From contig JACIWA010000005.1 in NCBI GenBank assembly GCA_014361195.1, positions 1 to 64,000 on the forward strand: a stretch of 64,000 nucleotides of DNA, written 5' to 3'. Position 1 is the stretch's first letter. Every line of letters starts with the position of its first letter. The notes beneath the pieces are model-generated. The model ran no database searches, had not been told where the DNA came from, and saw only the letters and a list, made by a program, of their open reading frames with translations. This DNA is from Thermoplasmatales archaeon. Its GTDB lineage: Archaea > Thermoplasmatota > E2 > UBA202 > JdFR-43. Of this stretch, positions 1 to 64,000 are shown piece after piece. The position numbers and the translations under genes were made by a program.

Positions 1-1192
1 AAATTTCAATTGCAAAAGCTCTATCATGTGATCTTGTTCCAAAGCTTTTATTCCATATTTCTTTTCCTTTCTCATCTATTTTTAAAACCCACATATCCTT
101 TCTTCCTACTGCAAATAGATCTGTAACACCTGCTAAAATATATCCATCCTTGATTTTTTTACCATCCAATAGGTGGGCAAATGGTCCTCCATATCCTTTC
201 TTCCATATTTCATTTCCTTCCTTATCTATTTTTATAACATATGCAGTTCCCCCAGGTGCATATTCAGTTCCTCCATATATTATATATCCATCTTCACCTT
301 CTGTTATAAAAGTCCTAAACTCAAACAACGGCCATCCATATGTTCTATTCCATATTTCATTTCCTCTTTTATCTATTTTAATCACCCATGAATCCAAATC
401 TCCTAGTGGTGAATAAGATCCAGTTATTCCAGAAATAAGATATCCATCTTCAGTTTCCAGAATTGAATTTCCATGCTCTATATCTCCCCCACCAAAAGTT
501 TTTTCCCATTCTAGATTCCCATCTTTATCTGTTTTTATCACTAAAATATCAGGATTATCACTATAAGCTTTTCCAACCATCGCATATCCTCCATCTTTTG
601 TTGCTATAATTTTTTTTCCATAATCCTCAGTTGGTCTTACATATGTTTTATTCCATATTTCATTTCCTTCTTTATCTATTTTAATTATCCAGTAATTAGC
701 TCCACTATATCCTCCAATAACAAATCCATCTTCAGTTTCAGCAATGCTTTCTCCCCATTCCTCCACTCGCAAATTTCTTCTAAAAGTTCTATTCCATATT
801 TCATTTCCTTCTTTATCTATTTTAACAACCCATACTTTTTCATATATTCTCCCCAGCAAAACTATTCCATCATCTGTTACAATTCCATCAACAAAGGTAG
901 AAATTGTTCCTTCAGCTCCAAATTCTTTATTCCATTCTTCATTATTTTCTTTTTTTGCTGAATTAAAAGAGTTTATAGAATTTTCCATATGAGGGTCTGC
1001 TTCTATTATATATCCTGCTCCCCTGTATAAAGCAGCATGCTCCCATCCGCTTATGATAGGTTTCATAGGCATTTCATCTGCAATTATAATGTCTCCTGGT
1101 TCAACATATGAAGTTGATAGATTTTCTCCTTTTATTGTTGAAATTGTTGTTATAAGAATTACTAATCCTACCAACACTATTTTCCCTTTCAT
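1..1192 (-). CDS. Secreted propeller-repeat protein, partial (runs off left edge)
   Basis: About 397 codons are open from an ATG at 1192 to the window edge, so the C-terminus is missing. Residues 1-22 are a signal peptide. Residues 30-70 read PGDIIIADE...GWEHAALYRGAGYIIEADP, which resembles the first half of an NlpC/P60 or YiiX papain-like fold (PGD, then H-A-x-Y-x-G, then EA). From about residue 95 the rest is repeats of 45-50 residues built on WVIKIDKEGNEIWNRTYG followed by ETEDGYIIGG, typical of beta-propeller blades in archaeal surface proteins. The matching DNA is visibly repetitive. The gene is divergent from the adenosylhomocysteinase gene. No function is assigned beyond an exported propeller protein; the papain-like match is tentative because the domain looks truncated before the propeller begins. 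Confidence 0.8.
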   Translation of the reverse strand, partial: MKGKIVLVGLVILITTISTIKGENLSTSYVEPGDIIIADEMPMKPIISGWEHAALYRGAGYIIEADPHMENSINSFNSAKKENNEEWNKEFGAEGTISTFVDGIVTDDGIVLLGRIYEKVWVVKIDKEGNEIWNRTFRRNLRVEEWGESIAETEDGFVIGGYSGANYWIIKIDKEGNEIWNKTYVRPTEDYGKKIIATKDGGYAMVGKAYSDNPDILVIKTDKDGNLEWEKTFGGGDIEHGNSILETEDGYLISGITGSYSPLGDLDSWVIKIDKRGNEIWNRTYGWPLFEFRTFITEGEDGYIIYGGTEYAPGGTAYVIKIDKEGNEIWKKGYGGPFAHLLDGKKIKDGYILAGVTDLFAVGRKDMWVLKIDEKGKEIWNKSFGTRSHDRAFAIEI

Positions 1193-1346
1193 TTTTTCAC
1201 CAATATGTAAAATTTTTTTTTATAAAACTTTCGCTCCTACTATTTGGAAGGAAATTTTACTCCTATTCATCTTTCAATAAAAATTTTTAGAGGGTGAGTT
1301 TAAAAAAAATGCTTCCATAATTTAGCCAAAATTTAGCCAATAAAAA

Positions 1347-1356
1347 TATAAATTTA
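1347..1356 (+). promoter_or_regulatory. TATA box for the ahcY-sir2 operon
   Basis: The AT-rich stretch tataaattta lies about 20-25 nt before the ATG at 1372. That spacing puts the transcription start at or very near the start codon, so the mRNA is probably leaderless. No Shine-Dalgarno is visible. Confidence 0.5.
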
Positions 1357-1371
1357 AAAATCTTTATCTGC

Positions 1372-2622
1372 ATGAAATATAAAGTGAAGGACATAAGTTT
1401 AGCAAAGGAAGGAGAGAAAATTTTTGAATGGGCTCAGCAGAATATGCCTGTTTTAAGTAGCATAAAGGAAGATTTTAAAAGAGAAAAACCTCTGAAAGGG
1501 ATAAAAATTTCCGCTTGCTTGCATGTTACAAAAGAAACCGCGGTGCTTATAATGGCATTGCGAGAAGGAGGGGCAGAGATTTCACTCTGCGGTTCAAATC
1601 CTCTTTCAACAAATGATGCAATAGCAGCATATCTTGCAAAAAAAGGAATAAATGTTTTTGCATGGCGTGGAAATCATGAAGAATATTATTGGTGCATAGA
1701 GAAAGCTCTCGAAATAAAGCCTAATATAACAATGGATGATGGAGGGGATTTAATAACAACAATACATACTAAAAGAAGAGAACTTATTAAAAATGTTATA
1801 GGAGGAACAGAAGAAACAACAACAGGAGTGAAGAGGCAAATTGCAATGGAAAAAGAAGGAGTGCTTTCCTATCCTCTTGTGGCGGTAAATGATTCTTTCA
1901 CTAAATATTTATTTGATAACAGATATGGAACTGGGCAGAGTACAATAGATGGCATCTTAAGGACAACCTCTCTTCTGCTCGCAGGAAAAAAATTTGTTGT
2001 TGCGGGCTATGGGTGGTGCGGGAGGGGGCTGGCGATGAGGGCGAGGGGGATGGGAGCTAAGGTAATTGTCTGCGAGGTGGATGAGATAAGGGCGCTTGAA
2101 GCGGTTATGGACGGGTTTGAAGTTATGCAGATGAAGGAAGCTGCTTCCATAGGAGATATATTTGTAACTGTTACTGGGAATAAGCATGTTATCAGCGGGA
2201 AGGAAATTATGAAGATGAAGGATGGGGCAATTCTCGCAAATTCAGGGCATTTTGACAATGAAATAGATGTTGAATGGCTTGAAAGGGAAAAAGTAAAGAA
2301 AGAGAAAGTGAGGGAAAATCTCGATGCATATACCCTGAAAAACGGGAAGAAAATTTATTTGCTGGCGGAAGGAAGACTTATAAATCTTGCAGGCGCAGAA
2401 GGGCATCCTCCCGAAGTGATGGACATGTCATTCTCAAATCAGGCAATGGCGGTCAAATGGTTAGTTGAAAATAAGGGAAAGCTTGAGAATAAAGTTTATA
2501 GGCTACCAGAAGAAATTGATAGAGATGTTGCAAGAAGGAAGCTGAAGACAATGGGAATAAAAATAGACAAACTTACAGAAGAACAAAAGAAATACCTCGC
2601 AAGCTGGAAAGAAGGCACATGA
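1372..2622 (+). CDS. ahcY: Adenosylhomocysteinase
   Basis: The 416-residue cytosolic enzyme hydrolyses S-adenosylhomocysteine to homocysteine and adenosine, regenerating the methyl cycle. Family signatures are clear: the substrate domain ([42 protein letters not shown]), the DDGGDL segment, the NAD-binding Rossmann loop ([20 protein letters not shown]) and the cofactor-domain motif [13 protein letters not shown]. Length fits the short archaeal/bacterial form. Some archaea use the same fold on S-inosylhomocysteine; the sequence alone does not separate the two. The start is supported by an upstream TATA box. The stop overlaps the next ATG by 4 nt (ATGA), so it is co-transcribed with the sirtuin. 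Confidence 0.95.
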
Positions 2623-3332
2623 AGGAAGTGGCGAATGAAATAAAAAAATCAAAATTCTGCATAGCTCTTACCGGAGCAGGTATCTCAACTGAATCTGGAA
2701 TACCTGATTTTAGAAGCAAAGATGGGATATGGAGTAGATATGATATAAATGAGTATGGAACAATAGAAAGTTTTATCAGAAATCCTTCTAAGGTATGGAG
2801 GCTTTTTGAAGAAATGATTAAAAGCTTTTCTGAAGCAAAGCCAAATAAAGCCCACCTCTCTCTTGCTGAAATGGAAAGGGAAGGAATAATAAAGGCAATA
2901 ATAACCCAAAATGTAGATAATTTGCATGCAAAAGCTGGAAGCAAAAACATTATTGAATTTCATGGAAATTTTTCAATTTTGAAATGTATTAAATGCGGGA
3001 AAAAATACGAATTAGAAAAAATGGTAAGAATTTGTGAATGCGGTGGATTGGTTAAACCAAATATTATAATGTTTGGTGAGGAAATTCCTAAAGATGCAAT
3101 AGAAAAATCCTTTGAGCTTGCGGAAAAATGCGATTTAATTCTTGTAGTTGGAACAAGCTGCAGTGTTTATCCCGCTGGTTATATCCCAATTATTGCAAAA
3201 AGAAACGGGGCTAAAATTGTAGAAATAAATAAAGAAGAGACTGAAATAACCCATTTAGCGGATTATGTTTTGAGGGGTAAATGTGGAGAGATAATTTCAA
3301 AAATTTTTGAGGAAATTAAAAATTTGCATTGA
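2619..3332 (+). CDS. Sir2-family NAD-dependent protein deacylase
   Basis: The 237-residue sirtuin removes acyl groups from lysines using NAD+. Visible motifs are the NAD loop ([17 protein letters not shown]), the catalytic region [12 protein letters not shown] with FHGN (catalytic His), the FGEEIP segment, and the [12 protein letters not shown] nucleotide-binding strand. The zinc ribbon is CIKC...CECGG; its second pair is C-x-C rather than the usual C-x2-C, one residue shorter. Known archaeal relatives deacetylate the chromatin protein Alba; whether that is the target here is unknown. It overlaps ahcY by 4 nt and its 3' end runs 17 nt into the convergent GINS gene. Confidence 0.93.
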
Positions 3333-3846
3333 TTTCTTCTACTGCATCCCTCTCTAATAGTAATTTAGCTATGTTATATGGCAAACATACAACATCTTCC
3401 TTGCTTAATGCATATTTTTTCATGTCATTTCCAACAAAAGGAGGGATTTCTTTTTTTATTCTTACAATCGCAAAATCTTTTTTTCTCTCAAAAATTTTTT
3501 TCCTATAATTAGTTATCACATTCAGAAGCTCTTCATAAAAAATTTTTTCCTCGTTTGTCATATTTTCTGGTATATCCTTCCCAGTTCTTGCGGAATGAAG
3601 GGCAAAGCTAACTATTTTCTTTTCTCTCCTCTCAAATATGCTCTGCAACAATCTTTTTGTATTTCTTAACTCATCTGATAAAATCATTAATTTCTGAGAA
3701 GGGTTTTCCTTCTCCTTTTCTATCCTCCTTTCAATTTCTTCTATATAGCTAATTGCCTGAGAATAAAAATCAATATCAATTTTTGTTAATGAAGAACTAT
3801 TTCTTTCCATTTCATCTATGTTGCGAAGTTTTTCGTAAGTGAGCAT
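3316..3846 (-). CDS. GINS complex protein, Gins51 type
   Basis: The 176-residue protein is a component of the replicative CMG-like helicase assembly (with MCM and GAN/Cdc45). It has the archaeal Gins51 order: an alpha-helical A domain (about residues 1-110, with IEEIERRIEKEKENPSQKLM and LHSARTG) followed by a small beta-rich B domain (about 125-175, IVRIKKEIPPFVG...YALSKEDVVCLP). No Gins23 partner is seen in the window. Some Thermoplasmata are known to use a Gins51 homotetramer, which would fit. The genes for both primase subunits lie on the same strand 3.3 kb away, separated by an oppositely oriented secreted-protein gene. Confidence 0.8.
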   Translation of the reverse strand: MLTYEKLRNIDEMERNSSSLTKIDIDFYSQAISYIEEIERRIEKEKENPSQKLMILSDELRNTKRLLQSIFERREKKIVSFALHSARTGKDIPENMTNEEKIFYEELLNVITNYRKKIFERKKDFAIVRIKKEIPPFVGNDMKKYALSKEDVVCLPYNIAKLLLERDAVEEINANF

Positions 3847-3890
3847 AATTGTAAGTAAAATCCTTATATATTAATTATTCATTTATCTTC

Positions 3891-6800
3891 ATGAAGCTCT
3901 TCATGAAACATGCGGTTATTCTTATAATCTCAATAATGATGATAATGCCCGTTTTTGCCCAAGAAAGAAATATAATTTCCGGATTTGATGGAATTAGCTG
4001 GAATAAAGTTGTTCCAGTTAAAAAAGCAACTTTTGTTAAATTTGAAGGAAATAGCTTTTTAGATGACTTTTCATATATTGCTTCAATTCCTGCCAGTGTT
4101 TTCTATGATAAAGAAACAAATAAAATTTATTCTTACCCATTGCTATTTTATGAAGATTATAATAAGGAGAAATATCTAAATTCCAGGCAGGGAATAGATT
4201 ATTTCATGGAAGACTGGATAAAATACTGCGGAAACCTGATAGCTATTAACTACATAAATGTTGAACAGGAGCCGTGGAAAGGAGAAAATACATATCACAT
4301 AAATGGCGAAGATATATATGATATATCAAGTAAAATAGCACTTCATGAATGGAGTTATAGCAATGATGTGGTGCTTGCAATAGTTGGAGAGTATAGCTAC
4401 CAGAGCAATAATAAAACAAACGGGCAAATAAACGGTAAATTCTCTCCAAAAGAAATAAAAAAGATAACAGTGCAAGGAATAAAGCAGGATAGCCTAGCCC
4501 CTCAATACAACAGCTTTTATGTTCCAGAGGGATATAAATATCTTGAAGCCAGTTTATGGTGGCCATGCGCGAGCTGGCTCCCAAATTTTATGGCGATAGC
4601 GACACTTGGCTTGCTTCAGGGTGGAATGACAATTCCTTCCGCTGACCCTGATTTGCAGTTATATTGCTACTATGATGGCGATTTCATGCAGGTTGCAGCT
4701 TCCGAGACATGGAATGTTATGTGGGGGCCCAATGAAGGCACATCTACATATATATATTCAAGTGGAATGTGGAAATGCGCAATAACAGACATACCAACAA
4801 AAAAAATTTTAAGAGACACCTATGGAACATTTTTACAGAGATTAGTTGCTTCAATTACAGGAAAAGTTCCATATTATGTTGATATCACTCTCTACCCTGG
4901 CTATGAAGTTGAATTACCTTCCTCACCCTTTATGGCGAGAAATGTAACTTTTGAATTAAGCGGGAACAGCAAGCTTGGCCTGATAATAGTTGATGAAAAT
5001 AATGTGGCAATTGCATATTCTACGCCAGAAAATGAGACAAAGCAAACCTTAAAACTTGACCAACTTGGAGAAGGAAAATACAAGGCAATTATTGTTCAAA
5101 TGAATGAATCGGGCAAGGAAATAAGCTATACCCTTAAATACTCATGGGAAAGCAAAATGAATAAAAGCACCGCAAGCTACATGGCGAATGCCGCAGAAGG
5201 CGCAATCCTTGCATCTCTGATGAACGCGCCATTGCTATATACAAAAGCAAATGAATTGCCACCCTGTGTTGAAAATGCAATTAAAAGATTAGGCGCAAGG
5301 AATATATATATTGTAAATACGGGAAATGAAATTGCTGGTGTAAAAACAAAATTAAGATTTGCAAATATTTATGAATATAATAGCTTGCAGAGCATTTATA
5401 ATGAAATAAGAAATAGGACAAAATCCAATGATATAGTCATTTCCACTCTTGATCCATGGAGCTATATGGCAACAGATGAATTAAAGCCAAGTGGAGAAAT
5501 GGAAAGCGCTCTTTTCATAGGGCCAGCGAGCTATGCATCCGCCCACCATGGGTGTCCTCTATTAATTGTTGAGATGCATGAAGAACTTTCAATGGCGGTG
5601 GTATGGCACAATGAATGGTGGAAGAAGCATTCTATAAGAGATGATGAGCCAAATGTTGCTGCAATGTATTTAACCGCAAAGCAAGCATATGAATTTTTTG
5701 AAAAAATGGGATTTGATAAGCCAGGAGAGATAGAATATATGCTAACAGTGGCGGATCAATTTGATATTGGCACACCATGGGATAGGGCATTTGTTGGGGC
5801 TGCATATCCTGGAAGAATATTTGGTTCGCCAGCTGATACAAGTTATTGGATAGCCAGAAGTGTTTTCTATCCAGCGGTTATATTTGCAAATCCCGCTTTG
5901 AATAGCGAGGGAATTATGCTGATAAATGGGAGTGTGAGCAGAAGAAAAGCAACTGGTTTACTCGAAATAATAAAACCAAGCCAGGAAGAAAAATTTGTTT
6001 ATCCTGTATTAAATTCATGGATAACCTATGCGCATAGATTCAATGAAAGAGCTAGCCAGTACTGGGGATCCAATTATACATGCGCAAGTGGGATAACTCC
6101 TTATTATGAACCATCCACACATCCTATAGACAACAATGTTCTCGCAAAATATGGAAAATATGGCTCATATTGGCCTGATTTAACTGAAAGTGAGGTTGTT
6201 CCATTTTATTTGGAAAAAGCGGGTTACAGCATTGCCTTTACAACAAATTTCTCCGCAACAATGGAAAATTTAAATCGCGGGGTGATAATGTGGATTGAAT
6301 GCACGCATGGGTGGCATGCGGATGGAGGAGCCTTAGCTTTCTGGAATCCGTATGGCATGCCTGGCTTTGCAGGAGTGAATATATCTCTCCCAACAATAGA
6401 AGAAAATCCATGGCGGGGATATGAAATTTATTTACCTGGCTACCTAGATGGCTCGACGGAAGAGCCAGATGTGCTGAGTCAGAGCAAACTATTTGGAATT
6501 GATATTGTTCCAGCAAGATTGAGTGACATACCTTTAATAAAAAATACATTTTTTGGGAGAGGAGCGGGATATGATGGAGTTATTATAACCGTTATTTTTG
6601 GGAGACTTAGGACTTGTGATTATACTGGATATGATATAGATAATGCTTTAAAGAATATTCATTCATGCGGATTTAATGCTGGCTCATGCTTGATTTCAAA
6701 TACATATCTTCATTTAGCTATTGTAAGACATGGTTCTGTATTCCAGGTTATTGATCCCTGGGAAACTTCCTGGTATTCCGCTTTTGCGGTTGAGATGTTT

Positions 6801-7142
6801 TCAAGAGATATAGCTCTCGGCAAAACTGTCGGGGAAGCTTTTTCAAACAGCATCCTTCATACTGGAATAGGATATTTAACAAAGCAATGGTGGTGGGATA
6901 TAAAGGAGAATTTGTGCTACTTTGGAGATCCAAAATTAAAAATATGGTCCCCACAATATAGATGGGAAAAGCCTCAAACTTTTGATGGAGAAAATGTTGA
7001 AGGGCATTTCTTATTTGGAGTAAAATCTTATCCAAATGAAATAATAGAAGGTAAATATGGAATTTATGTATTAATATTCATGGCAATAGTTATTGTTGCT
7101 GGAGCAATTTATGCAAGAGAAAAAATGAAGAAGATCAAATAG
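3891..7142 (+). CDS. Large secreted, membrane-anchored C25-like (gingipain-like) peptidase candidate
   Basis: The 1083-residue protein has a signal peptide (residues 1-23, ending PVFAQ) and a C-terminal membrane segment (about 1050-1075, YGIYVLIFMAIVIVAGAIYA) followed by a basic tail, so most of it is outside the cell. Residues 800-1020 resemble clan CD/C25 peptidases: a His-Gly element (C804-T-H806-G), a Ser-Cys element (GSC933), then GKTVGEAFSNS and a terminal FGDPKLKIW, which matches the usual order in gingipain-type domains. The central region is rich in Trp and Tyr and I do not recognise it. The protease call is inferred from motif order; an inactive relative is possible. A TATA-like element (cttatatatt, about 3864-3873) precedes the start. 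It sits alone between replication genes on the opposite strand. Confidence 0.6.
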   Translation: MKLFMKHAVILIISIMMIMPVFAQERNIISGFDGISWNKVVPVKKATFVKFEGNSFLDDFSYIASIPASVFYDKETNKIYSYPLLFYEDYNKEKYLNSRQGIDYFMEDWIKYCGNLIAINYINVEQEPWKGENTYHINGEDIYDISSKIALHEWSYSNDVVLAIVGEYSYQSNNKTNGQINGKFSPKEIKKITVQGIKQDSLAPQYNSFYVPEGYKYLEASLWWPCASWLPNFMAIATLGLLQGGMTIPSADPDLQLYCYYDGDFMQVAASETWNVMWGPNEGTSTYIYSSGMWKCAITDIPTKKILRDTYGTFLQRLVASITGKVPYYVDITLYPGYEVELPSSPFMARNVTFELSGNSKLGLIIVDENNVAIAYSTPENETKQTLKLDQLGEGKYKAIIVQMNESGKEISYTLKYSWESKMNKSTASYMANAAEGAILASLMNAPLLYTKANELPPCVENAIKRLGARNIYIVNTGNEIAGVKTKLRFANIYEYNSLQSIYNEIRNRTKSNDIVISTLDPWSYMATDELKPSGEMESALFIGPASYASAHHGCPLLIVEMHEELSMAVVWHNEWWKKHSIRDDEPNVAAMYLTAKQAYEFFEKMGFDKPGEIEYMLTVADQFDIGTPWDRAFVGAAYPGRIFGSPADTSYWIARSVFYPAVIFANPALNSEGIMLINGSVSRRKATGLLEIIKPSQEEKFVYPVLNSWITYAHRFNERASQYWGSNYTCASGITPYYEPSTHPIDNNVLAKYGKYGSYWPDLTESEVVPFYLEKAGYSIAFTTNFSATMENLNRGVIMWIECTHGWHADGGALAFWNPYGMPGFAGVNISLPTIEENPWRGYEIYLPGYLDGSTEEPDVLSQSKLFGIDIVPARLSDIPLIKNTFFGRGAGYDGVIITVIFGRLRTCDYTGYDIDNALKNIHSCGFNAGSCLISNTYLHLAIVRHGSVFQVIDPWETSWYSAFAVEMFSRDIALGKTVGEAFSNSILHTGIGYLTKQWWWDIKENLCYFGDPKLKIWSPQYRWEKPQTFDGENVEGHFLFGVKSYPNEIIEGKYGIYVLIFMAIVIVAGAIYAREKMKKIK

Positions 7143-7147
7143 TCAAA

Positions 7148-8269
7148 TTAAATAGTTGCAAACCCTCTAGCAATTAAAAAAACCGCAAGATATTCCGGCA
7201 ATTTTTCTTTCCCCTCTTTAATATCAAAATTATTCTCCATCATCCTTATTTTAAATGGCTTAAAAACATTTACCTCCACTTCTTCTTCACCAAAAACAAC
7301 CGCATCCCTCAATGGTTCAAAATCTTCAATTGATTCAACTTTCGCCACCCTCAGCCCGCTTTTTCCATGAAGGGAGCCGGGCAGGCGTATCAATCTTTTT
7401 ATATCAGAAGTAACTGGCTCATCCGCCCCGCTTTGCAATGAAATGAAGATTTTTTCTATTAATGGCTTGATTATTCTCTTGAAAGGAGTTGCCTGGTCAA
7501 TTTTTCCTTCTTCTATCCTCTTAATTCTTTCATCTGTTAGCAAATCATATATTTCTTCGGCGGTTTTTTTGCTCGCCCCTATATTAACCAATTCATTTAT
7601 TGCTTCCTTCTTTTCCTTTGTTTTTATTTCTTTAAAAAAATTCGCCAGGGCATTTGCAAACCTCTTTTTCCATCCTTCTTTTATATCAATTTCAATTGTT
7701 TTATCAGTAAATTTTCCTCTTGGAATAACTTTTTCCTTCAAAAAATTTTCAATTATTAATCCCCTTCCAGTAACATAATCCACAATTTCCCGCCTTTCCT
7801 GAGCACCTAACGATAAAATTCTGCTATTTTTTACATGAAAATGGTATCCCCTGCTCCCGCTGAAATATATTTCTATTTCATTCTCTGAAAAACCAAAGTC
7901 ATCTGTCAGAAAAGATAAAAGCTTAATTGCTTCTTTTTTTACTTCCTCAAGCGACTCCTCATAACTCATCTTATCCGAATTCGGGAGATGATCCGCATCT
8001 AAATCAAAAATCAAATCCGCTCCCATCCATTTTTTCTCATCCATTCTTTCCGCAGATGGATTTGAATAGTATGCGGATGAATAATAGGCATGTGCTGGAA
8101 TTTCACTTTTCAAATAATCAAGAATTTTTTCCCTTGAAGAAAAAGCAAGATGGCGGTGCATCTCCCCGCCAAAAGGAATAAAAGCATATTCCCTTCTCTC
8201 AATTCTGCTCGGAAAAATTATTTTTGGATGGATGTAATATGAAAAAAATTTTCTCTTCAGAAAATTCAT
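7148..8269 (-). CDS. priS: DNA primase small (catalytic) subunit PriS
   Basis: The 373-residue archaeo-eukaryotic primase catalytic subunit synthesises primers at replication forks. Signatures are the metal-binding motif GADLIFDLDADH (Asp89 and Asp91 form the DxD pair), the nucleotide-binding FSGSRGYHFHV, and RLPGSLHGKSGLRV near residue 315. Length is close to the family norm. It overlaps the upstream priL by 4 nt, so the two subunits are translationally coupled. Its stop is only a few bases from the convergent peptidase-like gene. Confidence 0.95.
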   Translation of the reverse strand: MNFLKRKFFSYYIHPKIIFPSRIERREYAFIPFGGEMHRHLAFSSREKILDYLKSEIPAHAYYSSAYYSNPSAERMDEKKWMGADLIFDLDADHLPNSDKMSYEESLEEVKKEAIKLLSFLTDDFGFSENEIEIYFSGSRGYHFHVKNSRILSLGAQERREIVDYVTGRGLIIENFLKEKVIPRGKFTDKTIEIDIKEGWKKRFANALANFFKEIKTKEKKEAINELVNIGASKKTAEEIYDLLTDERIKRIEEGKIDQATPFKRIIKPLIEKIFISLQSGADEPVTSDIKRLIRLPGSLHGKSGLRVAKVESIEDFEPLRDAVVFGEEEVEVNVFKPFKIRMMENNFDIKEGKEKLPEYLAVFLIARGFATI

Positions 8270-9234
8270 TTTTTCCTCCTATAATATACTAGAGGATGAA
8301 ATATTCCTTTACATTTTTCATCCGGGAAACAGAATCCCCATGTTCTTATAGTAGAGCATTTTGGCACCGCATAAACCGTGCTTGATATTTTCCCTGTTAT
8401 ATGGTGTATCTGATACAGAGCTTTCTCTTCATTGAAATCAGGGGATTTTGAAAAAAGGGCGAGTATTTCCTTTTCACTCATTCCAATCTCATTTAAAAAT
8501 GCAACAAGTGTAAATCTTGCAACATGAGGAACATTCTTGCCAGAGTTTATTGAAGAAATAACACTTGATATGCATGGAGGAAAATCTGATATGCTTTTCT
8601 CTTTTTTAAATTCTTTTTTGAAGGATATTTTATTTTTTAGCAAATTTATTTCTTCACCGAAAATTTTCTTTATTTCTGGTGGGGCATACATATATGCCAG
8701 TTCATGATAAATTTTCTTGCTTATTGCCTCCTGCAAAATTCTTGCAATTTCCTGTTTTGTAAGCTTTACATATCCTTTGCTCATCTCCCTGTTAACCAGT
8801 TTCCATTTTGAATCCCAAGTGGGAGCATATTTCAAGTAATCTGAGAAATGTATTTTTCCATCCATATGTTCTATTTTAAATTCTTTTAAAATTTCATATA
8901 TTATTTCCTCATCCTCTTCTTTCATTTTTTCATATGCTCCTTTCGCTTCTGCAAGCGCATATCTTCTCAAAGCATAATCGTTTTCAAAAGCAACCACTAT
9001 CATCCTTGCAATTGCATATGAATAAATTTCCATTTCAAAATCTATTTCATTCACCAATGGAGCATCTTTAACAATTCCTTCAATTATTGCTTGCTTTACT
9101 CTTTCCATGCCCCTTCTCCTTGCTCTTTCATATATCATATCTTCAATTATTTCTTCTATGCTTACTTCTCTATTTTTAACCCATTCTCTTGCTTCTGAAA
9201 GAAATGGATAGCGAGAAATTTTTATCAATTCCAC
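8266..9234 (-). CDS. priL: DNA primase large subunit PriL
   Basis: The 322-residue regulatory subunit of archaeal primase partners PriS. The N-terminal two thirds is helical. The C-terminal domain holds the four conserved cysteines of the PriL/Prim2 4Fe-4S cluster: PPCISSVI near residue 220, then PKCSTIRTWGFC and DEKCKGIFHPL near the end. It is the first gene of a priL-priS pair read away from the S13 gene, with which it shares a 120-bp divergent intergenic region. Confidence 0.93.
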   Translation of the reverse strand: MELIKISRYPFLSEAREWVKNREVSIEEIIEDMIYERARRRGMERVKQAIIEGIVKDAPLVNEIDFEMEIYSYAIARMIVVAFENDYALRRYALAEAKGAYEKMKEEDEEIIYEILKEFKIEHMDGKIHFSDYLKYAPTWDSKWKLVNREMSKGYVKLTKQEIARILQEAISKKIYHELAYMYAPPEIKKIFGEEINLLKNKISFKKEFKKEKSISDFPPCISSVISSINSGKNVPHVARFTLVAFLNEIGMSEKEILALFSKSPDFNEEKALYQIHHITGKISSTVYAVPKCSTIRTWGFCFPDEKCKGIFHPLVYYRRKK

Positions 9235-9324
9235 AAAAATAAAAATATTCCGCTTTTAATATTTTTTGTGTTTCATTGGAAAAAGCTGTTGAAAAAGAAT
9301 AGAAAACTGATTTAAGAGCAAATA

Positions 9325-9332
9325 TTAAATAT
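9325..9332 (+). promoter_or_regulatory. TATA box for the rpsM operon
   Basis: The sequence ttaaatat starts 30 nt before the ATG at 9355, giving a predicted start of transcription at the start codon (leaderless). The position supports 9355, not the in-frame ATG at 9337, as the true S13 start. Confidence 0.55.
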
Positions 9333-9354
9333 ACATTTGCTATTTTTATCCGCC

Positions 9355-9846
9355 ATGGCTGAAGAAAAGGAATTTAAATATATAGTTAGGATAGCAGCGA
9401 CAGATATAGACGGAAACAAACCAGTAATGTATGGACTCACAAAAATAAAGGGAATAAACTATATGGTGGCAAATGCAATCCTTTCATATACAGGAATAGA
9501 TAGAAGAAAAAGAATTGGATATCTTTCAGATAAAGAGATAGAAGAAATAAGCAATGCAATAGGAAAAATAAATGAATGGCTACCTCCTTGGATGAAAAAC
9601 AGGAGAAAGGATTTATATTCTGGAGAGGATTTGCACTTAATTGGCTCTGAAATAGATTTGATTAAGAGAGAAGATATAAACTTGCTTAAGAAGATAAGGG
9701 CTTATCGTGGAATCAGACATGAAAGAGGTTTGCCTGTAAGAGGACAAAGAACAAGGAGTCATAAAAGGACTGGTTTAACTGTTGGAGTTATAAGGAAGAA
9801 GGAATTGGCTAAGAAGAGGGAAGAAGGAAAAGAGGAAAAGAAGTGA
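9355..9846 (+). CDS. rpsM: Small ribosomal subunit protein uS13
   Basis: The 163-residue protein matches archaeal/eukaryotic S13/S18: FKYIVRIAATDIDGNKPV at the N-terminus, then helix-rich text, and the rRNA-binding GIRHERGLPVRGQRTRSHKR near the C-terminus. It binds the 30S head and contacts tRNA. I chose the ATG at 9355 because the TATA box lies 22-30 nt upstream and family members begin just before EFKYIVR. It is the first gene of the S13-S4-S11-RpoD operon; 4 nt separate it from S4. Confidence 0.96.
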   Translation: MAEEKEFKYIVRIAATDIDGNKPVMYGLTKIKGINYMVANAILSYTGIDRRKRIGYLSDKEIEEISNAIGKINEWLPPWMKNRRKDLYSGEDLHLIGSEIDLIKREDINLLKKIRAYRGIRHERGLPVRGQRTRSHKRTGLTVGVIRKKELAKKREEGKEEKK

Positions 9847-9850
9847 GAAA

Positions 9851-10420
9851 ATGGGAGACCCTAAATTTCCAAGAAAAAAATATGAAACACCTTCCCATCC
9901 CTGGCAGGCGGAAAGAATAGAAAGAGAAAAGGAAATCGTGCAAAAATATGGACTGATGAAAAAAAGGGAAATATGGCGAGCGGAAACAATATTGAGGAAA
10001 GTAAGAGAGCAGGCAAGAAGGCTCAGGGCGAGGGCGGGTGAGAGGCAGGCGGAAAAAGAAAAAGAGGCTTTGCTGAAAAAATTATATAATCTTGGCATTC
10101 TTCCAGAAAATGCAACACTTGAAGATGTTCTGGCCTTAAATGTAGAGCATATACTGGGGAGGAGATTGCAAACACTTGTATATCTCCATGGACTGGCAAG
10201 AAACCCAAAACAAGCTCGCCAGTTAATTGTTCATGGCCACATAGCAATTGATGAAAAGAAGGTAACAATCCCCTCTTATTTAGTTAGAAGGAGTGAGGAA
10301 GATAAAATTTCATATTCGCAAAAATCTCCTTTAAATAATGAACTGCATCCCGCTCGTCCTAAGAAAGAAGAGATTTTAGTGGCAAAAAAATTAGCAAAAG
10401 AAGCTCCAAAGGAGGTGTAA
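9851..10420 (+). CDS. rpsD: Small ribosomal subunit protein uS4
   Basis: The 189-residue archaeal S4 is a primary 16S rRNA binder. The N-terminus ([15 protein letters not shown]) and the S4 RNA-binding motif ([20 protein letters not shown], then [22 protein letters not shown]) are diagnostic. It starts 5 nt after S13 and is followed one base after its stop by S11. Confidence 0.96.
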
Positions 10421-10421
10421 A

Positions 10422-10805
10422 ATGGGAAAATGGGGAATCGCACACATTTTTTCATCGCATAATAACACAATAATTACAGTTACAGATATAACAGGAGCGG
10501 AGACACTTGCAAAATGCTCTGGAGGAATGGTTGTAAAATCAGATAAAGACGAGCCATCACCATATGCAGCAATGGTCGCTGCCCAGAGAGTTGCAGAAGA
10601 GCTAAAAGAAAAGGGAATAGATTCATTACATATAAAGGTAAGAGGAATAGGAAGAGGAAGGAGCAAGAGCCCTGGCCCAGGGGCGCAGGCAGCAATCAGG
10701 GCGCTGGCGAGGGCGGGCTTTAAGATAGGGAGAATAGAAGATGTCACGCCTTTGCCACATGATGGATGTAGGGAAAAGGGAGGAAAGCGCGGGAGAAGAG
10801 TATGA
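10422..10805 (+). CDS. rpsK: Small ribosomal subunit protein uS11
   Basis: The 127-residue protein of the 30S platform has the family text [19 protein letters not shown], the [18 protein letters not shown] segment and the C-terminal [18 protein letters not shown]. An AAAGGAGGT Shine-Dalgarno lies just before the ATG, at the end of the S4 gene. The stop overlaps the RpoD start by 4 nt. Confidence 0.96.
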
Positions 10806-11581
10806 AGCTTTCATTTCTCGAGCTACAAGATAATTATGCAAAAATTTTATTTGAGGACACAACACCTCACTTTGTAAATGCTATAAGAAGGACTCTTATT
10901 TCAGACATTCCGAAGCTTGCGATAGAAAATGTGAAAATTTATGACAATACCTCTGCCCTTTTTGATGAAATAATTGCCCACCGCCTTGCTATGATACCTC
11001 TCCCAACAAAACTTGATTTACTTGTTCCTAGAAGCGAGTGCACATGCGATGGTAAAGGATGTCCCTCATGCACTGTTCATTATACTCTTAGCAAAGAAGG
11101 AGGAGGAACTGTTTATTCTGGTGACTTAAGAGCGGAGGACCCGATGTGGGAGGTTATTGATAAAAATATTCCAATTGTAAGACTGATAAAAAATCAGCGC
11201 CTCATACTTGAGGCGGAAGCAATACTCGGCACAGGAAAGGAGCACGCAAAATGGCAGGCGATATGTGGAATAGGATACAAATATTATCCAATAATTGATA
11301 TAGGGGAGAAATGCAATTTATGCGGTGAATGCATTAAAGCATGCCCAAGGAATATACTTGAAATTAAAGGCGACAAAATTATAGTCAAAAATGAAATAGA
11401 TTGCACTCTTTGCAAAAGTTGCGAAGAAGTGTGCAAGATAGGGGCTATAAAAGTGGAAGGAGACGAAAAAAGGATAATAATGCAATATGAAACAGATGGT
11501 TCAATATCTGCAAAAGAAGCATTGAAAGAGACATTAAAAATATTGAGAGAAAAATACGAAGAACTTGAGAAAATTTTATAA
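10802..11581 (+). CDS. rpoD: DNA-directed RNA polymerase subunit D, with two 4Fe-4S motifs
   Basis: The 259-residue archaeal homologue of bacterial alpha/eukaryotic Rpb3 nucleates RNA polymerase assembly with subunit L. Residues 1-60 carry the dimerisation text [19 protein letters not shown]; residues 78-95 carry a Cys-rich loop ([11 protein letters not shown]). Residues 165-225 form an inserted ferredoxin-like domain with two complete cluster motifs, [12 protein letters not shown] and [11 protein letters not shown]. Family members differ in retaining zero, one or two clusters, so two intact motifs suggest both are present here. The usual downstream genes (L18e, L13, S9, RpoN) are absent. Confidence 0.95.
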
Positions 11582-12379
11582 AGGAAATCTCCAATCAATG
11601 CCTATTGTGCGAAATGATATTTTTGGAATAACTGGTAGTCTTCTTTTGTGCTCTGTTCTTTTTACCATTTCATATATCCTTTTAACTTCCTCAATGGCCA
11701 CGCCTGCTATCTTTGCTATTTCATCAAAGCTTTTCTGTCTTTCTAATCCATATAATATTTTATCCAGTTTTTCATAAGATATACCAAGCTCTTTTTCATC
11801 TGTCTGGCCCTTCCATAGGCCTGCGGTGGGTGGTTTTTTCAATATTTCTTCTGGTATCCCAACATATCTAGCAAGTTGATATACCTGTGTTTTATATAAA
11901 TCACCTATTGGAAGGATGTCGCTTGCCCCATCCCCATATTTGGTAAAATATCCAACCATAAGCTCTGTTTTATTTGATGCCCCGCAGACAAGGGCATTTT
12001 TTGAATTTGCAAATTGATAAAGAAATATCATCCTGAGTCTTGCTTTTATGTTTCCTAAAGTAATTTCATCCATTTCACCGCATGCATTTGTTATTGAATG
12101 AATCATTGGAGATAAATCAATAACTTTATAGGATATCTTCAAACTTTTTGCCATAAAGCGGGCGTGCTCAAAATCTTCAAGAGGAGTTGAAATATCTGGA
12201 AGGAAAATAGCATGAACATTTTCTTTTCCTATTGCCATTGTAGCTAATTTTGCAACAAGAGATGAATCTACACCACCAGATAGACCAATAACAATTTTAT
12301 CTCTCATACTCTTTTCCTTATATTCCCTTATGAAGTTCAATATAACATTGAGGACTTCTTCTTCATTTATATTTAGCAT
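11576..12379 (-). CDS. nadE: NH3-dependent NAD+ synthetase
   Basis: The 267-residue N-type ATP pyrophosphatase amidates deamido-NAD+ to NAD+. It has the PP-loop IGLSGGVDSSLVAKLA (about residue 32), the ALVCGASNKTELMVGYFTKYGDG segment, and DILPIGDLYKTQVYQLAR. It has no N-terminal glutaminase domain, so on its own it would use free ammonia. A nitrilase-superfamily gene closely resembling that missing domain is divergently transcribed 35 bp away. Its 3' end overlaps rpoD by 6 nt. Confidence 0.95.
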   Translation of the reverse strand: MLNINEEEVLNVILNFIREYKEKSMRDKIVIGLSGGVDSSLVAKLATMAIGKENVHAIFLPDISTPLEDFEHARFMAKSLKISYKVIDLSPMIHSITNACGEMDEITLGNIKARLRMIFLYQFANSKNALVCGASNKTELMVGYFTKYGDGASDILPIGDLYKTQVYQLARYVGIPEEILKKPPTAGLWKGQTDEKELGISYEKLDKILYGLERQKSFDEIAKIAGVAIEEVKRIYEMVKRTEHKRRLPVIPKISFRTIGIDWRFPL

Positions 12380-12414
12380 AAAAAGATATATTAAAAAAGA
12401 ATTTATTTCTTCCT
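12380..12414. promoter_or_regulatory. Compact shared divergent promoter between nadE and the glutaminase-like gene
   Basis: Only 35 bp separate the two start codons. A TATA-like gatatatt lies about 25-30 nt before the plus-strand ATG, and the minus strand reads AAATAAATT at about the same distance from the nadE ATG. The two promoters must overlap and neither mRNA has room for a leader. Confidence 0.5.
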
Positions 12415-13434
12415 ATGAAAATTTGCGCAGTTAGCATGAATCCAAAATTGATGGATAAGAAGAAGAATATAGAAAAAATGGAGAAATTTATAAAAAAGAA
12501 TGAAGCAGAGCTATATGTTTTTGGGGAAATGTCTTTAACCGGCTATTTATGCAGGGAGGAAATTTTTTCCCTTGCGGAGGGGAAAGACGGGAAATCAATA
12601 GAAAGAATTCAGGAAATATGCGAGGAAAAAGGAGTAATTTTTGGAATGCCTATTGAGGAAAGAAAAGGAATTATATATAATTCCGCTGTTTTTGTTAAGC
12701 CAGATAGTGTGGATATATATAATAAAAATTTTCTTGCAAATTTCGGACCATTTGAGGAAAAATTCTATTTTTCTCCTGGCAAAACCCTGCCTGTTTTCAA
12801 TTTCAAGGGATGGAAGATAGGAATTGTTATATGTTATGATATTTTCTTCCCTGAGCTAGTGAAGGGAATGGCATTAAAAGGAGCAGACTTGATTGTATGT
12901 ATATCCGCATCACCCTCCACTACAAGAAAGCAATTTGAAAATGTTCTCCCCGCAAGAGCAATAGAAAATACCGTATTTATCTGTTATTCAAATCTTGTTG
13001 GAGAGGAAAATGGCTTATCTTTCTGGGGAGGAAGCAGAGTATATAAGCCTAATGGAGAAATGATAAATAAAACAGAATATTTCAAGGAAGAAAGCATATT
13101 ATGTGAAATTGATATGAATGAATTAAAGGAGGCAAGAATTTCACGTCCTATACTCAGAGATACAACTTCAGATATATTCCTTGAATTATATAATATTTCA
13201 CGCTTTAAAGAGGTTTTCAATGAATACGTAAAAATCGGTATTGAAATGGGAGAAAAAGCTAAAAAAGAGATGAAAATAAGCGAGGTTGATTTATATGGAA
13301 ATGAAGATATAGCATTTGGAATAAAAATTGCAACAGGTTGCAAGGTAAATTTATATAAGAGTAATGAAATAAAAGCAATATTTAAAGGTGACAGGGAAAT
13401 TGAAATAAAGCCTGAAAACATCAAAACTTTTTAA
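12415..13434 (+). CDS. Carbon-nitrogen hydrolase, NAD synthetase glutaminase-domain-like
   Basis: The 339-residue nitrilase-superfamily amidohydrolase has the full catalytic triad: Glu38 (FGEMSLTGY), Lys104 (YNKNFLANFGPFEEKFYF) and Cys140 (IGIVICYDIFFPEL). The LTGY motif and the text NFGPFEEKFYFSPG closely follow the glutaminase domain of glutamine-dependent NAD synthetases (typically LTGYPPEDL and PNYGVFDEKRYF). It sits divergently next to nadE, so I infer that it supplies ammonia from glutamine to NadE. Residues about 265-339 are an extra C-terminal segment, rich in Lys and Glu, with IATGCKVNL; this weakly resembles part of an FmdE-type domain. Another amidase substrate remains possible. 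Confidence 0.8.
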   Translation: MKICAVSMNPKLMDKKKNIEKMEKFIKKNEAELYVFGEMSLTGYLCREEIFSLAEGKDGKSIERIQEICEEKGVIFGMPIEERKGIIYNSAVFVKPDSVDIYNKNFLANFGPFEEKFYFSPGKTLPVFNFKGWKIGIVICYDIFFPELVKGMALKGADLIVCISASPSTTRKQFENVLPARAIENTVFICYSNLVGEENGLSFWGGSRVYKPNGEMINKTEYFKEESILCEIDMNELKEARISRPILRDTTSDIFLELYNISRFKEVFNEYVKIGIEMGEKAKKEMKISEVDLYGNEDIAFGIKIATGCKVNLYKSNEIKAIFKGDREIEIKPENIKTF

Positions 13435-13456
13435 TAAGCCTTTGTATTCTATTTAA

Positions 13457-13463
13457 AGGGTGA
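13457..13463 (+). promoter_or_regulatory. Ribosome binding site that fixes the ftsZ start
   Basis: The AGGGTGA element sits 5 nt before the ATG at 13469. An in-frame GTG at 13460 lies inside this element and is therefore unlikely to be the start. Confidence 0.55.
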
Positions 13464-13468
13464 ATCTC

Positions 13469-14572
13469 ATGAAAAAATTCATAGAAGATGTGCTTGCAAG
13501 GGATGATGTGGTAAATCCTGAATTAAATGCAGAAGAAGAGAAGTTACTTCAGGAGAAAAATAAGGAGCTGGAAGAAATCCTCGCTGGACTGAAAACAAAC
13601 ATAAAAGTTGTTGGATGCGGAGGAGCGGGAACAAACACAATAGAAAGATGTTACGAGGCAAAAATATATGGAGCACACCTTATAGCATTAAACACCGATG
13701 CCCAGCACTTGCTCCATGCAAAAGTTCCTTACAAAATGTTGATAGGAAGGCATATAACAAAAGGATTCGGAGCGGGAGCTCTGCCAGAGAGAGGAAGAGA
13801 AGCTGCCATGGAAAGCGAGAGCGACATAAGAAAAATTCTTGAAGGAGCGGACATAGTATTTGTCACATGCGGGCTCGGCGGGGGCACTGGCACGGGCTCC
13901 GCCCCGGTGGTGGCGAGGATTGCCAAGGAGCTGGGGGCATTAACGCTGTGCATAGTTACGATGCCTTTCAGTGTTGAAGGAAGGATAAGGAGAGAGAATG
14001 CGGAAATGGGACTTGCACGCCTTAAGGAGGTTTCTGATACCGTAATTGTTATACCGAATGATAAACTGCTTGAGCTTGTTCCAAGATTGCCGTTGAATAA
14101 AGCGTTTAAGGTGGCGGATGAAATATTGATGAGGAGTATAAAGGGAATTACAGAAATGATTACAAAACCCGGCCTTGTAAATGTTGATTTTGCGGACTTG
14201 AAGACAATAATGAAGCGCGGAGGAGTTGCTATGATTGGGCTAGGTGAATCTGATAGCGATAACAGATGCATAGATGCGGTAAATGAGGCATTGTCTTCGC
14301 CTCTTCTTGAAGTAGATATAAGCGATGCAACAGGTGCCCTTATAAATGTTATAGGTGGAGAAGATATGACAATAAAAGAGGCGGAGGGAGTGGTGGAAGA
14401 GGTTTATTCAAGAATAAATCCTGATGCGGTAATAATATGGGGGGCGGGAATAGATCCAAATCTTAAGGGCACAGTGAAAGTAATGGTTGTTTTAACAGGA
14501 GTAAAATCAAAGCAAATATATGGTCCTCAGAGAGAAGAAGAAAAACCATTTGGAATAGATATGATAAGATGA
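13469..14572 (+). CDS. ftsZ: Cell division protein FtsZ
   Basis: The 367-residue tubulin-family GTPase forms the division ring. After a charged N-terminal extension (about 45 residues), it has [16 protein letters not shown], the tubulin signature [15 protein letters not shown] (about residue 130), the synergy-loop region and a short C-terminal tail ending IDMIR. The start at 13469 is chosen from the Shine-Dalgarno. The stop overlaps the secE ATG by 4 nt; the order FtsZ-SecE-Spt5-L11 is common in euryarchaea. Confidence 0.96.
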
Positions 14573-14808
14573 GCCTAATAGAAAAATCTATTGAAAAACA
14601 AAAGAAAATAGAAGAGAAGCTGAGCAGGCTTGGCAAGGGAAAATATGGAAGAGTTCTACAACTTGCATCACATCCAGATGAAGATGATTACATGAAAACA
14701 TCTCAATTAACCGCCATAGGAATATTTTTGATTGGATTAATTGGCTTTATAATAATGATACTTGCAACAGTTTTTGCTCCATGGATTGCTAAAAGAATAG
14801 GGTTGTAA
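14569..14808 (+). CDS. secE: Preprotein translocase subunit SecE (Sec61 gamma)
   Basis: The 79-residue protein has an amphipathic N-terminal helix ([21 protein letters not shown]) and a single C-terminal membrane helix (about residues 48-70, [20 protein letters not shown]), the archaeal Sec61-gamma plan. It clamps the SecY channel. It overlaps ftsZ by 4 nt and is followed one base later by spt5. It is relevant to the many Sec-exported proteins in the window. Confidence 0.88.
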
Positions 14809-14809
14809 C

Positions 14810-15253
14810 ATGCCGATTTTCGCAGTAAAAACTCAGGTTGGGCAGGAAGAGAATGTGCTAAATCTGCTTGAAAAAGCGAGTAAAAGATGCGGAAAAATAT
14901 ATGCACTTGTTGCCCCGAAAGAGTTGCGTGGTTATATATTTGTTGAAAGTGAAGATATAGATGTTATAAAGAGGATAGTAAGAAATATGAGATATGCAAG
15001 AGAAGTGCTTGAAAAGGAGATAAATATTGAGGAAATAGAGCATTTCCTTTTCCCACCATCTGCGGTTGCAAAAATTGATGAAGGAATGATTGTGGAGCTT
15101 GTAAGCGGTCCTTTTAAGGGAGAGAAAGCAAAAGTAATAAGAGTTGATGATACAAAAGAGGAAATAACAGTCGAGCTTTTAGATGCAATTGTCCCGATTC
15201 CAATAACTGTTAGGGGTGAGCAGGTTAGAGTGCTCAAGAAAAAGGAGGAATGA
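14810..15253 (+). CDS. spt5: Transcription elongation factor Spt5 (NusG)
   Basis: The 147-residue archaeal Spt5 has an NGN domain (residues 1-85: FAVKTQVGQEENVLNLL, then LRGYIFVE) and one KOW domain (about 90-147: GMIVELVSGPFKGEKAKVIRV). It binds the RNA polymerase clamp with Spt4 to raise processivity. The next gene, L11, starts within its last codons (4-nt overlap). Confidence 0.95.
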   Translation: MPIFAVKTQVGQEENVLNLLEKASKRCGKIYALVAPKELRGYIFVESEDIDVIKRIVRNMRYAREVLEKEINIEEIEHFLFPPSAVAKIDEGMIVELVSGPFKGEKAKVIRVDDTKEEITVELLDAIVPIPITVRGEQVRVLKKKEE

Positions 15254-15726
15254 ATATGGATGAAGTAGAAGTTCTCGTTGAAGGAGGAAAGGCAACACCT
15301 GGTCCTCCTATTGGGCCTGCGCTTGGCCCGCTGGGAGTGAATGTTGTGGAAGTGGTTAATAAGATAAATGAGCTGACCAAGGATTTCAAGGGAATGAAGG
15401 TACCGGTGAAAGTAATAGTTGATCCGAAGACAAGGAAGTATGAGCTGAAAGTAGGCACACCACCCGCATCCGCCCTTATTCTTAAAAAGGCAAATCTTGA
15501 GAAAGGAGGTGGAGATGCAATCGCTGGGAATATAACGATGAAAGATGTGATTGAAATCGCAAAGATGAAAAAGAGCGATGTTCTTGGAAAAACTCTTAAG
15601 AAAAAGGCAAAGGAAATAGTTGGAACATGTGTATCAATGAAAATAACTGTTGAAGGAGTAAATGCTAAAGAAATAATAAAAAGAATAGATGCGGGCGAAT
15701 TTGACCACTTATTTAAAGAGGATTGA
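15250..15726 (+). CDS. rplK: Large ribosomal subunit protein uL11
   Basis: The 158-residue protein of the GTPase-associated centre has VEVLVEGGKATPGPPIGPAL, then GVNVVEVVNKINELT and the C-terminal rRNA-binding text KKKAKEIVGTCVSMKITVEG. The second in-frame ATG at 15256 is an alternative start. The L1-L10-L12 genes that usually follow are not present; the block ends and a convergent secreted-protein gene follows after 23 nt. Confidence 0.96.
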   Translation: MNMDEVEVLVEGGKATPGPPIGPALGPLGVNVVEVVNKINELTKDFKGMKVPVKVIVDPKTRKYELKVGTPPASALILKKANLEKGGGDAIAGNITMKDVIEIAKMKKSDVLGKTLKKKAKEIVGTCVSMKITVEGVNAKEIIKRIDAGEFDHLFKED

Positions 15727-15749
15727 TTGGATTAAATTCATCTAGTGAA

Positions 15750-18700
15750 CTATGTTCTCTCACTAGTAGCTTTTCTCACTAAACTTAATATAAAGATATT
15801 AATTTCCTTTTCCGCCAAATTACCTGCAAGGTCTTTTGAAATAATTTTTATTTCATACTTGCCCCAAAACTTTTCATTTAATTTATATGCGTTTATTGTA
15901 TAAATTATTCCTGTTGTGCCTTCCGCTACTAGTTTCTCGCCAATGTAAAGGGTCATGTCTGAAACACCTGACCCACTATCTTTTGCATTTACAATAAAAG
16001 TTATTTCACTTATTGCAATAACTTTATTGCCAATTAGAGGTATTACTCGATGATTTGCTATATAAATTCCTGGTTTTGGTTTATCAATTAATATTTCTGG
16101 TGGAGATGAATCAACATTTAAGCTAATTTCTTTTACTTCTTCCCGCAAACCCGCATTATCTATACTGTAGAAATACAACACGTGCTTACCATCGCCTATA
16201 ACAAATGATTCTCTATATTCTCTCCACTCTTCATTATCCAGCCTATAAAATGTTTTTGCAACTCCACTCCCATTATCCACCGCCTCCAATCTAACTTTAA
16301 CTGGCCTATTATACCACCCATTATCTCCATCTGGCACGGAAGGATCAAGAATGCATGAAGTCGTTGGTCTGCATTCTCCTACATGCACCACAAATTTTTC
16401 AAATTTTCTATTGCCTACATTATCATATGCATTTAAATATATTTCATGGGTTCCATTTGAAAGTGTGAAAGGTGATTCAAATCTCCTCCAGTTGCCATCA
16501 TCTACTTTATAATCTATTTTCTTAATTCCACTTCCTTCGTCGTGCGCGTATAGGGATATCTGTGTAGAGTGTGAAATATAGTATATACCCCTGGATAATT
16601 CGAATAATCCTTCAAAATGAATTTCAACAGATGGAGGAGTGATATCAACAATATAAGTTTCAAAATTGTGAGGAGTTTCTTCATTTCCAGCCAAATCAAT
16701 TGCCCAATACTCTATAGTATATTTTCCTTCTTCAGTAAATAGCCAAACAAAAGTTATAATCTCATTCCATCCTCCTTCCCTCACTTCCCTATTGTTTTCC
16801 TTTCCATATATAATATAGAAAATCTTCCACGGGCCGACATCATCATCCGCATAAATATTAACTGTGCAAACTCTTGGCACAAATTGGGCTGGGTCTTCTC
16901 TTACAACAATCCATGACCATGGAGGTGAAATATCAAGCTTTAAATTAGTTGGGTCATTTTGTGGTGTGGTATTTGGATCATCTGTGGGCTGAGTAGCATC
17001 ATTTATCCCATCTCCATCTGTATCATAATACACATTACCTTGATTGGAAATAGTTCTACAGGTTGCATCGAGATTTACTCTAACCATGAAACTTATTTTT
17101 ATTGAGCTATTTGGAGGTATAACACCATTCCATATTATTTTGTCATTTATTGCATCGTATCCAATTCCATCTGAAATATCATCATCATTTGGCACATCAT
17201 TTATTTCGAGTGAATTAGCAACATAAGTAGTGCATGCAGGAATTTTATCTTCAAACTCATTTCCTGGATTATCATTTGAAGGAGCATTGCCTGTATTGTT
17301 GATCCATATTGTATATCTTATTATATCTCCTGGTTTTAGAGGTGGGCCATTTAAATCCTCTGCTATTTTTGGATCATAGATGTTTGGCATATCCTCTATT
17401 ACATTTACAAATTCTGTATCTATATCATATAATTCATATCCTAACTCATCTTCAGCTGTTACATTTACTTCATTAAATGTATCTGATGTTATTGATGTTA
17501 TATTTATATATATCCATGTTTCTCCTGGTTCAAGAATTCCATCTCCATCATCTCCAGATAAATAGATGAATGTTAAGCCTTGGCTATCAATTATTGATTT
17601 AATTGTTAAATTACAATCTCCACTATTTGTTATATTTAACCAATATGTTACTTCTTCTCCAATGTGAATTGTTTTTGGATATGCTTCTTTTGTTATGCTT
17701 ATGCTTGGATTTATTACATTTACAAATTCTGTATCTATATCATATAATTCATATCCTAACTCATCTTCAGCTGTTACATTTACTTCATTAAATGTATCTG
17801 ATGTTATTGATGTTATATTTATATATATCCATGTTTCTCCTGGTTCAAGAATTCCATCTCCATCATCTCCAGATAAATAGATGAATGTTAAGCCTTGACT
17901 ATCAATTATTGATTTAATTGTTAAATTACAATCTCCACTATTTGTTATATTTAACCAATATGTTACTTCTTCTCCACTGTGAATTGTTTTTGGATATGCT
18001 TCTTTTGTTATTCTTATTGATGGATTTATTACTTTAACATATGCACTATCTTCATCATAAACAATAATATAGCTTATATTTCCTTCAGCGGTTACATTTG
18101 CTAAATTTGTAAAATTTCCATTTCCGCTAACAGTAACATTAAAAGTAATATAAAACCATGTTGAATTCGAAAATGGCCCTGTCAAATTCCATGAAATATT
18201 ATTTCCCCACTGAATTGGATCACTTAAGTTTGTATCATTCTTTTTAGCAGATCCATTTATATAAATAAATGAATTTGGTAATATATCTGTAATATTTATA
18301 TAGGATAAATTCTCTGTCCCTGTGCTGATCACTGTTATATTAAAAGTAACTATATCTCCAGAATGAACAGTAACAGATTCACCCCAATATGAATTATTCC
18401 ATACAGTTTTACTTGCTGTTATGTTTGGATTTAGAGGAGCAGATATAACTGTTGTATTTTCCCATGTTTCATTATATATACCAGTCAAATTTGATAGATT
18501 TCCATATGTTACATTTGCATAATTATGCAAAATCGTATTATTTTCTAAAGACGAATTAACAAAAACACTTATATTTACACTCCATGAAGAATTAACGGAG
18601 AGATTGAAAATCCATGTATTATTTCCTTGTGTTGGTGATGGAGTTGAAGAGATAAAGCTTACATTTGAATCATAGATTTCTACCAATGTTACATTTGTAA

Positions 18701-19448
18701 GGTTTATTCCAACAGTATTATTAACCCATATAGTATAATTCAATATTCCTCCCGCATAAACAGGGTCAGGTTTATCGCTTTTTTCTATACTTAAATAAAC
18801 ATAAGGTGGAAAAAATGGCCCGAACGGGATATCACTTAAATCAGGACCATCTGTTGTTGGCATTTGCTCAAGATTTGGATTTTCTTGATCTGTTGCCCAA
18901 ACAAGTATATAAAAAGGATATGGATTTTCTATAGCCTCCCAGCTTATGTACATAAGCACACATTTACCAATTATTTCATATCCGCCTATGGAGCTATTAG
19001 TTATTAATCCACCACTATAATTTCCTTCCCACTCGCTAAACATACCATCCCCATCTAAATCCTTTAAAAGATAAACATCTCCAATCCCATCATCATTTGT
19101 GTCCTCAACAAAAAACAAATATTCTCCGCCCGTTATGGTCCCTCCCTGAACTCGCCCGTCTCCGTTCAAATCTATAAACCATTTATATCTCGTATCTTCG
19201 TGTTGAGTAAAATTTGGATATCCATAACAGCATAGCCTAAGATATAAATAGTTTTCATCCATCGCTATATAAGCATATTGAACATCTCTATAATCATCCT
19301 GCGCCCCACCTTCATTTCCATCGGTATCAATCAAAGTCCATTGACTTGGCCATCCAGATGGTGGCTGACCTAATATTTGGGAAATTAAACCATAGACTCC
19401 ATAACTGATAATAATTGCCACTATTACAATTAATAGCATCTTTTTCAA
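15750..19448 (-). CDS. Secreted DUF11/Ig-like repeat protein (1232 aa)
   Basis: It starts at a TTG (19448) placed 5-8 nt after GAGGCGAG; an in-frame ATG is three codons later. A signal peptide or anchor (residues 1-25) is followed by a domain of about 190 residues with many Asp-rich loops (DLNGDGR, DTNDDG, DLDGDG) that resembles CBM9/DOMON-like sandwiches. Next come DUF11-type repeats with LNYTIWVNN and ITNSGDCNL text, two of them nearly identical, then three or four Ig-like domains ending in DxAGN. There is no C-terminal anchor, cohesin or dockerin. Many N-x-S/T sequons suggest heavy glycosylation. It is the last gene of the minus-strand cluster, 252 bp after its neighbour. Function beyond a cell-surface or secreted adhesion-type protein is not known. 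Confidence 0.75.
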   Translation of the reverse strand: MKKMLLIVIVAIIISYGVYGLISQILGQPPSGWPSQWTLIDTDGNEGGAQDDYRDVQYAYIAMDENYLYLRLCCYGYPNFTQHEDTRYKWFIDLNGDGRVQGGTITGGEYLFFVEDTNDDGIGDVYLLKDLDGDGMFSEWEGNYSGGLITNSSIGGYEIIGKCVLMYISWEAIENPYPFYILVWATDQENPNLEQMPTTDGPDLSDIPFGPFFPPYVYLSIEKSDKPDPVYAGGILNYTIWVNNTVGINLTNVTLVEIYDSNVSFISSTPSPTQGNNTWIFNLSVNSSWSVNISVFVNSSLENNTILHNYANVTYGNLSNLTGIYNETWENTTVISAPLNPNITASKTVWNNSYWGESVTVHSGDIVTFNITVISTGTENLSYINITDILPNSFIYINGSAKKNDTNLSDPIQWGNNISWNLTGPFSNSTWFYITFNVTVSGNGNFTNLANVTAEGNISYIIVYDEDSAYVKVINPSIRITKEAYPKTIHSGEEVTYWLNITNSGDCNLTIKSIIDSQGLTFIYLSGDDGDGILEPGETWIYINITSITSDTFNEVNVTAEDELGYELYDIDTEFVNVINPSISITKEAYPKTIHIGEEVTYWLNITNSGDCNLTIKSIIDSQGLTFIYLSGDDGDGILEPGETWIYINITSITSDTFNEVNVTAEDELGYELYDIDTEFVNVIEDMPNIYDPKIAEDLNGPPLKPGDIIRYTIWINNTGNAPSNDNPGNEFEDKIPACTTYVANSLEINDVPNDDDISDGIGYDAINDKIIWNGVIPPNSSIKISFMVRVNLDATCRTISNQGNVYYDTDGDGINDATQPTDDPNTTPQNDPTNLKLDISPPWSWIVVREDPAQFVPRVCTVNIYADDDVGPWKIFYIIYGKENNREVREGGWNEIITFVWLFTEEGKYTIEYWAIDLAGNEETPHNFETYIVDITPPSVEIHFEGLFELSRGIYYISHSTQISLYAHDEGSGIKKIDYKVDDGNWRRFESPFTLSNGTHEIYLNAYDNVGNRKFEKFVVHVGECRPTTSCILDPSVPDGDNGWYNRPVKVRLEAVDNGSGVAKTFYRLDNEEWREYRESFVIGDGKHVLYFYSIDNAGLREEVKEISLNVDSSPPEILIDKPKPGIYIANHRVIPLIGNKVIAISEITFIVNAKDSGSGVSDMTLYIGEKLVAEGTTGIIYTINAYKLNEKFWGKYEIKIISKDLAGNLAEKEINIFILSLVRKATSERT
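17398..18027 (-). repeat. Two tandem 315-bp near-identical repeats (105 aa each)
   Basis: Copy one is 17398-17712 and copy two is 17713-18027. They differ at only a few bases; one change turns His-Ser-Gly-Glu-Glu into His-Ile-Gly-Glu-Glu. Each encodes one DUF11-like domain. The near identity points to a recent duplication or ongoing gene conversion. Confidence 0.9.
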
Positions 19449-19700
19449 GTTCTCGCCTCTTATTATATATAAATTCTAAATTTATAAATTTTTTCTAAAT
19501 TCTTCTTAAATTTTTAAGAAAAGCGGAATTAAACTTTCTAAATCTACAATAATTGAGAATTTTTTCAACTGAGAATCTGCGATTTTTATTCTTTTACCTT
19601 CTCTAATCTGGATTTTAATTAGCTCAAATTCAATACTTTCTTCTCTTAATCATTTCTGCAACTTAGTTTTGCTTTTTATCTTGTCTATTAGTAACGGTTA

Positions 19701-22298
19701 TTAAAGAGGATTGAAGAATATTGCCTCTATCTCTTCTTCGTTTTTATTTCCCGCTTTATCATAAGCTATTGCTTTTATCTTATGGACTAAAATCAGCTTT
19801 TCATCGCATGTCCATGAATATGGGAAACTGAAATCCTCACCCTTCTTAACATCATCTATGTAAAATTCCACTTTTTGTATTCCATATGTATCATTTGCGG
19901 TAACTTCAACCGTTATTTTTCCTATTATTACCGGTTTTCCTATGATTGGAATGACCCCCCTATCAAATATATACATTTTTCCTTTCTCTGGCTTATCTAT
20001 TTTAACCTTTGGTTTTGTATTATCAATTGTAAAGTTCTGAGAAATCTCACTGCCAGAATTATGAGAGCTATCCGTGGCAATTATCATTATAACATAATTG
20101 CTTCCATCTTCCAAGCCAGCGATGTTCCATGTATGTGAGCCATCATTCGCCTCATCAACCGCAACATTTATCCATATGCCCCCGCCGTTTGGGCTGTATT
20201 TTATTGTTATTTTAACATTTGTGCCGTCATAATTATCATTTGCGCTCCATCTTATCGTAACATTTCCAGATAAAAATTCTCCACCCGCTGGAGCTATTAT
20301 CTCAATTGATGGAGGTGTAATATCTCTTATCTCAAAATTTTGAAATGCGGAAATATTGGAGTTATTTGATGAATCAATTGCATATATGAAAAAGGAGTAG
20401 TTTCCTATCAAGCTATATGTTCTATTGCAGAAGAAAGTATTTCCTGTTCTATTGCTGAATATGCTGAAGTTTTCATGAGTTAAGTTAGGATATGTTATAT
20501 TCAAAAATACATCACTTACATTCACATTATCCGTGACAATGCATGATATATTCATATTTATTCCAAAGCTTGCTATGGATGGATATGAAATATTTTTTAT
20601 CTCAGGAGGACTTAAATCCTTTATCTCAAAATTATAGAGGGATGAATTTACGGAGTTATTTGATGAATCAATTGCATATATGAAAAAGGAGTAGTTTCCT
20701 ATCAAGCTATATGTTCTATTGCAGAAGAAAGTATTTCCTGTTCTATTGCTGAATATGCTGAAGTTTTCATGAGTTAAGTTAGGATATGTTATATTCAAAA
20801 ATACATCACTTACATTCACATTATCCGTGACAATGCATGATATTCTTACATATTTCCCAGCATCTTGAACTGGTGGGGTTGCTACAACATCACTTATTGA
20901 GGGTGGAATATTATCTTGCCATAATACCGTCAAATTTACTCTTATTTTTCCACTTCCTCCATTTGAATTTATTGATATGTTGCATACATAGTTGCCCGCA
21001 CTTAATCCAGTTGTATTTACTGTTATTTTTATCTCATCACGCTCTCCTGATGATGAGCCAGTTGTTACATTTAAAGAAAGCCATGTACATGTTTCACTTA
21101 AATTATAGTAAAGAATACCACTTCCACTATTCCATATCTCAAATGTTGATTCTGCGGTTGTATTTTGCAATAAATTGAAGTCAAAATATGCAGGATAGTA
21201 GGAGAGAACTGGAGCAAATCTTCTTATTTCAAATGTTGAATTGCTTTCATCATATCCGGAATTGCTTGCATAATCATATGCAACTACTTTAATTTTGCAA
21301 TTTGTTGAAGGTGTATCTGGAATAAGCCATTCATATATTCCATCATTTTCTGTTCCTATAAATATTGGATTATATGTTACTCCACCATTTGTTGAGTAAT
21401 AGATAGCTATTGATTGAACACCATAATCATCTGTTGCAATCCATCTTATATTTTCAGTTGTTCCAACATATAATATTTCTCCTCCATTTGGATAAATAAC
21501 TTGCACAACTGGAGGAGTAGTATCAATTGGAATTACTGTCAAATTTACTCTTATTTTTCCACTTCCTCCATTTGAATTTATTGATATGTTGCATACATAG
21601 TTGCCCGCACTTAATCCAGTTGTATTTACTGTTATTTTTATCTCATCACGCTCTCCTGATGATGAGCCAGTTGTTACATTTAAAGAAAGCCATGTACATG
21701 TTTCACTTAAATTATAGTAAAGAATACCACTTCCACTATTCCATATCTCAAATGTTGATTCTGCGGTTGTATTTTGCAATAAATTGAAGTCAAAATATGC
21801 AGGATAGTAGGAGAGAAATGGGATCAAGTCAGTTTGAACATTTACACTCCCATTTACAACAATTAAATCTGTTGTTCCATGAACTATCGGATTTTCAATA
21901 TTTATATAGGATGAGCCAGTTCCTATGGCGGTGAAATTTATTATTGCAAAGGTGCCTTCCTGCGTCTTCGATGTGCTGGAGACCGCCATTATGTAGCTTA
22001 TTTTGCCAGCGGTATTGTCTATTACTATAGTTAAGTTTCCGAGCCAGGTTTCGAACATCCCGCCATTTGTCACGCTATTTGCCCTTAAAATCGAGGGATT
22101 GAATGAGATGTTGCAGGCGGCGGATGAAACAGGTGAGGCGGGGGTAATATTTATTCTTACAGAAAATGAAGAATTCAAATTTACTGTTTGCGATGATGGC
22201 ACTATTGATATGGTGTGCTTGCTATCCGCAACTGCTAAATTTAAGGAAGCCAGAACAAGCATTAAACAGATTATAATTTCCTTCTTCATTTTTTTCAC
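19701..22298 (-). CDS. Secreted protein with one cohesin-like domain and duplicated Ig/BACON-like repeats (865 aa)
   Basis: Residues 1-24 are a signal peptide. Residues about 26-155 match a cohesin: SIVPSSQTVNLNSSFSVRIN, AACNISFNPSILRANSV, GGMFETW, IDNTAGKISYIMAVS and GTFAIINFTAIGTGSS, in the cohesin strand order. Two identical BACON-like domains (FLSYYPAYFDFNLLQN to GKIRVNLTV) flank a domain with YPNGGEILYVG. Two copies of an Ig-like domain (CIVTDNVNVSDVFLNITYP) follow, then two more Ig-like domains. There is no membrane anchor and no dockerin. A GGTGA Shine-Dalgarno precedes the ATG. It lies 62 bp after the anchored scaffoldin gene, so it could be a free adaptor carrying dockerin proteins. 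The cohesin call is from sequence pattern only. Confidence 0.75.
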   Translation of the reverse strand: MKKMKKEIIICLMLVLASLNLAVADSKHTISIVPSSQTVNLNSSFSVRINITPASPVSSAACNISFNPSILRANSVTNGGMFETWLGNLTIVIDNTAGKISYIMAVSSTSKTQEGTFAIINFTAIGTGSSYINIENPIVHGTTDLIVVNGSVNVQTDLIPFLSYYPAYFDFNLLQNTTAESTFEIWNSGSGILYYNLSETCTWLSLNVTTGSSSGERDEIKITVNTTGLSAGNYVCNISINSNGGSGKIRVNLTVIPIDTTPPVVQVIYPNGGEILYVGTTENIRWIATDDYGVQSIAIYYSTNGGVTYNPIFIGTENDGIYEWLIPDTPSTNCKIKVVAYDYASNSGYDESNSTFEIRRFAPVLSYYPAYFDFNLLQNTTAESTFEIWNSGSGILYYNLSETCTWLSLNVTTGSSSGERDEIKITVNTTGLSAGNYVCNISINSNGGSGKIRVNLTVLWQDNIPPSISDVVATPPVQDAGKYVRISCIVTDNVNVSDVFLNITYPNLTHENFSIFSNRTGNTFFCNRTYSLIGNYSFFIYAIDSSNNSVNSSLYNFEIKDLSPPEIKNISYPSIASFGINMNISCIVTDNVNVSDVFLNITYPNLTHENFSIFSNRTGNTFFCNRTYSLIGNYSFFIYAIDSSNNSNISAFQNFEIRDITPPSIEIIAPAGGEFLSGNVTIRWSANDNYDGTNVKITIKYSPNGGGIWINVAVDEANDGSHTWNIAGLEDGSNYVIMIIATDSSHNSGSEISQNFTIDNTKPKVKIDKPEKGKMYIFDRGVIPIIGKPVIIGKITVEVTANDTYGIQKVEFYIDDVKKGEDFSFPYSWTCDEKLILVHKIKAIAYDKAGNKNEEEIEAIFFNPL
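20358..20843 (-). repeat. Two 192-bp identical repeats, 294 bp apart
   Basis: Copies at 20358-20549 and 20652-20843 appear identical base for base. Each encodes most of one Ig-like domain (CIVTDNV to YAIDSSNNS). Confidence 0.85.
20929..21817 (-). repeat. Two 280-bp identical repeats, 609 bp apart
   Basis: Copies at 20929-21208 and 21538-21817 appear identical base for base, including synonymous sites, while the 329-bp Ig-like domain between them is unique. Each encodes one BACON-like domain. This indicates very recent duplication or gene conversion. Confidence 0.88.
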
Positions 22299-22360
22299 CT
22301 TTTATTATGTAATATAAAACTCTATTTAAATTTTCACAAAATAAAAAGAGAAGGAGGGGA

Positions 22361-25300
22361 TTATTTCTTTGGCTTCTTTTCTTCCTTCTTTTCCTCTGTT
22401 TCCTTTTTTTCTCCCTTGCTTCTTCTCCTCCAGATTGCAAAGACTGCTATTGCTATTATGATGAGTATTACTATTATTATCAGATATAGCCATATATTCA
22501 CTTTTTCAGCTTTTATCTCTATCTGTATGACTTTTTCTGCGGTTGCGCCATCGTTGTCTTTTACAATCAATGTTACATTATATGTTCCTTCTTTTTCGTA
22601 TGCATGCTTTGGATTCTGCTCATAGCTTATATTTCCATCTCCAAAGTTCCATGTCCAATTGACAATGCTTCCATCCTCATCCGTTGAAAGGGAAGTGAAG
22701 TTGATATCTTCCTTTGGTTTTGGTTTATCCGGAGAATATGTTATCAATGCTGTCGGTGGCTTGTTTCTTACTTCTATTATCTGTGAAGTTGAGGCATTTG
22801 CTCCCTTATCATCTTTTACTGTTAATTTAACCACATATGTGCCATTATCTGCGTATTTATGAGTTGGATTTTGGGCATAACTTATGTTTCCATCTCCAAA
22901 GTCCCATGTCCAATTTACTATGCTTCCATCTGGATCATAGCTTCTATCTGCAAAGGTTATTGTATCTGTATCATATGGTTGCAATGGACTGTATGTGAAG
23001 TTTGCAACAGGTGGCTTGTTCTTCTGAATTGTAAATGAGAATGAATTGATTGAGCCAGTATTTCCTGCATTATCAACGGCATAATATTCTACAGTATGGC
23101 TTCCTTCTGATGAAACTGTATGGCTTCCATAGGAGTCACTAATAGTGTAGCTTGTTCCATCTATCTTATAAATTATTCTGCTTACTCCTGAAACAGTATC
23201 TGAGGCAGAGAATGAAATTGTTACATCTGTTGTGTATTTTCCATCAACAAGCGTACCAGCTAGGCTATGGCTTGCGGTTGGAGCTGTTTTATCTATTTTA
23301 ATTGATATGTTCTTTTCTGCTTCCGTGTTTCCTAAATTGTCTATGCTGTAATAATAAATTGTATGCTGTCCCTCGCTTGAGATTGTAACATTTGATGTAT
23401 ATTCATTCCAAGCACCAGCATCAATCTTATAATATATTTTATTTACTCCACTTTTTTCGTCGGTTGCTGTTAAATTCAAAATTACATTGCTCTTATACCA
23501 GTTATTATCTCCGATTGTTCCCTGCAAGTGAGTTGTTTCTGGTGGAGTATTATCAACATAAACTGTTTGATTATGCCATGCAGTATTTCCTAAGTCATCA
23601 ATTGAAGTTATGTTAATCCAGTGAGTGCATTCTTCATCAATTGTAAAGCTGAGTGTTGCTGTTCCGCTTGTTACATTATTCCATTCATCATAAATTAATT
23701 GTCCAGTTGATGCATTATATACTTTTACATTTAGATGAACTGAGCCAACAGCACATAGGCCAGTATCTGTTGAATTTAGATAAATTGTTGTTTGAGATGT
23801 TATATGCTCATTGTATATTGCTCCTTCAAATTCTTTTGTTATTGTTGGCTCGCTATTATCAACTTTTACTTCTATGCTCTTTATTTCTTCTTCATTTCCA
23901 AGATAATCAACTGCATAGTATTCTATTGTATGAGTGCCTTCATCATCTATTGTAAATGGAGAAGTATATTCAATCCATGTTGCTCCATCGAATGAATAGT
24001 AAATTGCTTCTACTCCTACCCCTATATCAACTGCTGTTAATGTTATTTGCGTGGCTGAAGTAATCCAGTGATTTGTTCCATCAAAATAATAAGGTAAGCC
24101 AAATGTTAATGTTGTTTCTGGTGGAGTTAAATCAGCTTCAAGAGTTGCATTCTGAGTTATGACATAGAGAGGTGGATAAGTATCAACATTTATTATATTA
24201 ATTTCACTTATTCCTGTCTGTTTTGCCTCAAATTCTATTGTTGCAAGCAACCCTTCTTCTGTTACGGGTGGAGCTGGCGGAAGTTGTGTTACACTTACTA
24301 TGACGGATCCTTTCGTATTATTTATAATTGGGTAAATAAAATTGAATAATCCGCCGTCGATAACATTTGTTACACTGAAATTATCTGGATCAAAAATTAT
24401 TTCAAAGCCAATAGCGCTAATTTCATTTCCATTTGGATTTAAACTGATATTGAATGTTGCCTTATCCTTTGTTATTTGATATGCCGGCTCAATCAGCAAA
24501 TACACAGGTGGATTTCTTATTTCAACTGTTGCATTTTCAAAAACAAGAGGATAGGGATGGTTTTCTACATCTACAACCATACATAGTGGTTCACCATTCT
24601 CAGTTTCAGGATCAAAGTTTATAGATGCATTTCCTGCTTCTTTTGCTTTAAATGTAATTGTTGCAAAAACGCCGCCGGAAGCAGGCTGATCTAGGAAGGT
24701 GAAGCCCATAATATTATCTATTCTACCAGCTGTATTGTTTATTATCCCACTACTGTTTAAACTTTCAAACATATCTCCATTTTCAACTTTTATTGCCTCA
24801 AGAAGGGTTGAATTAAATTCAATGAAACACTCCACTGCATAGATATTTTCTGCCTCCACAACAATATCAACTGTAAATTCTTCTCCTTTCTCAACTGCCT
24901 GGAATGATGGCGATATGCTCATTTTTGGAATATAAACTTCTACCCTAACTGTTGCTTCATTGCTCCATGCTCCTTCATTGTCCTTAACTTTATATTTGAA
25001 CTCATCAATGCCTGTAAAGCCCGCATCTGGTGTATATAATACTGTTCCATCTGCATTTACTGATACACTTCCATGGGCTGGAGCTTGAGTAATTTCTATG
25101 CTTGCTAAATTTATGCTTCCATCTGTATCATAGTCATTTTCCGTTACATTTATCAAAACAGGAAAGTTTTGAGGTGTTTTTACTTCATCATCAACTGCAA
25201 CAGGTGCCTCATTTACTGGATTTATTGTTATTGTAACTGTTGCAATGTTTGAATAATCTTGTCCATCATATGCCTGATATGTAAATGTATCCTCGCCGTT

Positions 25301-26383
25301 ATAATCTGCATCTGGAGTATATGTAAATGAACCATCTGGATTTAATGTTAAAGTTCCATGAGCTGGAGCATCAACAAGAACAGCTGTTAAAGTATCTTCA
25401 TCTGCATCATAATCATTTGCCAGCACTCCTGTTGAAGCATCTATGGTTAATGTTGTATCTTCATCTGTTTCATAGCTGTCATCAACTGCAACAGGTGGAG
25501 TGTTTATTATTAAACCAAGATGAATTTCATTTACTAATATTTCTCCTGCTTTTATTGTGAAGTTCTCTGAATGTGATGGATAACCTTCTTTTTCTACCTC
25601 AATTGTATATTCTCCTGGAGGCATTGTAAAGCTTGCATATCCATTTTCATCTGTCCAATCCCCTACATGATATGAATAGTCTTCATTGTATATTTCTACA
25701 TATGCATCTTCTATTGGATTTCCTTCGCTATCATAAACATATACTTCTTTTGTTGCAATTTCAACAACTACATTATTTGGTAATGTTTGCCCTGCTTCTA
25801 TTGTAAAGGTTTCTTTATATACAACATAAGAGCTGTCTGAATAGATGTCATCTACTTTAATTGTATATTCTCCTGGAGGCATTGTAAAGCTTGCATATCC
25901 ATTTTCATCTGTCCAATCCCCTACATGATATGAATAGTCTTCATTGTATATTTCTACATATGCATCTTCTATTGGATTTCCTTCGCTATCATAAACATAT
26001 ACTTCTTTTGTTGCAATTTCAACAACTACATTATTTGGTAATGTTTGCCCTGCTTCTATTGTAAAGGTTTCTTTATATACAACATAAGAGCTGTCTGAAT
26101 AGATGTCATCTACTTTAATTGTATATTCTCCTGGAGGCATTGTGAAGCTTGCATATCCGTTTTCATCTGTCCAATCCCCTACATGATATGAATAGTCTTC
26201 ATTGTATATTTCTACATATGCATCTTCTATTGGATTTTCTTCGCTGTCATAAACATATACTTCTTTTGTTGCAATTTCTCCGCTACCAACATGCGGAACC
26301 TGAGCAAGGGTGGGCAAAGAAGAAAATAAAAGAATAAAAGAAAGGAAGAAGATTAGTCCTTTCCTAGTGTCTTTCTTCATCAT
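22361..26383 (-). CDS. Membrane-anchored scaffoldin-like protein with two cohesin-like domains (1340 aa)
   Basis: The domain order is: signal peptide (1-28); three tandem 86-residue carboxypeptidase-regulatory-like repeats (36-293); two Big_9/cadherin-like domains (294-485, VANDYDADEDTLTAV type); cohesin-like 1 (about 486-626: MSISPSFQAVEKGEEFTVDI, FIEFNSTLLEAI, NNTAGRIDNIMGF, GVFATITFKAKEAG); cohesin-like 2 (about 627-755: LLIEPAYQITKDKATFNIS, EGLLATIEFEAKQTG); four Ig-like domains (756-1115); two PKD domains (1117-1290, WTWDFGDGNISY). A membrane helix follows (about 1296-1318), then RRRSKGEKK and a Lys/Glu tail inside the cell. The layout fits a cell-surface anchoring scaffoldin whose cohesins hold dockerin proteins. 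A GGGGTGA Shine-Dalgarno precedes the ATG. The upstream gene, ending 15 bp before, encodes a dockerin protein. Confidence 0.82.
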   Translation of the reverse strand: MMKKDTRKGLIFFLSFILLFSSLPTLAQVPHVGSGEIATKEVYVYDSEENPIEDAYVEIYNEDYSYHVGDWTDENGYASFTMPPGEYTIKVDDIYSDSSYVVYKETFTIEAGQTLPNNVVVEIATKEVYVYDSEGNPIEDAYVEIYNEDYSYHVGDWTDENGYASFTMPPGEYTIKVDDIYSDSSYVVYKETFTIEAGQTLPNNVVVEIATKEVYVYDSEGNPIEDAYVEIYNEDYSYHVGDWTDENGYASFTMPPGEYTIEVEKEGYPSHSENFTIKAGEILVNEIHLGLIINTPPVAVDDSYETDEDTTLTIDASTGVLANDYDADEDTLTAVLVDAPAHGTLTLNPDGSFTYTPDADYNGEDTFTYQAYDGQDYSNIATVTITINPVNEAPVAVDDEVKTPQNFPVLINVTENDYDTDGSINLASIEITQAPAHGSVSVNADGTVLYTPDAGFTGIDEFKYKVKDNEGAWSNEATVRVEVYIPKMSISPSFQAVEKGEEFTVDIVVEAENIYAVECFIEFNSTLLEAIKVENGDMFESLNSSGIINNTAGRIDNIMGFTFLDQPASGGVFATITFKAKEAGNASINFDPETENGEPLCMVVDVENHPYPLVFENATVEIRNPPVYLLIEPAYQITKDKATFNISLNPNGNEISAIGFEIIFDPDNFSVTNVIDGGLFNFIYPIINNTKGSVIVSVTQLPPAPPVTEEGLLATIEFEAKQTGISEINIINVDTYPPLYVITQNATLEADLTPPETTLTFGLPYYFDGTNHWITSATQITLTAVDIGVGVEAIYYSFDGATWIEYTSPFTIDDEGTHTIEYYAVDYLGNEEEIKSIEVKVDNSEPTITKEFEGAIYNEHITSQTTIYLNSTDTGLCAVGSVHLNVKVYNASTGQLIYDEWNNVTSGTATLSFTIDEECTHWINITSIDDLGNTAWHNQTVYVDNTPPETTHLQGTIGDNNWYKSNVILNLTATDEKSGVNKIYYKIDAGAWNEYTSNVTISSEGQHTIYYYSIDNLGNTEAEKNISIKIDKTAPTASHSLAGTLVDGKYTTDVTISFSASDTVSGVSRIIYKIDGTSYTISDSYGSHTVSSEGSHTVEYYAVDNAGNTGSINSFSFTIQKNKPPVANFTYSPLQPYDTDTITFADRSYDPDGSIVNWTWDFGDGNISYAQNPTHKYADNGTYVVKLTVKDDKGANASTSQIIEVRNKPPTALITYSPDKPKPKEDINFTSLSTDEDGSIVNWTWNFGDGNISYEQNPKHAYEKEGTYNVTLIVKDNDGATAEKVIQIEIKAEKVNIWLYLIIIVILIIIAIAVFAIWRRRSKGEKKETEEKKEEKKPKK
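25505..26278 (-). repeat. Three tandem 258-bp repeats (86 aa each)
   Basis: Copies run about 26278-26021, 26020-25763 and 25762-25505 with an exact 258-bp period. The first two are almost identical; the third diverges in its last 90 bp. Each encodes a carboxypeptidase-regulatory-like fold (VYVYDSEGNPIEDAYVEIYN). Confidence 0.9.
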
Positions 26384-26398
26384 TTGTTTTCACCCCTT

Positions 26399-29300
26399 TT
26401 AACCTGTCCATTTCAGTATTAGCATGTATATGTCTCCTGCATCTATTTTTCCGCTGTTATCCAGGTCATATATCTGCACTGTCTCCCAATCTGGGCTGCT
26501 TGTATCTTTGAACCAGTTTGAAATTATGTAGTATAAATCAATCACATTTACTCTTCCATCTCCATTGAAATCTTCTTTGATTGGAGGCACATAGCAGCTT
26601 GCTTCTGCAACTGGCTCACCCTTTGCATTTCCAAGATTATCTTCTGCATAGGCATAGAATTCATAGTATCCTGGCTTGTAGTAGCAGAATTCGCTTGGCT
26701 TGTATATGAAGCTGAATGTATAACTGCTTCCATTATAGCTTCCATATTCCTGCCATTCTGTCCATGTTGAGCCATCGCTGCTATATCTGAAGTATAGTTT
26801 TATCAATTTAACTCCAGCAATTTCATCATTTGCATTTATTGTGATATCAAATGGCATTGTGCTATTGTTTCCTATAACTATGCTTGTTTCTGGTGGGCTA
26901 TTATCAATTATGAATTTCTGCTTCATTTCATCGCTCATCTGTCCGCGCATATCACTTGCCTTGAAGAACAGATGATATACTATGCCTTCGCTCAATCCGA
27001 AATCCTCTGGGGCGAAGCTTACACTTCCATATCTTGCTCCAGAGAAGCTCGGTGTTTCATACCACATTGTTCCATCAAAGCTCCAGTATATCTTATCAAG
27101 TCCAACATAGTTTTCTTCTGGCATATCTGTTGCATTTAAGTATATCATTGTATTGCTTGTAATTGCATGACCAGTTTCTCCATCGAGTTCTATTTCAATT
27201 GATGGCTGTCCATATTCCTTTGCTATCACTGGTGGCTCTCTATCAAGAGCAACGAAGCATTCAGCATCATATGTTCCATGCTCATATGGTGGCACTTCTT
27301 CATTGCCCAGGCAATCATAGGCAATGCTTATGAAGCGATACCATCCTCCACCTTCTGGAGCATTGAAGCTGAATGTTTGATTTGGAACATCAAGGCGCTG
27401 CTCATATGGAATGTTGAATGTTGTATAAAGCATCCAGTCGCTCCATGTTATATTGTTTTCGCTGTATGAGTAATAAACCTCTACCTTGCATACTCCTACT
27501 GGTCCACTTACTTCGCTTCCATGGTCAACAATATCAACAACATCTATGTCGAATGGAATTTCATCTCTCTCATATGGAATTATTTCATCCACTCTTGAAG
27601 TAGGTGGCATATAATCAATGTAGATATGCTGTTTGCTCTTCTGCTTATCTTCAACATGTCCAACATTATCAACAGCCCAGTGATATATTTCAATTATTGT
27701 CTTGTTCAAGCTTGGGCGGGCATTGAAGTAATCCTCAACAGTTGCATCTGGATCATTTAATATTATCTTCACTGCTTCCTCAACAGTAAAGTAATGTTTG
27801 CTATGGTTTGCATCATTTAATTTCCATAGCAATATTGGCTGTTCATTCCAGAACTGATACCATATTTCATTTACTCCACTATCCCATGCGAAATCTTCAC
27901 TTGCATTCAGCCATATCTTTGTATCCGGTCTTACCCAGTGAATTACTTCATCTCCAGCAATTGTTTCCTCAACATATGGCATTTCAAATTCTTTCTTTGT
28001 TCTTGGAGGTGTGCAATCTATAATAACATCCTGCTTCTTCTCTCCTTCTGTCATATTATTGTAATCATACACTATCCAGTGTATTTCATATTTGCCACAT
28101 GCGAAAGAGTTCGCCAACTCGCCAAGGTGTATCCATATTCGTATGTATTCTCTTCCCTCTTCATCGTACCATTTGTCGCATTTGATTCCATCGCCTACCG
28201 ATGGTATATCACTTGTATATACTCTTGTCCAGGATTTGAGTGGTTCTTTCCAGCCAGATGCATATGGATCGCCTAATGTAACCTTATATGAGCCCGGTGT
28301 ACCACTTATCTCTTTAATGAGATAGAATAGTGTCTCACCAGGATGATACGGACTGGTTGTAAGCCAACTAATAGTTACATAATCGCCATAGTCCCATACC
28401 TTATTATTATTACTGTCTATACCTGAAATAATCCAGCCAACCAAGTCACCATCCATATAGACAGGCGTATTTGCCGGAAGTATCTGATTTGTGGCTAAAT
28501 ACACATCTACGCTCTCGCCCATCCATCTCCATACTGTGTACTCGATATACCATATTCCTGTCTGACAATCTGGATTTCTTGGCAGATCCGTTGTATTTAT
28601 TACAACCCATGAGCAATTCTGGAAGTAATATACATTTGAAGTTTCATTGTAATATAGGTTGCCATTTGTTATTTCAAAATCTAATTTGCTTTCTGGCGCC
28701 TTATCATCTACGCCCACATGCCATACAACTGGCTCTTCTGTATTGCATAAATCATCCTTGCTGAAGTAATATAACCAGTGCTCGCATCCCTCAGTGAAAT
28801 AGAATGGCTCTTCATAATGCATCCAGTATATGTAGCCACCAAATGGCGGATTCTGTCCAAACCAGAAATCTTCGTCATCGTTAAACTGTATTAAGTCAGC
28901 ATGCTGTGAAACAACTATGCTGCTTCCATTTATTGCTCCTGGAGTGTCTGGAGTTGGATAGAATTCATATAAGCCACTGCTCTCATTATACCATACCCAT
29001 CTATAATATGTATTGTTCTGCCAGTTATATGGATAAATGCATGCCTCGCCAGAATGATTTGCATAGAAGTGCACATCATCATTTATACATATTACTTCTG
29101 GCTTAACCTCTTGTGGTGTATAATAGGTTTTGTTACCACTCTCATTATTCTTCGGTATCCATGGATGCTCTCCCCAGCTGATGCCAAGCCATGTTTCTGG
29201 TGGTGTACCATCTACATACCAGCGCTCGTGCTTAAGTTCGCTGCTATGGCATAATTTATCCTTTGCAAAGTAGTATAAATCATGTGTGCAATTCTCTGGT

Positions 29301-32300
29301 AGATGGGCTTCAAATGAAATATATCCAACTCTTGAATCATTATCATATTCGTCATTATCATAAATTGCCCACCAATAGTAGTCATAAATTTCCTCATCTT
29401 CCTCGCTTATTCCTGGAATTTCACATCCACATAGATATTCATCTCCATATCCTTCTCCTTCCTCGCCATTCACTTCATATCTCCAGTATATTGCATCTAT
29501 TCCAACAGCGCATTCATTTTCTGGCAGGTCAGAAGCATTTATTGTTATCGGAGCACATGCTCTGAGGAAGCCATGTGAAGTTATATCAACCCAGAAGATT
29601 GCCCAGTAATCAGTATTATGATTTCCATATCCATTTGGAGTATGGAAGTAGAATACTATCTGTATGTCCTGTCCATAATAGTCCCAGAGAGGAATGTCCT
29701 CAATATCATCATGCACATCACTGCTAAATGATTTCAACAGATGCCATGTTCCGCTTTCATCTATTAGATATACATATGCAGAAGCATAATCGCTCTCGAA
29801 ATAGTGCCTGAAGGTTAAATTGCTGAATTTTGGCAAATCATAAATTACAGGTGAATATAGATATTCTTCCTGCTCACCATAATAATAGCCATGCACAACA
29901 GCAGCATCCGCTATACTTCCATCAAACCATGGGCTGACATATTGCTCCCATCCATAATAGCAGTTGCCGGCATAATTTCCTTCTCTTCTCCAGTCTCCAT
30001 ATTCAGTTAAGCCATCTGTTGGCGGGAATCTTGGAACAGCTACTGCATCAACTGTATGCTTGTACATATCAAATTTATCCTCAAATATCGCTTCTTCGAC
30101 TTCTCTTATTTCAACCTTTATATCATCCACGAACCATCCCTCATCTGTTGTATAGTAATTGCTATAGAACCTGAATCTTATCTTAATTATCTTTCCTATA
30201 TAGTTGCTTAAATCAATGAATTCCTGCACCCAGTCCCTGCTTCCAGAATAACTTGCAAGTTGTTGCCATGTTCCATCTGCATATACTTCAACATATGCTG
30301 CATCACCATAATCATTGTCCATATCATATTTATGCCAGAAAATTAGCATTGCTTTCTTTCCAGCATAGCCAGTAGTTAAATCAATATCCCCGCTTATAAG
30401 TGCATCATTCATGCAATTTAGATATTGATAAGCTGGCTCAACTCCACAATACCATGAATGATTTTCAGAATGAGAATCATAATCTGTTACATGCCATTTG
30501 CTTGTTTCAAGCATCTCCGCATTCCAGTTTGCAAGTGTATTGAAGAAATCGGGAGTGAAATAAAATTCTGTTTCATTTTTTACAGTAACATTATCTATGA
30601 ATACTCCATTATACTGGCCGTTATAACTATCATCGCTTACAAACCTGAATCTTATCCATACCGTTGAATTTCCAATATATTGAGACATATCTATTGTCTT
30701 TGTTATCCATCCACTCTGCCCGCTGATTGTTTCAAGAACTGTCCAGTTAATGCTGTCATTGCTTGCTTCAATGTATAAATTATCATCGGTTTGCAAATAG
30801 TACCATATATTGAATGACAAACTAACTGTACCTGTTGCACCTGATAAATCAATTGGATTTTTAATTGTTAAGGTATCATCCCAGTTGCATGCATATAGCC
30901 CGCCTCCATTTTGAGCATTTCCAAGGCTTAAATCTCCGCACCATGCTGCTGGCTTATTTGGAAGATTTTCGCTCCATCCTGGAGAGGGCGGAGAAGCAAC
31001 TGGTAACCTATTTACAAGCTGCCAGTAGCTTGTCTGCTTAACAGTTAAATCATCTATGCTCCATATTATGCTATTTTCAACATCATCATCAAGCAATGTT
31101 GCAATTCTATGAATTGAGCCAACCCATACATCATCTACCAGCAGACCGTTGTATGGGAATACATTGCTTAAATAATAGCAGTGGAAGCCAATATATACTT
31201 CCTGCCCAGCATATTCTGATAAATCAATTTCCACATGCCTGTAAGATGTGTCGCTGAATATGCCAGAATCCCATACCTCAACAAATGCACTTGTATCTGT
31301 CTGTGTGGTTATGTTATTTACTCCAACCTTTAAGCCAGCAGAGCCACCATAATATACCTTATACCAGAATGTTAGATTTCCATCTTCTGGAATTGTTATC
31401 TTTGGAGTTATTAACCATGCACATGGTGAGCTATAAGTCCATGCCATTGCCGCATATCTTCCAGAATGAGCAATATTATCTTGCCACAGGAACAATGGCT
31501 CTTCTGATTTTATGCTCCATGTGCTTCCATCTCCATCCACAACTGCCCATCCATTTCCAAATGGTGCCTCAAAGCTTTCATATAAGCTTGTGGTTGTGTT
31601 TCCAATTGCTCCATGCTCTGGAAGTATTTCCTCTACTTCTGGCGAACTTGCATCTACATAATAAATCTGATGATGCAATGTGCTATTATGGCATGCCCTA
31701 TCCTTTGCAAAGTAATACAAATCATGCTGGCATTCCTCATTGAATACTATTCCTCTGCTATCATCATATATGAACCACCAGTAGTTTGCTATTTCTGGAA
31801 CATCCGGCTGAATTTCGCTTCCATTCCTTGCTGCTGGATGCCCTGGCACTGGATAATAGTTTCCATTCCATTCATACCTGTAATAAATGTTTTCTATGCC
31901 CGATGGATGGTCTCCTGGGTCATAAGCAGATAAATTGATTCTTACTCCGGCTCTCAGATATTGAGTTACATTCTCCACTTCAGCCCACCATTGCCATACT
32001 CCCATTCTTAAGAATTCAAGATTATCATAAACATTGATTGTATAAACCAAGGATGAGCCCGCTGGAACATTTACTGTATAAACCTTGTAATTTACATCGC
32101 TTCCGTTTTCAAGAGTTATTCCACTATCACCAAAGATTTCCTCAACATGCAAACGCAATATTAAATCATGTGTCATATCGTTATTGTATATTGTGAAGTT
32201 AATATATTGTATCTTATCTCTATATTGCCCTTCTGGATTTGGTATCCATCCATCTGCATAGCTCCAATACCATGCATCTCTTACATGGAATGTTCCTTCA

Positions 32301-35300
32301 AGCCAATCTGTTTCATTTTCAAAAGTATCATCAACATCTATTTCAACAGGTGTGTAGTAGCCATGCTCTGGATGTTCCTTGCTTACTACTGGTTCAAACT
32401 CATCAACTTCATAAACCTGCATATATACTGGCGTGTGATGGCATACATTGTCCTTTGCCCAGTAATACAACCAGTGCACGCACTCCTCATAGAAATGCAC
32501 ACCTATGCTTTCATCATATTCATACCATAAATTATAACCATTGAAATAATAATCAATTTCTTCCTCGCTGTAATATTGAGTTATATCAACAATCTTTTCT
32601 CCATGCGGGGCATCTGTTTCATTTGCTGGATGACGAATTTGCTCATCCCAGCCAATTTCATAGGCATAATATATTCCCTCTATTCCACTTGCACATGGAT
32701 TTTCACGATATGCAACAATTGCAAACTTCCAGTCGCCTTCTGACTGCTCACTGCTTATATACGGTGCTCCCGCTGAATATACATCAACATCTGCATGATA
32801 CCAGTGCACAAGTGAGCCATTTTCACGGAATGCATCAATTATATAGGTATGCCCTGATTCAACACTGACTGGTTCATCAAAGACAAATTTCACCCACTCG
32901 CCCGTGCTGGAACCTGTGAGATGAACTGTTTTACTGCCGAGCTCATTTCCAGGAAGGAATGGAACATCATTATGGAGGTATAGTGTAACATTTGCATCTC
33001 CTGTCCAGTCAAGCCACAGCCACACCTCATTTATTGCGGAAATGTTCTCACTTACCTGGAAGGTCTGGGCATCCCAAGGCCAGTTTGGAATGCTCTGCCT
33101 TAATTGAAGTTCATCTTCTCTGTCACCCAGATTCTGGAACTGGTCAACAAGTTTAAGTATGTCGGGCATATCCTTTGCTGTTAGATTAATTCTATCACAT
33201 GCCCTTATATATGAAACTGGCTTGAGTTTAATATCTCCCTCGCTTATCTCTTCAACCAACCATTCTGATTCCTTTCCTGTCTTTGTATTGTAAAGGATGA
33301 AATGAGTTACATTGTAATTTATAACTACATAATATGTGCTGAATTCTGGATAAACTTCATGCCATAGCGAGCCATCTGCAAATGGATCTTCTCCTCCAAC
33401 ATATTCAATATACATATATTCCTCATTTGTTTCATTGTATAGATATGCTGTAAATGTTTGATAGTCGCTAAAATCATATTCAATGCTCCATTCTGATTCT
33501 TCTCCTGTTTGATTCTTAAGTATTACATCATTGTTATATCCTACAATTTCATAAATGTTGCAGTAATCTGGATAAACTTCATGCCATAGCGAGCCAATTT
33601 CAAATGGCTCTTCTCCTCCATGATATACGAGATATATGTATTCATTATTTGTTGTAGTGTATAAATACAATGTATATGCTATTGGTTCAACTTGATATAA
33701 CCTATCTACATTATATTTTTCATCATGCATAATCCAGTACAAGTTTCCATATTTTTCAAAACCATCTATCAGATAATACCCTCTGCCATATTCTGGATAA
33801 AGCTCTTCATAAACTATCCCACCATCATCAACATCAACAAGAGGATGCAAGTATATTGATTCCTCTTCCTTGTAGCACCATGGATGCTCTTTGCTTACTT
33901 CTGGCTCAAATTTATCAACATAAATTTCTTCTATTAAAACATCGCTGACTATTGAATTATCTAGCCAATCACTTGCATTATAGAAGTAATAAATCTTATG
34001 ATAGCATTCTTCCTCAAAGTGCAATGTTATTGAAGGTGTTTGTGGGGTAATCTCCCACCATAGCTCACCACCTATATTCACAACTTCTCCATATTGAGTA
34101 TCATTTTCATTCATAGGATGTTTCTCTATGTAAGGAGTTGTGAAGTTTGTATATTCATATCTGAAATAGAATATGAAATCGCGCCATCCTACCCAGCATT
34201 CTGGCTCATCAGTTAAGTTGAGATAAAATTCCTTGCATGCCCTTACAAACATCTTTCCTGTCTGCTCATCAAAGTAGAAGCCATGTTCATCTGGATATTC
34301 AACTTTAAGCTTTGGCGGGCTGTTGTCAACATAATGGGTTTGATTTACAATTCGAACATTTCCAACAAGGTCTTCAGCTCTTATCTCAATATAATGAGTG
34401 CATTCCTCATGGAATTTAATTCTTGTAAATTCTATCTCATCACCTATTGCAACATACCAGTATTTTCCATCAATTAGAGTTATATTGCTATTTCCACAAT
34501 ATGCATCAGTTAAATCAATTGGATGCCATGTTTCATTGAAATATATTCTATACATCAGGCTCTTCAATCCAACTCCACCCATGCATCCCTCATCCCATGA
34601 AGACAAATCAAGAATTGCCTGACTTGTTAGCCATGTATTGTTGAGATGGTCAACAAGTGTTTCATTGTACAGTGAATACATATATGGATAATTATATGGA
34701 TAAATTGCATAATATTCAATCTTGAATGTGAAGTCCCATGAATTTTTTATTTCTCCATCTACCATTGCAACTCCATCCGCATATGGCCCTGGATTCGGAT
34801 AATTGCTCTTTGCCTCCCATTTGATTGGTGGTTGGCCATAGTAATTCAATCCAATCCAGTAAGTAGCGCCATGCTCAACATATAACCTCTCTGGCAGGTG
34901 GAATTGTAGCCATCCAGTATAATCTCCATCTCTATATAGCGGTTCAGTTTCTGCAAGCAAATCGCCTGGTTCGCCCTCATCGTCTCCATAAATTTCTATC
35001 CATATTGGATATGCGCTGTTAAATGTTCCATTTACATAAACACTTACCGCATCTATATAGCTCCATGGTGCCTTGAAGCTCTGATAATCAGTTGTACTTG
35101 TATCTGAACTGTTATTCCTCTCTATTTGCTGAAGAGCGGTTATTTTTTCTATATCTTTTCTTATTGCTGGAGGTGTGCAATCAACCATATCTTTTTCTTT
35201 AAATGTATAATTATTGCCAACATAGTCAATTGCCCATATTTCTGGCTCATGGAAGCATTCTCTATATCTTTCTGGCAAATCTCCAAAGTGGAATAGATAA

Positions 35301-37390
35301 GATATCTTTCCATATTCTGGATTTAAGTCCTTTACTACAATTGTTATATTTTCAACATGCCATGTTTGAGGCATATTATAAAATCTTATATAATCGCAAT
35401 AATCCAAAGTACCATTTCCATTATCAGTCCAGTTGGTAATATTATATTCATCCCCTTCATAGTACCATGTTGTATTAACTGGGTTTGAGAGCAATTTTCC
35501 TAATTCTGTTGTTGTTGTATTAACAATAATTGTTGCATTTTGGCTTTCATCATAAAGCGTCATTGTTATTTCAGCAAGGTTATCAACAACAACAATCTGA
35601 TCAACAGGTGTAAGGAGTTGCTGTTGCCCTCCTGGAACTCTTGTCTCATTCCAATATATATTCATTCCAAACATCCATACTCCTACTCCTCCTCCGCATC
35701 CATCATCTGTAACATTAAACCATATAGGAGTTGAGCAATTCACCCATAGCCATCCCCGCTCATCAATATATTTTGGCTCTCCTATTGTTTTATTTATTGT
35801 TGGAGGTGTTGCATCAACCGCAATATCAACTGAATATTGTTGATGCTCATGCCCGAGATAATCAACTATATCCCATTTTATTTCATGGAAGCATTCCTCA
35901 TTGAAGCACAATTCAACTGTAATAAATCCAACTCTCTTATCAGTATCATTTGCATCATTGTCATGAACTTTAACTTCCTTAATCTTTTGATAATTATTTG
36001 GCTCATTTGGATTCCACCATATTGAATAATTGAGCCACTCTACTCCAGAAGCACATCCTTCTGGCAAATCATAGGCATATATTATCATTGGAGTACATTT
36101 CTTGATTGCGGTATAAATATCTCCTCCATAATTCAAAATTGAATTTGGCTCACCAAATTCATATTCCTCTTCTCTTGGTGATGGGCTATTATCAACATAA
36201 TGAATTTGCCTATTAACTGGCTCACTATTTGTTCCATTTCCTGCATAGAACTCAATTATATGCTCACATTCCTCAGGAAGATTGAATGGACCTTCATATT
36301 CAGTCCAATCTCCACCATTTATTCTATATAGTATTCTATCATAATCTCCTTCTGCTTCAAGAGTAAATGATGTTTCATTTGTTACATAGCTCTTTTCAAT
36401 TCCATAATACCATGAATGGCTTGCTGATTTTCTTCTATGATTGGTTATATGCCATAATCCATTATATGTCCAATTCTGCACTCCATTTTCAACATCATCG
36501 CTAAATGGAACATTTCCTCCAAATTCAGTTATCCTTATGTCATCTATATACCATCCTTCCCAGTAATTATATGACTCATTAACTGTATTAAATTCAAATA
36601 TTATTACAATTTCATCTGGGACATATGCGGATATATCTATGCTTTCATACACCCATGCGGGCGGGGTGTTAAATCCTCCTGATCCATAATATAAGTAATC
36701 CCTATCCTCTGGCTCAGTCGGATTACTATCTGGATTTAAAGTTTTTAATAAATTCCAATTGTATCCTCCATCAGTTGAAATATATACATTCATTAAATCA
36801 CAGCTTGATGGCTCCACTCCTTCAATTTGCCACCATGTCCAGAAAGATAGCCAAGCAACATCTTGGGTAACATTTATTATAGGAGAAACGAGATAGCCAT
36901 GATTTGCAGAGCCATTGTCAAAATCATATTTTTTGAATTCTGGCTCACCAACTGTTTTTGTTGTCTTTGGTGTTCCAAGAGTTATGTTCAGCCACATATA
37001 TCCCTGGTTATCAATTTCACTTTCATCAATATATGTAAAGCTTCTTCCTTCCCTTCCATCATAAGTAGCAATTGCAAGCAGTGGATCGCCATCGTACCAT
37101 TCCATCCATGGCGGAGCTGATGTCCCTCCTCCAAGAGTTATGCTATACCTGCCATCTACATCTGTTATATTTTCTCCCCATGCTCCTGTATGTTCATCTC
37201 TTATTCTTACAGTTGCTCCCTCCAAAGTATAGCCATTTTCATCATATACATATCCAGTTATAGTAAATGGATCCGTCTTCGCTTTTGTTTCAAGAAGCAT
37301 CATTAATCCTGTTCCAAGCAACAGGATTGCTACTGCGGTCACTATACCCCTTCTCAACACCAAACTACCTATCGCATTTTTTTCTTTCAT
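26399..37390 (-). CDS. Giant secreted dockerin protein (about 3663 aa)
   Basis: I chose the ATG at 37390 (eight codons inside the longest frame) because a GGGGG Shine-Dalgarno sits 6 nt upstream. A membrane/signal segment (residues about 13-33) and a carboxypeptidase-regulatory-like domain (44-130) lead into more than a dozen Ig-like modules. These share a TPP start, a conserved Cys before GV, an EECxH element and a terminal DxxGN. Several jelly-roll domains resembling cleaved-adhesin/MAM modules lie near the N-terminus and in the middle (about 31590-29560 on the DNA). The last 58 residues are a type I dockerin with two calcium loops, DFNGDGRVNVIDLYYI and DLDNSGKIDAGDIYML, ending KWTG. It is likely exported and docked onto a cohesin, perhaps of the gene 15 bp downstream. 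No catalytic domain is recognised. Confidence 0.82.
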   Translation of the reverse strand: MKEKNAIGSLVLRRGIVTAVAILLLGTGLMMLLETKAKTDPFTITGYVYDENGYTLEGATVRIRDEHTGAWGENITDVDGRYSITLGGGTSAPPWMEWYDGDPLLAIATYDGREGRSFTYIDESEIDNQGYMWLNITLGTPKTTKTVGEPEFKKYDFDNGSANHGYLVSPIINVTQDVAWLSFWTWWQIEGVEPSSCDLMNVYISTDGGYNWNLLKTLNPDSNPTEPEDRDYLYYGSGGFNTPPAWVYESIDISAYVPDEIVIIFEFNTVNESYNYWEGWYIDDIRITEFGGNVPFSDDVENGVQNWTYNGLWHITNHRRKSASHSWYYGIEKSYVTNETSFTLEAEGDYDRILYRINGGDWTEYEGPFNLPEECEHIIEFYAGNGTNSEPVNRQIHYVDNSPSPREEEYEFGEPNSILNYGGDIYTAIKKCTPMIIYAYDLPEGCASGVEWLNYSIWWNPNEPNNYQKIKEVKVHDNDANDTDKRVGFITVELCFNEECFHEIKWDIVDYLGHEHQQYSVDIAVDATPPTINKTIGEPKYIDERGWLWVNCSTPIWFNVTDDGCGGGVGVWMFGMNIYWNETRVPGGQQQLLTPVDQIVVVDNLAEITMTLYDESQNATIIVNTTTTELGKLLSNPVNTTWYYEGDEYNITNWTDNGNGTLDYCDYIRFYNMPQTWHVENITIVVKDLNPEYGKISYLFHFGDLPERYRECFHEPEIWAIDYVGNNYTFKEKDMVDCTPPAIRKDIEKITALQQIERNNSSDTSTTDYQSFKAPWSYIDAVSVYVNGTFNSAYPIWIEIYGDDEGEPGDLLAETEPLYRDGDYTGWLQFHLPERLYVEHGATYWIGLNYYGQPPIKWEAKSNYPNPGPYADGVAMVDGEIKNSWDFTFKIEYYAIYPYNYPYMYSLYNETLVDHLNNTWLTSQAILDLSSWDEGCMGGVGLKSLMYRIYFNETWHPIDLTDAYCGNSNITLIDGKYWYVAIGDEIEFTRIKFHEECTHYIEIRAEDLVGNVRIVNQTHYVDNSPPKLKVEYPDEHGFYFDEQTGKMFVRACKEFYLNLTDEPECWVGWRDFIFYFRYEYTNFTTPYIEKHPMNENDTQYGEVVNIGGELWWEITPQTPSITLHFEEECYHKIYYFYNASDWLDNSIVSDVLIEEIYVDKFEPEVSKEHPWCYKEEESIYLHPLVDVDDGGIVYEELYPEYGRGYYLIDGFEKYGNLYWIMHDEKYNVDRLYQVEPIAYTLYLYTTTNNEYIYLVYHGGEEPFEIGSLWHEVYPDYCNIYEIVGYNNDVILKNQTGEESEWSIEYDFSDYQTFTAYLYNETNEEYMYIEYVGGEDPFADGSLWHEVYPEFSTYYVVINYNVTHFILYNTKTGKESEWLVEEISEGDIKLKPVSYIRACDRINLTAKDMPDILKLVDQFQNLGDREDELQLRQSIPNWPWDAQTFQVSENISAINEVWLWLDWTGDANVTLYLHNDVPFLPGNELGSKTVHLTGSSTGEWVKFVFDEPVSVESGHTYIIDAFRENGSLVHWYHADVDVYSAGAPYISSEQSEGDWKFAIVAYRENPCASGIEGIYYAYEIGWDEQIRHPANETDAPHGEKIVDITQYYSEEEIDYYFNGYNLWYEYDESIGVHFYEECVHWLYYWAKDNVCHHTPVYMQVYEVDEFEPVVSKEHPEHGYYTPVEIDVDDTFENETDWLEGTFHVRDAWYWSYADGWIPNPEGQYRDKIQYINFTIYNNDMTHDLILRLHVEEIFGDSGITLENGSDVNYKVYTVNVPAGSSLVYTINVYDNLEFLRMGVWQWWAEVENVTQYLRAGVRINLSAYDPGDHPSGIENIYYRYEWNGNYYPVPGHPAARNGSEIQPDVPEIANYWWFIYDDSRGIVFNEECQHDLYYFAKDRACHNSTLHHQIYYVDASSPEVEEILPEHGAIGNTTTSLYESFEAPFGNGWAVVDGDGSTWSIKSEEPLFLWQDNIAHSGRYAAMAWTYSSPCAWLITPKITIPEDGNLTFWYKVYYGGSAGLKVGVNNITTQTDTSAFVEVWDSGIFSDTSYRHVEIDLSEYAGQEVYIGFHCYYLSNVFPYNGLLVDDVWVGSIHRIATLLDDDVENSIIWSIDDLTVKQTSYWQLVNRLPVASPPSPGWSENLPNKPAAWCGDLSLGNAQNGGGLYACNWDDTLTIKNPIDLSGATGTVSLSFNIWYYLQTDDNLYIEASNDSINWTVLETISGQSGWITKTIDMSQYIGNSTVWIRFRFVSDDSYNGQYNGVFIDNVTVKNETEFYFTPDFFNTLANWNAEMLETSKWHVTDYDSHSENHSWYCGVEPAYQYLNCMNDALISGDIDLTTGYAGKKAMLIFWHKYDMDNDYGDAAYVEVYADGTWQQLASYSGSRDWVQEFIDLSNYIGKIIKIRFRFYSNYYTTDEGWFVDDIKVEIREVEEAIFEDKFDMYKHTVDAVAVPRFPPTDGLTEYGDWRREGNYAGNCYYGWEQYVSPWFDGSIADAAVVHGYYYGEQEEYLYSPVIYDLPKFSNLTFRHYFESDYASAYVYLIDESGTWHLLKSFSSDVHDDIEDIPLWDYYGQDIQIVFYFHTPNGYGNHNTDYWAIFWVDITSHGFLRACAPITINASDLPENECAVGIDAIYWRYEVNGEEGEGYGDEYLCGCEIPGISEEDEEIYDYYWWAIYDNDEYDNDSRVGYISFEAHLPENCTHDLYYFAKDKLCHSSELKHERWYVDGTPPETWLGISWGEHPWIPKNNESGNKTYYTPQEVKPEVICINDDVHFYANHSGEACIYPYNWQNNTYYRWVWYNESSGLYEFYPTPDTPGAINGSSIVVSQHADLIQFNDDEDFWFGQNPPFGGYIYWMHYEEPFYFTEGCEHWLYYFSKDDLCNTEEPVVWHVGVDDKAPESKLDFEITNGNLYYNETSNVYYFQNCSWVVINTTDLPRNPDCQTGIWYIEYTVWRWMGESVDVYLATNQILPANTPVYMDGDLVGWIISGIDSNNNKVWDYGDYVTISWLTTSPYHPGETLFYLIKEISGTPGSYKVTLGDPYASGWKEPLKSWTRVYTSDIPSVGDGIKCDKWYDEEGREYIRIWIHLGELANSFACGKYEIHWIVYDYNNMTEGEKKQDVIIDCTPPRTKKEFEMPYVEETIAGDEVIHWVRPDTKIWLNASEDFAWDSGVNEIWYQFWNEQPILLWKLNDANHSKHYFTVEEAVKIILNDPDATVEDYFNARPSLNKTIIEIYHWAVDNVGHVEDKQKSKQHIYIDYMPPTSRVDEIIPYERDEIPFDIDVVDIVDHGSEVSGPVGVCKVEVYYSYSENNITWSDWMLYTTFNIPYEQRLDVPNQTFSFNAPEGGGWYRFISIAYDCLGNEEVPPYEHGTYDAECFVALDREPPVIAKEYGQPSIEIELDGETGHAITSNTMIYLNATDMPEENYVGLDKIYWSFDGTMWYETPSFSGARYGSVSFAPEDFGLSEGIVYHLFFKASDMRGQMSDEMKQKFIIDNSPPETSIVIGNNSTMPFDITINANDEIAGVKLIKLYFRYSSDGSTWTEWQEYGSYNGSSYTFSFIYKPSEFCYYKPGYYEFYAYAEDNLGNAKGEPVAEASCYVPPIKEDFNGDGRVNVIDLYYIISNWFKDTSSPDWETVQIYDLDNSGKIDAGDIYMLILKWTG

Positions 37391-37447
37391 TTTTATCCCC
37401 CTAATAGATTGCATCGTTAGGAGAAATATATTCGCTATTTATATAAA
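37391..37447 (-). promoter_or_regulatory. Promoter and leader of the giant dockerin gene
   Basis: The minus strand reads TTTATATAAATAG (37435-37447), about 50 nt before the ATG, implying a leader of roughly 25 nt. GGGGG at 37397-37401 with a 6-nt spacer forms a strong Shine-Dalgarno. The 18-nt stretch from AGGGGG through ATGAAA is identical to that of the beta-helix gene at 41876. Confidence 0.55.
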
Positions 37448-37608
37448 TTTCTATTTTTTTAGCCATCATCCCTTATGCCAGATTTCAAAAACAAGCTTAT
37501 CTTCTTATTTTCCCAAAGTCATCATAGAATAAGGAAGAATAACTCAAGATTGAATGCATGCTTAGGAAAAGAAATTAAATTTGCAAGGAAAACTGATGAA
37601 ATAATCTC

Positions 37609-38274
37609 TTATTTCCATTTTCTCATCGCAATGAGTATTGCTAAAATTATGACAAAAATCTCAAACCCGGGTGTTTTTTCTTTCTTTTCATAAACAACTA
37701 TTTCTTTTGAAATGCTTCTGCTGAAACTATTGCATGAAACTGTTAATTTTACATTATATTTTCCTTCTTTTTCATAGGCATGCTTTGGATTTTTTTCATA
37801 ACTAAAATTTCCATCTCCAAAATTCCATGTATAATTTGAGATTGAACCAATTGAATTATCTATAAATGAAATATTTTCATCTATTTTTGGCTGAGAAGGA
37901 GTGAAGATAAAGTTTGGATTTAAATCAACATTTAAGGGTATATCTAATTTTAATGGCTCATCTGATGAAATTATTATTTCTTTGTAACCATAGAGGCATG
38001 AGCAATTTTTTCCTCTTGCCCTAAAAATTATTTTATCCCCTATCTCCCAATTATAGGGAGGTGAGCCGAAAGTTAAAACATACGCACCATTTTCATCACT
38101 AATTGCATTTAATTTTTCACCGCTCCTTTCATTTATTGCCTCAATTTCTATGTCTGGAAGAAAATTTCCTTCATAATATACATACCCATATATCACTAAA
38201 GGATTAGAAGCAAAAACAAAAGAAGGAAAAAGGGTTAGTAAGGCGGTTGCAAGAAGCTTCTTCCGCCATCCCAT
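37609..38274 (-). CDS. PKD-domain surface protein with PGF-CTERM sorting signal
   Basis: The 221-residue protein has a signal peptide (1-22), a carboxypeptidase-regulatory-like domain (about 25-115) and one PKD domain (about 120-195, NYTWNFGDGNFSYEKNPKHAY). The C-terminus is KKEKTPGFEIFVIILAILIAMRKWK in two parts: a Pro-Gly-Phe tripeptide, a hydrophobic helix and a short basic tail. That is the PGF-CTERM layout cleaved and lipid-anchored by archaeosortase in known systems. It begins 40 nt inside the 3' end of the upstream beta-helix gene, so the two are translationally linked. Confidence 0.78.
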   Translation of the reverse strand: MGWRKKLLATALLTLFPSFVFASNPLVIYGYVYYEGNFLPDIEIEAINERSGEKLNAISDENGAYVLTFGSPPYNWEIGDKIIFRARGKNCSCLYGYKEIIISSDEPLKLDIPLNVDLNPNFIFTPSQPKIDENISFIDNSIGSISNYTWNFGDGNFSYEKNPKHAYEKEGKYNVKLTVSCNSFSRSISKEIVVYEKKEKTPGFEIFVIILAILIAMRKWK

Positions 38275-41200
38275 GCTATCACACCACCTTTGTTTCTGAA
38301 TATAAACACTGCATCACCAATGGAAATGTCGAAGTCACCAGGTGGGTGGCCAACTATGTGTTCAGGTGCCCATGTTTGATTCCATGCCCTCCATCTTCCT
38401 ACTTTTGTACAATTGCTTATATTGCTTCCAAGTGTGCTTGCATTTGTATTTTCAATGTTTGCCCATCCTATCAAATTGTAGCCAACATATAACGATACAT
38501 CTATCTCTTCTATCAAACGACCTTCAATTGAAAAATTCTTTTGCTCTGTTAATTGTGTAAATATCCAGTAGCCCATGCCAGAAACTATTTCAAAGTTGTT
38601 TTTATCTGGAATTTCCGCAACCCATGATTCGTATCTCTGGATAGACGCATTAAATCTAACAATAACTGTAACATTGCATCCTTGGCTATTTAGGAAATTA
38701 CCTAATTCCTTTGCATTTGTTATGCTTTCATTTTTAACTGGAATTGTAAGCATATTCCACTTTGGATACAAAGTATAGGTATGCACATATTTTACGCATA
38801 ATATTGCTTCTGGTAATGTGGTTTCATTTGGCAATGGCTCATGATTTCCAAGTAAATCATATGCCACTGCATAGAATTGATAATATCCAGAGCCATTTGA
38901 AGCATTGAAGCTCCATTGCCATGGTGAATTGTTTAATGTTTCCAGCTCTATCCATGGACTAAATGAAGAATTGTATCTTGAAAATCTGTAATAGAGTGTA
39001 ACATTTGCTACTCCAACCGCACAACCTGGTGAATCAATTACAGTTACATTGATAGTGATTGGATTTTCTTCATTTACAATCTGGCAATATGGAGTAATTT
39101 CATCAACAGTAGCATTTGGTGAGCTATTATCAACATATACAGTTTCATTATGCCATGCAGTATTTCCTAAATTATCTATTGCAGTTATATTAATCCAGTG
39201 CTCACATTCTTCTGGAATTGTAAAGTTAATGCTTGCTGTTCCACTTGTTACATTATCCCATAGATTATAGATAAGCTGTGGAATTTCTCCAGTTGCATTA
39301 TATACTTTAACATTTAGATGAACTGAGCCAACTGGGCATAATCCATCATCTGTTGAATTTACCCATATTGTTGTTTGAGAAGTGATGTGGTCACTATATT
39401 TTGGTCCTTCAAATTCTTTTGTTGTTACTGGTGGAGTATTATCAACATATACTGTTTGATTATGCACATTTTCGACATTTCCTAAGTTATCCTCAGAATA
39501 ATATTCAATATAATGCAAGCATTCTTCAGATAGAGTAAATGGTGAGGTATATGTATTCCAATTGCTCCATGAGCCATTATGCCATATTCTATAATATGTT
39601 GCTTTTACTCCACATGTACATGTTCCTCCATCATTTGCACTTAGTGTTATTAATGTTGATGATGTTATCCATTCATTTGTTCCATCTGTATAATATGGAG
39701 TTCCATATGTCTTTGTAGTTGTTGGTGGAGTATTATCAACATAATGTGTTTGATTATGTAGTGTCTCCTTGTTGGTTGCATTGTCAACGCTGTAATACTC
39801 TATTATATGCTCACATTCTTCATGGAAATGAATTGGTCCAAAGTTTATTGAACCATTCAGGAAGTAAATATACCAGTATGTTCCATCAATTTCAGTTATA
39901 TTGCTATTTCCACAATATTCATCATTTGCATTTGCTGGATGCCATTGCCCATTAAAGTAAATTCTATAATATGTTGCATTAACTCCACTTCCACTTTCAC
40001 CATCTGTTGCATTTAGCCATATAGGTGTAAGGCTTGTAACCCATTCATCATTTGTACCATATTTTGGCTCTCCTATTTCTTTTGTTGTTCCTGGTGGGAG
40101 GTCAAGTAATGGAGCAAATATGCTAAATGAAGTAATGTTTGCCCATACATAATTTTCATCTGTGTTTATTCCCTTGCTTTCATACCAGTTTTCCTTATAC
40201 CAGTTCACATTATATTTCCACATTTCTGAATAATCCCCTTCTTCATTTTCATAATAAATTGATAGATTAAGCCAAGATGTGCCAGTTGCATTAATATATT
40301 TACTGATGTTTCGCCAGCCTGAAGGATCAGCGGGAGGAGTTACTACTCCTTTGAGCCCGAAAGCTCCATTATAACCAAGAACTGTTACATTTGTTGGGTA
40401 AGATGAAAATTGGCAGAAGAATATTTCATTATCAGTTCCAGAAACATATAGATCCCACTCCCCATTAGATGAAAAATTGCAATAGGAAATGTTGTTATGG
40501 TTTGAGTAAGATAATAAGTGGATCCCATAATTATCATTATTCCAAACATTGTTGTTGATGATGTTGTTATAGTCGGAAGAATAGAGCCGGATGCCATTGC
40601 TATTATTCGAAACAATGTTGTTGGTGATGTTGTTATTGTTGGAGTGGGAGAGGTAGATACCATAGTCCTTGTTATTCGAAACAATGTTGTTGGTGATGTT
40701 GTTATAGTTGGAGTGGGAGAGGTAGATACCGTCCCAGCTATTATCCGAGGCAATGTTATTGGTGATGTTGTTATCCCAGGAATACTCGAGGTAGATGCCA
40801 TAGCTGTTAGCTGAAGCAGTGTTGTTGGTGATATTGTTATTGTTGGAAGAAGCGAGGGAGATGCCATCGTCATTATTCGAAACAACATTGTTGTTGGTGA
40901 TATTGTTATTGTTGGAAGAAGCGAGGGAGATGCCATCGTCATTATTCGAAACAACATTGTTGTTGGTGATGTTGTTATTGTTGGAAGAGGAAAGCCGGAT
41001 GCCATACCACCTATTATCCGAAACAATGTTATTGGTGATGGTGTTATAGTTGGAAGAGCTGAGGGAGATGCCATCGTCATTATTCGAAACAACATTGTTG
41101 TTGGTGATGTTGTTATTGTTGGAAGAGGAAAGCCGGATGCCATACCACCTATTATCCGAAACAATGTTATTGGTGATGGTGTTATAGTTGGAAGAGCTGA

Positions 41201-41876
41201 GGGAGATGCCATCGTCATTATTCGAAACAACATTGTTGTTGGTGATGTTGTTATAGTCGGAGAAAACGAGGTAGATGCCATACCAGCTGTTATTCGAAAC
41301 AATGTTGTTGGTTATGTTGTTATCCCAGGAAGAGCTGAGGGAGATGCCATCGCTGTTATTCGAAACATTGTTATTGGTGATGGTGTTATAGTTGGAAGAG
41401 GAAAGCCCGATGCCACAGCTGGTGTTGTTGAGTTGTGTGTTGTTGATAAGGCTTTCATTTACTTCATAAAATTCGATTCCATATTCACAGTTGTATATTG
41501 TGCAATTATTAATAGTAACATTTACAATGGTGAAGGAAGCATTATATACTTGTATCCCAATGCTTCCATTGAATATAGTGAAGTTTTCAACAAGAGTGTT
41601 ATTTGCTTCAATTTTTATTCCTATTCCTCCCATAGCATCTATAACAGGATCACCAACTAAACTTATTTCTTTATTTACAACAATGTTTTCTCTATAAGGC
41701 TCTGCTGTTGTGTTAACTTTTATTATATCTCCATTGCTTGCATTATCTATTGCTTGCTGGATAGTTGGATAATCATCTGGCACTTTAATTTCCGCAGCAT
41801 CTGAGGGCATAGAAATCGCTAAAATCGCTACTAACCCAAACAAAATCAGCCCATATATTGCATATTTTCTTTTCAT
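38235..41876 (-). CDS. Secreted NosD-like right-handed beta-helix protein (1213 aa)
   Basis: A signal peptide (1-28, ending PSDAA) is followed by IKVPDDYPTIQQAIDNASNGD, the usual start of archaeal NosD/CASH beta-helix proteins. Residues about 60-480 are Asn-rich repeats of 23-25 residues (NNITNNIVSNNSYGIYL type), each one helix turn. Then come four Ig-like modules with the same Cys and EECxH pattern as the giant dockerin protein (about 560-960). The C-terminal domain (about 1010-1200) has WNMLTIPV and GYNLIGWANI text. There is no anchor or dockerin. Such beta-helices often bind or cleave polysaccharide, but I see no assigned active site. It heads the 26-kb minus-strand cluster and has a GGGGG Shine-Dalgarno. 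Confidence 0.78.
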   Translation of the reverse strand: MKRKYAIYGLILFGLVAILAISMPSDAAEIKVPDDYPTIQQAIDNASNGDIIKVNTTAEPYRENIVVNKEISLVGDPVIDAMGGIGIKIEANNTLVENFTIFNGSIGIQVYNASFTIVNVTINNCTIYNCEYGIEFYEVNESLINNTQLNNTSCGIGLSSSNYNTITNNNVSNNSDGISLSSSWDNNITNNIVSNNSWYGIYLVFSDYNNITNNNVVSNNDDGISLSSSNYNTITNNIVSDNRWYGIRLSSSNNNNITNNNVVSNNDDGISLSSSNYNTITNNIVSDNRWYGIRLSSSNNNNITNNNVVSNNDDGISLASSNNNNITNNNVVSNNDDGISLASSNNNNITNNTASANSYGIYLEYSWDNNITNNIASDNSWDGIYLSHSNYNNITNNIVSNNKDYGIYLSHSNNNNITNNIVSNNSNGIRLYSSDYNNIINNNVWNNDNYGIHLLSYSNHNNISYCNFSSNGEWDLYVSGTDNEIFFCQFSSYPTNVTVLGYNGAFGLKGVVTPPADPSGWRNISKYINATGTSWLNLSIYYENEEGDYSEMWKYNVNWYKENWYESKGINTDENYVWANITSFSIFAPLLDLPPGTTKEIGEPKYGTNDEWVTSLTPIWLNATDGESGSGVNATYYRIYFNGQWHPANANDEYCGNSNITEIDGTYWYIYFLNGSINFGPIHFHEECEHIIEYYSVDNATNKETLHNQTHYVDNTPPTTTKTYGTPYYTDGTNEWITSSTLITLSANDGGTCTCGVKATYYRIWHNGSWSNWNTYTSPFTLSEECLHYIEYYSEDNLGNVENVHNQTVYVDNTPPVTTKEFEGPKYSDHITSQTTIWVNSTDDGLCPVGSVHLNVKVYNATGEIPQLIYNLWDNVTSGTASINFTIPEECEHWINITAIDNLGNTAWHNETVYVDNSSPNATVDEITPYCQIVNEENPITINVTVIDSPGCAVGVANVTLYYRFSRYNSSFSPWIELETLNNSPWQWSFNASNGSGYYQFYAVAYDLLGNHEPLPNETTLPEAILCVKYVHTYTLYPKWNMLTIPVKNESITNAKELGNFLNSQGCNVTVIVRFNASIQRYESWVAEIPDKNNFEIVSGMGYWIFTQLTEQKNFSIEGRLIEEIDVSLYVGYNLIGWANIENTNASTLGSNISNCTKVGRWRAWNQTWAPEHIVGHPPGDFDISIGDAVFIFRNKGGVIAWDGGRSFLQPPY
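40500..41420 (-). repeat. Short tandem beta-helix repeats with a 138-bp higher-order unit
   Basis: Units of about 69-75 bp encode single turns of the beta-helix. Two blocks starting at 40983 and 41121 are almost identical over about 138 bp (two turns each), showing recent expansion. The repeats are coding and not CRISPR. Confidence 0.8.
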
Positions 41877-41920
41877 TTTTATCCCCCTGGTAAAAAGTAA
41901 ATTTAAAAACGATATATAAA
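41877..41920 (-). promoter_or_regulatory. Promoter and leader of the beta-helix gene
   Basis: The minus strand reads TTTATATATCG (about 41910-41920). GGGGG at 41883-41887 with spacer ATAAAA gives the same Shine-Dalgarno and spacer as the giant dockerin gene. Confidence 0.5.
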
Positions 41921-42019
41921 TTTTTTTGCAGTTTTTGAATTTTCATTTTTCATTTTTCAAATTCATTTTTTTATAGCGGATTGCTTCAGCTGGCAAATAA
42001 ATTCAAATCACCAAAATCA

Positions 42020-42035
42020 ACTCTTGCAAAAGAGT
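42020..42035 (-). terminator. Small hairpin downstream of the PEPCK-like gene
   Basis: ACTCTT-GCAA-AAGAGT is a perfect 6-bp inverted repeat with a 4-nt loop, 135 bp beyond the pckA stop. The rest of the 294-bp gap (41877-42170) is AT-rich with no gene seen. No strong T-run follows the hairpin on the minus strand, so a terminator role is weak; it might be an operator. Confidence 0.25.
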
Positions 42036-42170
42036 CAAATAGAATTATTTTCTCTTGTTTCAATAATTTAAAAATCATATCCTTTTAGCGTATAAAAAAC
42101 CTTTAAAAGCTTTTGTGCTAATTAGAGAAATCATTTTAGCTTGAGATAGCCATCTCAATCTTTTTATATT

Positions 42171-43859
42171 TTATCTATAATTTTTTTCATAAAATTCTTT
42201 TATTTTTTCTTCGCCTGGCAATTCAAATTTTTTCCAGAAATTTATTACTCCTCTTAACTCTTCTTCCTTTTCCTGCCCCTCAAAAATTTCCTTCAAAAAA
42301 TTGCTCCTTTCCTCAATATCTCTTTTAAAAAATTCAATTATTTCCTTTGGAGGATAGAAGCGCAATAAATTAAACCTTTCAGAAAATCCATCAATATATT
42401 CATCTACCTCCCCCGGCTTCGGAATCAAATAATTGAAAACGGGATGATGAACCCATTCCCTTATTTTCTTCTCAGCAACAAGAGCTATCAACTTCTTTGT
42501 CTCCTCCACCCTTATTTTTTCTCCCTCGCCCATCACTTTCCCTTCCAAATTGCACTGCCCAACATATCCAGTATTTACAACAAAAAATATTAACTTGTGC
42601 AATCCAATATCCGAGTAAGTTTTTAACTTCAGCCAGGCTTGATCCGCCTGCTCACCAACCATAAAATCAGTTGCCGCATACCTCCTCACCCTCTGCCCCG
42701 CTCCTCCTTCTATTGCAGAAGTTATAACTGTTTCGCAAGCACTATCAAATGCAACAGCCATCTCAGGCTCAACAACTCTCAAAATTGGCTCAAGTATATC
42801 ATATCTTCTGAAACTCAATCCTTCAGCTCTAAGATATTTCTCAGCTCCCCATTTTTTATTAAGAATGCTGAATTTAAAGATAAATCTTCCATTTGTTGTC
42901 TTACTCTTTTCATAAGATTTGCATTTCAGCTTCCCCGCTTTTCCATGTGGAACAAGAGCTTCATATTCTCCTATTTTTTTCAAAACAAAATCAACACCTT
43001 CGCAATCAATATTAAGAGCAATAACAATTTCATTTTCCCTTGATGAAATCAATCCGGCCCATTCTGGCGAGCTCTCATCTATTCCTTCAGATTTAGCAAA
43101 ACTGCTTGCTTCAAGTCCTATAAGTTTTATTCTATCAACTTTCCTATTTTTATAAATTGGTATGCCAACCAAAGCATCATCCTGCTCAATATCCTTTCCT
43201 ATTGTAAGAGTTGTTTTTCCTGTCCCGCTTAGCCCTTTAATAATTGTTCCATCAAAGCATCCCGCATGATACGAGATCATTCCCTGCATTTCCGCTCTAT
43301 TCCATACCATTGTCAAATTTGGCTTTTTAAATGCTCCTCCAAAGTAATCAATTCCAACATTAACAACTCTTCTCAAATCTTCTTTAGCTTCAGTGAAATC
43401 AAAAAGAGAGATTGGTTCCTCATAATTTTTACTTATCTCCTTTGCTTCTCTTTTATATTCTTCTGGCAATCCTTCAGGAATTATAATATTGAAGCATTTC
43501 GAAACCCCTTCAAAAGGAAAAAGCATATGCTTACCCATCCAAGCAATATATGCTGAATGAGGATTTTCAATGCTTACAAAAACCTTTACTCCAGTTTTCC
43601 ACTCCTCTCCATAGCAACCATCAATCTCAATCGAACTCGCTTCTTTAATATATCTCTCAACAATCTTGAATATTTCTTTCCCCTCTTCCTCATCAAACCT
43701 TCTCTGCCCTTTTCCTAGCTTCTCCGCCATATAAAAAACCCTGTCGGGTATGCGCCCCTTCTGGCGAGATGCAAAAAGATATTGCCCATCTGAAGTTAAA
43801 GCATAATATGGCTTAAGGAATTCTTTGAAGAATTCATCGCTAGGATTTTTTATTTTCAT
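42171..43859 (-). CDS. pckA: Phosphoenolpyruvate carboxykinase-like enzyme (ATP type)
   Basis: The 562-residue protein has the PEPCK kinase-1a P-loop GLSGTGKTTLT (about residue 210) and downstream acidic and Arg-rich segments typical of the ATP-dependent family (GYVGQCN; GAGQRVRRYAATDF). PEPCK converts oxaloacetate plus ATP to PEP and CO2, the entry to gluconeogenesis. The N-terminal 190 residues differ from classical E. coli-type enzymes, so it may belong to a divergent PEPCK-like family of unproven activity. It is followed on the metabolic side by a PPDK gene elsewhere in the window. It lies 16 bp downstream of the asparagine synthetase gene on the same strand. Confidence 0.72.
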   Translation of the reverse strand: MKIKNPSDEFFKEFLKPYYALTSDGQYLFASRQKGRIPDRVFYMAEKLGKGQRRFDEEEGKEIFKIVERYIKEASSIEIDGCYGEEWKTGVKVFVSIENPHSAYIAWMGKHMLFPFEGVSKCFNIIIPEGLPEEYKREAKEISKNYEEPISLFDFTEAKEDLRRVVNVGIDYFGGAFKKPNLTMVWNRAEMQGMISYHAGCFDGTIIKGLSGTGKTTLTIGKDIEQDDALVGIPIYKNRKVDRIKLIGLEASSFAKSEGIDESSPEWAGLISSRENEIVIALNIDCEGVDFVLKKIGEYEALVPHGKAGKLKCKSYEKSKTTNGRFIFKFSILNKKWGAEKYLRAEGLSFRRYDILEPILRVVEPEMAVAFDSACETVITSAIEGGAGQRVRRYAATDFMVGEQADQAWLKLKTYSDIGLHKLIFFVVNTGYVGQCNLEGKVMGEGEKIRVEETKKLIALVAEKKIREWVHHPVFNYLIPKPGEVDEYIDGFSERFNLLRFYPPKEIIEFFKRDIEERSNFLKEIFEGQEKEEELRGVINFWKKFELPGEEKIKEFYEKNYR

Positions 43860-43875
43860 ATTTGTAATAGTTTTT

Positions 43876-44802
43876 TTATATACAATATTTTCCAGGAATT
43901 TTTGGAAATGGAGTTGTATATCCTATATCTTTAAGCCCGCAAATATATCTTGTTAGCCTCTCAATTCCTATACCAAATCCAGCGGATGGATAAAGCCCTT
44001 CCTTGGCAATTGAAAGATAATAAAGATAATCTTTTTCGCTCCCAACTTCCCTTATTCTTTTAATTATTTTTTCATATTCATATTCCCTCTCACCTCCAGA
44101 TAATGCCTCTCCAAATCCTTCAGGATATATCAAATCCATATCAACAAGCCATCCCTCTCTTTCCTCATTTTCCTTATAATAAAATTCTCTCATTGATTTT
44201 GGAAAATCAAAAATCCAGAGAGGTGATTTTGTTTCTTTTGATAAAATTTCTTCATAATTTTTGCCATATTTGGAATATGCTTCCTCAAAACTTATCCTCT
44301 TAAATGGAATAGATGGAATTTTTATTTCTCTTCCAAATTTTTCAATTTCATCCTTGCATATCTTTTTAACTTCTTTTAAGATATATATAAGCATCTCTTC
44401 CGCAAATTTAATCATCTCTTCCCTTTCACCATTTCTTACTTCTATATCAAGCTGTGTAAATTCAAATAAATGTCTCATGCTTTTTGCCTTCTCCTCATTT
44501 TCAAGCCTCACATTTGGAGAAAAACAGAATATTTTATCAAATGAAATTATTGCAATTTGCTTATGAAAAATCATGCTTTTTGTCAAATAATATTTATTTC
44601 CATAACACTCTATTGATGCATCAAAAGTTGAATAAGATAAAGGATCTGTAAATGGTGAGATAATTACAGGTGGAATCTCTAAAAATCCTCTATTATTTAA
44701 AAATTCAGATAATTTATAGCGAATTATGCTCCCAACTTTCACTCCAAATTTTAATTTTTCATCTTTTAGAAAGCTTTTTAACTCAAGAGTTTCTTGCAAC
44801 AT
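43876..44802 (-). CDS. Archaeal asparagine synthetase A (class II aaRS-like)
   Basis: The 308-residue protein is an AsnRS/AspRS catalytic core without the anticodon-binding domain. It shows class II motifs: motif 2 region FCFSPNVRLENEEKAKSMRH...EFTQLDIEV and motif 3 GFGIGIERLTRYICGL. This size and architecture match the archaeal asparagine synthetase (AS-AR) characterised in Pyrococcus, which makes asparagine from aspartate, ammonia and ATP. An Lrp/AsnC regulator is divergently transcribed 99 bp away, strengthening the assignment. A truncated AsnRS paralogue is the alternative. Confidence 0.85.
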   Translation of the reverse strand: MLQETLELKSFLKDEKLKFGVKVGSIIRYKLSEFLNNRGFLEIPPVIISPFTDPLSYSTFDASIECYGNKYYLTKSMIFHKQIAIISFDKIFCFSPNVRLENEEKAKSMRHLFEFTQLDIEVRNGEREEMIKFAEEMLIYILKEVKKICKDEIEKFGREIKIPSIPFKRISFEEAYSKYGKNYEEILSKETKSPLWIFDFPKSMREFYYKENEEREGWLVDMDLIYPEGFGEALSGGEREYEYEKIIKRIREVGSEKDYLYYLSIAKEGLYPSAGFGIGIERLTRYICGLKDIGYTTPFPKIPGKYCI

Positions 44803-44844
44803 GTCTATAAAAAATTTTTATTTTATAAACATTTTGACTAAAAA

Positions 44845-44872
44845 TTTGTCATTTTTACGTAAAAATAACAAA
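44845..44872. promoter_or_regulatory. 28-bp palindromic operator between asparagine synthetase and Lrp regulator
   Basis: The half-sites TTTGTCATTTTTAC and GTAAAAATAACAAA are complementary at 13 of 14 positions around a central ACGT. A second partial element, TGAC-N9-GTCA (44835-44851), overlaps its left side. The palindrome abuts the TATA box of the regulator gene, as expected for an autoregulatory Lrp/AsnC site. Confidence 0.6.
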
Positions 44873-44873
44873 A

Positions 44874-44881
44874 TTTAAATA
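44874..44881 (+). promoter_or_regulatory. TATA box of the Lrp/AsnC gene
   Basis: The box ttaaatat starts 28 nt before the ATG at 44902, indicating a leaderless mRNA and supporting 44902 rather than the in-frame TTG at 44887 as the start. Confidence 0.55.
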
Positions 44882-44901
44882 TATTTTTGTCATTAAGACA
44901 C

Positions 44902-45342
44902 ATGGACAGGAAAGATTTTTTAATACTTAAAGAGCTAAAAGAAGATGCAAGAAAAACTGTTAATGAAATAGCTTCCAAAATAAATCTTCCTCGCACAACA
45001 GTAGGGGAAAGAATAAAAAAGATGGTAAAAGAAGGAGTAATTAAGAAATTTACCACAATAGTAAACTATGAAAAAATCGGGAAAAATATAACATCTTTTG
45101 TTCTTGTTTCATTCTTACCAAACCCAAAAATATCCCAGAGGCAACTTGCAAGAGAAATTTCAAGAATAGAAAACGTATATGAAGTGTATATAATATCTGG
45201 TGAGTGGGATTTACTGCTGAAAGTAAGAGGAAGAGATATGGAAGAAATAGGAAAACTGGTTTTAGATAAAATAAGGGCAATGGAAGGAGTTGGAAAAACA
45301 GTTACATGCACATGTTTTAGTGTTGTAAAAGAAGAGTTTTAG
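44902..45342 (+). CDS. Lrp/AsnC-family transcription regulator
   Basis: The 146-residue protein has an N-terminal winged helix-turn-helix (FLILKELKEDARKTVNEIAS, then LPRTTVGERIKKMVKEGVIK) and a C-terminal RAM ligand-binding domain (about 65-140, with VYEVYIISGEWDLLLKVRG). Members form dimers and octamers that bind amino acids. Its location next to asparagine synthetase and a palindrome suggests that it senses asparagine or a related amino acid and controls both genes; that is inference. Confidence 0.92.
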   Translation: MDRKDFLILKELKEDARKTVNEIASKINLPRTTVGERIKKMVKEGVIKKFTTIVNYEKIGKNITSFVLVSFLPNPKISQRQLAREISRIENVYEVYIISGEWDLLLKVRGRDMEEIGKLVLDKIRAMEGVGKTVTCTCFSVVKEEF

Positions 45343-45343
45343 T

Positions 45344-45417
45344 GGGCCCGCGGAGATTTGAACTCCGGACCTCCCGGTTATCAGCCGGGCGCTCCAACCT
45401 GGCTAAGCTACGGGCCC
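45344..45417 (-). tRNA. tRNA-Ile (GAT anticodon)
   Basis: The 74-nt cloverleaf on the minus strand has the acceptor GGGCCCG/CGGGCCC, anticodon stem CCCGG/CCGGG with loop CTGATAA (anticodon GAT), and T-loop GTTCAAATC. CCA is not encoded and no intron is seen. Confidence 0.95.
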
Positions 45418-45441
45418 TTACTTGTATCCAAATATTTATTT

Positions 45442-47754
45442 TTAAAGTTTTTTACCGCAATTGATACAATTTCCTACTCTTTTTGCACAGCTCCTGTGAT
45501 AAAGGGCACCACAATTGCATTTCAAAATATTTGCTTCCTGTTTAAATGAACCAAGGCAAACCGAGCATTTTTCAACTTTTTCCTCTTCAATAAACACTTT
45601 TTTCTTTCTGAGCAGAAGATATGCTGGAATAGCTAAAAGTGGAATAAAAACAAAATAGATAAAATTATTCTTTCCATATTTTATTGAAATTTCCAGCTCA
45701 TTATTTTTTTCATTTCTTTCCTCTATTTCATTATACGGGTCAACAATAATTTTTATTTTGCTTACTCCTTTGAAATGAATCTCTTTTTCATATTCTTCAT
45801 AAATATTGAAAATAGAATAATTCTCTCTACCATCTAAAAAAACAGAGCATTTAACATTTTCACAATATCCTCCATCATTTTTTATCTTCAAAATTAAAGT
45901 TATTTCATCCCCTTTCTTTGGCTTATCTGGCAAGTAGCTTGCTTCAACAGAAAAATCTGGAATAATAACATAAATCAATTTATCTACTTCATGATAATAA
46001 GCTCCATCAAAAACACTCAGCTTAACCCTATATTTCCCTTCTCTATCAAAAGCATGCGTCACATTTCTTCCATACCCAATGCTCCCGTCCCCAAAATTCC
46101 AGCTATAATTAACTCCCTCTCCAATCGCTGAAAAATATACATTCACGCCAGGCGCAGGCCTCGCTGGAGAAAATTCAAAATAAACATTTGATTTAACAAT
46201 TATTGCTATTGTGGAGTTACTTTTTGCTCCTTTATCATCAGTAACAGTCAATTTTGCAGTATAATTTCCAGTATTATTATAAGAATGCTGCTTTGTTGAA
46301 GGAGGGGAGCCAGAGCCATTATATTCTGTAATTCCATCATTATCTATATCAAGCTCCCAGTAAGCTATGTAGCCATCTTCATCACTTGCATTAATTATGA
46401 AATTAACCACAAGAGGAGCATATCCCTCGCTGATATTTACTTGAAGTGAGCATTTTGGTGGTTTATTTTCTGGAGGAGGTGGAAAAGGAGGAGATGGAGG
46501 TGGAGAAGGAGGAGAAGGTGGAGTATATACAATAGTTGTAAATATCCATGTGTCAGATGAAGTTTCTGCTATGCTATCATTTGCAATTGCATACCATTCA
46601 TATGTTGTGTTATAAGCCAAATTATACCATGTTATTGAAGTATCTGTATTATTTGCAACATTTGTTTTTGTTCCTATTAATTGCCATGTTACATTTCCTA
46701 ATTTACGGCCATAGAAACTAACATTCATCAAATTTCCATCTATATCAACAACATGAACAGTAAGATTTGCATTTGTGCTTAAATTTAGAGAGTTATTTGC
46801 TGGAGTCACTAGCAAAGGCTTATTTGGCACATCATTTACCGGTGTTATATTTATGAAAACTGTTGCTTCATTGCTCCAAGCGTTGCTATTATCCTTTACT
46901 TTATATTTGAATGAATCTGAGCCATGATAATTTGCATTAGGTGTGTAGGTTACTGTTCCATTTGCATTTACTGTTACATTTCCATGAGATGCATTTTGGG
47001 TTATTGTTACACTGCTTGCATCTATTGTTCCATCTATATCATAGTCATTTTCCAATATGTTTATTATAACAGGTGTATCTTCATCTGTTGTGCAATAATC
47101 ATTATTTGCAACCGGAGGATCATTTACTGGTGTTATAGTGATATAAACTGTTGAAATGTTGCTATAATCTTGTCCATCATATGCTTTATATGTAAAACTA
47201 TCCTGGCCACTATAATTTGCATGAGGTGTATAAGTAAATGAGCCATTTGAATTCAATGTTAAGCTACCATGAGTTGGGCCATTTACTAAAACAGCGGTTA
47301 AAGTATCTCCATCTGCATCGCTGTCATTTCCCAATACTCCAGGTGCATTTACAGTTAATTTTGTATCTTCATTTGTTGTGTAATAATCATCATTTGCAAC
47401 AGGTGGATTGTTTCTTCTCAATGAAATATTTACAAAAGAAAATTCTTCATTAGTTAAAACTATTATAGCGCTTTTATAATATTCCTCATAAAAAACTTCT
47501 ATGAGAACCTCATCTCCAACCTCCCATTCTTTAAAATTTCCTAAATTGATTCCATACCATCCATCTGGATATTCCTCTGCTATTCCACTTTCATTTGTTC
47601 TAAGCACAGTTACAATAACAGTTGCTCCACTTACCGGCAGGTTGTTTAAATCAACATGAGTCCAGATTGTGTAAGGTGTGCCTTGTTGGGCTAAGATTAA
47701 ATTAGAAAGAAGGATGGATGATACAATTAATGGAATAAATTTTTTTATTTCCAT
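45442..47754 (-). CDS. Transmembrane adhesion protein with cytoplasmic RING-like zinc finger (770 aa)
   Basis: The order is: signal peptide (1-22); carboxypeptidase-regulatory-like domain (25-112); two Big_9/cadherin-like domains (115-300, with DYYTTNEDTKLTVNAPGVLG); a fibronectin-like domain (305-405); a Pro-Ser linker (SPPPSPPFPPPP); PKD domains (about 430-600); a CARDB-like domain (600-690); a membrane helix (about 698-716); RKKK; and a C-terminal finger. The finger reads CSVC-x11-CNC-x4-H-x2-C-x6-C-x2-C, a RING-type spacing. By the positive-inside rule the finger is cytoplasmic. No anchor gene partner is seen. The finger could bind protein partners or simply be a structural zinc ribbon. 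Confidence 0.75.
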   Translation of the reverse strand: MEIKKFIPLIVSSILLSNLILAQQGTPYTIWTHVDLNNLPVSGATVIVTVLRTNESGIAEEYPDGWYGINLGNFKEWEVGDEVLIEVFYEEYYKSAIIVLTNEEFSFVNISLRRNNPPVANDDYYTTNEDTKLTVNAPGVLGNDSDADGDTLTAVLVNGPTHGSLTLNSNGSFTYTPHANYSGQDSFTYKAYDGQDYSNISTVYITITPVNDPPVANNDYCTTDEDTPVIINILENDYDIDGTIDASSVTITQNASHGNVTVNANGTVTYTPNANYHGSDSFKYKVKDNSNAWSNEATVFINITPVNDVPNKPLLVTPANNSLNLSTNANLTVHVVDIDGNLMNVSFYGRKLGNVTWQLIGTKTNVANNTDTSITWYNLAYNTTYEWYAIANDSIAETSSDTWIFTTIVYTPPSPPSPPPSPPFPPPPENKPPKCSLQVNISEGYAPLVVNFIINASDEDGYIAYWELDIDNDGITEYNGSGSPPSTKQHSYNNTGNYTAKLTVTDDKGAKSNSTIAIIVKSNVYFEFSPARPAPGVNVYFSAIGEGVNYSWNFGDGSIGYGRNVTHAFDREGKYRVKLSVFDGAYYHEVDKLIYVIIPDFSVEASYLPDKPKKGDEITLILKIKNDGGYCENVKCSVFLDGRENYSIFNIYEEYEKEIHFKGVSKIKIIVDPYNEIEERNEKNNELEISIKYGKNNFIYFVFIPLLAIPAYLLLRKKKVFIEEEKVEKCSVCLGSFKQEANILKCNCGALYHRSCAKRVGNCINCGKKL

Positions 47755-48426
47755 TTTACTACCCCACTATTCATCGCTAAAATTTTATCAAAAAATTCTT
47801 CGGTTGTTTTTTCTCTCTTTTCACAAAAAATAATTTCTTTGATTTCCCTCCGCTGATAAACATGGAAATCGCCATTACATTATCTTTTATACTTTTTAAA
47901 GAATTTTTTATGATAATTATAAGCGCCATAATCGCTATTGCGATTACTCCACCCATTTTTTCCCTCTTTCTACACATAAATGAACTAATTGTATATAAGT
48001 TTAATCCGAGGAAAATTTTCTTAATTATGAGCAAGCTCGAGAGTTATGCCCGCTTTCGTAGCCCTGCCTTCATCTCTCCTTCCAGATTATTTCTCAATAA
48101 TATGGAAAATATTTGCTGAGTAAAAAATTGAAGAAACCAAAGGAATTAATTATTTTCATTTTCTCAACCATAAAAAGCATTTCTGTAATTTTTTCCAACG
48201 AATAGTAATATTTTTGCTCGCATTTCCAACAGCCTCACATCTCAACAGGGACATTTATTTTTTTCAAAATGAAAAAGAGTTATAAATATCAGAGAATAAG
48301 TGAATAGTCCTAAAATTCTTAGCCAGTCTGGATTATCTTTGGTGAATCTATTCTTATTTTGTTAATGGCGGTGCATTCCAAAGGAATTAAAATAAGCAAA
48401 AGGAAAGGAAGCGTAAAAACTTCATC
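47755..48426. other. Gene-free AT-rich stretch (672 bp)
   Basis: Short open frames occur on both strands, but they lack family features and overlap each other, so I annotate none. TATA-like text occurs near 48290-48300. A 13-bp direct repeat, CCAAAGGAATTAA, lies at 48137-48149 and 48378-48390. It separates two minus-strand secreted-protein genes and may hold the promoter of the downstream 770-aa gene. Confidence 0.5.
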
Positions 48427-51400
48427 TTAACCGGTCCAATGCTTTATTATTTCTATGATATCATTTACATCAACTATTCCATCTTTATTTACATCCGCTC
48501 TTTCATCCCAATCTGGATGGTTCGGAGTTTGCATCCAATGCATGATTACAAAGAAAATATCTTCTGCATTTACTCTTCCATCTGAGTTCACATCCCATGG
48601 AGCATAAACCTTGCAATATGCCTTCGGGACGGTGCTTGCATTTGGCAATGGCTCATGATTTCCAAGTAAATCATATGCCACTGTGTAGAATTGATAATAT
48701 CCACTCTCTCCAAAGAAAATCCATGTAAAGTTGCTATATTTCTCTCCATATAATGTCCAGTTTGTCCAAGTAAAATTATCTTTGCTATATCTATAATAAA
48801 GGGCTACTTTTTTAACCCCAACACCCACATCAGTTGCATTAACTTTTATTTCTATTCTTGTAGAATATGTTAAATATGGAATTGGCTCAATAATGGAAGA
48901 AGGAATAAAGCAATCAACAAAAACATCATTCCATTTCATTTGCTCAACATTTCCAGCATTATCAATGCTATAAAATTCAATTTCATATTTCCCACACGGA
49001 GAATAATTGTATAAAATTCCAAGATCCGCAAGATTTATTGGACGATATGGAAGCGTGCCAGAATATTCTCTCCAGTCAAATAGCAATTTCCAACCATTTT
49101 CAAATTTAAATATTCTGTAAAATGTTTTATTAACTCCTGAGCCATTATCAATTGCCACCAAATCTATTGTTGTATTTCTGAGAATATAATGCACAACGTA
49201 GCCACCAAAACTTGAAATATTAACAACTTCTCCATTAAATCTCTTATAAGTGTAAGGTGGCTCAGATATCACAGGTGTATATACATAAGCTTCCCCATAT
49301 GCCCCTTCATTGCATGTCGCATTTACATAATTTCTAATAATAGAGCCATCACTTACATTGCTCCCAACTTTTACCTTCACCAAAATTTCATAGGATGCAG
49401 ATGGCACAAGAGTGGGTATTACCCATGTATCAACGCCTGAAGAAGGCATTGGGAAAGTGTATACTACTGTTACCCTACTATCATATACTTCCTTTACAAC
49501 CACATTTGTTGCACTCGCCAAACCATTATTCTTTATTTTTATTCTATAAGAAATATTTGTCCCAGCCTCAGCAAATTCTGGTGTGCTTTCTTTTGTTACA
49601 AGAAGTGAAGGAGATGCAACAGTTGTATTTTCCCAAGTTTGATTAAATATTCCTTGCAAACATGTTACATTTACATAATTATGCAAAATTGTTCCATTTG
49701 GTAGAGGACTTTTAACTTGAACTCTTATGTTTATTGTTTTTGTCTCACTTACATTTAATGTTCCTAAATTCCATGTATTGTTTCCTGAGCTTGGAGAAGG
49801 ATTTGATGAAATGAAAATGATATTGCTATCATATAATTCAGTAACAGTTACATTTGTTGCATTTTCACTTCCATTATTTGTTACATTTATTGTATAATTT
49901 AAATAGCTTCCTGGAGTAACTGGATCATTGCTATCTTGCTTTGTTATTATTAGCAATGGAGCTGATATAACTGTTGTATTTTCCCAAGTTTGATTAAATA
50001 TTCCTTGCAAACATGTTACATTTACATAATTATGCAAAATTGTTCCATTTGGTAGAGGACTTTTAACTTGAACTCTTATGTTTATTGTTTTTGTCTCACT
50101 TACATTTAATGTTCCTAAATTCCATGTATTGTTTCCTGAGCTTGGAGAAGGATTTGATGAAATGAAAATGATATTGCTATCATATAATTCAGTAACAGTT
50201 ACATTTGTTGCATTTTCACTTCCATTATTTGTTACATTTATTGTATAATTTAAATAGCTTCCTGGAGTAACTGGATCATTGCTATCTTGCTTTGTTATTA
50301 TTAGCAATGGCTTTTTCTCAATAACCAAGTGTTTCTGAGTATGCTTTTCCTCCTTATTCTCAACATTATCTACAGAGAACCATCTTATTTCATTTATTCC
50401 AGCATTTGTAAGATTAATAAGAACAGATATTTTCCCAAATTCCGGATTTTTATCATAAGTAGTGTTATCATAAATTGTCGCATTTTTTACCATTGTATCC
50501 ACTATTCCATCCCGGTTGCTATCATGCCATATTTCATAATAGAGATATTTAACACCTGATGAGCAATTGCCTGTATCAGTTGCATTCAGCCAAATAGGAG
50601 TTTCTGATGTTACATTATAAACATCATCACTCACAACAGTTTTATTTGTAAGAGGTGGAAAAATATCAACTCTTAAAAAATTAACATTCCTAAGCCCTCT
50701 TTCCAAGCACCAAAAAGTGTCATTGCTTCCATTTTCTCTCCCCCAGTCATAGAAAAGGATATTAAGCAAACTATCTCCATCTACATCTCCGACCGCTGGC
50801 GATGTCCTCACCCTGCCATTTGTTAAAAATTTATCGATAAGCTTACCATTGCAATCAATCTCGTAAAGATATCTATCTTCGGAGCCAACAAATATGGAGA
50901 GCTTACCTCCAACCCCTTCATATAATCCAGTTCTTCTTTCATTTCCCCTAAACATCGGCCACTCTCTCGCAAAAGCACTACTTGTCTGTGATGCAAGTGC
51001 GGGTGATGAATAAATTGGGCCTCCTGTTGTGAAATTCCAGAGCATTGAACCATTTCTTCTGAGGCAGTAAAGTTTGCTATCATTAGAACCAAAAACTATT
51101 TCATAAAAGCCATCCGCATTTATGTCACCAATCGCTGCAGATGAATAAATTGGGCCTCCTGTTGTGAAATTCCATTCTTGCAAACCAACAGCTCCATTCC
51201 ACTGCAAGCAATAAAATTTTCCATCTGTTGAACCAATTAAAATTTCTTTATAGCCATCTCCATCAATATCCGCAATTGCAGGTGATGAATAAATCGCTCC
51301 CCCTGTTGTAAAATTCCATTCCTGAAGGCCATTTGATCCATTTAATACATATACTTTTCCATCAGCGGAGCCAAAAACTACTTCATTTCTTCCATCATTA

Positions 51401-52494
51401 TCAATGTCACCAATTGCGGGAGTTGAAATAACATTTCCAGATGTATTGAAAACCCATAAAACATCCCAATCAGTTCCTTCATAACCTATATGATTTGGAT
51501 ATCCAGGGAAGTAAGGAGAAGTGCCATCTCCATTGAGAGGCAATGTAAATCCCTCATTCATTCCATCACTATTATCCCCATCAAAGCACCATAAATTTTT
51601 AAAAGGGTTATTCCCTATAACAATTTCTAAGCCACCAACACTTTCATTTAATTCACCTATTGCTGGGGAAGAATGCCATACATAATTACCACCTGTTGCA
51701 TTTGTTGTTACATGAGGGAATGTCCACTTAAATGTTCCATTATAATTAATCACTTCAAGAAGCCACCCGCTTGTTGTGCCACCCGCAACATCTAATTTTC
51801 CATCACCATTAACATCAAAAATTGCTGGCGAGCTTCTTGATTCATCAGTTTTTGTATCAAGAGCCCATAATATGCTTCCATTATAATTAAAGCATCTCCA
51901 TATCCCTCTCGCAGTAGCATTTATTTCTGGATAAAAATTTGTTATTTCATCGCTCCCGCACGCTATTTCAAGTTTTCTATCTCCAGATAAATTTGCAATC
52001 GCAGGAGATGAGCCAAACACACAACCATTTGGAGCATGAACAACATTCGGCATAAAGCTATAATTCCACTCCTTATACAGGTAATGGCCATGTTTCTCAA
52101 CATTTCCCGCCCAGTCAACAGCATAGAATTCTAACTTATGCAGACATTCCCTATTTATTGTTATTCTTACAGATATTTTTTTAGATTCATTGTTCATGTC
52201 TTGAGGTGAGTTATCGTTAATCGTTCTGTTTTCTATTATTATATCCACTGCTCCATCATTGTCTATATCCCTCCATATTTCGTAATAAAGATATCTAACT
52301 CCTGTACCAACATCTGTTGAATTTAGCCATATGATAGTTGAATTACTTATCCATTCCATCCCGTCTTTTATGTATAAAGGGCCATAATAACTTTTTATTG
52401 TTACTGGTGGAGTGTTATCAGTTGCCCCTCCTCTATGGAGAATAATGCATATAAGTAACACTATAAACAAATATGCATATTTTTTTAAGCTCAT
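48427..52494 (-). CDS. Secreted dockerin protein with FG-GAP/PQQ-like propeller and DUF11 repeats (1355 aa)
   Basis: A signal peptide (1-24) is followed by an Ig-like domain (with a RECLH element like the other cluster proteins) and a propeller of about 420 residues. The propeller repeats SSPAIGDIDNDGRNEVVFGS and YCLNGS-type blades, as in FG-GAP/PQQ repeat proteins. Next come Ig-like and three DUF11 domains (LNYTINVTNNGSENATNVTV), two nearly identical, then two more Ig-like domains. The final 58 residues form a dockerin with calcium loops DVNSDGRVNAEDIFFV and DVNKDGIVDVNDIIEI, ending KHWTG. No anchor is present, so retention by a cohesin partner is likely. It is on the same strand as the cohesin cluster but 6.5 kb from its first gene. 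Confidence 0.82.
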   Translation of the reverse strand: MSLKKYAYLFIVLLICIILHRGGATDNTPPVTIKSYYGPLYIKDGMEWISNSTIIWLNSTDVGTGVRYLYYEIWRDIDNDGAVDIIIENRTINDNSPQDMNNESKKISVRITINRECLHKLEFYAVDWAGNVEKHGHYLYKEWNYSFMPNVVHAPNGCVFGSSPAIANLSGDRKLEIACGSDEITNFYPEINATARGIWRCFNYNGSILWALDTKTDESRSSPAIFDVNGDGKLDVAGGTTSGWLLEVINYNGTFKWTFPHVTTNATGGNYVWHSSPAIGELNESVGGLEIVIGNNPFKNLWCFDGDNSDGMNEGFTLPLNGDGTSPYFPGYPNHIGYEGTDWDVLWVFNTSGNVISTPAIGDIDNDGRNEVVFGSADGKVYVLNGSNGLQEWNFTTGGAIYSSPAIADIDGDGYKEILIGSTDGKFYCLQWNGAVGLQEWNFTTGGPIYSSAAIGDINADGFYEIVFGSNDSKLYCLRRNGSMLWNFTTGGPIYSSPALASQTSSAFAREWPMFRGNERRTGLYEGVGGKLSIFVGSEDRYLYEIDCNGKLIDKFLTNGRVRTSPAVGDVDGDSLLNILFYDWGRENGSNDTFWCLERGLRNVNFLRVDIFPPLTNKTVVSDDVYNVTSETPIWLNATDTGNCSSGVKYLYYEIWHDSNRDGIVDTMVKNATIYDNTTYDKNPEFGKISVLINLTNAGINEIRWFSVDNVENKEEKHTQKHLVIEKKPLLIITKQDSNDPVTPGSYLNYTINVTNNGSENATNVTVTELYDSNIIFISSNPSPSSGNNTWNLGTLNVSETKTINIRVQVKSPLPNGTILHNYVNVTCLQGIFNQTWENTTVISAPLLIITKQDSNDPVTPGSYLNYTINVTNNGSENATNVTVTELYDSNIIFISSNPSPSSGNNTWNLGTLNVSETKTINIRVQVKSPLPNGTILHNYVNVTCLQGIFNQTWENTTVASPSLLVTKESTPEFAEAGTNISYRIKIKNNGLASATNVVVKEVYDSRVTVVYTFPMPSSGVDTWVIPTLVPSASYEILVKVKVGSNVSDGSIIRNYVNATCNEGAYGEAYVYTPVISEPPYTYKRFNGEVVNISSFGGYVVHYILRNTTIDLVAIDNGSGVNKTFYRIFKFENGWKLLFDWREYSGTLPYRPINLADLGILYNYSPCGKYEIEFYSIDNAGNVEQMKWNDVFVDCFIPSSIIEPIPYLTYSTRIEIKVNATDVGVGVKKVALYYRYSKDNFTWTNWTLYGEKYSNFTWIFFGESGYYQFYTVAYDLLGNHEPLPNASTVPKAYCKVYAPWDVNSDGRVNAEDIFFVIMHWMQTPNHPDWDERADVNKDGIVDVNDIIEIIKHWTG
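49622..50310 (-). repeat. Two 338-bp identical repeats, 351-bp period
   Basis: Copies at 49622-49959 and 49973-50310 appear identical, including synonymous positions. Each encodes a complete DUF11-type domain. Confidence 0.88.
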
Positions 52495-52654
52495 TGAAGT
52501 AAATTATTTACAAGCTTTTAAATTTATTCATTTATTGGTTTGAACAATAGAACTGCAGGAAGTAAAACTAAATTGTAAATTCAAATCCTTCTTAAACTTT
52601 TAAATAATAACCTCTGCTCAATAAAATATTTATATATATTCCATTTTCCAAAGC

Positions 52655-54154
52655 ATGAAAAAAACAATTGTTTTGATTTCAGTTGCAATATTTTTACTTC
52701 CAATAGCAACATCGATATTAAAAGAAAAAACATCCAAAATTTCTGAGGATTTTGACCCGCTTGTTGATATAGAAGTAACTGTTGAAATAAATTATATCCG
52801 CTCTCTTGAAACAAAATATCTTTGGAGAACAATAGATAAAATAGATGAGTTAAGCGATCCAGATTTCTATGTGAAGGTTTTTATAAATGGTGAAGAATTT
52901 ACAAGCTCCGTTTGGAGAAATCAGAAATATGTATATGAAAAATGGTCCGCAACCGCAAATGTTCCAGATGATGTAGAATTTGTTAATATAGTGATCCAGC
53001 TATGGGATAAAGATGTAGTCGATAAACTCTGCGATATAAGCGATAACATAGATGATTATCCCTACAGCATGGATGTAAATCTAACATACAGCATAAAATC
53101 TGGCCACTGGTTCGGCGATGACTTTAATTCTCCCCCAAGTTACTGGAGGAAAGATTTAAGTGGCTACGGGCGCCTGAATGGGTGCGATGACAATAGCATT
53201 TATCAAAATAATAGAGATTGTGAAATTGGTTTTTCAATATATCAAAATGACTGTGATGGGGATGGAATTCCTTACTGGGTGGAGGTAAATGTATTTCATA
53301 CAGATCCAACTAAAGATAATAGAGGCGAGGACATGGATAATGATAGCGTACCTATAGAATGGGAATATAAATGGGGGCACTATTTCCGCTATAATTGGTG
53401 GAATGGAAGCATGCAAGATAGATGGGAATATAGCCCTCTTGTTTGGGAGGACCACAAAAATCTTGATCCAGATGAGGATGGTCTGAGCAATTATGAAGAA
53501 TATTTAACTAACCAATGGGGCTCTGATCCTTTCAGAAAGGACTTATTTATTGAAATTGACCAAATGGAAGGAGGAAACGGAATAAAGGAAAGCCTTTTAC
53601 CAGATGGGGCAAAAGAATTGCTTAAAACCGCTTATGATAAGCACAATATAGTTTATCATTTAGATGATGGTTGTATGGGAGGAGGAGAAAAATTGCCTTT
53701 TAAGCTATATGTAACAGGAAAAGATTTAGACAACTATTACAACAAATATTTCTTGCACGATAATCAAAGTTATTGGAGGAAAGGTATATTTCATTATGCA
53801 GTGATTGTTTATGATGCGGGATTCAATGGTTATGCGGTAAAGAGAGATATGTGGCAGATTTCAACAAAATATATAGATGAAAAATGCAGGCAACTATTTT
53901 TTATAGATAGGAATATAGTGTATGCAAGTGTTTTTATGCATGAAACAGGTCATTCACTAGCCATATGGAATCCGGGGGTAGATAATCCAGATACTATGTA
54001 TCCATGGAAGTGGGCTTATTGGAAATATACTCCCTATAAGAGTTGCATGAATTATCGCTATACCTACATTCTCGTTGATTATTCAGATGGAAGCCATGGA
54101 ATGAATGATTTTGATGACTGGGGAACTTTAAGCTTAACATATTTCCAAGATTAA
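52655..54154 (+). CDS. Secreted metzincin-like zinc metalloprotease
   Basis: The 499-residue exported protein has a signal peptide (1-20) and a C2-like beta domain (about 35-130, DPDFYVKVFINGEE and VNIVIQLWDKD). A calcium-binding region has DCDGDGIPYWVEV, DMDNDSVPIEW and DPDEDGLSNYEEY (thrombospondin type 3-like). The catalytic part carries H429-E-T-G-H433 with Asp443 (HETGHSLAIWNPGVD) as possible zinc ligands, and CMNYRY (Met465) could be the Met-turn. The spacing from the second His to Asp is longer than the standard metzincin. It is a probable secreted peptidase of an unfamiliar subfamily. It has no dockerin. Its 3' end overlaps the convergent lipase-like pseudogene by 4 nt. Confidence 0.72.
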   Translation: MKKTIVLISVAIFLLPIATSILKEKTSKISEDFDPLVDIEVTVEINYIRSLETKYLWRTIDKIDELSDPDFYVKVFINGEEFTSSVWRNQKYVYEKWSATANVPDDVEFVNIVIQLWDKDVVDKLCDISDNIDDYPYSMDVNLTYSIKSGHWFGDDFNSPPSYWRKDLSGYGRLNGCDDNSIYQNNRDCEIGFSIYQNDCDGDGIPYWVEVNVFHTDPTKDNRGEDMDNDSVPIEWEYKWGHYFRYNWWNGSMQDRWEYSPLVWEDHKNLDPDEDGLSNYEEYLTNQWGSDPFRKDLFIEIDQMEGGNGIKESLLPDGAKELLKTAYDKHNIVYHLDDGCMGGGEKLPFKLYVTGKDLDNYYNKYFLHDNQSYWRKGIFHYAVIVYDAGFNGYAVKRDMWQISTKYIDEKCRQLFFIDRNIVYASVFMHETGHSLAIWNPGVDNPDTMYPWKWAYWKYTPYKSCMNYRYTYILVDYSDGSHGMNDFDDWGTLSLTYFQD

Positions 54155-55544
54155 AATTTGTAGTAAAATAAAACCTCTTCAAAATCATCTCCTAGCGAAA
54201 GCAATTCCTCAATATTCTCCCCTTTCAGATATACATTGAAAAATGCGACTGTAAATTTATTGACAATATCGACCAATCTTTTTCCGCTTATTTTTCCAAA
54301 TCCAGGTATCAAATTTTTTGGAATATTTGGAGCAAAATGAGGAGGCAAAATAGGCAAATCAGTATAATCATAATGAGCTGAGCCATTTACAATAGCCATA
54401 TATGCCACACTTGAATTTTCCCATAACCCTTGCAAGCTCTCATCTTTCTCATATCTCCCCTCAACAAAAAACATAAAAAATGGCTTCTCCGCCTTAATTG
54501 CACCTCTAAAATAGCCATCAAGCGCAAGCCCCGCCTTTATGCACCCATCTTTGCACATGCTTAATGCTGCTCCTCCTCCAAATGAGTGGCCGTATATCCC
54601 TATTTTTTTCCTTATCTATTTTTTCTGGGAATTTTTGAAGAAGATAATTTATTACAAAATTTATATCCCCAATTACTTCATCGAAAGCGGTTTCAATATA
54701 CCAACTTATATAACTCTGATTATATTGGGATAAATCCTCCACCTCTATTACCCGCCCATCTGGAAAAACGGTTATACCCGCTACATATGAATGGCATATG
54801 CCTGCAACTACAAAGCCATGACTTACAACTTCTTCAATCATTGATGTATACATTGATGGATATCCTCTATATCCATGAGAAAATATTACAAGAGGGAAAA
54901 CTCCATTTGCAATTTCTGCGCCAACAAAAGAATGGGTTTTTACATATTCATAACCATTTTTTGGGATCCAGAAAAGATTTGATTGCTTTAAAAGCCATCT
55001 AAATGTTTCAGCGCCCATATATTCATATATTTTTCCTTCAGTTGCTTCAGTAGGATACCACAGATAAAGCATCATTTCCCTGCTATCATTTTCTTCAGTG
55101 AGCTTCTCCTCTCTTTCATAATCTACAAGATGAATTTCTCTAACTCCTATACTATAATTCCCCCTCGGCTTTGGCAAAAAGGATGCATGATAACTTCCTT
55201 CTACAATTGCAATTCCTTTAAATGTAAGAAAAATGGCGCGAAAACTTTTCTCATCTCTCTTCAAAATTCCAAAAAATGGCTTACAAAAAACAATGCTTCT
55301 ATAAAAAAATCCTTCAAATTTAATCTCCTTGTTTCCTTTAAATATTCCTGAGATATTTCCAGAAAAATCATTCCTGCCAAGGCGCACATAGCCATTAACT
55401 TCTCCAATTGTATCATTCATTATCGTGACTTTTCCAGAAAAATAGCCATCCGCCCATTCAGGCATTTCATCTGAAATTCCATAATTTGATGGAATAAAGA
55501 GAGGGAAAATCAATAAAACTAATAATTTTCTGCTTGCATATCAT
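54151..55544 (-). pseudogene. Frameshifted PAF-acetylhydrolase/lipase-like alpha-beta hydrolase
   Basis: Two overlapping frames (55513-54518 and 54558-54151) together make one alpha/beta hydrolase of the platelet-activating-factor acetylhydrolase type. The upstream frame has LVIFSHGYRGYPSMYTSMIE, the oxyanion region; the nucleophile motif IYGHSFGGGAA is encoded but out of frame, with the serine codon at 54583-54585. The frames join if one base is removed from a seven-A run (minus strand, 54603-54609). The N-terminus is also odd: a signal-like KLLVLLIFPLF has no ATG in frame, and an ATG at 55544 would reach it only by another one-base shift. It may be a decaying gene, an assembly homopolymer error, or a slippage-expressed gene. 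Confidence 0.7.
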
Positions 55545-55577
55545 TAATTGATTAAAGATTAATAATATTTGCGAAAT

Positions 55578-55649
55578 GCTCCCGCCGGGATTTGAACCCG
55601 GGTCTTCGGCTCGAGAGGCCGATATGATTGGCCGCTACACCACGGGAGC
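55578..55649 (-). tRNA. tRNA-Glu (CTC anticodon)
   Basis: The 72-nt cloverleaf has acceptor GCTCCCG/CGGGAGC, anticodon stem TCGGC/GCCGA with loop CTCTCGA (anticodon CTC), and T-arm CCGGG-TTCAAAT-CCCGG. Its first base is also the last base of the stop codon of the upstream small gene. CCA is not encoded. Confidence 0.95.
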
Positions 55650-55846
55650 TATCCGCCAGTAGCAACATTTATTATTTTTATCTTTTTCCCTCTCAACTTT
55701 TCGTTATAGGGCATTGGTTTCCCATCCGCTATTATGAGAGATGAATCTACTGCCATGCCCAGCAAATTTAGCAATTCCTCACCCGTAGCATTTTTGCTTA
55801 TCTCAACCTTCCTTGTACCTTCTCTCGTTTCAACCTCTATTTCCAT
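55649..55846 (-). CDS. Ubiquitin-like beta-grasp protein (SAMP/MoaD/ThiS type)
   Basis: The 65-residue protein reads MEIEVETREGTRKVEI, then ELLNLLGMAVDSSLIIADGKP, and ends KIINVATGG. Small size, beta-grasp pattern and the C-terminal Gly-Gly define the family; such proteins are activated by E1-like enzymes as sulfur carriers or are attached to lysines (small archaeal modifier proteins). The ATG at 55846 was chosen because longer extensions run into the opposite-strand tRNA-Ser. The stop codon TAG shares its final G with the 5' base of tRNA-Glu, so one transcript probably carries both. No E1 gene is in view. It may serve tRNA thiolation, molybdopterin synthesis or protein modification. Confidence 0.85.
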   Translation of the reverse strand: MEIEVETREGTRKVEISKNATGEELLNLLGMAVDSSLIIADGKPMPYNEKLRGKKIKIINVATGG

Positions 55847-55882
55847 AGTAAGGTTAATAAAAATCACAAATATTAAAATTAT

Positions 55883-55963
55883 GCTGGGATAGCCTAGCGG
55901 AAAGGCGGCGGCCTCGAGAGCCGCTTGGCGAAAGCCATCGCAGGTTCGAATCCTGCTCCCAGC
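55883..55963 (+). tRNA. tRNA-Ser (CGA anticodon)
   Basis: The 81-nt tRNA has acceptor GCTGGGA/TCCCAGC, anticodon stem GCGGC/GCCGC with loop CTCGAGA (anticodon CGA), and a long variable arm (TTGGCGAAAGCCATC) as in class II tRNAs. A G follows at the discriminator position, as is usual for tRNA-Ser. Confidence 0.94.
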
Positions 55964-55964
55964 G

Positions 55965-56729
55965 CTATTCAATTGTTGCCCTTTCAAAAAGAAGCATAGC
56001 TGAAGATAGGAAAATTATCGCTATTATTGAAAGAACTGAGAAATCAGTGAGTAATGAGAATTTTGAAATCCCGAGCAAAAGGCCACGAGACGCATCAACC
56101 GCATAAGTCAATGGATTTACATAAGCGATATATTGCATCCACTTTGGCATTGTATTTATTGGATATATTGCTCCGCTCAAAAAAATCAAGGGCATCATTA
56201 TTACCATCATTATCATCTGAAATCCTTCCATGCTGGCCATTTTAAGAGACAAACTGACTCCCATTGATGAAATTGCGATTGAAAGAATAAAGCCGACAAG
56301 CAAAGCGGGAATGAAGCCATTAATTTTTAATGCTTTTGCCAGTGGAAATGTAAAAAGGAGTATTATAAATCCCTGAATTGAAGAAATTATTGCATCTCCA
56401 AATATTCTTCCCGCAATTATACTTTTTCTTGATGCGGGAGCAACCATCGTTTCCTTAAGAAATCCAAATTGCTTATCCCATATAACAGTAACACCACTGA
56501 TAAATGAAGCAGTGAATAGGCCCATTGTCATAAGGCCTGGGGCAAGAAAGGAAATATAATCAATTCCTCCAAAAATCTGCTTTGCCATTGGTGAATCAAA
56601 AACTTTGCTCCATCCTAACCCAAAGAAAACAAGCCATATTATGGGGTTTATTATTGCACTCGCAACTCTTGATTTTCCCCGCCAAAACCTTTTTATTTGT
56701 CTATAAACCATGGTTAGGAAAGCCCTCAT
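55965..56729 (-). CDS. ABC-2 type transporter permease
   Basis: The 254-residue membrane protein has six predicted helices and the ABC-2 text FISGVTVIWDKQFGFLKETMVAPASR (in parts) and IFLSGAIYPINTMPKWMQYIAYVNPLTY. It pairs with the ATPase encoded immediately upstream (4-nt overlap) to form a DrrAB-like exporter; the substrate may be a drug, lipid or polysaccharide. Its stop lies next to the convergent tRNA-Ser. Confidence 0.9.
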   Translation of the reverse strand: MRAFLTMVYRQIKRFWRGKSRVASAIINPIIWLVFFGLGWSKVFDSPMAKQIFGGIDYISFLAPGLMTMGLFTASFISGVTVIWDKQFGFLKETMVAPASRKSIIAGRIFGDAIISSIQGFIILLFTFPLAKALKINGFIPALLVGFILSIAISSMGVSLSLKMASMEGFQMIMMVIMMPLIFLSGAIYPINTMPKWMQYIAYVNPLTYAVDASRGLLLGISKFSLLTDFSVLSIIAIIFLSSAMLLFERATIE

Positions 56730-57685
56730 GCAAATCTCCTCCTCATTTTTGGCTCAGAATTTTCTTTATCTCTCAAATCTTTTCCTGTGAGATGAATAAA
56801 AACATCATTAAGGGTTGGTTTGTGATATGTTATATCATTTATTTTTATACCCTTTTTCTGGGCTATTTCAAAAATTTTTGGAATTGCGGTGCTAGCATTA
56901 TCAACATTAATCTCAATTCTTCCATCTTCTAAAATTTTACAATTTTTTGTAAAATCTTCATCAAAACATTCTGGATTTTCCGCTTTTATGTAAATAATAT
57001 CTTCTCCTAACATGCTCTTAAGATTTTCAGGGGTGTCATAAGCAATTAATTTTCCATTGTCTATTATTGCTATTCTATCTGACAATTGCTCCGCCTCATC
57101 CATATAATGCGTCGTTAGAAATATAGTTATATCTTTTTCCTCTCTCAACCTCTCTATATATTCCCATACCCTAACCCTTGTTTGAGGATCAAGCCCAATT
57201 GTTGGCTCGTCTAAGAAAAGTATTTCTGGCTCATGAATAAGAGATTTTGCTACCTCAAGCCTTCTTGCCATCCCTCCACTAAATGTCTTAACAACCTTAT
57301 TCCTAAAATTTTCCAGCTCAACAAATCTAAGCAACTCATCTATTTTATTTTTCAACTCACTACTTGAATAGCCATATATCCCTCCATGAATGTAAAGATT
57401 TTCATATGCGGTTAAATTTACATCCAAACTTGGCTCCTGAAAAACTATCCCTATCTTCTTCCTCACCTCTTTCGCCTCCTTCAGAACATCATGCCCCGCC
57501 ACAAAAGCGGAGCCAGAGGTTGGCTTTAAAAGGGTGACAAGAATGTGAATTGTGGTTGTTTTTCCTGCGCCGTTTGGGCCGAGAAAGGAGAAGATTTCTC
57601 CACTTTTTACTTTAAATGAAACATTATTTACCGCCACAAGTTCGCCAAATTTTTTTGTTAAATTTTCTACGACTATTGCATACAT
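56726..57685 (-). CDS. ABC transporter ATPase, DrrA-like
   Basis: The 319-residue ATPase has Walker A (LGPNGAGKTTTIHIL), the signature FSGGMARRLEVAKSL, Walker B (ILFLDEPTIGLD) and the H-loop TTHYMDEAE. It energises the following permease. The ATG at 57685 is chosen over an in-frame start at 57703 because AGGGTAA lies just before it and the PadR stop is one base upstream. The C-terminal 90 residues are the DrrA-type extension. Confidence 0.92.
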   Translation of the reverse strand: MYAIVVENLTKKFGELVAVNNVSFKVKSGEIFSFLGPNGAGKTTTIHILVTLLKPTSGSAFVAGHDVLKEAKEVRKKIGIVFQEPSLDVNLTAYENLYIHGGIYGYSSSELKNKIDELLRFVELENFRNKVVKTFSGGMARRLEVAKSLIHEPEILFLDEPTIGLDPQTRVRVWEYIERLREEKDITIFLTTHYMDEAEQLSDRIAIIDNGKLIAYDTPENLKSMLGEDIIYIKAENPECFDEDFTKNCKILEDGRIEINVDNASTAIPKIFEIAQKKGIKINDITYHKPTLNDVFIHLTGKDLRDKENSEPKMRRRFA

Positions 57686-57686
57686 A

Positions 57687-58145
57687 TTATTTACCCTGCT
57701 CAACTATATATTTAATTTCCTTTGATGCATTTTTCATAACTTTAGATATTTTTCTTTTCTGCTTTTCATTCAACATTTCGAATTTGATAAATGCCCTTCG
57801 CAGAGCATCTCTAAGCTCATCCATACCCATTTTTTCAAATTCCCTTGCTTTATTCATATGCTCAATAATTTCTCTAAATTTCTCCTTTCTCCTGTTCAAA
57901 TAACTCAGTCCTTTAAGAGTTATCTTGTAAAATTTTTTATTTTGTTTACTCTCGGATTTAATCAATCCTTCTTCTTCAAGCTCGGAAAGCAAAGGATAGA
58001 TAACTCCTGTGCTTGTCTTCTTTCCCCTATCTTCCGATATTTTTTTCATTAGTGCATAACCATGTATTTTACCTTCCTTCATGTAATTTAAAAGCATTAG
58101 TTTTATAGCTTCCTTAATTTTCATTTCTTTTATATCTTTAAACAT
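57687..58145 (-). CDS. PadR-family transcription regulator
   Basis: The 152-residue protein has a winged helix (about 10-85, IKLMLLNYMKEGKIHGYALMKKI, then TSTGVIYPLLSELEEEGLIKSE) and a helical C-terminal dimerisation region. PadR regulators next to DrrAB exporters usually repress them until a toxic ligand binds. The start at 58145 is supported by a TATA box about 30 nt upstream; longer extensions run through that box. It is followed by the exporter ATPase one base later, so all three genes form an operon. Confidence 0.88.
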   Translation of the reverse strand: MFKDIKEMKIKEAIKLMLLNYMKEGKIHGYALMKKISEDRGKKTSTGVIYPLLSELEEEGLIKSESKQNKKFYKITLKGLSYLNRRKEKFREIIEHMNKAREFEKMGMDELRDALRRAFIKFEMLNEKQKRKISKVMKNASKEIKYIVEQGK

Positions 58146-58183
58146 ATCGCAAGATATATCAAAAGACATATAAATATTTAACC
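58144..58183 (-). promoter_or_regulatory. Promoter and candidate PadR operator
   Basis: TTAAATAT on the minus strand (about 58173-58180) is the TATA box. Just downstream, ATATC-TTGC-GATAT forms a perfect inverted repeat at the predicted transcription start. This is a plausible autoregulatory site. Confidence 0.4.
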
Positions 58184-58429
58184 GTATTTTATTTTGAAAA
58201 ATAGAACAATTGAAGATAAAGAAAGTGTTATTGAATTTGCCAAAATTATAGGTAAATTCCTTATAATCAGACCATAAATAAGCCAGAGAAATATTCCTGT
58301 ACAAAATAAAACATACATTGCAAGAGATATATCTTCCGCTCTGCGAAGCTTATATGTTTTTATAACCTGTGGAATAAAGGATATTGTAGTAAATAGAGCG
58401 GCAAATAGTCCAATTATTGTTGGATTCAT
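58178..58429 (-). CDS. SemiSWEET (PQ-loop) sugar transporter
   Basis: The 83-residue membrane protein has three helices and one PQ-loop motif (FTTISFIPQVIKTYKLRRAEDIS, in two parts: FIPQ and KT). This is the prokaryotic SemiSWEET architecture, which dimerises to carry sugars. It is upstream of padR on the same strand but padR has its own promoter overlapping the SemiSWEET 3' end, so it may be separately controlled. Confidence 0.85.
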   Translation of the reverse strand: MNPTIIGLFAALFTTISFIPQVIKTYKLRRAEDISLAMYVLFCTGIFLWLIYGLIIRNLPIILANSITLSLSSIVLFFKIKYG

Positions 58430-58504
58430 AGAAATGTAGTCTTAGGCAATTAAATATCTTTCTGAAAATTTAGAAAAAATAAAAAACAATGTTTAGATAA
58501 GCAT

Positions 58505-59137
58505 GTGGATGAAATAAACTTAGAAATGGAAAAATTTGATTGGCTTATAGATGAGGAAACCACGAAATTGCTTCTAATGGAAAAAAATAATTTGATAAAA
58601 AGAAAAAAGATAATTGAAGCGGAGGGAAATGTTGCGATAGATGCAAAAATTGAAAGTAAAGGGAAAATCGATGAAAAAAGAGCAATAGCCATTATAGGGG
58701 ATGAAAGCGGGCACTGTGTGCTAAATTTATGGGATGAAAATAAAAAAATTTTAAATTATTTGAATGAAGGAGATGTAATAAGAATTGTAAATGGTTTTGC
58801 AAAAAAAGGAATTTATGGACTTGAGATAAATGTTGGAAAATTTGGAAGTGTAGCTAAAATAAATAAGAAGATTGAAACAAAAATTGATTTTGGAGAAAAG
58901 GATGGAATTTTTTGCCTCAAAGGGAAAATTGAAAGGAAATTTCCAACAGAATTAATAATTGATGGAAATTATGAAAAATTTTCTAGAAAAATTATTGTTG
59001 ATGGTAGGGAAATTTATCTATTTGATGAAAAAGTAAAAGATGCGAGTGGAGTAGAAGGAGAAATTATTTTGTTATGGCTTTATAAAAGAAATGGAAAAAT
59101 ATATGCAGGAAGCTTCAGCAAAATTATTCAGAAATAA
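58505..59137 (+). CDS. OB-fold (RPA-like) nucleic-acid binding protein
   Basis: The 210-residue protein has one clear OB fold at about residues 40-118 (NVAIDAKIESKGKI, then IIGDESGHCVLNLWDENK, then LNEGDVIRIVNGFAKKG and LEINVGKFG), like the single-OB modules of archaeal RPA/replication factor A. A second beta-rich part (about 125-205) may be another OB fold. The start is GTG; an in-frame ATG is seven codons downstream. It is monocistronic. A single-strand DNA or RNA binding role is inferred. Confidence 0.72.
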   Translation: MDEINLEMEKFDWLIDEETTKLLLMEKNNLIKRKKIIEAEGNVAIDAKIESKGKIDEKRAIAIIGDESGHCVLNLWDENKKILNYLNEGDVIRIVNGFAKKGIYGLEINVGKFGSVAKINKKIETKIDFGEKDGIFCLKGKIERKFPTELIIDGNYEKFSRKIIVDGREIYLFDEKVKDASGVEGEIILLWLYKRNGKIYAGSFSKIIQK

Positions 59138-59288
59138 CATTTTGGGATCCATTAACAAATGAGCTGTAGCAACTCTCGCATAGATAAGCGGAGATAGATT
59201 CTATGAAATAGGAATGCTCTTTGCATATCGGTTTATAGCAATGATTGCAGGAATTTGAGCTTTTTGCCCCGCATATATAACAACCCAT
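59124..59288 (-). CDS. Tiny zinc-finger protein (54 aa)
   Basis: The 54-codon frame is MGCYICGAKSSNSCNHCYKP then ICKEHSYFIESIS, AYLCESCYSSF and a short tail. Metal ligands are C-x2-C, x7, C-x2-C, x4, C-x2-H, then C-x2-C, an AN1/B-box-like double zinc arrangement. It starts 34 bp downstream of the aRF1 stop on the same strand and overlaps the convergent OB-fold gene by 14 bp. The regular Cys/His spacing makes it very likely a real gene despite its length. Function unknown. Confidence 0.72.
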   Translation of the reverse strand: MGCYICGAKSSNSCNHCYKPICKEHSYFIESISAYLCESCYSSFVNGSQNVISE

Positions 59289-59322
59289 GAAAATATATTA
59301 AAATCTAATATTTATATTTCTT

Positions 59323-60522
59323 CTATTCTTTCCTATATCTCAATATCCCCGCTATTCCATTAAATGCTCTATATAGTATCTCTCCTTCCTCGCTTTCCCT
59401 GCTTATTATTTCCATTTGAGTTGATGACTTTTCCGCAAGCTCCGCATATTCTTCAATTATATCCTTCTTTTCTTTTATTTCCATATTCCCATTGCATTTA
59501 GGGCATTGAATGTTTAGCTTTTCAACAATTCCTTCAAAACTATAGCCACAATTTGTGCAATATGCCTTAACCTTATATCTTTCAAGCTCCGATGAAATCA
59601 AAAGCACATCAAGCATTCCAGCCATCAATGCATTCTTTACCTCTTCCTCCCCATATATTGCAAGCCCGCTGTTTTTCTTAATTTCTTCAAGAAATCTCTG
59701 CATAACTTTCCTGTCCTTTACAATATCAAGCTCCTCTATATCATTTGATGCGGAATTTATAAGCTCCCTGAGCCCGTATTCATCAGTATATCCTGTATCA
59801 TATAACCCGATTATTTTTTCCTTCACCCTATAATCAAGATAATTCCCATTAACAAACTCCCTTTTAGTAGGCCCAGGCCCCCCCACAATCACGCCTTTAA
59901 CATTTTTTTCAAGGAAAAGTTGAGATGCTTTTTCTCCCGCTTTAACAAACCATTCATGAGCTGCTATTTCAGTAAGCCTTTCAAATCTCCTCTGGCTCTG
60001 CCCGCCCTTGCCGTGCTTGCCTGGGACGCGAGAAGTCATATAGGTTGCCAATTCTATTCTGCTACCCTGCAAGAAGCCAATTGTGCATTCTCTTCTATCA
60101 ATTAAAAGAAGACCATATACATCTTTCTCTTCTATAATTTCCTCAAGAGGTTGAAGATAAAATTGGGAATCGCATCTATAAAGATAGGTGTTTATTGGGA
60201 CAGGTGGCTCAATAACTTCCGCAAACAATTTTGGTGGCTCACCAACCATACCGACAAAAAAAACTAAGCCATTTGGGGGAGGAGATTTAAAATATTTCAG
60301 TCTTGCCATTATTCCTTCAATTGCGGACAAAACATTTTTGCGTGTCTGTTTAGATTTTATATTTGTTGATTCAGAATATTCATTTCTTAAATATGCCATT
60401 ACATCGCTTATCTGGCGAGTAGGAGGAATATAAAGAGAAATAAGCTCTGTATGCTGTCCCCTTATATTTCTTAACTCCTCAATTTTCTTTTTAAGCAAGA
60501 ATTTGTCCTTTTTTTCAAGCAT
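59323..60522 (-). CDS. prf1: Peptide chain release factor aRF1
   Basis: The 399-residue archaeal class I release factor reads all three stop codons and triggers peptide release. It has the stop-codon-recognition NIKS (STNIKSKQTRKNV, near residue 54), the GGQ motif (GKHGKGGQSQRRFER, about 173) and a C-terminal domain with a zinc ribbon (YCTNCGYSF...IQCPKC). Length matches the family. It appears to be followed by the tiny zinc-finger gene in the same transcript. Confidence 0.96.
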   Translation of the reverse strand: MLEKKDKFLLKKKIEELRNIRGQHTELISLYIPPTRQISDVMAYLRNEYSESTNIKSKQTRKNVLSAIEGIMARLKYFKSPPPNGLVFFVGMVGEPPKLFAEVIEPPVPINTYLYRCDSQFYLQPLEEIIEEKDVYGLLLIDRRECTIGFLQGSRIELATYMTSRVPGKHGKGGQSQRRFERLTEIAAHEWFVKAGEKASQLFLEKNVKGVIVGGPGPTKREFVNGNYLDYRVKEKIIGLYDTGYTDEYGLRELINSASNDIEELDIVKDRKVMQRFLEEIKKNSGLAIYGEEEVKNALMAGMLDVLLISSELERYKVKAYCTNCGYSFEGIVEKLNIQCPKCNGNMEIKEKKDIIEEYAELAEKSSTQMEIISRESEEGEILYRAFNGIAGILRYRKE

Positions 60523-60685
60523 CTTAGCTAAATAAAAGTGTTTTTAAATATTTTTGGTTATTTTATTTTTTCATTGCCTTCTTAATTCACCACTCGCAAT
60601 TTATTAAGCCAATAACTAAATTATTCCTCCATAGGATAAAGATGTTTCTTTTTATGCGGAAATAAATATTGCAAAAAAGATGCTA

Positions 60686-63256
60686 TTATAAGATTAAATG
60701 ATCAGGAATATTTTTTTCAATGCTTGCTTTTGCTGCTGATATTCTGGCAGATATCAGGCGATATGGAGAACAACTTATGGAATCAAGCCCTATTGAATAG
60801 CAGAACTTTATAGATTTCTCCTCTCCTCCGTGCTCCCCGCATATTCCTATCTCTATTTTTCTATTTACACTTCTCGCTTTTTCAACCGCAATTCTCATCA
60901 GCTCTCCCACCCCTTTAAAATCAAGAGTTACAAATGGGTCTTCCTGAATTATTCCCATTTCAATATACTCCTTTAAAAATTTCTCTTCAGCATCATCCCT
61001 GCTGAAGCCAAATGTTGTCTGGGTCAAATCATTTGTCCCAAAAGAAATGAAATCAACCTCTTTGCCAATTTCATCCGCGGTGAGGCAGGCGCGTGGCAAT
61101 TCTATCATTGTTCCTATTTTATAACTAACTTTCATTCCTTTTTCCTTAAAGATTTTTTCAACCTCATTAACTATATTCTTTTTAACATTTCTTATCTCAT
61201 TTGCATCACTTACCACAGGTATTTCAATATAAGGAATTGAATTATTTCCTTTTTTCTTCACTTCTATAACCGCTTCAATTATCGCTCTTGTCTGCATTGC
61301 ATATATTTCTGGCATCTTTATCCCAAGCCTTACTCCTCTAAAACCAAGCATTGGATTTGCTTCCCTTAATTTTTTAACAATTTCAAATACTTTTTCTTCT
61401 TCCTCACTCATCTTTCCCTTTATTTTTTTCTCAAGAAGCTCTTCATATTTTGGGAGGAACTCATGCAATGGAGCATCTAATAAGCGAATAACTATTGGCT
61501 TCTCCCCAACTATCTCAAAAATCTCAATAAAATCTCCTCTCTGCAATTCAAGAAGCTTATTCAGTGCATTTCTATCTCCAAATATAGCTTTTCTAACTAT
61601 TTCAAGTCTTGATGGATTTAAAAACATATGCTCGGTTCTACATAACCCTATTCCCTCCGCCCCGAATTCCATAGCTTTTTTAGCATCTTCTGGCAAATCC
61701 GCATTTGCATAAACCTTCATTTTCCTGATTTCATCCGCCCAAGAAAGAATCTCTTTAAGCTCATCTGGAAAATCCGCTTCAGAAAGCTCTGCAATTCCTT
61801 CATAAACATCTCCAGTGCTTCCATCCATTGAAATGAAATCTCCTTCCTTAAGAATTCTTCCATTTGCAAATATCTCCTTCTTCCCCTCATCAATTTTTAT
61901 ATTACATCCAACAATGCAAGGAATCCCTAAGCCCCTGCTGACAACCGCTGCATGGGATGTAAGTCCTCCTCTTGCGGTTATGACGCCCTGCGCTCTCGCA
62001 ACCCCATGAATATCATCCGGGCTTGTCTCCTCTCTTATTAAAATGATTTTTTCTTTCAGCCCTTTTTCATATGTTTCATCTGGGGATAAGCAAATTTTTC
62101 CGATCGCTGCGCCGGGTGAGGCGGGCAGGCCTTTTGCTATTCTTTGGGATGCTTCTTTTATGCGCTTGTGCAACAGCTGATTCAATGAGCTTGTATCTAT
62201 CCTGAGTAACGCCTCTTCCTTTCCTATCAACCCTTCTTTCACCATATCAAAGGCTATTTTCACATCCGCTTTTGCAGTTCTCTTTCCTTTTCTAGTTTGA
62301 AGTATATATAATTTACCTCTTTCAACAGTAAATTCTATATCCTGCATATCTCTATAATGTCTTTCAATTTTCTTTGATACATTACATATTTCCTCATATA
62401 AATTTGGATTTATTTCCTTTAACTTTTCAATAGGTAAAGGTGTTCTTTTTCCAGATACTATATCCTCACCCTGTGCATTTATCAGAAATTCTCCATAGAT
62501 TTTGTTTTTTCCATCAGATGGATTTCTCGTAAAAATAACTCCAGTACATGAATCATTTCCAAGATTCCCAAAAACCATTACCTGCACAATGACTGCTGTA
62601 CCGAGATCATGAGGTATATTCTTAATTTTCCTGTAATTTATCGCCCTCTCATTATTCCAGGAATTAAAAACCGCAGAAATAGCTATGAAAAGTTGCTCAT
62701 AAGGGTCTGGCAAATCAAAAATTTTCTTATATTCTTCAACAATCTCTTTTAGCGCATTGAGATGAAGATGGCTATCTTCTTCAACACCTTCCTCCTTCTT
62801 TTTATTATCAAGCAATTCATCAAATTTTTTAGCATCTATTCCCATAGCAACTTTACCAAAAATTGCAAGAAAACGCCTGAAAGCATCATATGCAAATCTC
62901 TTATCAGAGATTTTTTCAACAATCTCCTCACTCATTCCAAGATTTATTATAGTATCCATCATTCCAGGCATCGAAACAGGCGCCCCAGAGCGCACAGAAA
63001 GAAGCAATGGCTCATCTCCTCCAAACTTTTTACCTGTCCTTTCTTCTAATTTCTTAAGAGCATTTAAAATTTCTTCTCTTATATCCTCACTTATCTTCCC
63101 TTCCTCAAAATATCTCCTGCAAGCATCTGTTGAAATTATGAAGCCAGGAGGAACAGGAACCCCTATTTTAACTAATTCACATAAATGTGCTCCCTTATTT
63201 CCAAGAATTCTGCTCATTTCCTTATTTCCTTCCTCAAATAGATATACATATTTCAT
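60686..63256 (-). CDS. ppdK: Pyruvate, phosphate dikinase
   Basis: The 856-residue enzyme interconverts pyruvate, ATP and phosphate with PEP, AMP and PPi. It has the ATP-grasp domain (about 1-340, LLLSVRSGAPVSMPGMMDTI), the phosphohistidine domain with GGLTSHAAVVSRG (His435), and a C-terminal TIM barrel with GFRGVRLGIKMPEIY and ICGEHGGE (active Cys). Length fits PPDK, not PEP synthase. The ATG at 63256 is preferred over the longer start because family members start KYVYLFEEG and a TATA box lies 20-30 nt upstream. With the PEPCK-like enzyme it links pyruvate and oxaloacetate to gluconeogenesis. Confidence 0.95.
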   Translation of the reverse strand: MKYVYLFEEGNKEMSRILGNKGAHLCELVKIGVPVPPGFIISTDACRRYFEEGKISEDIREEILNALKKLEERTGKKFGGDEPLLLSVRSGAPVSMPGMMDTIINLGMSEEIVEKISDKRFAYDAFRRFLAIFGKVAMGIDAKKFDELLDNKKKEEGVEEDSHLHLNALKEIVEEYKKIFDLPDPYEQLFIAISAVFNSWNNERAINYRKIKNIPHDLGTAVIVQVMVFGNLGNDSCTGVIFTRNPSDGKNKIYGEFLINAQGEDIVSGKRTPLPIEKLKEINPNLYEEICNVSKKIERHYRDMQDIEFTVERGKLYILQTRKGKRTAKADVKIAFDMVKEGLIGKEEALLRIDTSSLNQLLHKRIKEASQRIAKGLPASPGAAIGKICLSPDETYEKGLKEKIILIREETSPDDIHGVARAQGVITARGGLTSHAAVVSRGLGIPCIVGCNIKIDEGKKEIFANGRILKEGDFISMDGSTGDVYEGIAELSEADFPDELKEILSWADEIRKMKVYANADLPEDAKKAMEFGAEGIGLCRTEHMFLNPSRLEIVRKAIFGDRNALNKLLELQRGDFIEIFEIVGEKPIVIRLLDAPLHEFLPKYEELLEKKIKGKMSEEEEKVFEIVKKLREANPMLGFRGVRLGIKMPEIYAMQTRAIIEAVIEVKKKGNNSIPYIEIPVVSDANEIRNVKKNIVNEVEKIFKEKGMKVSYKIGTMIELPRACLTADEIGKEVDFISFGTNDLTQTTFGFSRDDAEEKFLKEYIEMGIIQEDPFVTLDFKGVGELMRIAVEKARSVNRKIEIGICGEHGGEEKSIKFCYSIGLDSISCSPYRLISARISAAKASIEKNIPDHLIL

Positions 63257-63295
63257 TTTCACTTCTATACAAAGCAATTTAAATAATTTTCGTTT

Positions 63296-64000
63296 TTAAA
63301 TTACTCTTTTAATTTTACCAACAGATGAAAAATGCATCAATTCATCACTTATTGCATATATTTCCATTACATCAACATCATAGCTTTTTAGTATCGGGGA
63401 AAGATATTCTTCATTTGATGCGGATGATACATCTGTTCCACTTGCCAGAGGACTCATTGCGGGCAAAACAACCATTTCCTTGCTAATTAAAAAGCAGGGT
63501 AATTTTGCTACAACACCTACTTTGTCCCTAATAACTAGGGACGGATGCTCATGTCCAATTACAATTTTATCTCCATTTGCCTCTTTATGCCCGTGAACAA
63601 ATTTTATTTCCCCATATTCATATTCATCTTTAACTTCAACATTAAATTTTTTTGCAATTGTTTTTATAAAGTTATCATGATTTCCTCTAACAATAATTAC
63701 TTCAAGCTTTTTGACTAAAAAATCTAAAAGCTCACTCACTTCATTCCATTCCTGCTTCAAATTCTTTCCAAATTCATGCTTAAAATCCCCGTTTATAACA
63801 ATTTTATCAGGATTATATCTTCTAATTATTTCCTCTATTCTCTTTTTTATTACTTTTTTCTGATATTTTGGAATCATCGCTCCTTCCATCCTTAAAACCC
63901 CTTCATAGCCTATATGTAAATCTGAGAATACTGCAATATTGTCAATTAAAATGGAATAAAGATTGCTTATCTTAAAACCATATTTTTTTATTTCATACAT
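63296..64000 (-). CDS. Metallophosphoesterase (archaeal COG1407-like)
   Basis: The 234-residue calcineurin-like phosphoesterase has the full motif set: SDLHIGYEG, INGDFKHEF, VRGNHDNF, VHGHKEA and IGHEHPS. The ATG is at the last base triplet of the window, so it may extend further upstream. Similar archaeal proteins are often found with Lhr-type helicases in putative DNA or RNA repair sets, but no such partner is visible here. The 3' end lies 39 bp from ppdK on the same strand. Confidence 0.85.
   Translation of the reverse strand: MYEIKKYGFKISNLYSILIDNIAVFSDLHIGYEGVLRMEGAMIPKYQKKVIKKRIEEIIRRYNPDKIVINGDFKHEFGKNLKQEWNEVSELLDFLVKKLEVIIVRGNHDNFIKTIAKKFNVEVKDEYEYGEIKFVHGHKEANGDKIVIGHEHPSLVIRDKVGVVAKLPCFLISKEMVVLPAMSPLASGTDVSSASNEEYLSPILKSYDVDVMEIYAISDELMHFSSVGKIKRVI

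Follow-up and report, generated by a model that had tools for sequence, protein, structure and literature searches.

Head-to-tail cohesin–dockerin gene pairs of a Thermoplasmatota archaeon and its order as probable docked surface proteins

The closest described system is that of Archaeoglobus fulgidus, in which a dockerin at the C-terminal end of ORF2375 (residues 432–506) binds strongly and specifically to a cohesin at the N-terminal end of ORF2376 (residues 29–162) (PMC9705933). ANME genomes encode many cohesin and dockerin proteins with a likely surface role, among them scaffoldin-like proteins that combine a dockerin with up to five cohesins, whose clients are substrate-binding (Chadwick et al. 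2022, PMC9012536). The locus analysed here resembles that of A. fulgidus in being archaeal and non-cellulosomal, in the succession of a C-terminal dockerin and a cohesin in the next ORF, and in a fold match to the A. fulgidus cohesin 2xdh. It differs by three orthologous pair types spread over an order, by double cohesins on membrane anchors, by clients of up to 3800 residues and by a RING-tailed anchor; moreover, binding in A. fulgidus is proven by experiment, whereas the present pairs are known from sequence and we infer their binding. Compared to ANME, the main form is the split pair, in which neighbouring genes encode the dockerin and the cohesin separately. The bacterial cellulosome has cohesin and type I dockerin modules in common with the locus and differs by its dockerin-bearing glycoside hydrolases and its scaffoldin with a cellulose-binding module. 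The kind of system, an archaeal non-cellulosomal cohesin–dockerin complex, is already known; new are the order-wide split pair types and the RING-tailed anchor.

Cohesins and dockerins of the window

The source is a Thermoplasmatota MAG of 1.25 Mb from a heat-vent archaeon (Thermoplasmatales archaeon). Within the window, the whole analysed stretch of 64,000 nucleotides, profile searches (cut-offs 24.1 bits for Cohesin, PF00963, and 22.9 bits for Dockerin_1, PF00404) and the fold of the weakest cohesin revealed three cohesins and two C-terminal dockerins, all on the minus strand:

19701–22298, minus strand: soluble secreted protein of 865 residues with one N-terminal cohesin, BACON and Ig domains; its gene is the third in the conserved set of type B
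21867–22181, minus strand: cohesin of the soluble protein (PF00963 match over residues 35–153, 35.4 bits, 40.8 bits in the other run)
22361–26383, minus strand: membrane anchor of 1340 residues with two extracellular cohesins, by profile matches and topology signals
22418–22516, minus strand: C-terminal transmembrane segment of the anchor (residues 1290–1322, hydropathy 3.54)
24173–24472, minus strand: cohesin 2 of the anchor, diverged
24593–24892, minus strand: cohesin 1 of the anchor, above the PF00963 cut-off; profile match to the solved cohesin 1g1k (E 8e-7)
26399–37414, minus strand: giant secreted dockerin protein of 3671 residues, the type B client, with signal peptide, CarboxypepD_reg, several InhA-like MAM domains and many Ig-like repeats
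26402–26575, minus strand: type I dockerin forming the very C-terminal end of the giant protein, loops DFNGDGRVNVID / DLDNSGKIDAGD (PF00404 29.5 bits, 36.7 bits in the other run)
48427–52494, minus strand: type C dockerin protein of 1355 residues with FG-GAP beta-propeller, DUF11 repeats, Ig-like domains and C-terminal dockerin
48442–48597, minus strand: type I dockerin forming the very C-terminal end of the type C protein, loops DVNSDGRVNAED / DVNKDGIVDVND (PF00404 35.6 bits, 42.7 bits in the other run)

Both dockerins exceed the cut-off, show the duplicated calcium-loop/helix segment of type I and retain two intact calcium loops; a dockerin AlphaFold2 model calculated from three sequences is of low confidence (pTM 0.38) and was set aside. 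PF00963 matched the anchor in two stretches, with 31.6 bits for residues 498–585. Cohesin 2, which on its own stays below the cut-off (19.9 bits), was chosen as the weakest domain for a fold test by AlphaFold2 and Foldseek. Its model (pTM 0.72) has cohesins as best PDB matches (E 6e-7), solved cohesins including 2xdh occupy nearly all ranks to 37, and its same-position orthologues pass the cut-off with 38.7 bits (G006) and 36.5 bits (G019); the domain may nevertheless lack the capacity to bind. The cohesin–dockerin set is real, and the three cohesin-like domains and two canonical C-terminal dockerins of the preliminary description are borne out by two cohesins above the cut-off, a third backed by orthologues and fold, and the Pfam matches of both dockerins.

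The first ATG places the start of the giant ORF at 37414, 37390 being a later in-frame Met; no membrane segment was detected at its C-terminal end by topology signals, and its orthologues in G006, G014, G015 and G019 comprise 3000–3800 residues. The anchor gene begins 15 nt past the stop of the giant gene and encodes a signal peptide, three near-identical CarboxypepD_reg copies, two Big_9 domains, the two cohesins, Ig repeats, two PKD domains and, at the C-terminal end, the transmembrane segment with a Lys-rich tail. Two cohesins per anchor thus face a single dockerin per giant protein. If the stop codons were read through, ca. 490 unrelated residues would lie between this dockerin and the anchor cohesins.

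Neither a dockerin nor a membrane anchor or transmembrane segment was found in 19701–22298 by profile search and hydropathy, and orthologues of the protein occur in G007, G019, G014, G015 and G002. An adaptor scaffoldin of cellulosomes combines cohesin and dockerin in one protein; a protein whose single cohesin is accompanied by neither dockerin nor membrane anchor therefore cannot bridge in this way, and the adaptor role assigned to it previously was abandoned. Its cohesin class is equidistant from the B-c1 and C cohesins (35% each), and sequence thus speaks neither for nor against it as the partner of the orphan type C dockerin.

A genome-wide search, as the preliminary description had suggested, yielded one further set on contig C1, consisting of a dockerin in an 824-residue protein followed by a double-cohesin protein of 986 residues. 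The genome accordingly encodes three dockerin proteins and at most two cohesins per protein. Domain searches revealed no polysaccharide-degrading enzyme among the three dockerin proteins, no multi-cohesin scaffoldin bearing a carbohydrate-binding module, and no CBM match.

Pair types across the order

Among the 22 genomes of the order, dockerins are present in 20 and cohesins in 21, an order-wide spread that does not support the unusual character originally supposed. Three orthologous pair types are distinguished, A (fn3; 14 genomes), B (giant MAM/Ig, in the window; nine genomes) and C (FG-GAP; three genomes). Instead of the anchor–adaptor–client assembly envisaged before, the unit consists of two genes arranged head to tail, the first for a secreted protein with C-terminal dockerin and the second for a type I membrane protein bearing its cohesin(s) on the extracellular side. 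The type A pair on C1 shows this layout exactly, and the type B pair of the window carries an N-terminal insertion of ca. 450 residues ahead of the cohesins. The dockerin ends 2–6 residues from the C-terminus in 42 of 42 cases. A C-terminal transmembrane segment is absent from all 38 dockerin-only proteins and is encoded by every intact cohesin gene paired in types A, B and C with one exception (L078), which has an internal segment ahead of a pilin fusion.

A cohesin is encoded within 700 nt downstream, in the next gene, for 27 of the 69 dockerins of the order, a count that includes orthologues and hence non-independent cases; none lies nearby on the opposite strand. As such a neighbour is expected by chance for only ~0.1% of dockerins (our own estimate for a 1.25-Mb genome), chance is excluded as the source of the adjacency. 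Outside the order, a cohesin occurs within 1 kb of 10 of 54 dockerins. Dockerin and cohesin divergence are matched over 25 adjacent pairs (Mantel r 0.91, p 2e-4), as well as within type A (r 0.56, p 4e-4) and type B (r 0.69, p 0.011); linked genes that are inherited together can also show this pattern when their products make no contact. In the cohesin tree, A-c1, A-c2, B-c1, B-c2, B-c3 and C are resolved largely by set and position.

Type C genes and the RING-like finger

The type C genes of the window are complemented by the following features:

45442–47754, minus strand: protein of 770 residues in partner position to the type C dockerin protein, with Big_9, PKD, CARDB, transmembrane segment and cytosolic RING-like finger
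45457–45567, minus strand: Prok-RING_1 zinc finger of C4HC3 ligand pattern (PF14446 38.8 bits, cut-off 29.1), on the predicted cytosolic side
15750–19448, minus strand: secreted DUF11/Ig protein

Orthologues of the type C dockerin protein are found at L076:7971–11687 and L077:1211–4921. The syntenic partner gene L076:11680–14019 has an N-terminal cohesin (PF00963 35.5 bits) which is missing from 45442–47754; judged from these orthologues, the latter lost the domain and retained the transmembrane segment and the finger. Due to this loss, no cohesin adjoins 48427–52494, and the complete local set of the preliminary description is not supported. In G019 and G013, a papain-like protease gene follows the type C dockerin gene instead of a cohesin gene. 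Because its orthologue in G007 immediately precedes the type C dockerin gene, 15750–19448 probably belongs to set C and has moved.

The Cohesin-TM-RING architecture occurs in nine ORFs of the order, and no protein of this type is described in the literature searched. The finger of 45442–47754 is the only RING match found in the genome. Its eight zinc ligands follow the RING-like C4HC3 order in five sequences. RING E3 ligases characteristically carry a hydrophobic residue before the second Cys and a typical Trp; the former is present and the latter absent. An operon for Ubl, E2 and an RPN11-type JAMM protein, encoded away from the RING protein gene, resembles the Caldiarchaeum Ub-E1-E2-RING-Rpn11 system (PMC5654768, PMC6043591). 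The Caldiarchaeum RING is of the small-RING E3 type (PMC5654768), whereas the only RING here forms the tail of a membrane surface protein whose gene lies apart from the operon. Across the 22 genomes, E2 and RING are not correlated (11 with both, five with RING only, five with E2 only, one with neither).

Probable docked surface fibres and alternative explanations

We consider it quite probable that the pairs constitute non-cellulosomal, two-piece surface fibres. In this scenario the upstream gene would provide a secreted, non-enzymatic beta-sandwich fibre with terminal dockerin. The following gene, in the same direction and a few bases apart or overlapping, would encode a type I membrane protein, and the extracellular cohesin(s) of the latter would catch this dockerin by a non-covalent, presumably calcium-dependent plug. 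In the window, the MAM/Ig protein 26399–37414 would be held by the anchor 22361–26383, which might carry up to two giant fibres, and the soluble protein 19701–22298, as a peripheral or capping component, might take up another dockerin, either from its own set or from type C. The ends that bind ligands (MAM, FG-GAP propeller, Ig) would point outward, and the fibres, as read from the domain types, would thus likely serve adhesion or the capture of substrates.

The docked giant proteins could alternatively form the main structural coat, the joints serving modular wall assembly and not capture. N-glycosylation sequons in the giant Ig-rich proteins, the order-wide conservation of types A and B and the combination of S-layer and dockerin domains in ANME-2c (PMC9012536) speak for such an envelope, for which we see a low chance; however, S-layer domain matches are absent and the number and content of the sets differ between genomes. 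That the neighbours are merely co-inherited, their dockerins binding cohesins elsewhere or nothing, appears improbable. This idea draws on the 29 of 69 dockerins on contigs without any cohesin match, many of which are short, and on the broken type C pairing here and in G019 and G013, but conflicts with the matched divergence, the head-to-tail order that recurs through the three pair types and the binding in A. fulgidus with its same layout. A cellulosome-like degradative complex with enzyme-recruiting cohesins is highly improbable and was dropped, as the three dockerin proteins of the genome contain neither a fused enzyme nor a glycoside hydrolase, in agreement with the non-cellulosomal surface complex originally proposed. 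Its accompanying remark that neither a glycoside hydrolase nor a dockerin-bearing protease is visible holds within the window, where neither enzyme is fused to a dockerin. One relative has a dockerin-bearing Peptidase_C25 (L106), which, together with the papain-like proteases adjoining type C dockerin genes, would favour degradation.

For type C, a receptor function is conceivable, in which docking outside would be signalled inside by the RING-like finger, possibly via the Ubl-E2-RPN11 system. The recurrence of Cohesin-TM-RING, the uniqueness of the finger and the presence of the operon speak for this unlikely variant, and the uncoupled E2 and RING distribution, the missing Trp and the lost cohesin of the window copy against it. 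Given the operon, a docked transmembrane RING receptor can be entertained; its fuller version, a secreted FG-GAP ligand docking to the cohesin of a protein whose cytosolic RING would act as a membrane E3 together with the Ubl-E2-RPN11 operon, with a layout like eukaryotic ectodomain-TM-RING ligases, we regard as doubtful.

As docked surface fibres, the pairs would make cohesin–dockerin joints a stable, order-wide means of holding giant archaeal surface proteins. They offer candidate cognate partners in three sequence types per lineage, which are open to in vitro tests and may serve as thermostable tools. In pair C, a cytosolic RING-like domain is linked to a docked surface protein, and the lineage also has a Ubl-E2-RPN11 operon; this combination would make archaeal membrane ubiquitin-like signalling directly testable.

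Cohesins and dockerins of the window

The cohesins and dockerins reported for this region in the preliminary description proved to be real by Pfam, fold and profile matches. The genes concerned are:

19701-22298 (-), soluble single-cohesin protein, 865 aa
22361-26383 (-), double-cohesin anchor
26399-37414 (-), giant protein with C-terminal dockerin
45442-47754 (-), positional partner of the following gene
48427-52494 (-), type C dockerin protein

In the Pfam search of the window, 19701-22298 and 22361-26383 matched PF00963 (cohesin). The proteins 26399-37414 and 48427-52494 each end in a match to Dockerin_1 (PF00404) with both calcium loops intact. The second cohesin of 22361-26383 alone scores 19.9 bits, under the PF00963 cut-off which its orthologues exceed, and its AlphaFold2 model, built with three window sequences (pTM 0.72), retrieves solved cohesins at nearly every rank, including A. 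fulgidus 2xdh. Profiles of the tandem cohesins (nine genomes) and of the dockerins match solved cohesins (1g1k, 8e-7) and solved dockerins (2y3n, 3e-11), respectively. Since 19701-22298 carries one cohesin, and neither a dockerin nor a C-terminal transmembrane (TM) segment was found in it, the adaptor role previously ascribed to this protein is not borne out. Residues of about 35-285 in 22361-26383 comprise three near-identical CarboxypepD_reg copies, probably a recent tandem duplication because the orthologue in the relative G007 has one copy.

Dockerin-cohesin gene pairs across the order

Dockerins occur in 20 and cohesins in 21 of the 22 genomes of the order, and a same-strand cohesin follows in the next gene, within 700 nt, after 27 of their 69 dockerins; outside the order, a cohesin lies within 1 kb after 10 of 54. 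The arrangement, formerly considered unusual, is thus common in its order. Its unit is the pair of a dockerin gene and a next-gene cohesin, and three orthologous types are found across the order.

Orthologous pair types
Type A: in 14 genomes, fn3-PKD-dockerin protein (about 835 aa) and double-cohesin TM protein
Type B (the window's set): in 9 genomes, MAM/Ig dockerin protein of giant size (about 3000-3800 aa), double-cohesin TM protein and, in most of these genomes, a soluble single-cohesin protein
Type C: FG-GAP/DUF11 dockerin protein and single-cohesin protein, the latter with a TM anchor if its gene is complete; intact as a pair in 3 genomes

The dockerin ends 2-6 residues before the C-terminus in 42/42 dockerins examined, and a C-terminal TM segment is absent from all 38 dockerin-only proteins. 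Intact paired cohesin genes encode one, the exception being a fusion (L078) with the TM segment internal, before the pilin part. In the window's genome, the type B set adjoins nusG and the gene for L11; G007 and G019 have genes of similar size in the corresponding position.

The genome-wide search for further dockerins (1.25 Mb, 96% complete, the window lying on contig C5; named relatives are the Thermoplasmatota MAGs JdFR-43 and S5B3_HD70) yielded one more set only, on contig C1. There, a dockerin ends an 824-aa fn3/PKD protein, whose gene shares 4 nt with the next one; the latter encodes two cohesins at the start and a TM segment at the end; a type IV pilin-like gene (DUF7289) then follows. 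In other type A loci this pilin-like protein has a gene of its own, placed next; in G015 it is joined to the double-cohesin TM protein in one ORF (L078:6824-10699; 48% identity over 404 aa).

The proposed complete local set is not supported: no cohesin gene adjoins the second client, 48427-52494, in this genome. The gene beside it, 45442-47754, corresponds in position to its orthologue L076:11680-14019, with the same PEPCK-like gene beyond; the N-terminal cohesin of the L076 protein is replaced by a CarboxypepD-like stretch in the window copy. The soluble cohesin of 19701-22298 is only a candidate partner for the 48427-52494 dockerin.

Several further observations concern the surroundings and relatives of these sets. 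Window gene 42171-43859 partially matches PEPCK_ATP (58.5 bits) and adjoins an AsnRS-like gene; in G007, too, the type C anchor has the PEPCK-like gene downstream. Secreted papain-family proteases directly follow type C dockerin genes, without cohesin, at L091:2645-4627 and L103:9608-11647. Divergent from the window's type C dockerin gene, 52655-54154 (+) encodes a secreted protein with a HETGH metalloprotease-like motif, and same-size ORFs (498-499 aa) lie near type C sets in G007. One protease of the order (L106:468-6596, G008; Peptidase_C25 and beta-helix) bears a C-terminal dockerin. In genera g4 and g12 (L089, L090, L097, L105), a single protein carries both cohesin and dockerin, proteins with four cohesins (L089, L099) are closer to scaffoldins, and G053, a class relative outside the order (65% complete, 1.5 Mb), has a much larger system with 29 dockerin and 12 cohesin matches.

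The RING-like tail of type C anchors

Beyond the TM segment, type C anchors (L076, L100, L104, L107 and window 45442-47754) terminate with a Prok-RING_1 finger of C4HC3 pattern, which is predicted to face the cytosol. Cohesin and finger coincide, by coordinates, in nine ORFs of the order, and the window's finger is the only RING match in its genome (two models). RING-tailed surface proteins usually occur once per genome in the order. Contig C7 of the same genome carries an operon (L109:8275-9630) whose products are a ubiquitin-like protein, an E2 matching UQ_con at 56.7 bits, and a JAMM protein resembling RPN11. The ubiquitin-like protein scores 18.6 bits against Pfam ubiquitin, under the cut-off, and has Gly-Gly near its end (DPVGG, then a short tail), exactly at the end in several relatives. 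Among the loci of relatives that were examined, nine have all three genes side by side and a tenth has E2 next to JAMM; the operon is conserved order-wide. An E2 is present in 16/22 genomes of the order versus 3/57 others in the class, and two ThiF proteins of the window's genome could serve as E1. Together, RING-tailed anchors, operon and candidate E1s make it possible that type C is a docked transmembrane RING ligase; however, E2 and RING presence do not track each other across the genomes of the order.

Inferred binding of neighbours and a probable two-piece surface protein

Indirect evidence that neighbours bind comes from 25 adjacent pairs, in which the identity matrix of the dockerins is correlated with that of the first cohesins (r 0.91, Mantel p 2e-4), also within type A (r 0.56, p 4e-4) and type B (r 0.69, p 0.011). 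Cohesins group largely by pair type and position. Linked inheritance alone could explain part of this correlation. The strongest support for binding between neighbours comes by analogy from A. fulgidus, where ORF2375 and ORF2376, in the same layout as the pairs described here, encode a C-terminal dockerin and a cohesin (residues 29-162), respectively, and the former binds the latter strongly and specifically (PMC9705933).

Archaeal cohesin-dockerin systems were already known in ANME (PMC9012536) and A. fulgidus. New, so far as the literature searched shows, are the RING-tailed form and the use, throughout the order, of split pairs for giant non-enzymatic proteins, with double-cohesin anchors in the membrane. 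The domains, gene order, topology signals and conservation of the pairs are directly observed; each pair would most likely represent a two-piece surface protein, in which the secreted piece is a fibre that bears binding domains (MAM, fn3, FG-GAP propeller, Ig) and is held, through the dockerin at its C-terminus, by the cohesin of the membrane-bound piece. Binding would presumably depend on calcium, double-cohesin anchors may hold two fibres each, and the assembly may be used for adhesion or capture.

Follow-up and report, generated by a model that had tools for sequence, protein, structure and literature searches.

Gene and domain organization

The DNA analyzed here (the window) is a stretch of 64,000 nucleotides from contig JACIWA010000005.1 of the Thermoplasmatales archaeon assembly GCA_014361195.1. 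A gene on its reverse strand encodes a 770-residue protein with the layout of a single-pass surface protein and a zinc-finger-like C-terminal tail. The features of this gene, and of two other genes considered below, are as follows:

45442-47754, reverse strand: RING-tailed single-pass surface protein, 770 residues (open reading frame with ATG start and its translation; Pfam)
47686-47754, reverse strand: signal peptide, residues 1-23 (MEIKK, then a hydrophobic run ending in LILAQ; recognized by eye)
46843-47412, reverse strand: two Big_9 domains, residues ~115-304 (PF17963, 165.6 bits)
45964-46467, reverse strand: two PKD domains, residues ~430-597 (PF00801 and PF18911; 62.1 bits for PKD; also found at 46003-46155 and 46210-46419)
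45691-45960, reverse strand: CARDB domain, residues 599-688 (PF07705, 33.0 bits)
45607-45666, reverse strand: membrane helix, residues 697-716, leading into RKKK (19-residue hydropathy, 2.07; three K/R before and six after)
45457-45567, reverse strand: C4HC3 RING-like finger, residues 730-766 (PF14446 over the cut-off; profile matches to RING E3s)
48427-52494, reverse strand: secreted protein, 1355 residues, with FG-GAP/propeller-like, DUF11, and CARDB regions and a C-terminal dockerin (PF00404, 35.6 bits at residues 1301-1351, over the cut-off)
55649-55843, reverse strand: SAMP2-like ubiquitin-like protein (PF21965, 26.9 bits against a cut-off of 27)

From the N terminus, the 770-residue protein consists of the signal peptide, a short unassigned domain, the two Big_9 domains, an FN3-like stretch recognized by eye, and a proline-rich linker, followed by the two PKD domains, CARDB, the helix at residues 697-716, RKKK, and the finger. 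This arrangement of signal peptide, Ig/PKD ectodomain, one helix, and C-terminal finger bears out the receptor-like layout proposed in the initial annotation. A tRNA-Ile gene (45342-45417) lies directly past the 3' end of the open reading frame. No cohesin domain (PF00963) was present in the Pfam listing for this protein to an E value of 1.

The C-terminal finger is RING-like

Eight Cys/His ligands in RING-type order had been noted in the C-terminal residues, and this description holds. The ligands, as read from the sequence, are C730, C733, C746, C748, H753, C756, C763, and C766; their spacing, C-x2-C-x12-C-x-C-x4-H-x2-C-x6-C-x2-C, gives the order C4HC3, unlike the classical C3HC4, with a short loop between the sixth and seventh ligands. 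C4HC3 is the ligand order of RING-CH and PHD fingers. Residues 728-766 matched Prok-RING_1 (PF14446) with 32.3 bits, above the curated cut-off of 29.1, and the 54-residue tail searched by itself scored 38.6 bits (E value, 1e-9). Among 55 tails, selected with a pattern that already fixes C-x-C-G-x3-H-x2-C, the second and third ligands are separated by 12 residues in 52 and the sixth and seventh by 6 residues in 54. Because this spacing is kept in relatives, the finger is not a chance arrangement of residues. All eight ligands are invariant in an alignment of 15 tails (A1), in which the 14 invariant columns, all inside the finger, are the ligands plus G39, K42, G53, A54, A61, and R63 (alignment numbering).

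When a profile of 14 close tails (A2) was compared with the PDB, the best match was the Arkadia RING (1.8e-5). The phylum-wide profile (A3, 24 tails) matched RNF4 best (1.8e-6), with RNF165 (5.4e-6), Arkadia (7.4e-6), and AMFR (about 2.7e-5) also found; the PHD of Pygopus reached only about 1.4e-3. Single-sequence AlphaFold models of residues 679-770 and 720-770 were of low confidence (pLDDT, 55.5 and 53.7), and the low-confidence 720-770 model gave two Foldseek matches, the better with an E value of 7.7. Because of this low confidence, the support for a RING fold comes from the sequence profiles, whose matches to solved RING E3s agree with the original assignment of the finger as RING-type.

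The finger was also inspected for residues associated with RING E3 function. The position two after the first Cys, an E2-contact position in RINGs, is V732 in the window protein and I, V, or L in 50 of the 55 tails. In the RING E3 of Caldiarchaeum, the reaction was lost on an I30Q substitution at the predicted interface with E2 (PMC5654768); V732 may correspond to I30, an equation that is our own. The residue after the seventh ligand is Pro in 44/55 tails and Ile in the window protein. The linchpin position directly after the eighth ligand holds Gly here and in 43/55 tails rather than a basic residue; one residue further on is a Lys, and Lys or Arg occupies that position in 28/55 tails. Active RINGs that lack a basic linchpin exist, so its absence lowers the case for membership among RING E3s without excluding it. 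The stretch between the sixth and seventh ligands, AKRVGN, lacks the Trp that is a classical E3 mark; this Trp is not universal among RINGs.

A search of the window's own genome with PF14446 gave one copy over the cut-off. PF14446 matches on contigs C10 and C1 of the same genome, in family f4, and in some other genomes proved to be other short zinc fingers. No match was found in phages or viral contigs that would point to a phage or viral origin.

Membrane topology

The finger had been placed in the cytoplasm, and the topology signals agree. The window protein has 26 N-glycosylation sequons before the helix compared to 10.3 expected from shuffled sequences (z, 5.5) and none after it, and the basic residues flanking the helix number three before and six after. 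Similar signals were seen in a pool of RING proteins, 43 of 50 being scored after 7 short or cut ones were dropped. In the 25 that have a helix nearby, sequons before the helix number 2.27 per 100 residues, compared to 0.96 expected; behind the helix there are 3 in 2994 residues, and K/R number 49 before and 101 after. For the 18 that lack a nearby helix, the density is 0.70 sequons per 100 residues compared to 0.47 expected, a figure that is raised because at least three of them (L239, L240, and the 1309-residue protein of L242) carry a helix further upstream. That the finger lies outside the cell, as a secreted structural zinc knot, is therefore extremely improbable: no point in its favor was found, and the sequons and flanking charges of both the window protein and the 25 pooled proteins contradict it.

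Relatives and cohesin-dockerin neighbors

The initial annotation considered this combination rare in archaea, yet the tail is not an isolated case. Related genomes contain the same fusion with varied ectodomains: the tail was present in 12 of the 17 genomes of the window's family (f1), in 2/4 of f2, which belongs to the same order, and in 0/1 of f3, and the finger was found in 90 of 389 genomes of the phylum. Nine relatives with fingers 50 to 81% identical to that of the window protein have ectodomains that are rearranged mixes of PKD, Big_7, Big_9, Big_13, Flg_new_2, and CARDB; several relatives score below the Prok-RING_1 cut-off. In a survey of loci for a chosen part of the phylum's RING matches, the order signal peptide-ectodomain-helix-RING was seen in f1, f2, f15, f19, f37, and f53, short membrane-RING proteins (~160 to 260 residues) in f25 and f38, and long RING proteins without a nearby helix (~700 to 3200 residues) in f15, f33, f44, f54, and others. 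One 1987-residue frame (L139, G115:C136), in a genome with 10 matches, carries a tandem array of three such fingers.

An N-terminal cohesin was detected in the RING proteins of seven of the nine relatives at an E value of 1e-3, and in six of these over the cut-off. The upstream neighbor of the window's RING gene is the dockerin gene at 48427-52494. Given the cohesins in most full-length relatives and the dockerin ending the neighboring product, the earlier label of an adhesion ectodomain is too narrow. A dockerin gene likewise adjoins a cohesin-RING gene in two other genomes (G001:C9 and G020:C120). The linkage was seen only in these three genomes; no dockerin was seen beside RING genes at the other loci examined with a motif scan that also missed known dockerins, which were recognized by their ends and by profile search. 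Cohesins were found in 18 of the 22 genomes searched, and dockerins likewise in 18/22, the window's genome included. The 1355-residue protein is a candidate outside partner of the RING-tailed protein.

Several other genes of the region were noted. Over 961 residues, the dockerin protein shares 79% identity with its counterpart from the same genus. At 19701-37414 on the reverse strand lies a gene cluster for large surface proteins bearing cohesin (865 and 1340 residues) and dockerin (3671 residues) modules, an archaeal cohesin-dockerin assembly. A 562-residue protein (42171-43859, reverse strand) has only a partial PEPCK_ATP match (58.5 bits), and a homologue adjoins both RING genes of G001.

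The ubiquitin-like system of the same genome

E1, E2, and a ubiquitin-like protein (Ubl) are all encoded in the same genome as the RING tail. Contig C7 carries, in order on one strand, genes for a Ubl (85 residues), an E2 (168 residues), and a JAMM protein (209 residues) (G000:C7, L158:8275-9630, reverse strand). The E2 scored 56.7 bits against the UQ_con cut-off of 27 and has the HPN motif and catalytic Cys, both of which are kept in 13/13 aligned E2s (A4); the JAMM protein scored 52.4 bits against the JAB cut-off of 22.5. The Ubl falls below the cut-off of the ubiquitin profile (18.6 versus 25.4), and an 80%-identical relative exceeds it (30.4). It ends in DPVGGKCPYQRRY, that is, GG followed by eight residues, as if it would need processing, unlike the Ubl of relatives seen in the window's family, which end at GG. 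The E1, on contig C2, is 57.7% identical to an E1 inside an f2 operon. Relatives carry the same Ubl-E2-JAMM trio, which in f2 is preceded by the E1. The RING gene is on contig C5 and is unlinked to the operon on C7.

These genes make the link to ubiquitin-like modification raised in the initial annotation possible, although not through the partner it named. The Ubl encoded 8 kb away (55649-55843) is SAMP2-like and probably not the partner; it was set aside in favor of the operon Ubl encoded with E2 and JAMM.

A small soluble RING/B-box-like finger protein with weak RING/B-box scores only (G000:C2:109866-109982, L010), similar to a protein in G017, is possibly another E3.

Co-occurrence and gene linkage with E2

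E2 (UQ_con, PF00179) was found in 81/389 genomes of the phylum and in none of 14 control genomes. Over the 389 genomes, RING and E2 occurred together in 67, RING only in 23, E2 only in 14, and neither in 285 (Fisher P = 4.6e-41); without the window's order the counts were 58, 18, 7, and 284 (P = 2.8e-43), and by family, of at least 54 families, 25 had both, 5 RING only, and 3 E2 only (P = 2.5e-7), all of these Fisher values being computed as if related genomes were independent. With a wider RING profile, a finger was detected in two of the 14 genomes that have E2 only. An archaeal E2 profile, run without a positive control, found no E2 in the 23 RING-only genomes, 5 of which belong to f1 or f2; four of these five are 66 to 87% complete. 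Neither PF00179 nor the archaeal profile detected E2 in the RING-positive genomes of f19 (5/5), f32 (7/7), f40 (2/2), f47 (1), and f49 (1), and f19 includes signal peptide-membrane-RING proteins of 1445 and 1481 residues. In the window's family, 5/17 genomes have E2 and no RING tail, two of them being 97% complete.

In two families a related RING-tailed gene lies directly before E2. By genome, such genes immediately precede E2 or Ubl-E2 in G082, G093, G109, and G114, the finger lying 199 to 561 bp before the E2 match in G093, G109, and G114. The distance to E2 is 1.3 kb in G098 and 4.6 to 4.8 kb, on opposite strands, in G361 and G365. In G082 (L200), genes for a RING-tailed protein (3155 residues), Ubl, E2, and JAMM follow on one strand, with another signal peptide-membrane-RING surface protein encoded upstream of the operon. 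Co-occurrence across the phylum and gene linkage thus tie the finger family to the E2 system, and the membrane versions of the finger are presumably tied to it as well.

The JAMM protein of G082 (L200:14149-15069) has two C-terminal membrane helices, so that part of that system may be at the membrane too.

Possible function of the RING-tailed protein

Because the same genome encodes a Ubl and the enzymes that such a finger needs, the protein may be a membrane-bound ubiquitin ligase. With a probability that we put at roughly 0.55, it serves an archaeal system of ubiquitin-like conjugation as a membrane-anchored RING-type E3 or E3-like scaffold. Its ectodomain of Ig/PKD type would face outward and may assemble into a surface complex, as suggested by the N-terminal cohesin of most relatives and the dockerin protein encoded next door here. 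The single helix would span the membrane, with a linker of ~13 residues keeping the putatively zinc-binding finger close to the inner face. In this position the finger would bind E2 carrying the genome's Ubl, which the dedicated E1 would have activated, and would guide transfer of the Ubl to substrate proteins at the membrane; the JAMM protein would both mature the Ubl precursor and undo the modification. It is conceivable, if unlikely, that the protein is a receptor-type E3, in which the cohesin/dockerin complex senses the outside and controls attachment of Ubl at the membrane by the cytoplasmic RING, so that a signal would cross the membrane.

The strongest evidence against a membrane E3 is the existence of families with RING in which no E2 was found. 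These families, with the membrane-RING proteins of f19 among them, would suit a finger that serves as a zinc-stabilized docking module without ligase activity, its RING fold acting as an adaptor linking the surface protein to a partner in the cytoplasm. Burroughs and colleagues are said to have argued in 2011 that some prokaryotic RINGs are unrelated to ubiquitin, and the absence of the linchpin and Trp marks is in keeping with such a role. We regard it as possible but doubtful, because E2 co-occurrence is strong, related RING-tailed genes are linked in an operon with Ubl-E2-JAMM, and a hydrophobic residue is conserved at the E2-contact position. Alternatively, the tail might be the substrate side, its lysines accepting Ubl to control how the surface protein turns over or clusters. 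The window protein and most of its relatives have a Lys-rich juxtamembrane stretch; however, a stop-transfer sequence is basic in any case, and conservation sits in the finger, which holds all 14 invariant columns, making this very unlikely.

The findings place E2 and RING-tailed proteins across another archaeal phylum (25 of at least 54 families), and in several lineages a surface protein bears the RING at its inner end. If these proteins are ligases, E3s that combine a membrane anchor with an ectodomain are not confined to eukaryotes, and small recombinant parts could serve to test both their signals and their substrates. A receptor-type E3 would add a transmembrane ubiquitin-type signaling unit to a phylum for which none is known.

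Comparison with known systems

Literature searches by title and abstract found nothing on Prok-RING in archaea, and none joining Thermoplasmatota, ubiquitin, and JAMM; no report of RING-tailed archaeal surface proteins was found among titles and abstract starts in a search of mostly open-access papers. The finger passes the curated Prok-RING_1 (PF14446) cut-off; what sets it apart is its place at the end of a single-pass surface protein with Big_9, PKD, and CARDB domains, and cohesin in relatives. A likeness to cohesin-dockerin surface assemblies lies in the cohesins over the cut-off in 6/9 relatives' RING proteins and in the dockerin of the window's neighboring gene; the differences are the membrane RING tail and, in the window protein, the lack of a detectable cohesin.

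Eukaryotic transmembrane RING E3s, of which AMFR, RNF13, and ZNRF3 were among the A3 profile matches, are likewise membrane proteins with a cytoplasmic RING, and ZNRF3 and RNF13 have an ectodomain. Their finger is C3H2C3, whereas that of the window protein is C4HC3, and the ectodomain here is PKD/Big_9, with cohesin in relatives.

Aigarchaeota and Asgard archaea are known to have ubiquitin-type cascades comprising E2 and small RING proteins (PMC5654768), and several RINGs have been reported from a single marine group II genome (PMC4327156). The E1/E2/srfp cascade of Caldiarchaeum subterraneum (James et al. 2017, PMC5654768) shares an archaeal Ubl, E1, E2, JAMM, and RING with the system considered here. 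Its pro-ubiquitin has a short extension past the conserved end, like the Ubl of the window's genome, and the srfp finger has a two-residue misalignment and an extra Cys that resembles the C-x-C of the window finger. In Caldiarchaeum, srfp is a small operon-encoded RING protein, whereas the RING of the window protein forms a membrane tail and its gene lies apart from the operon.
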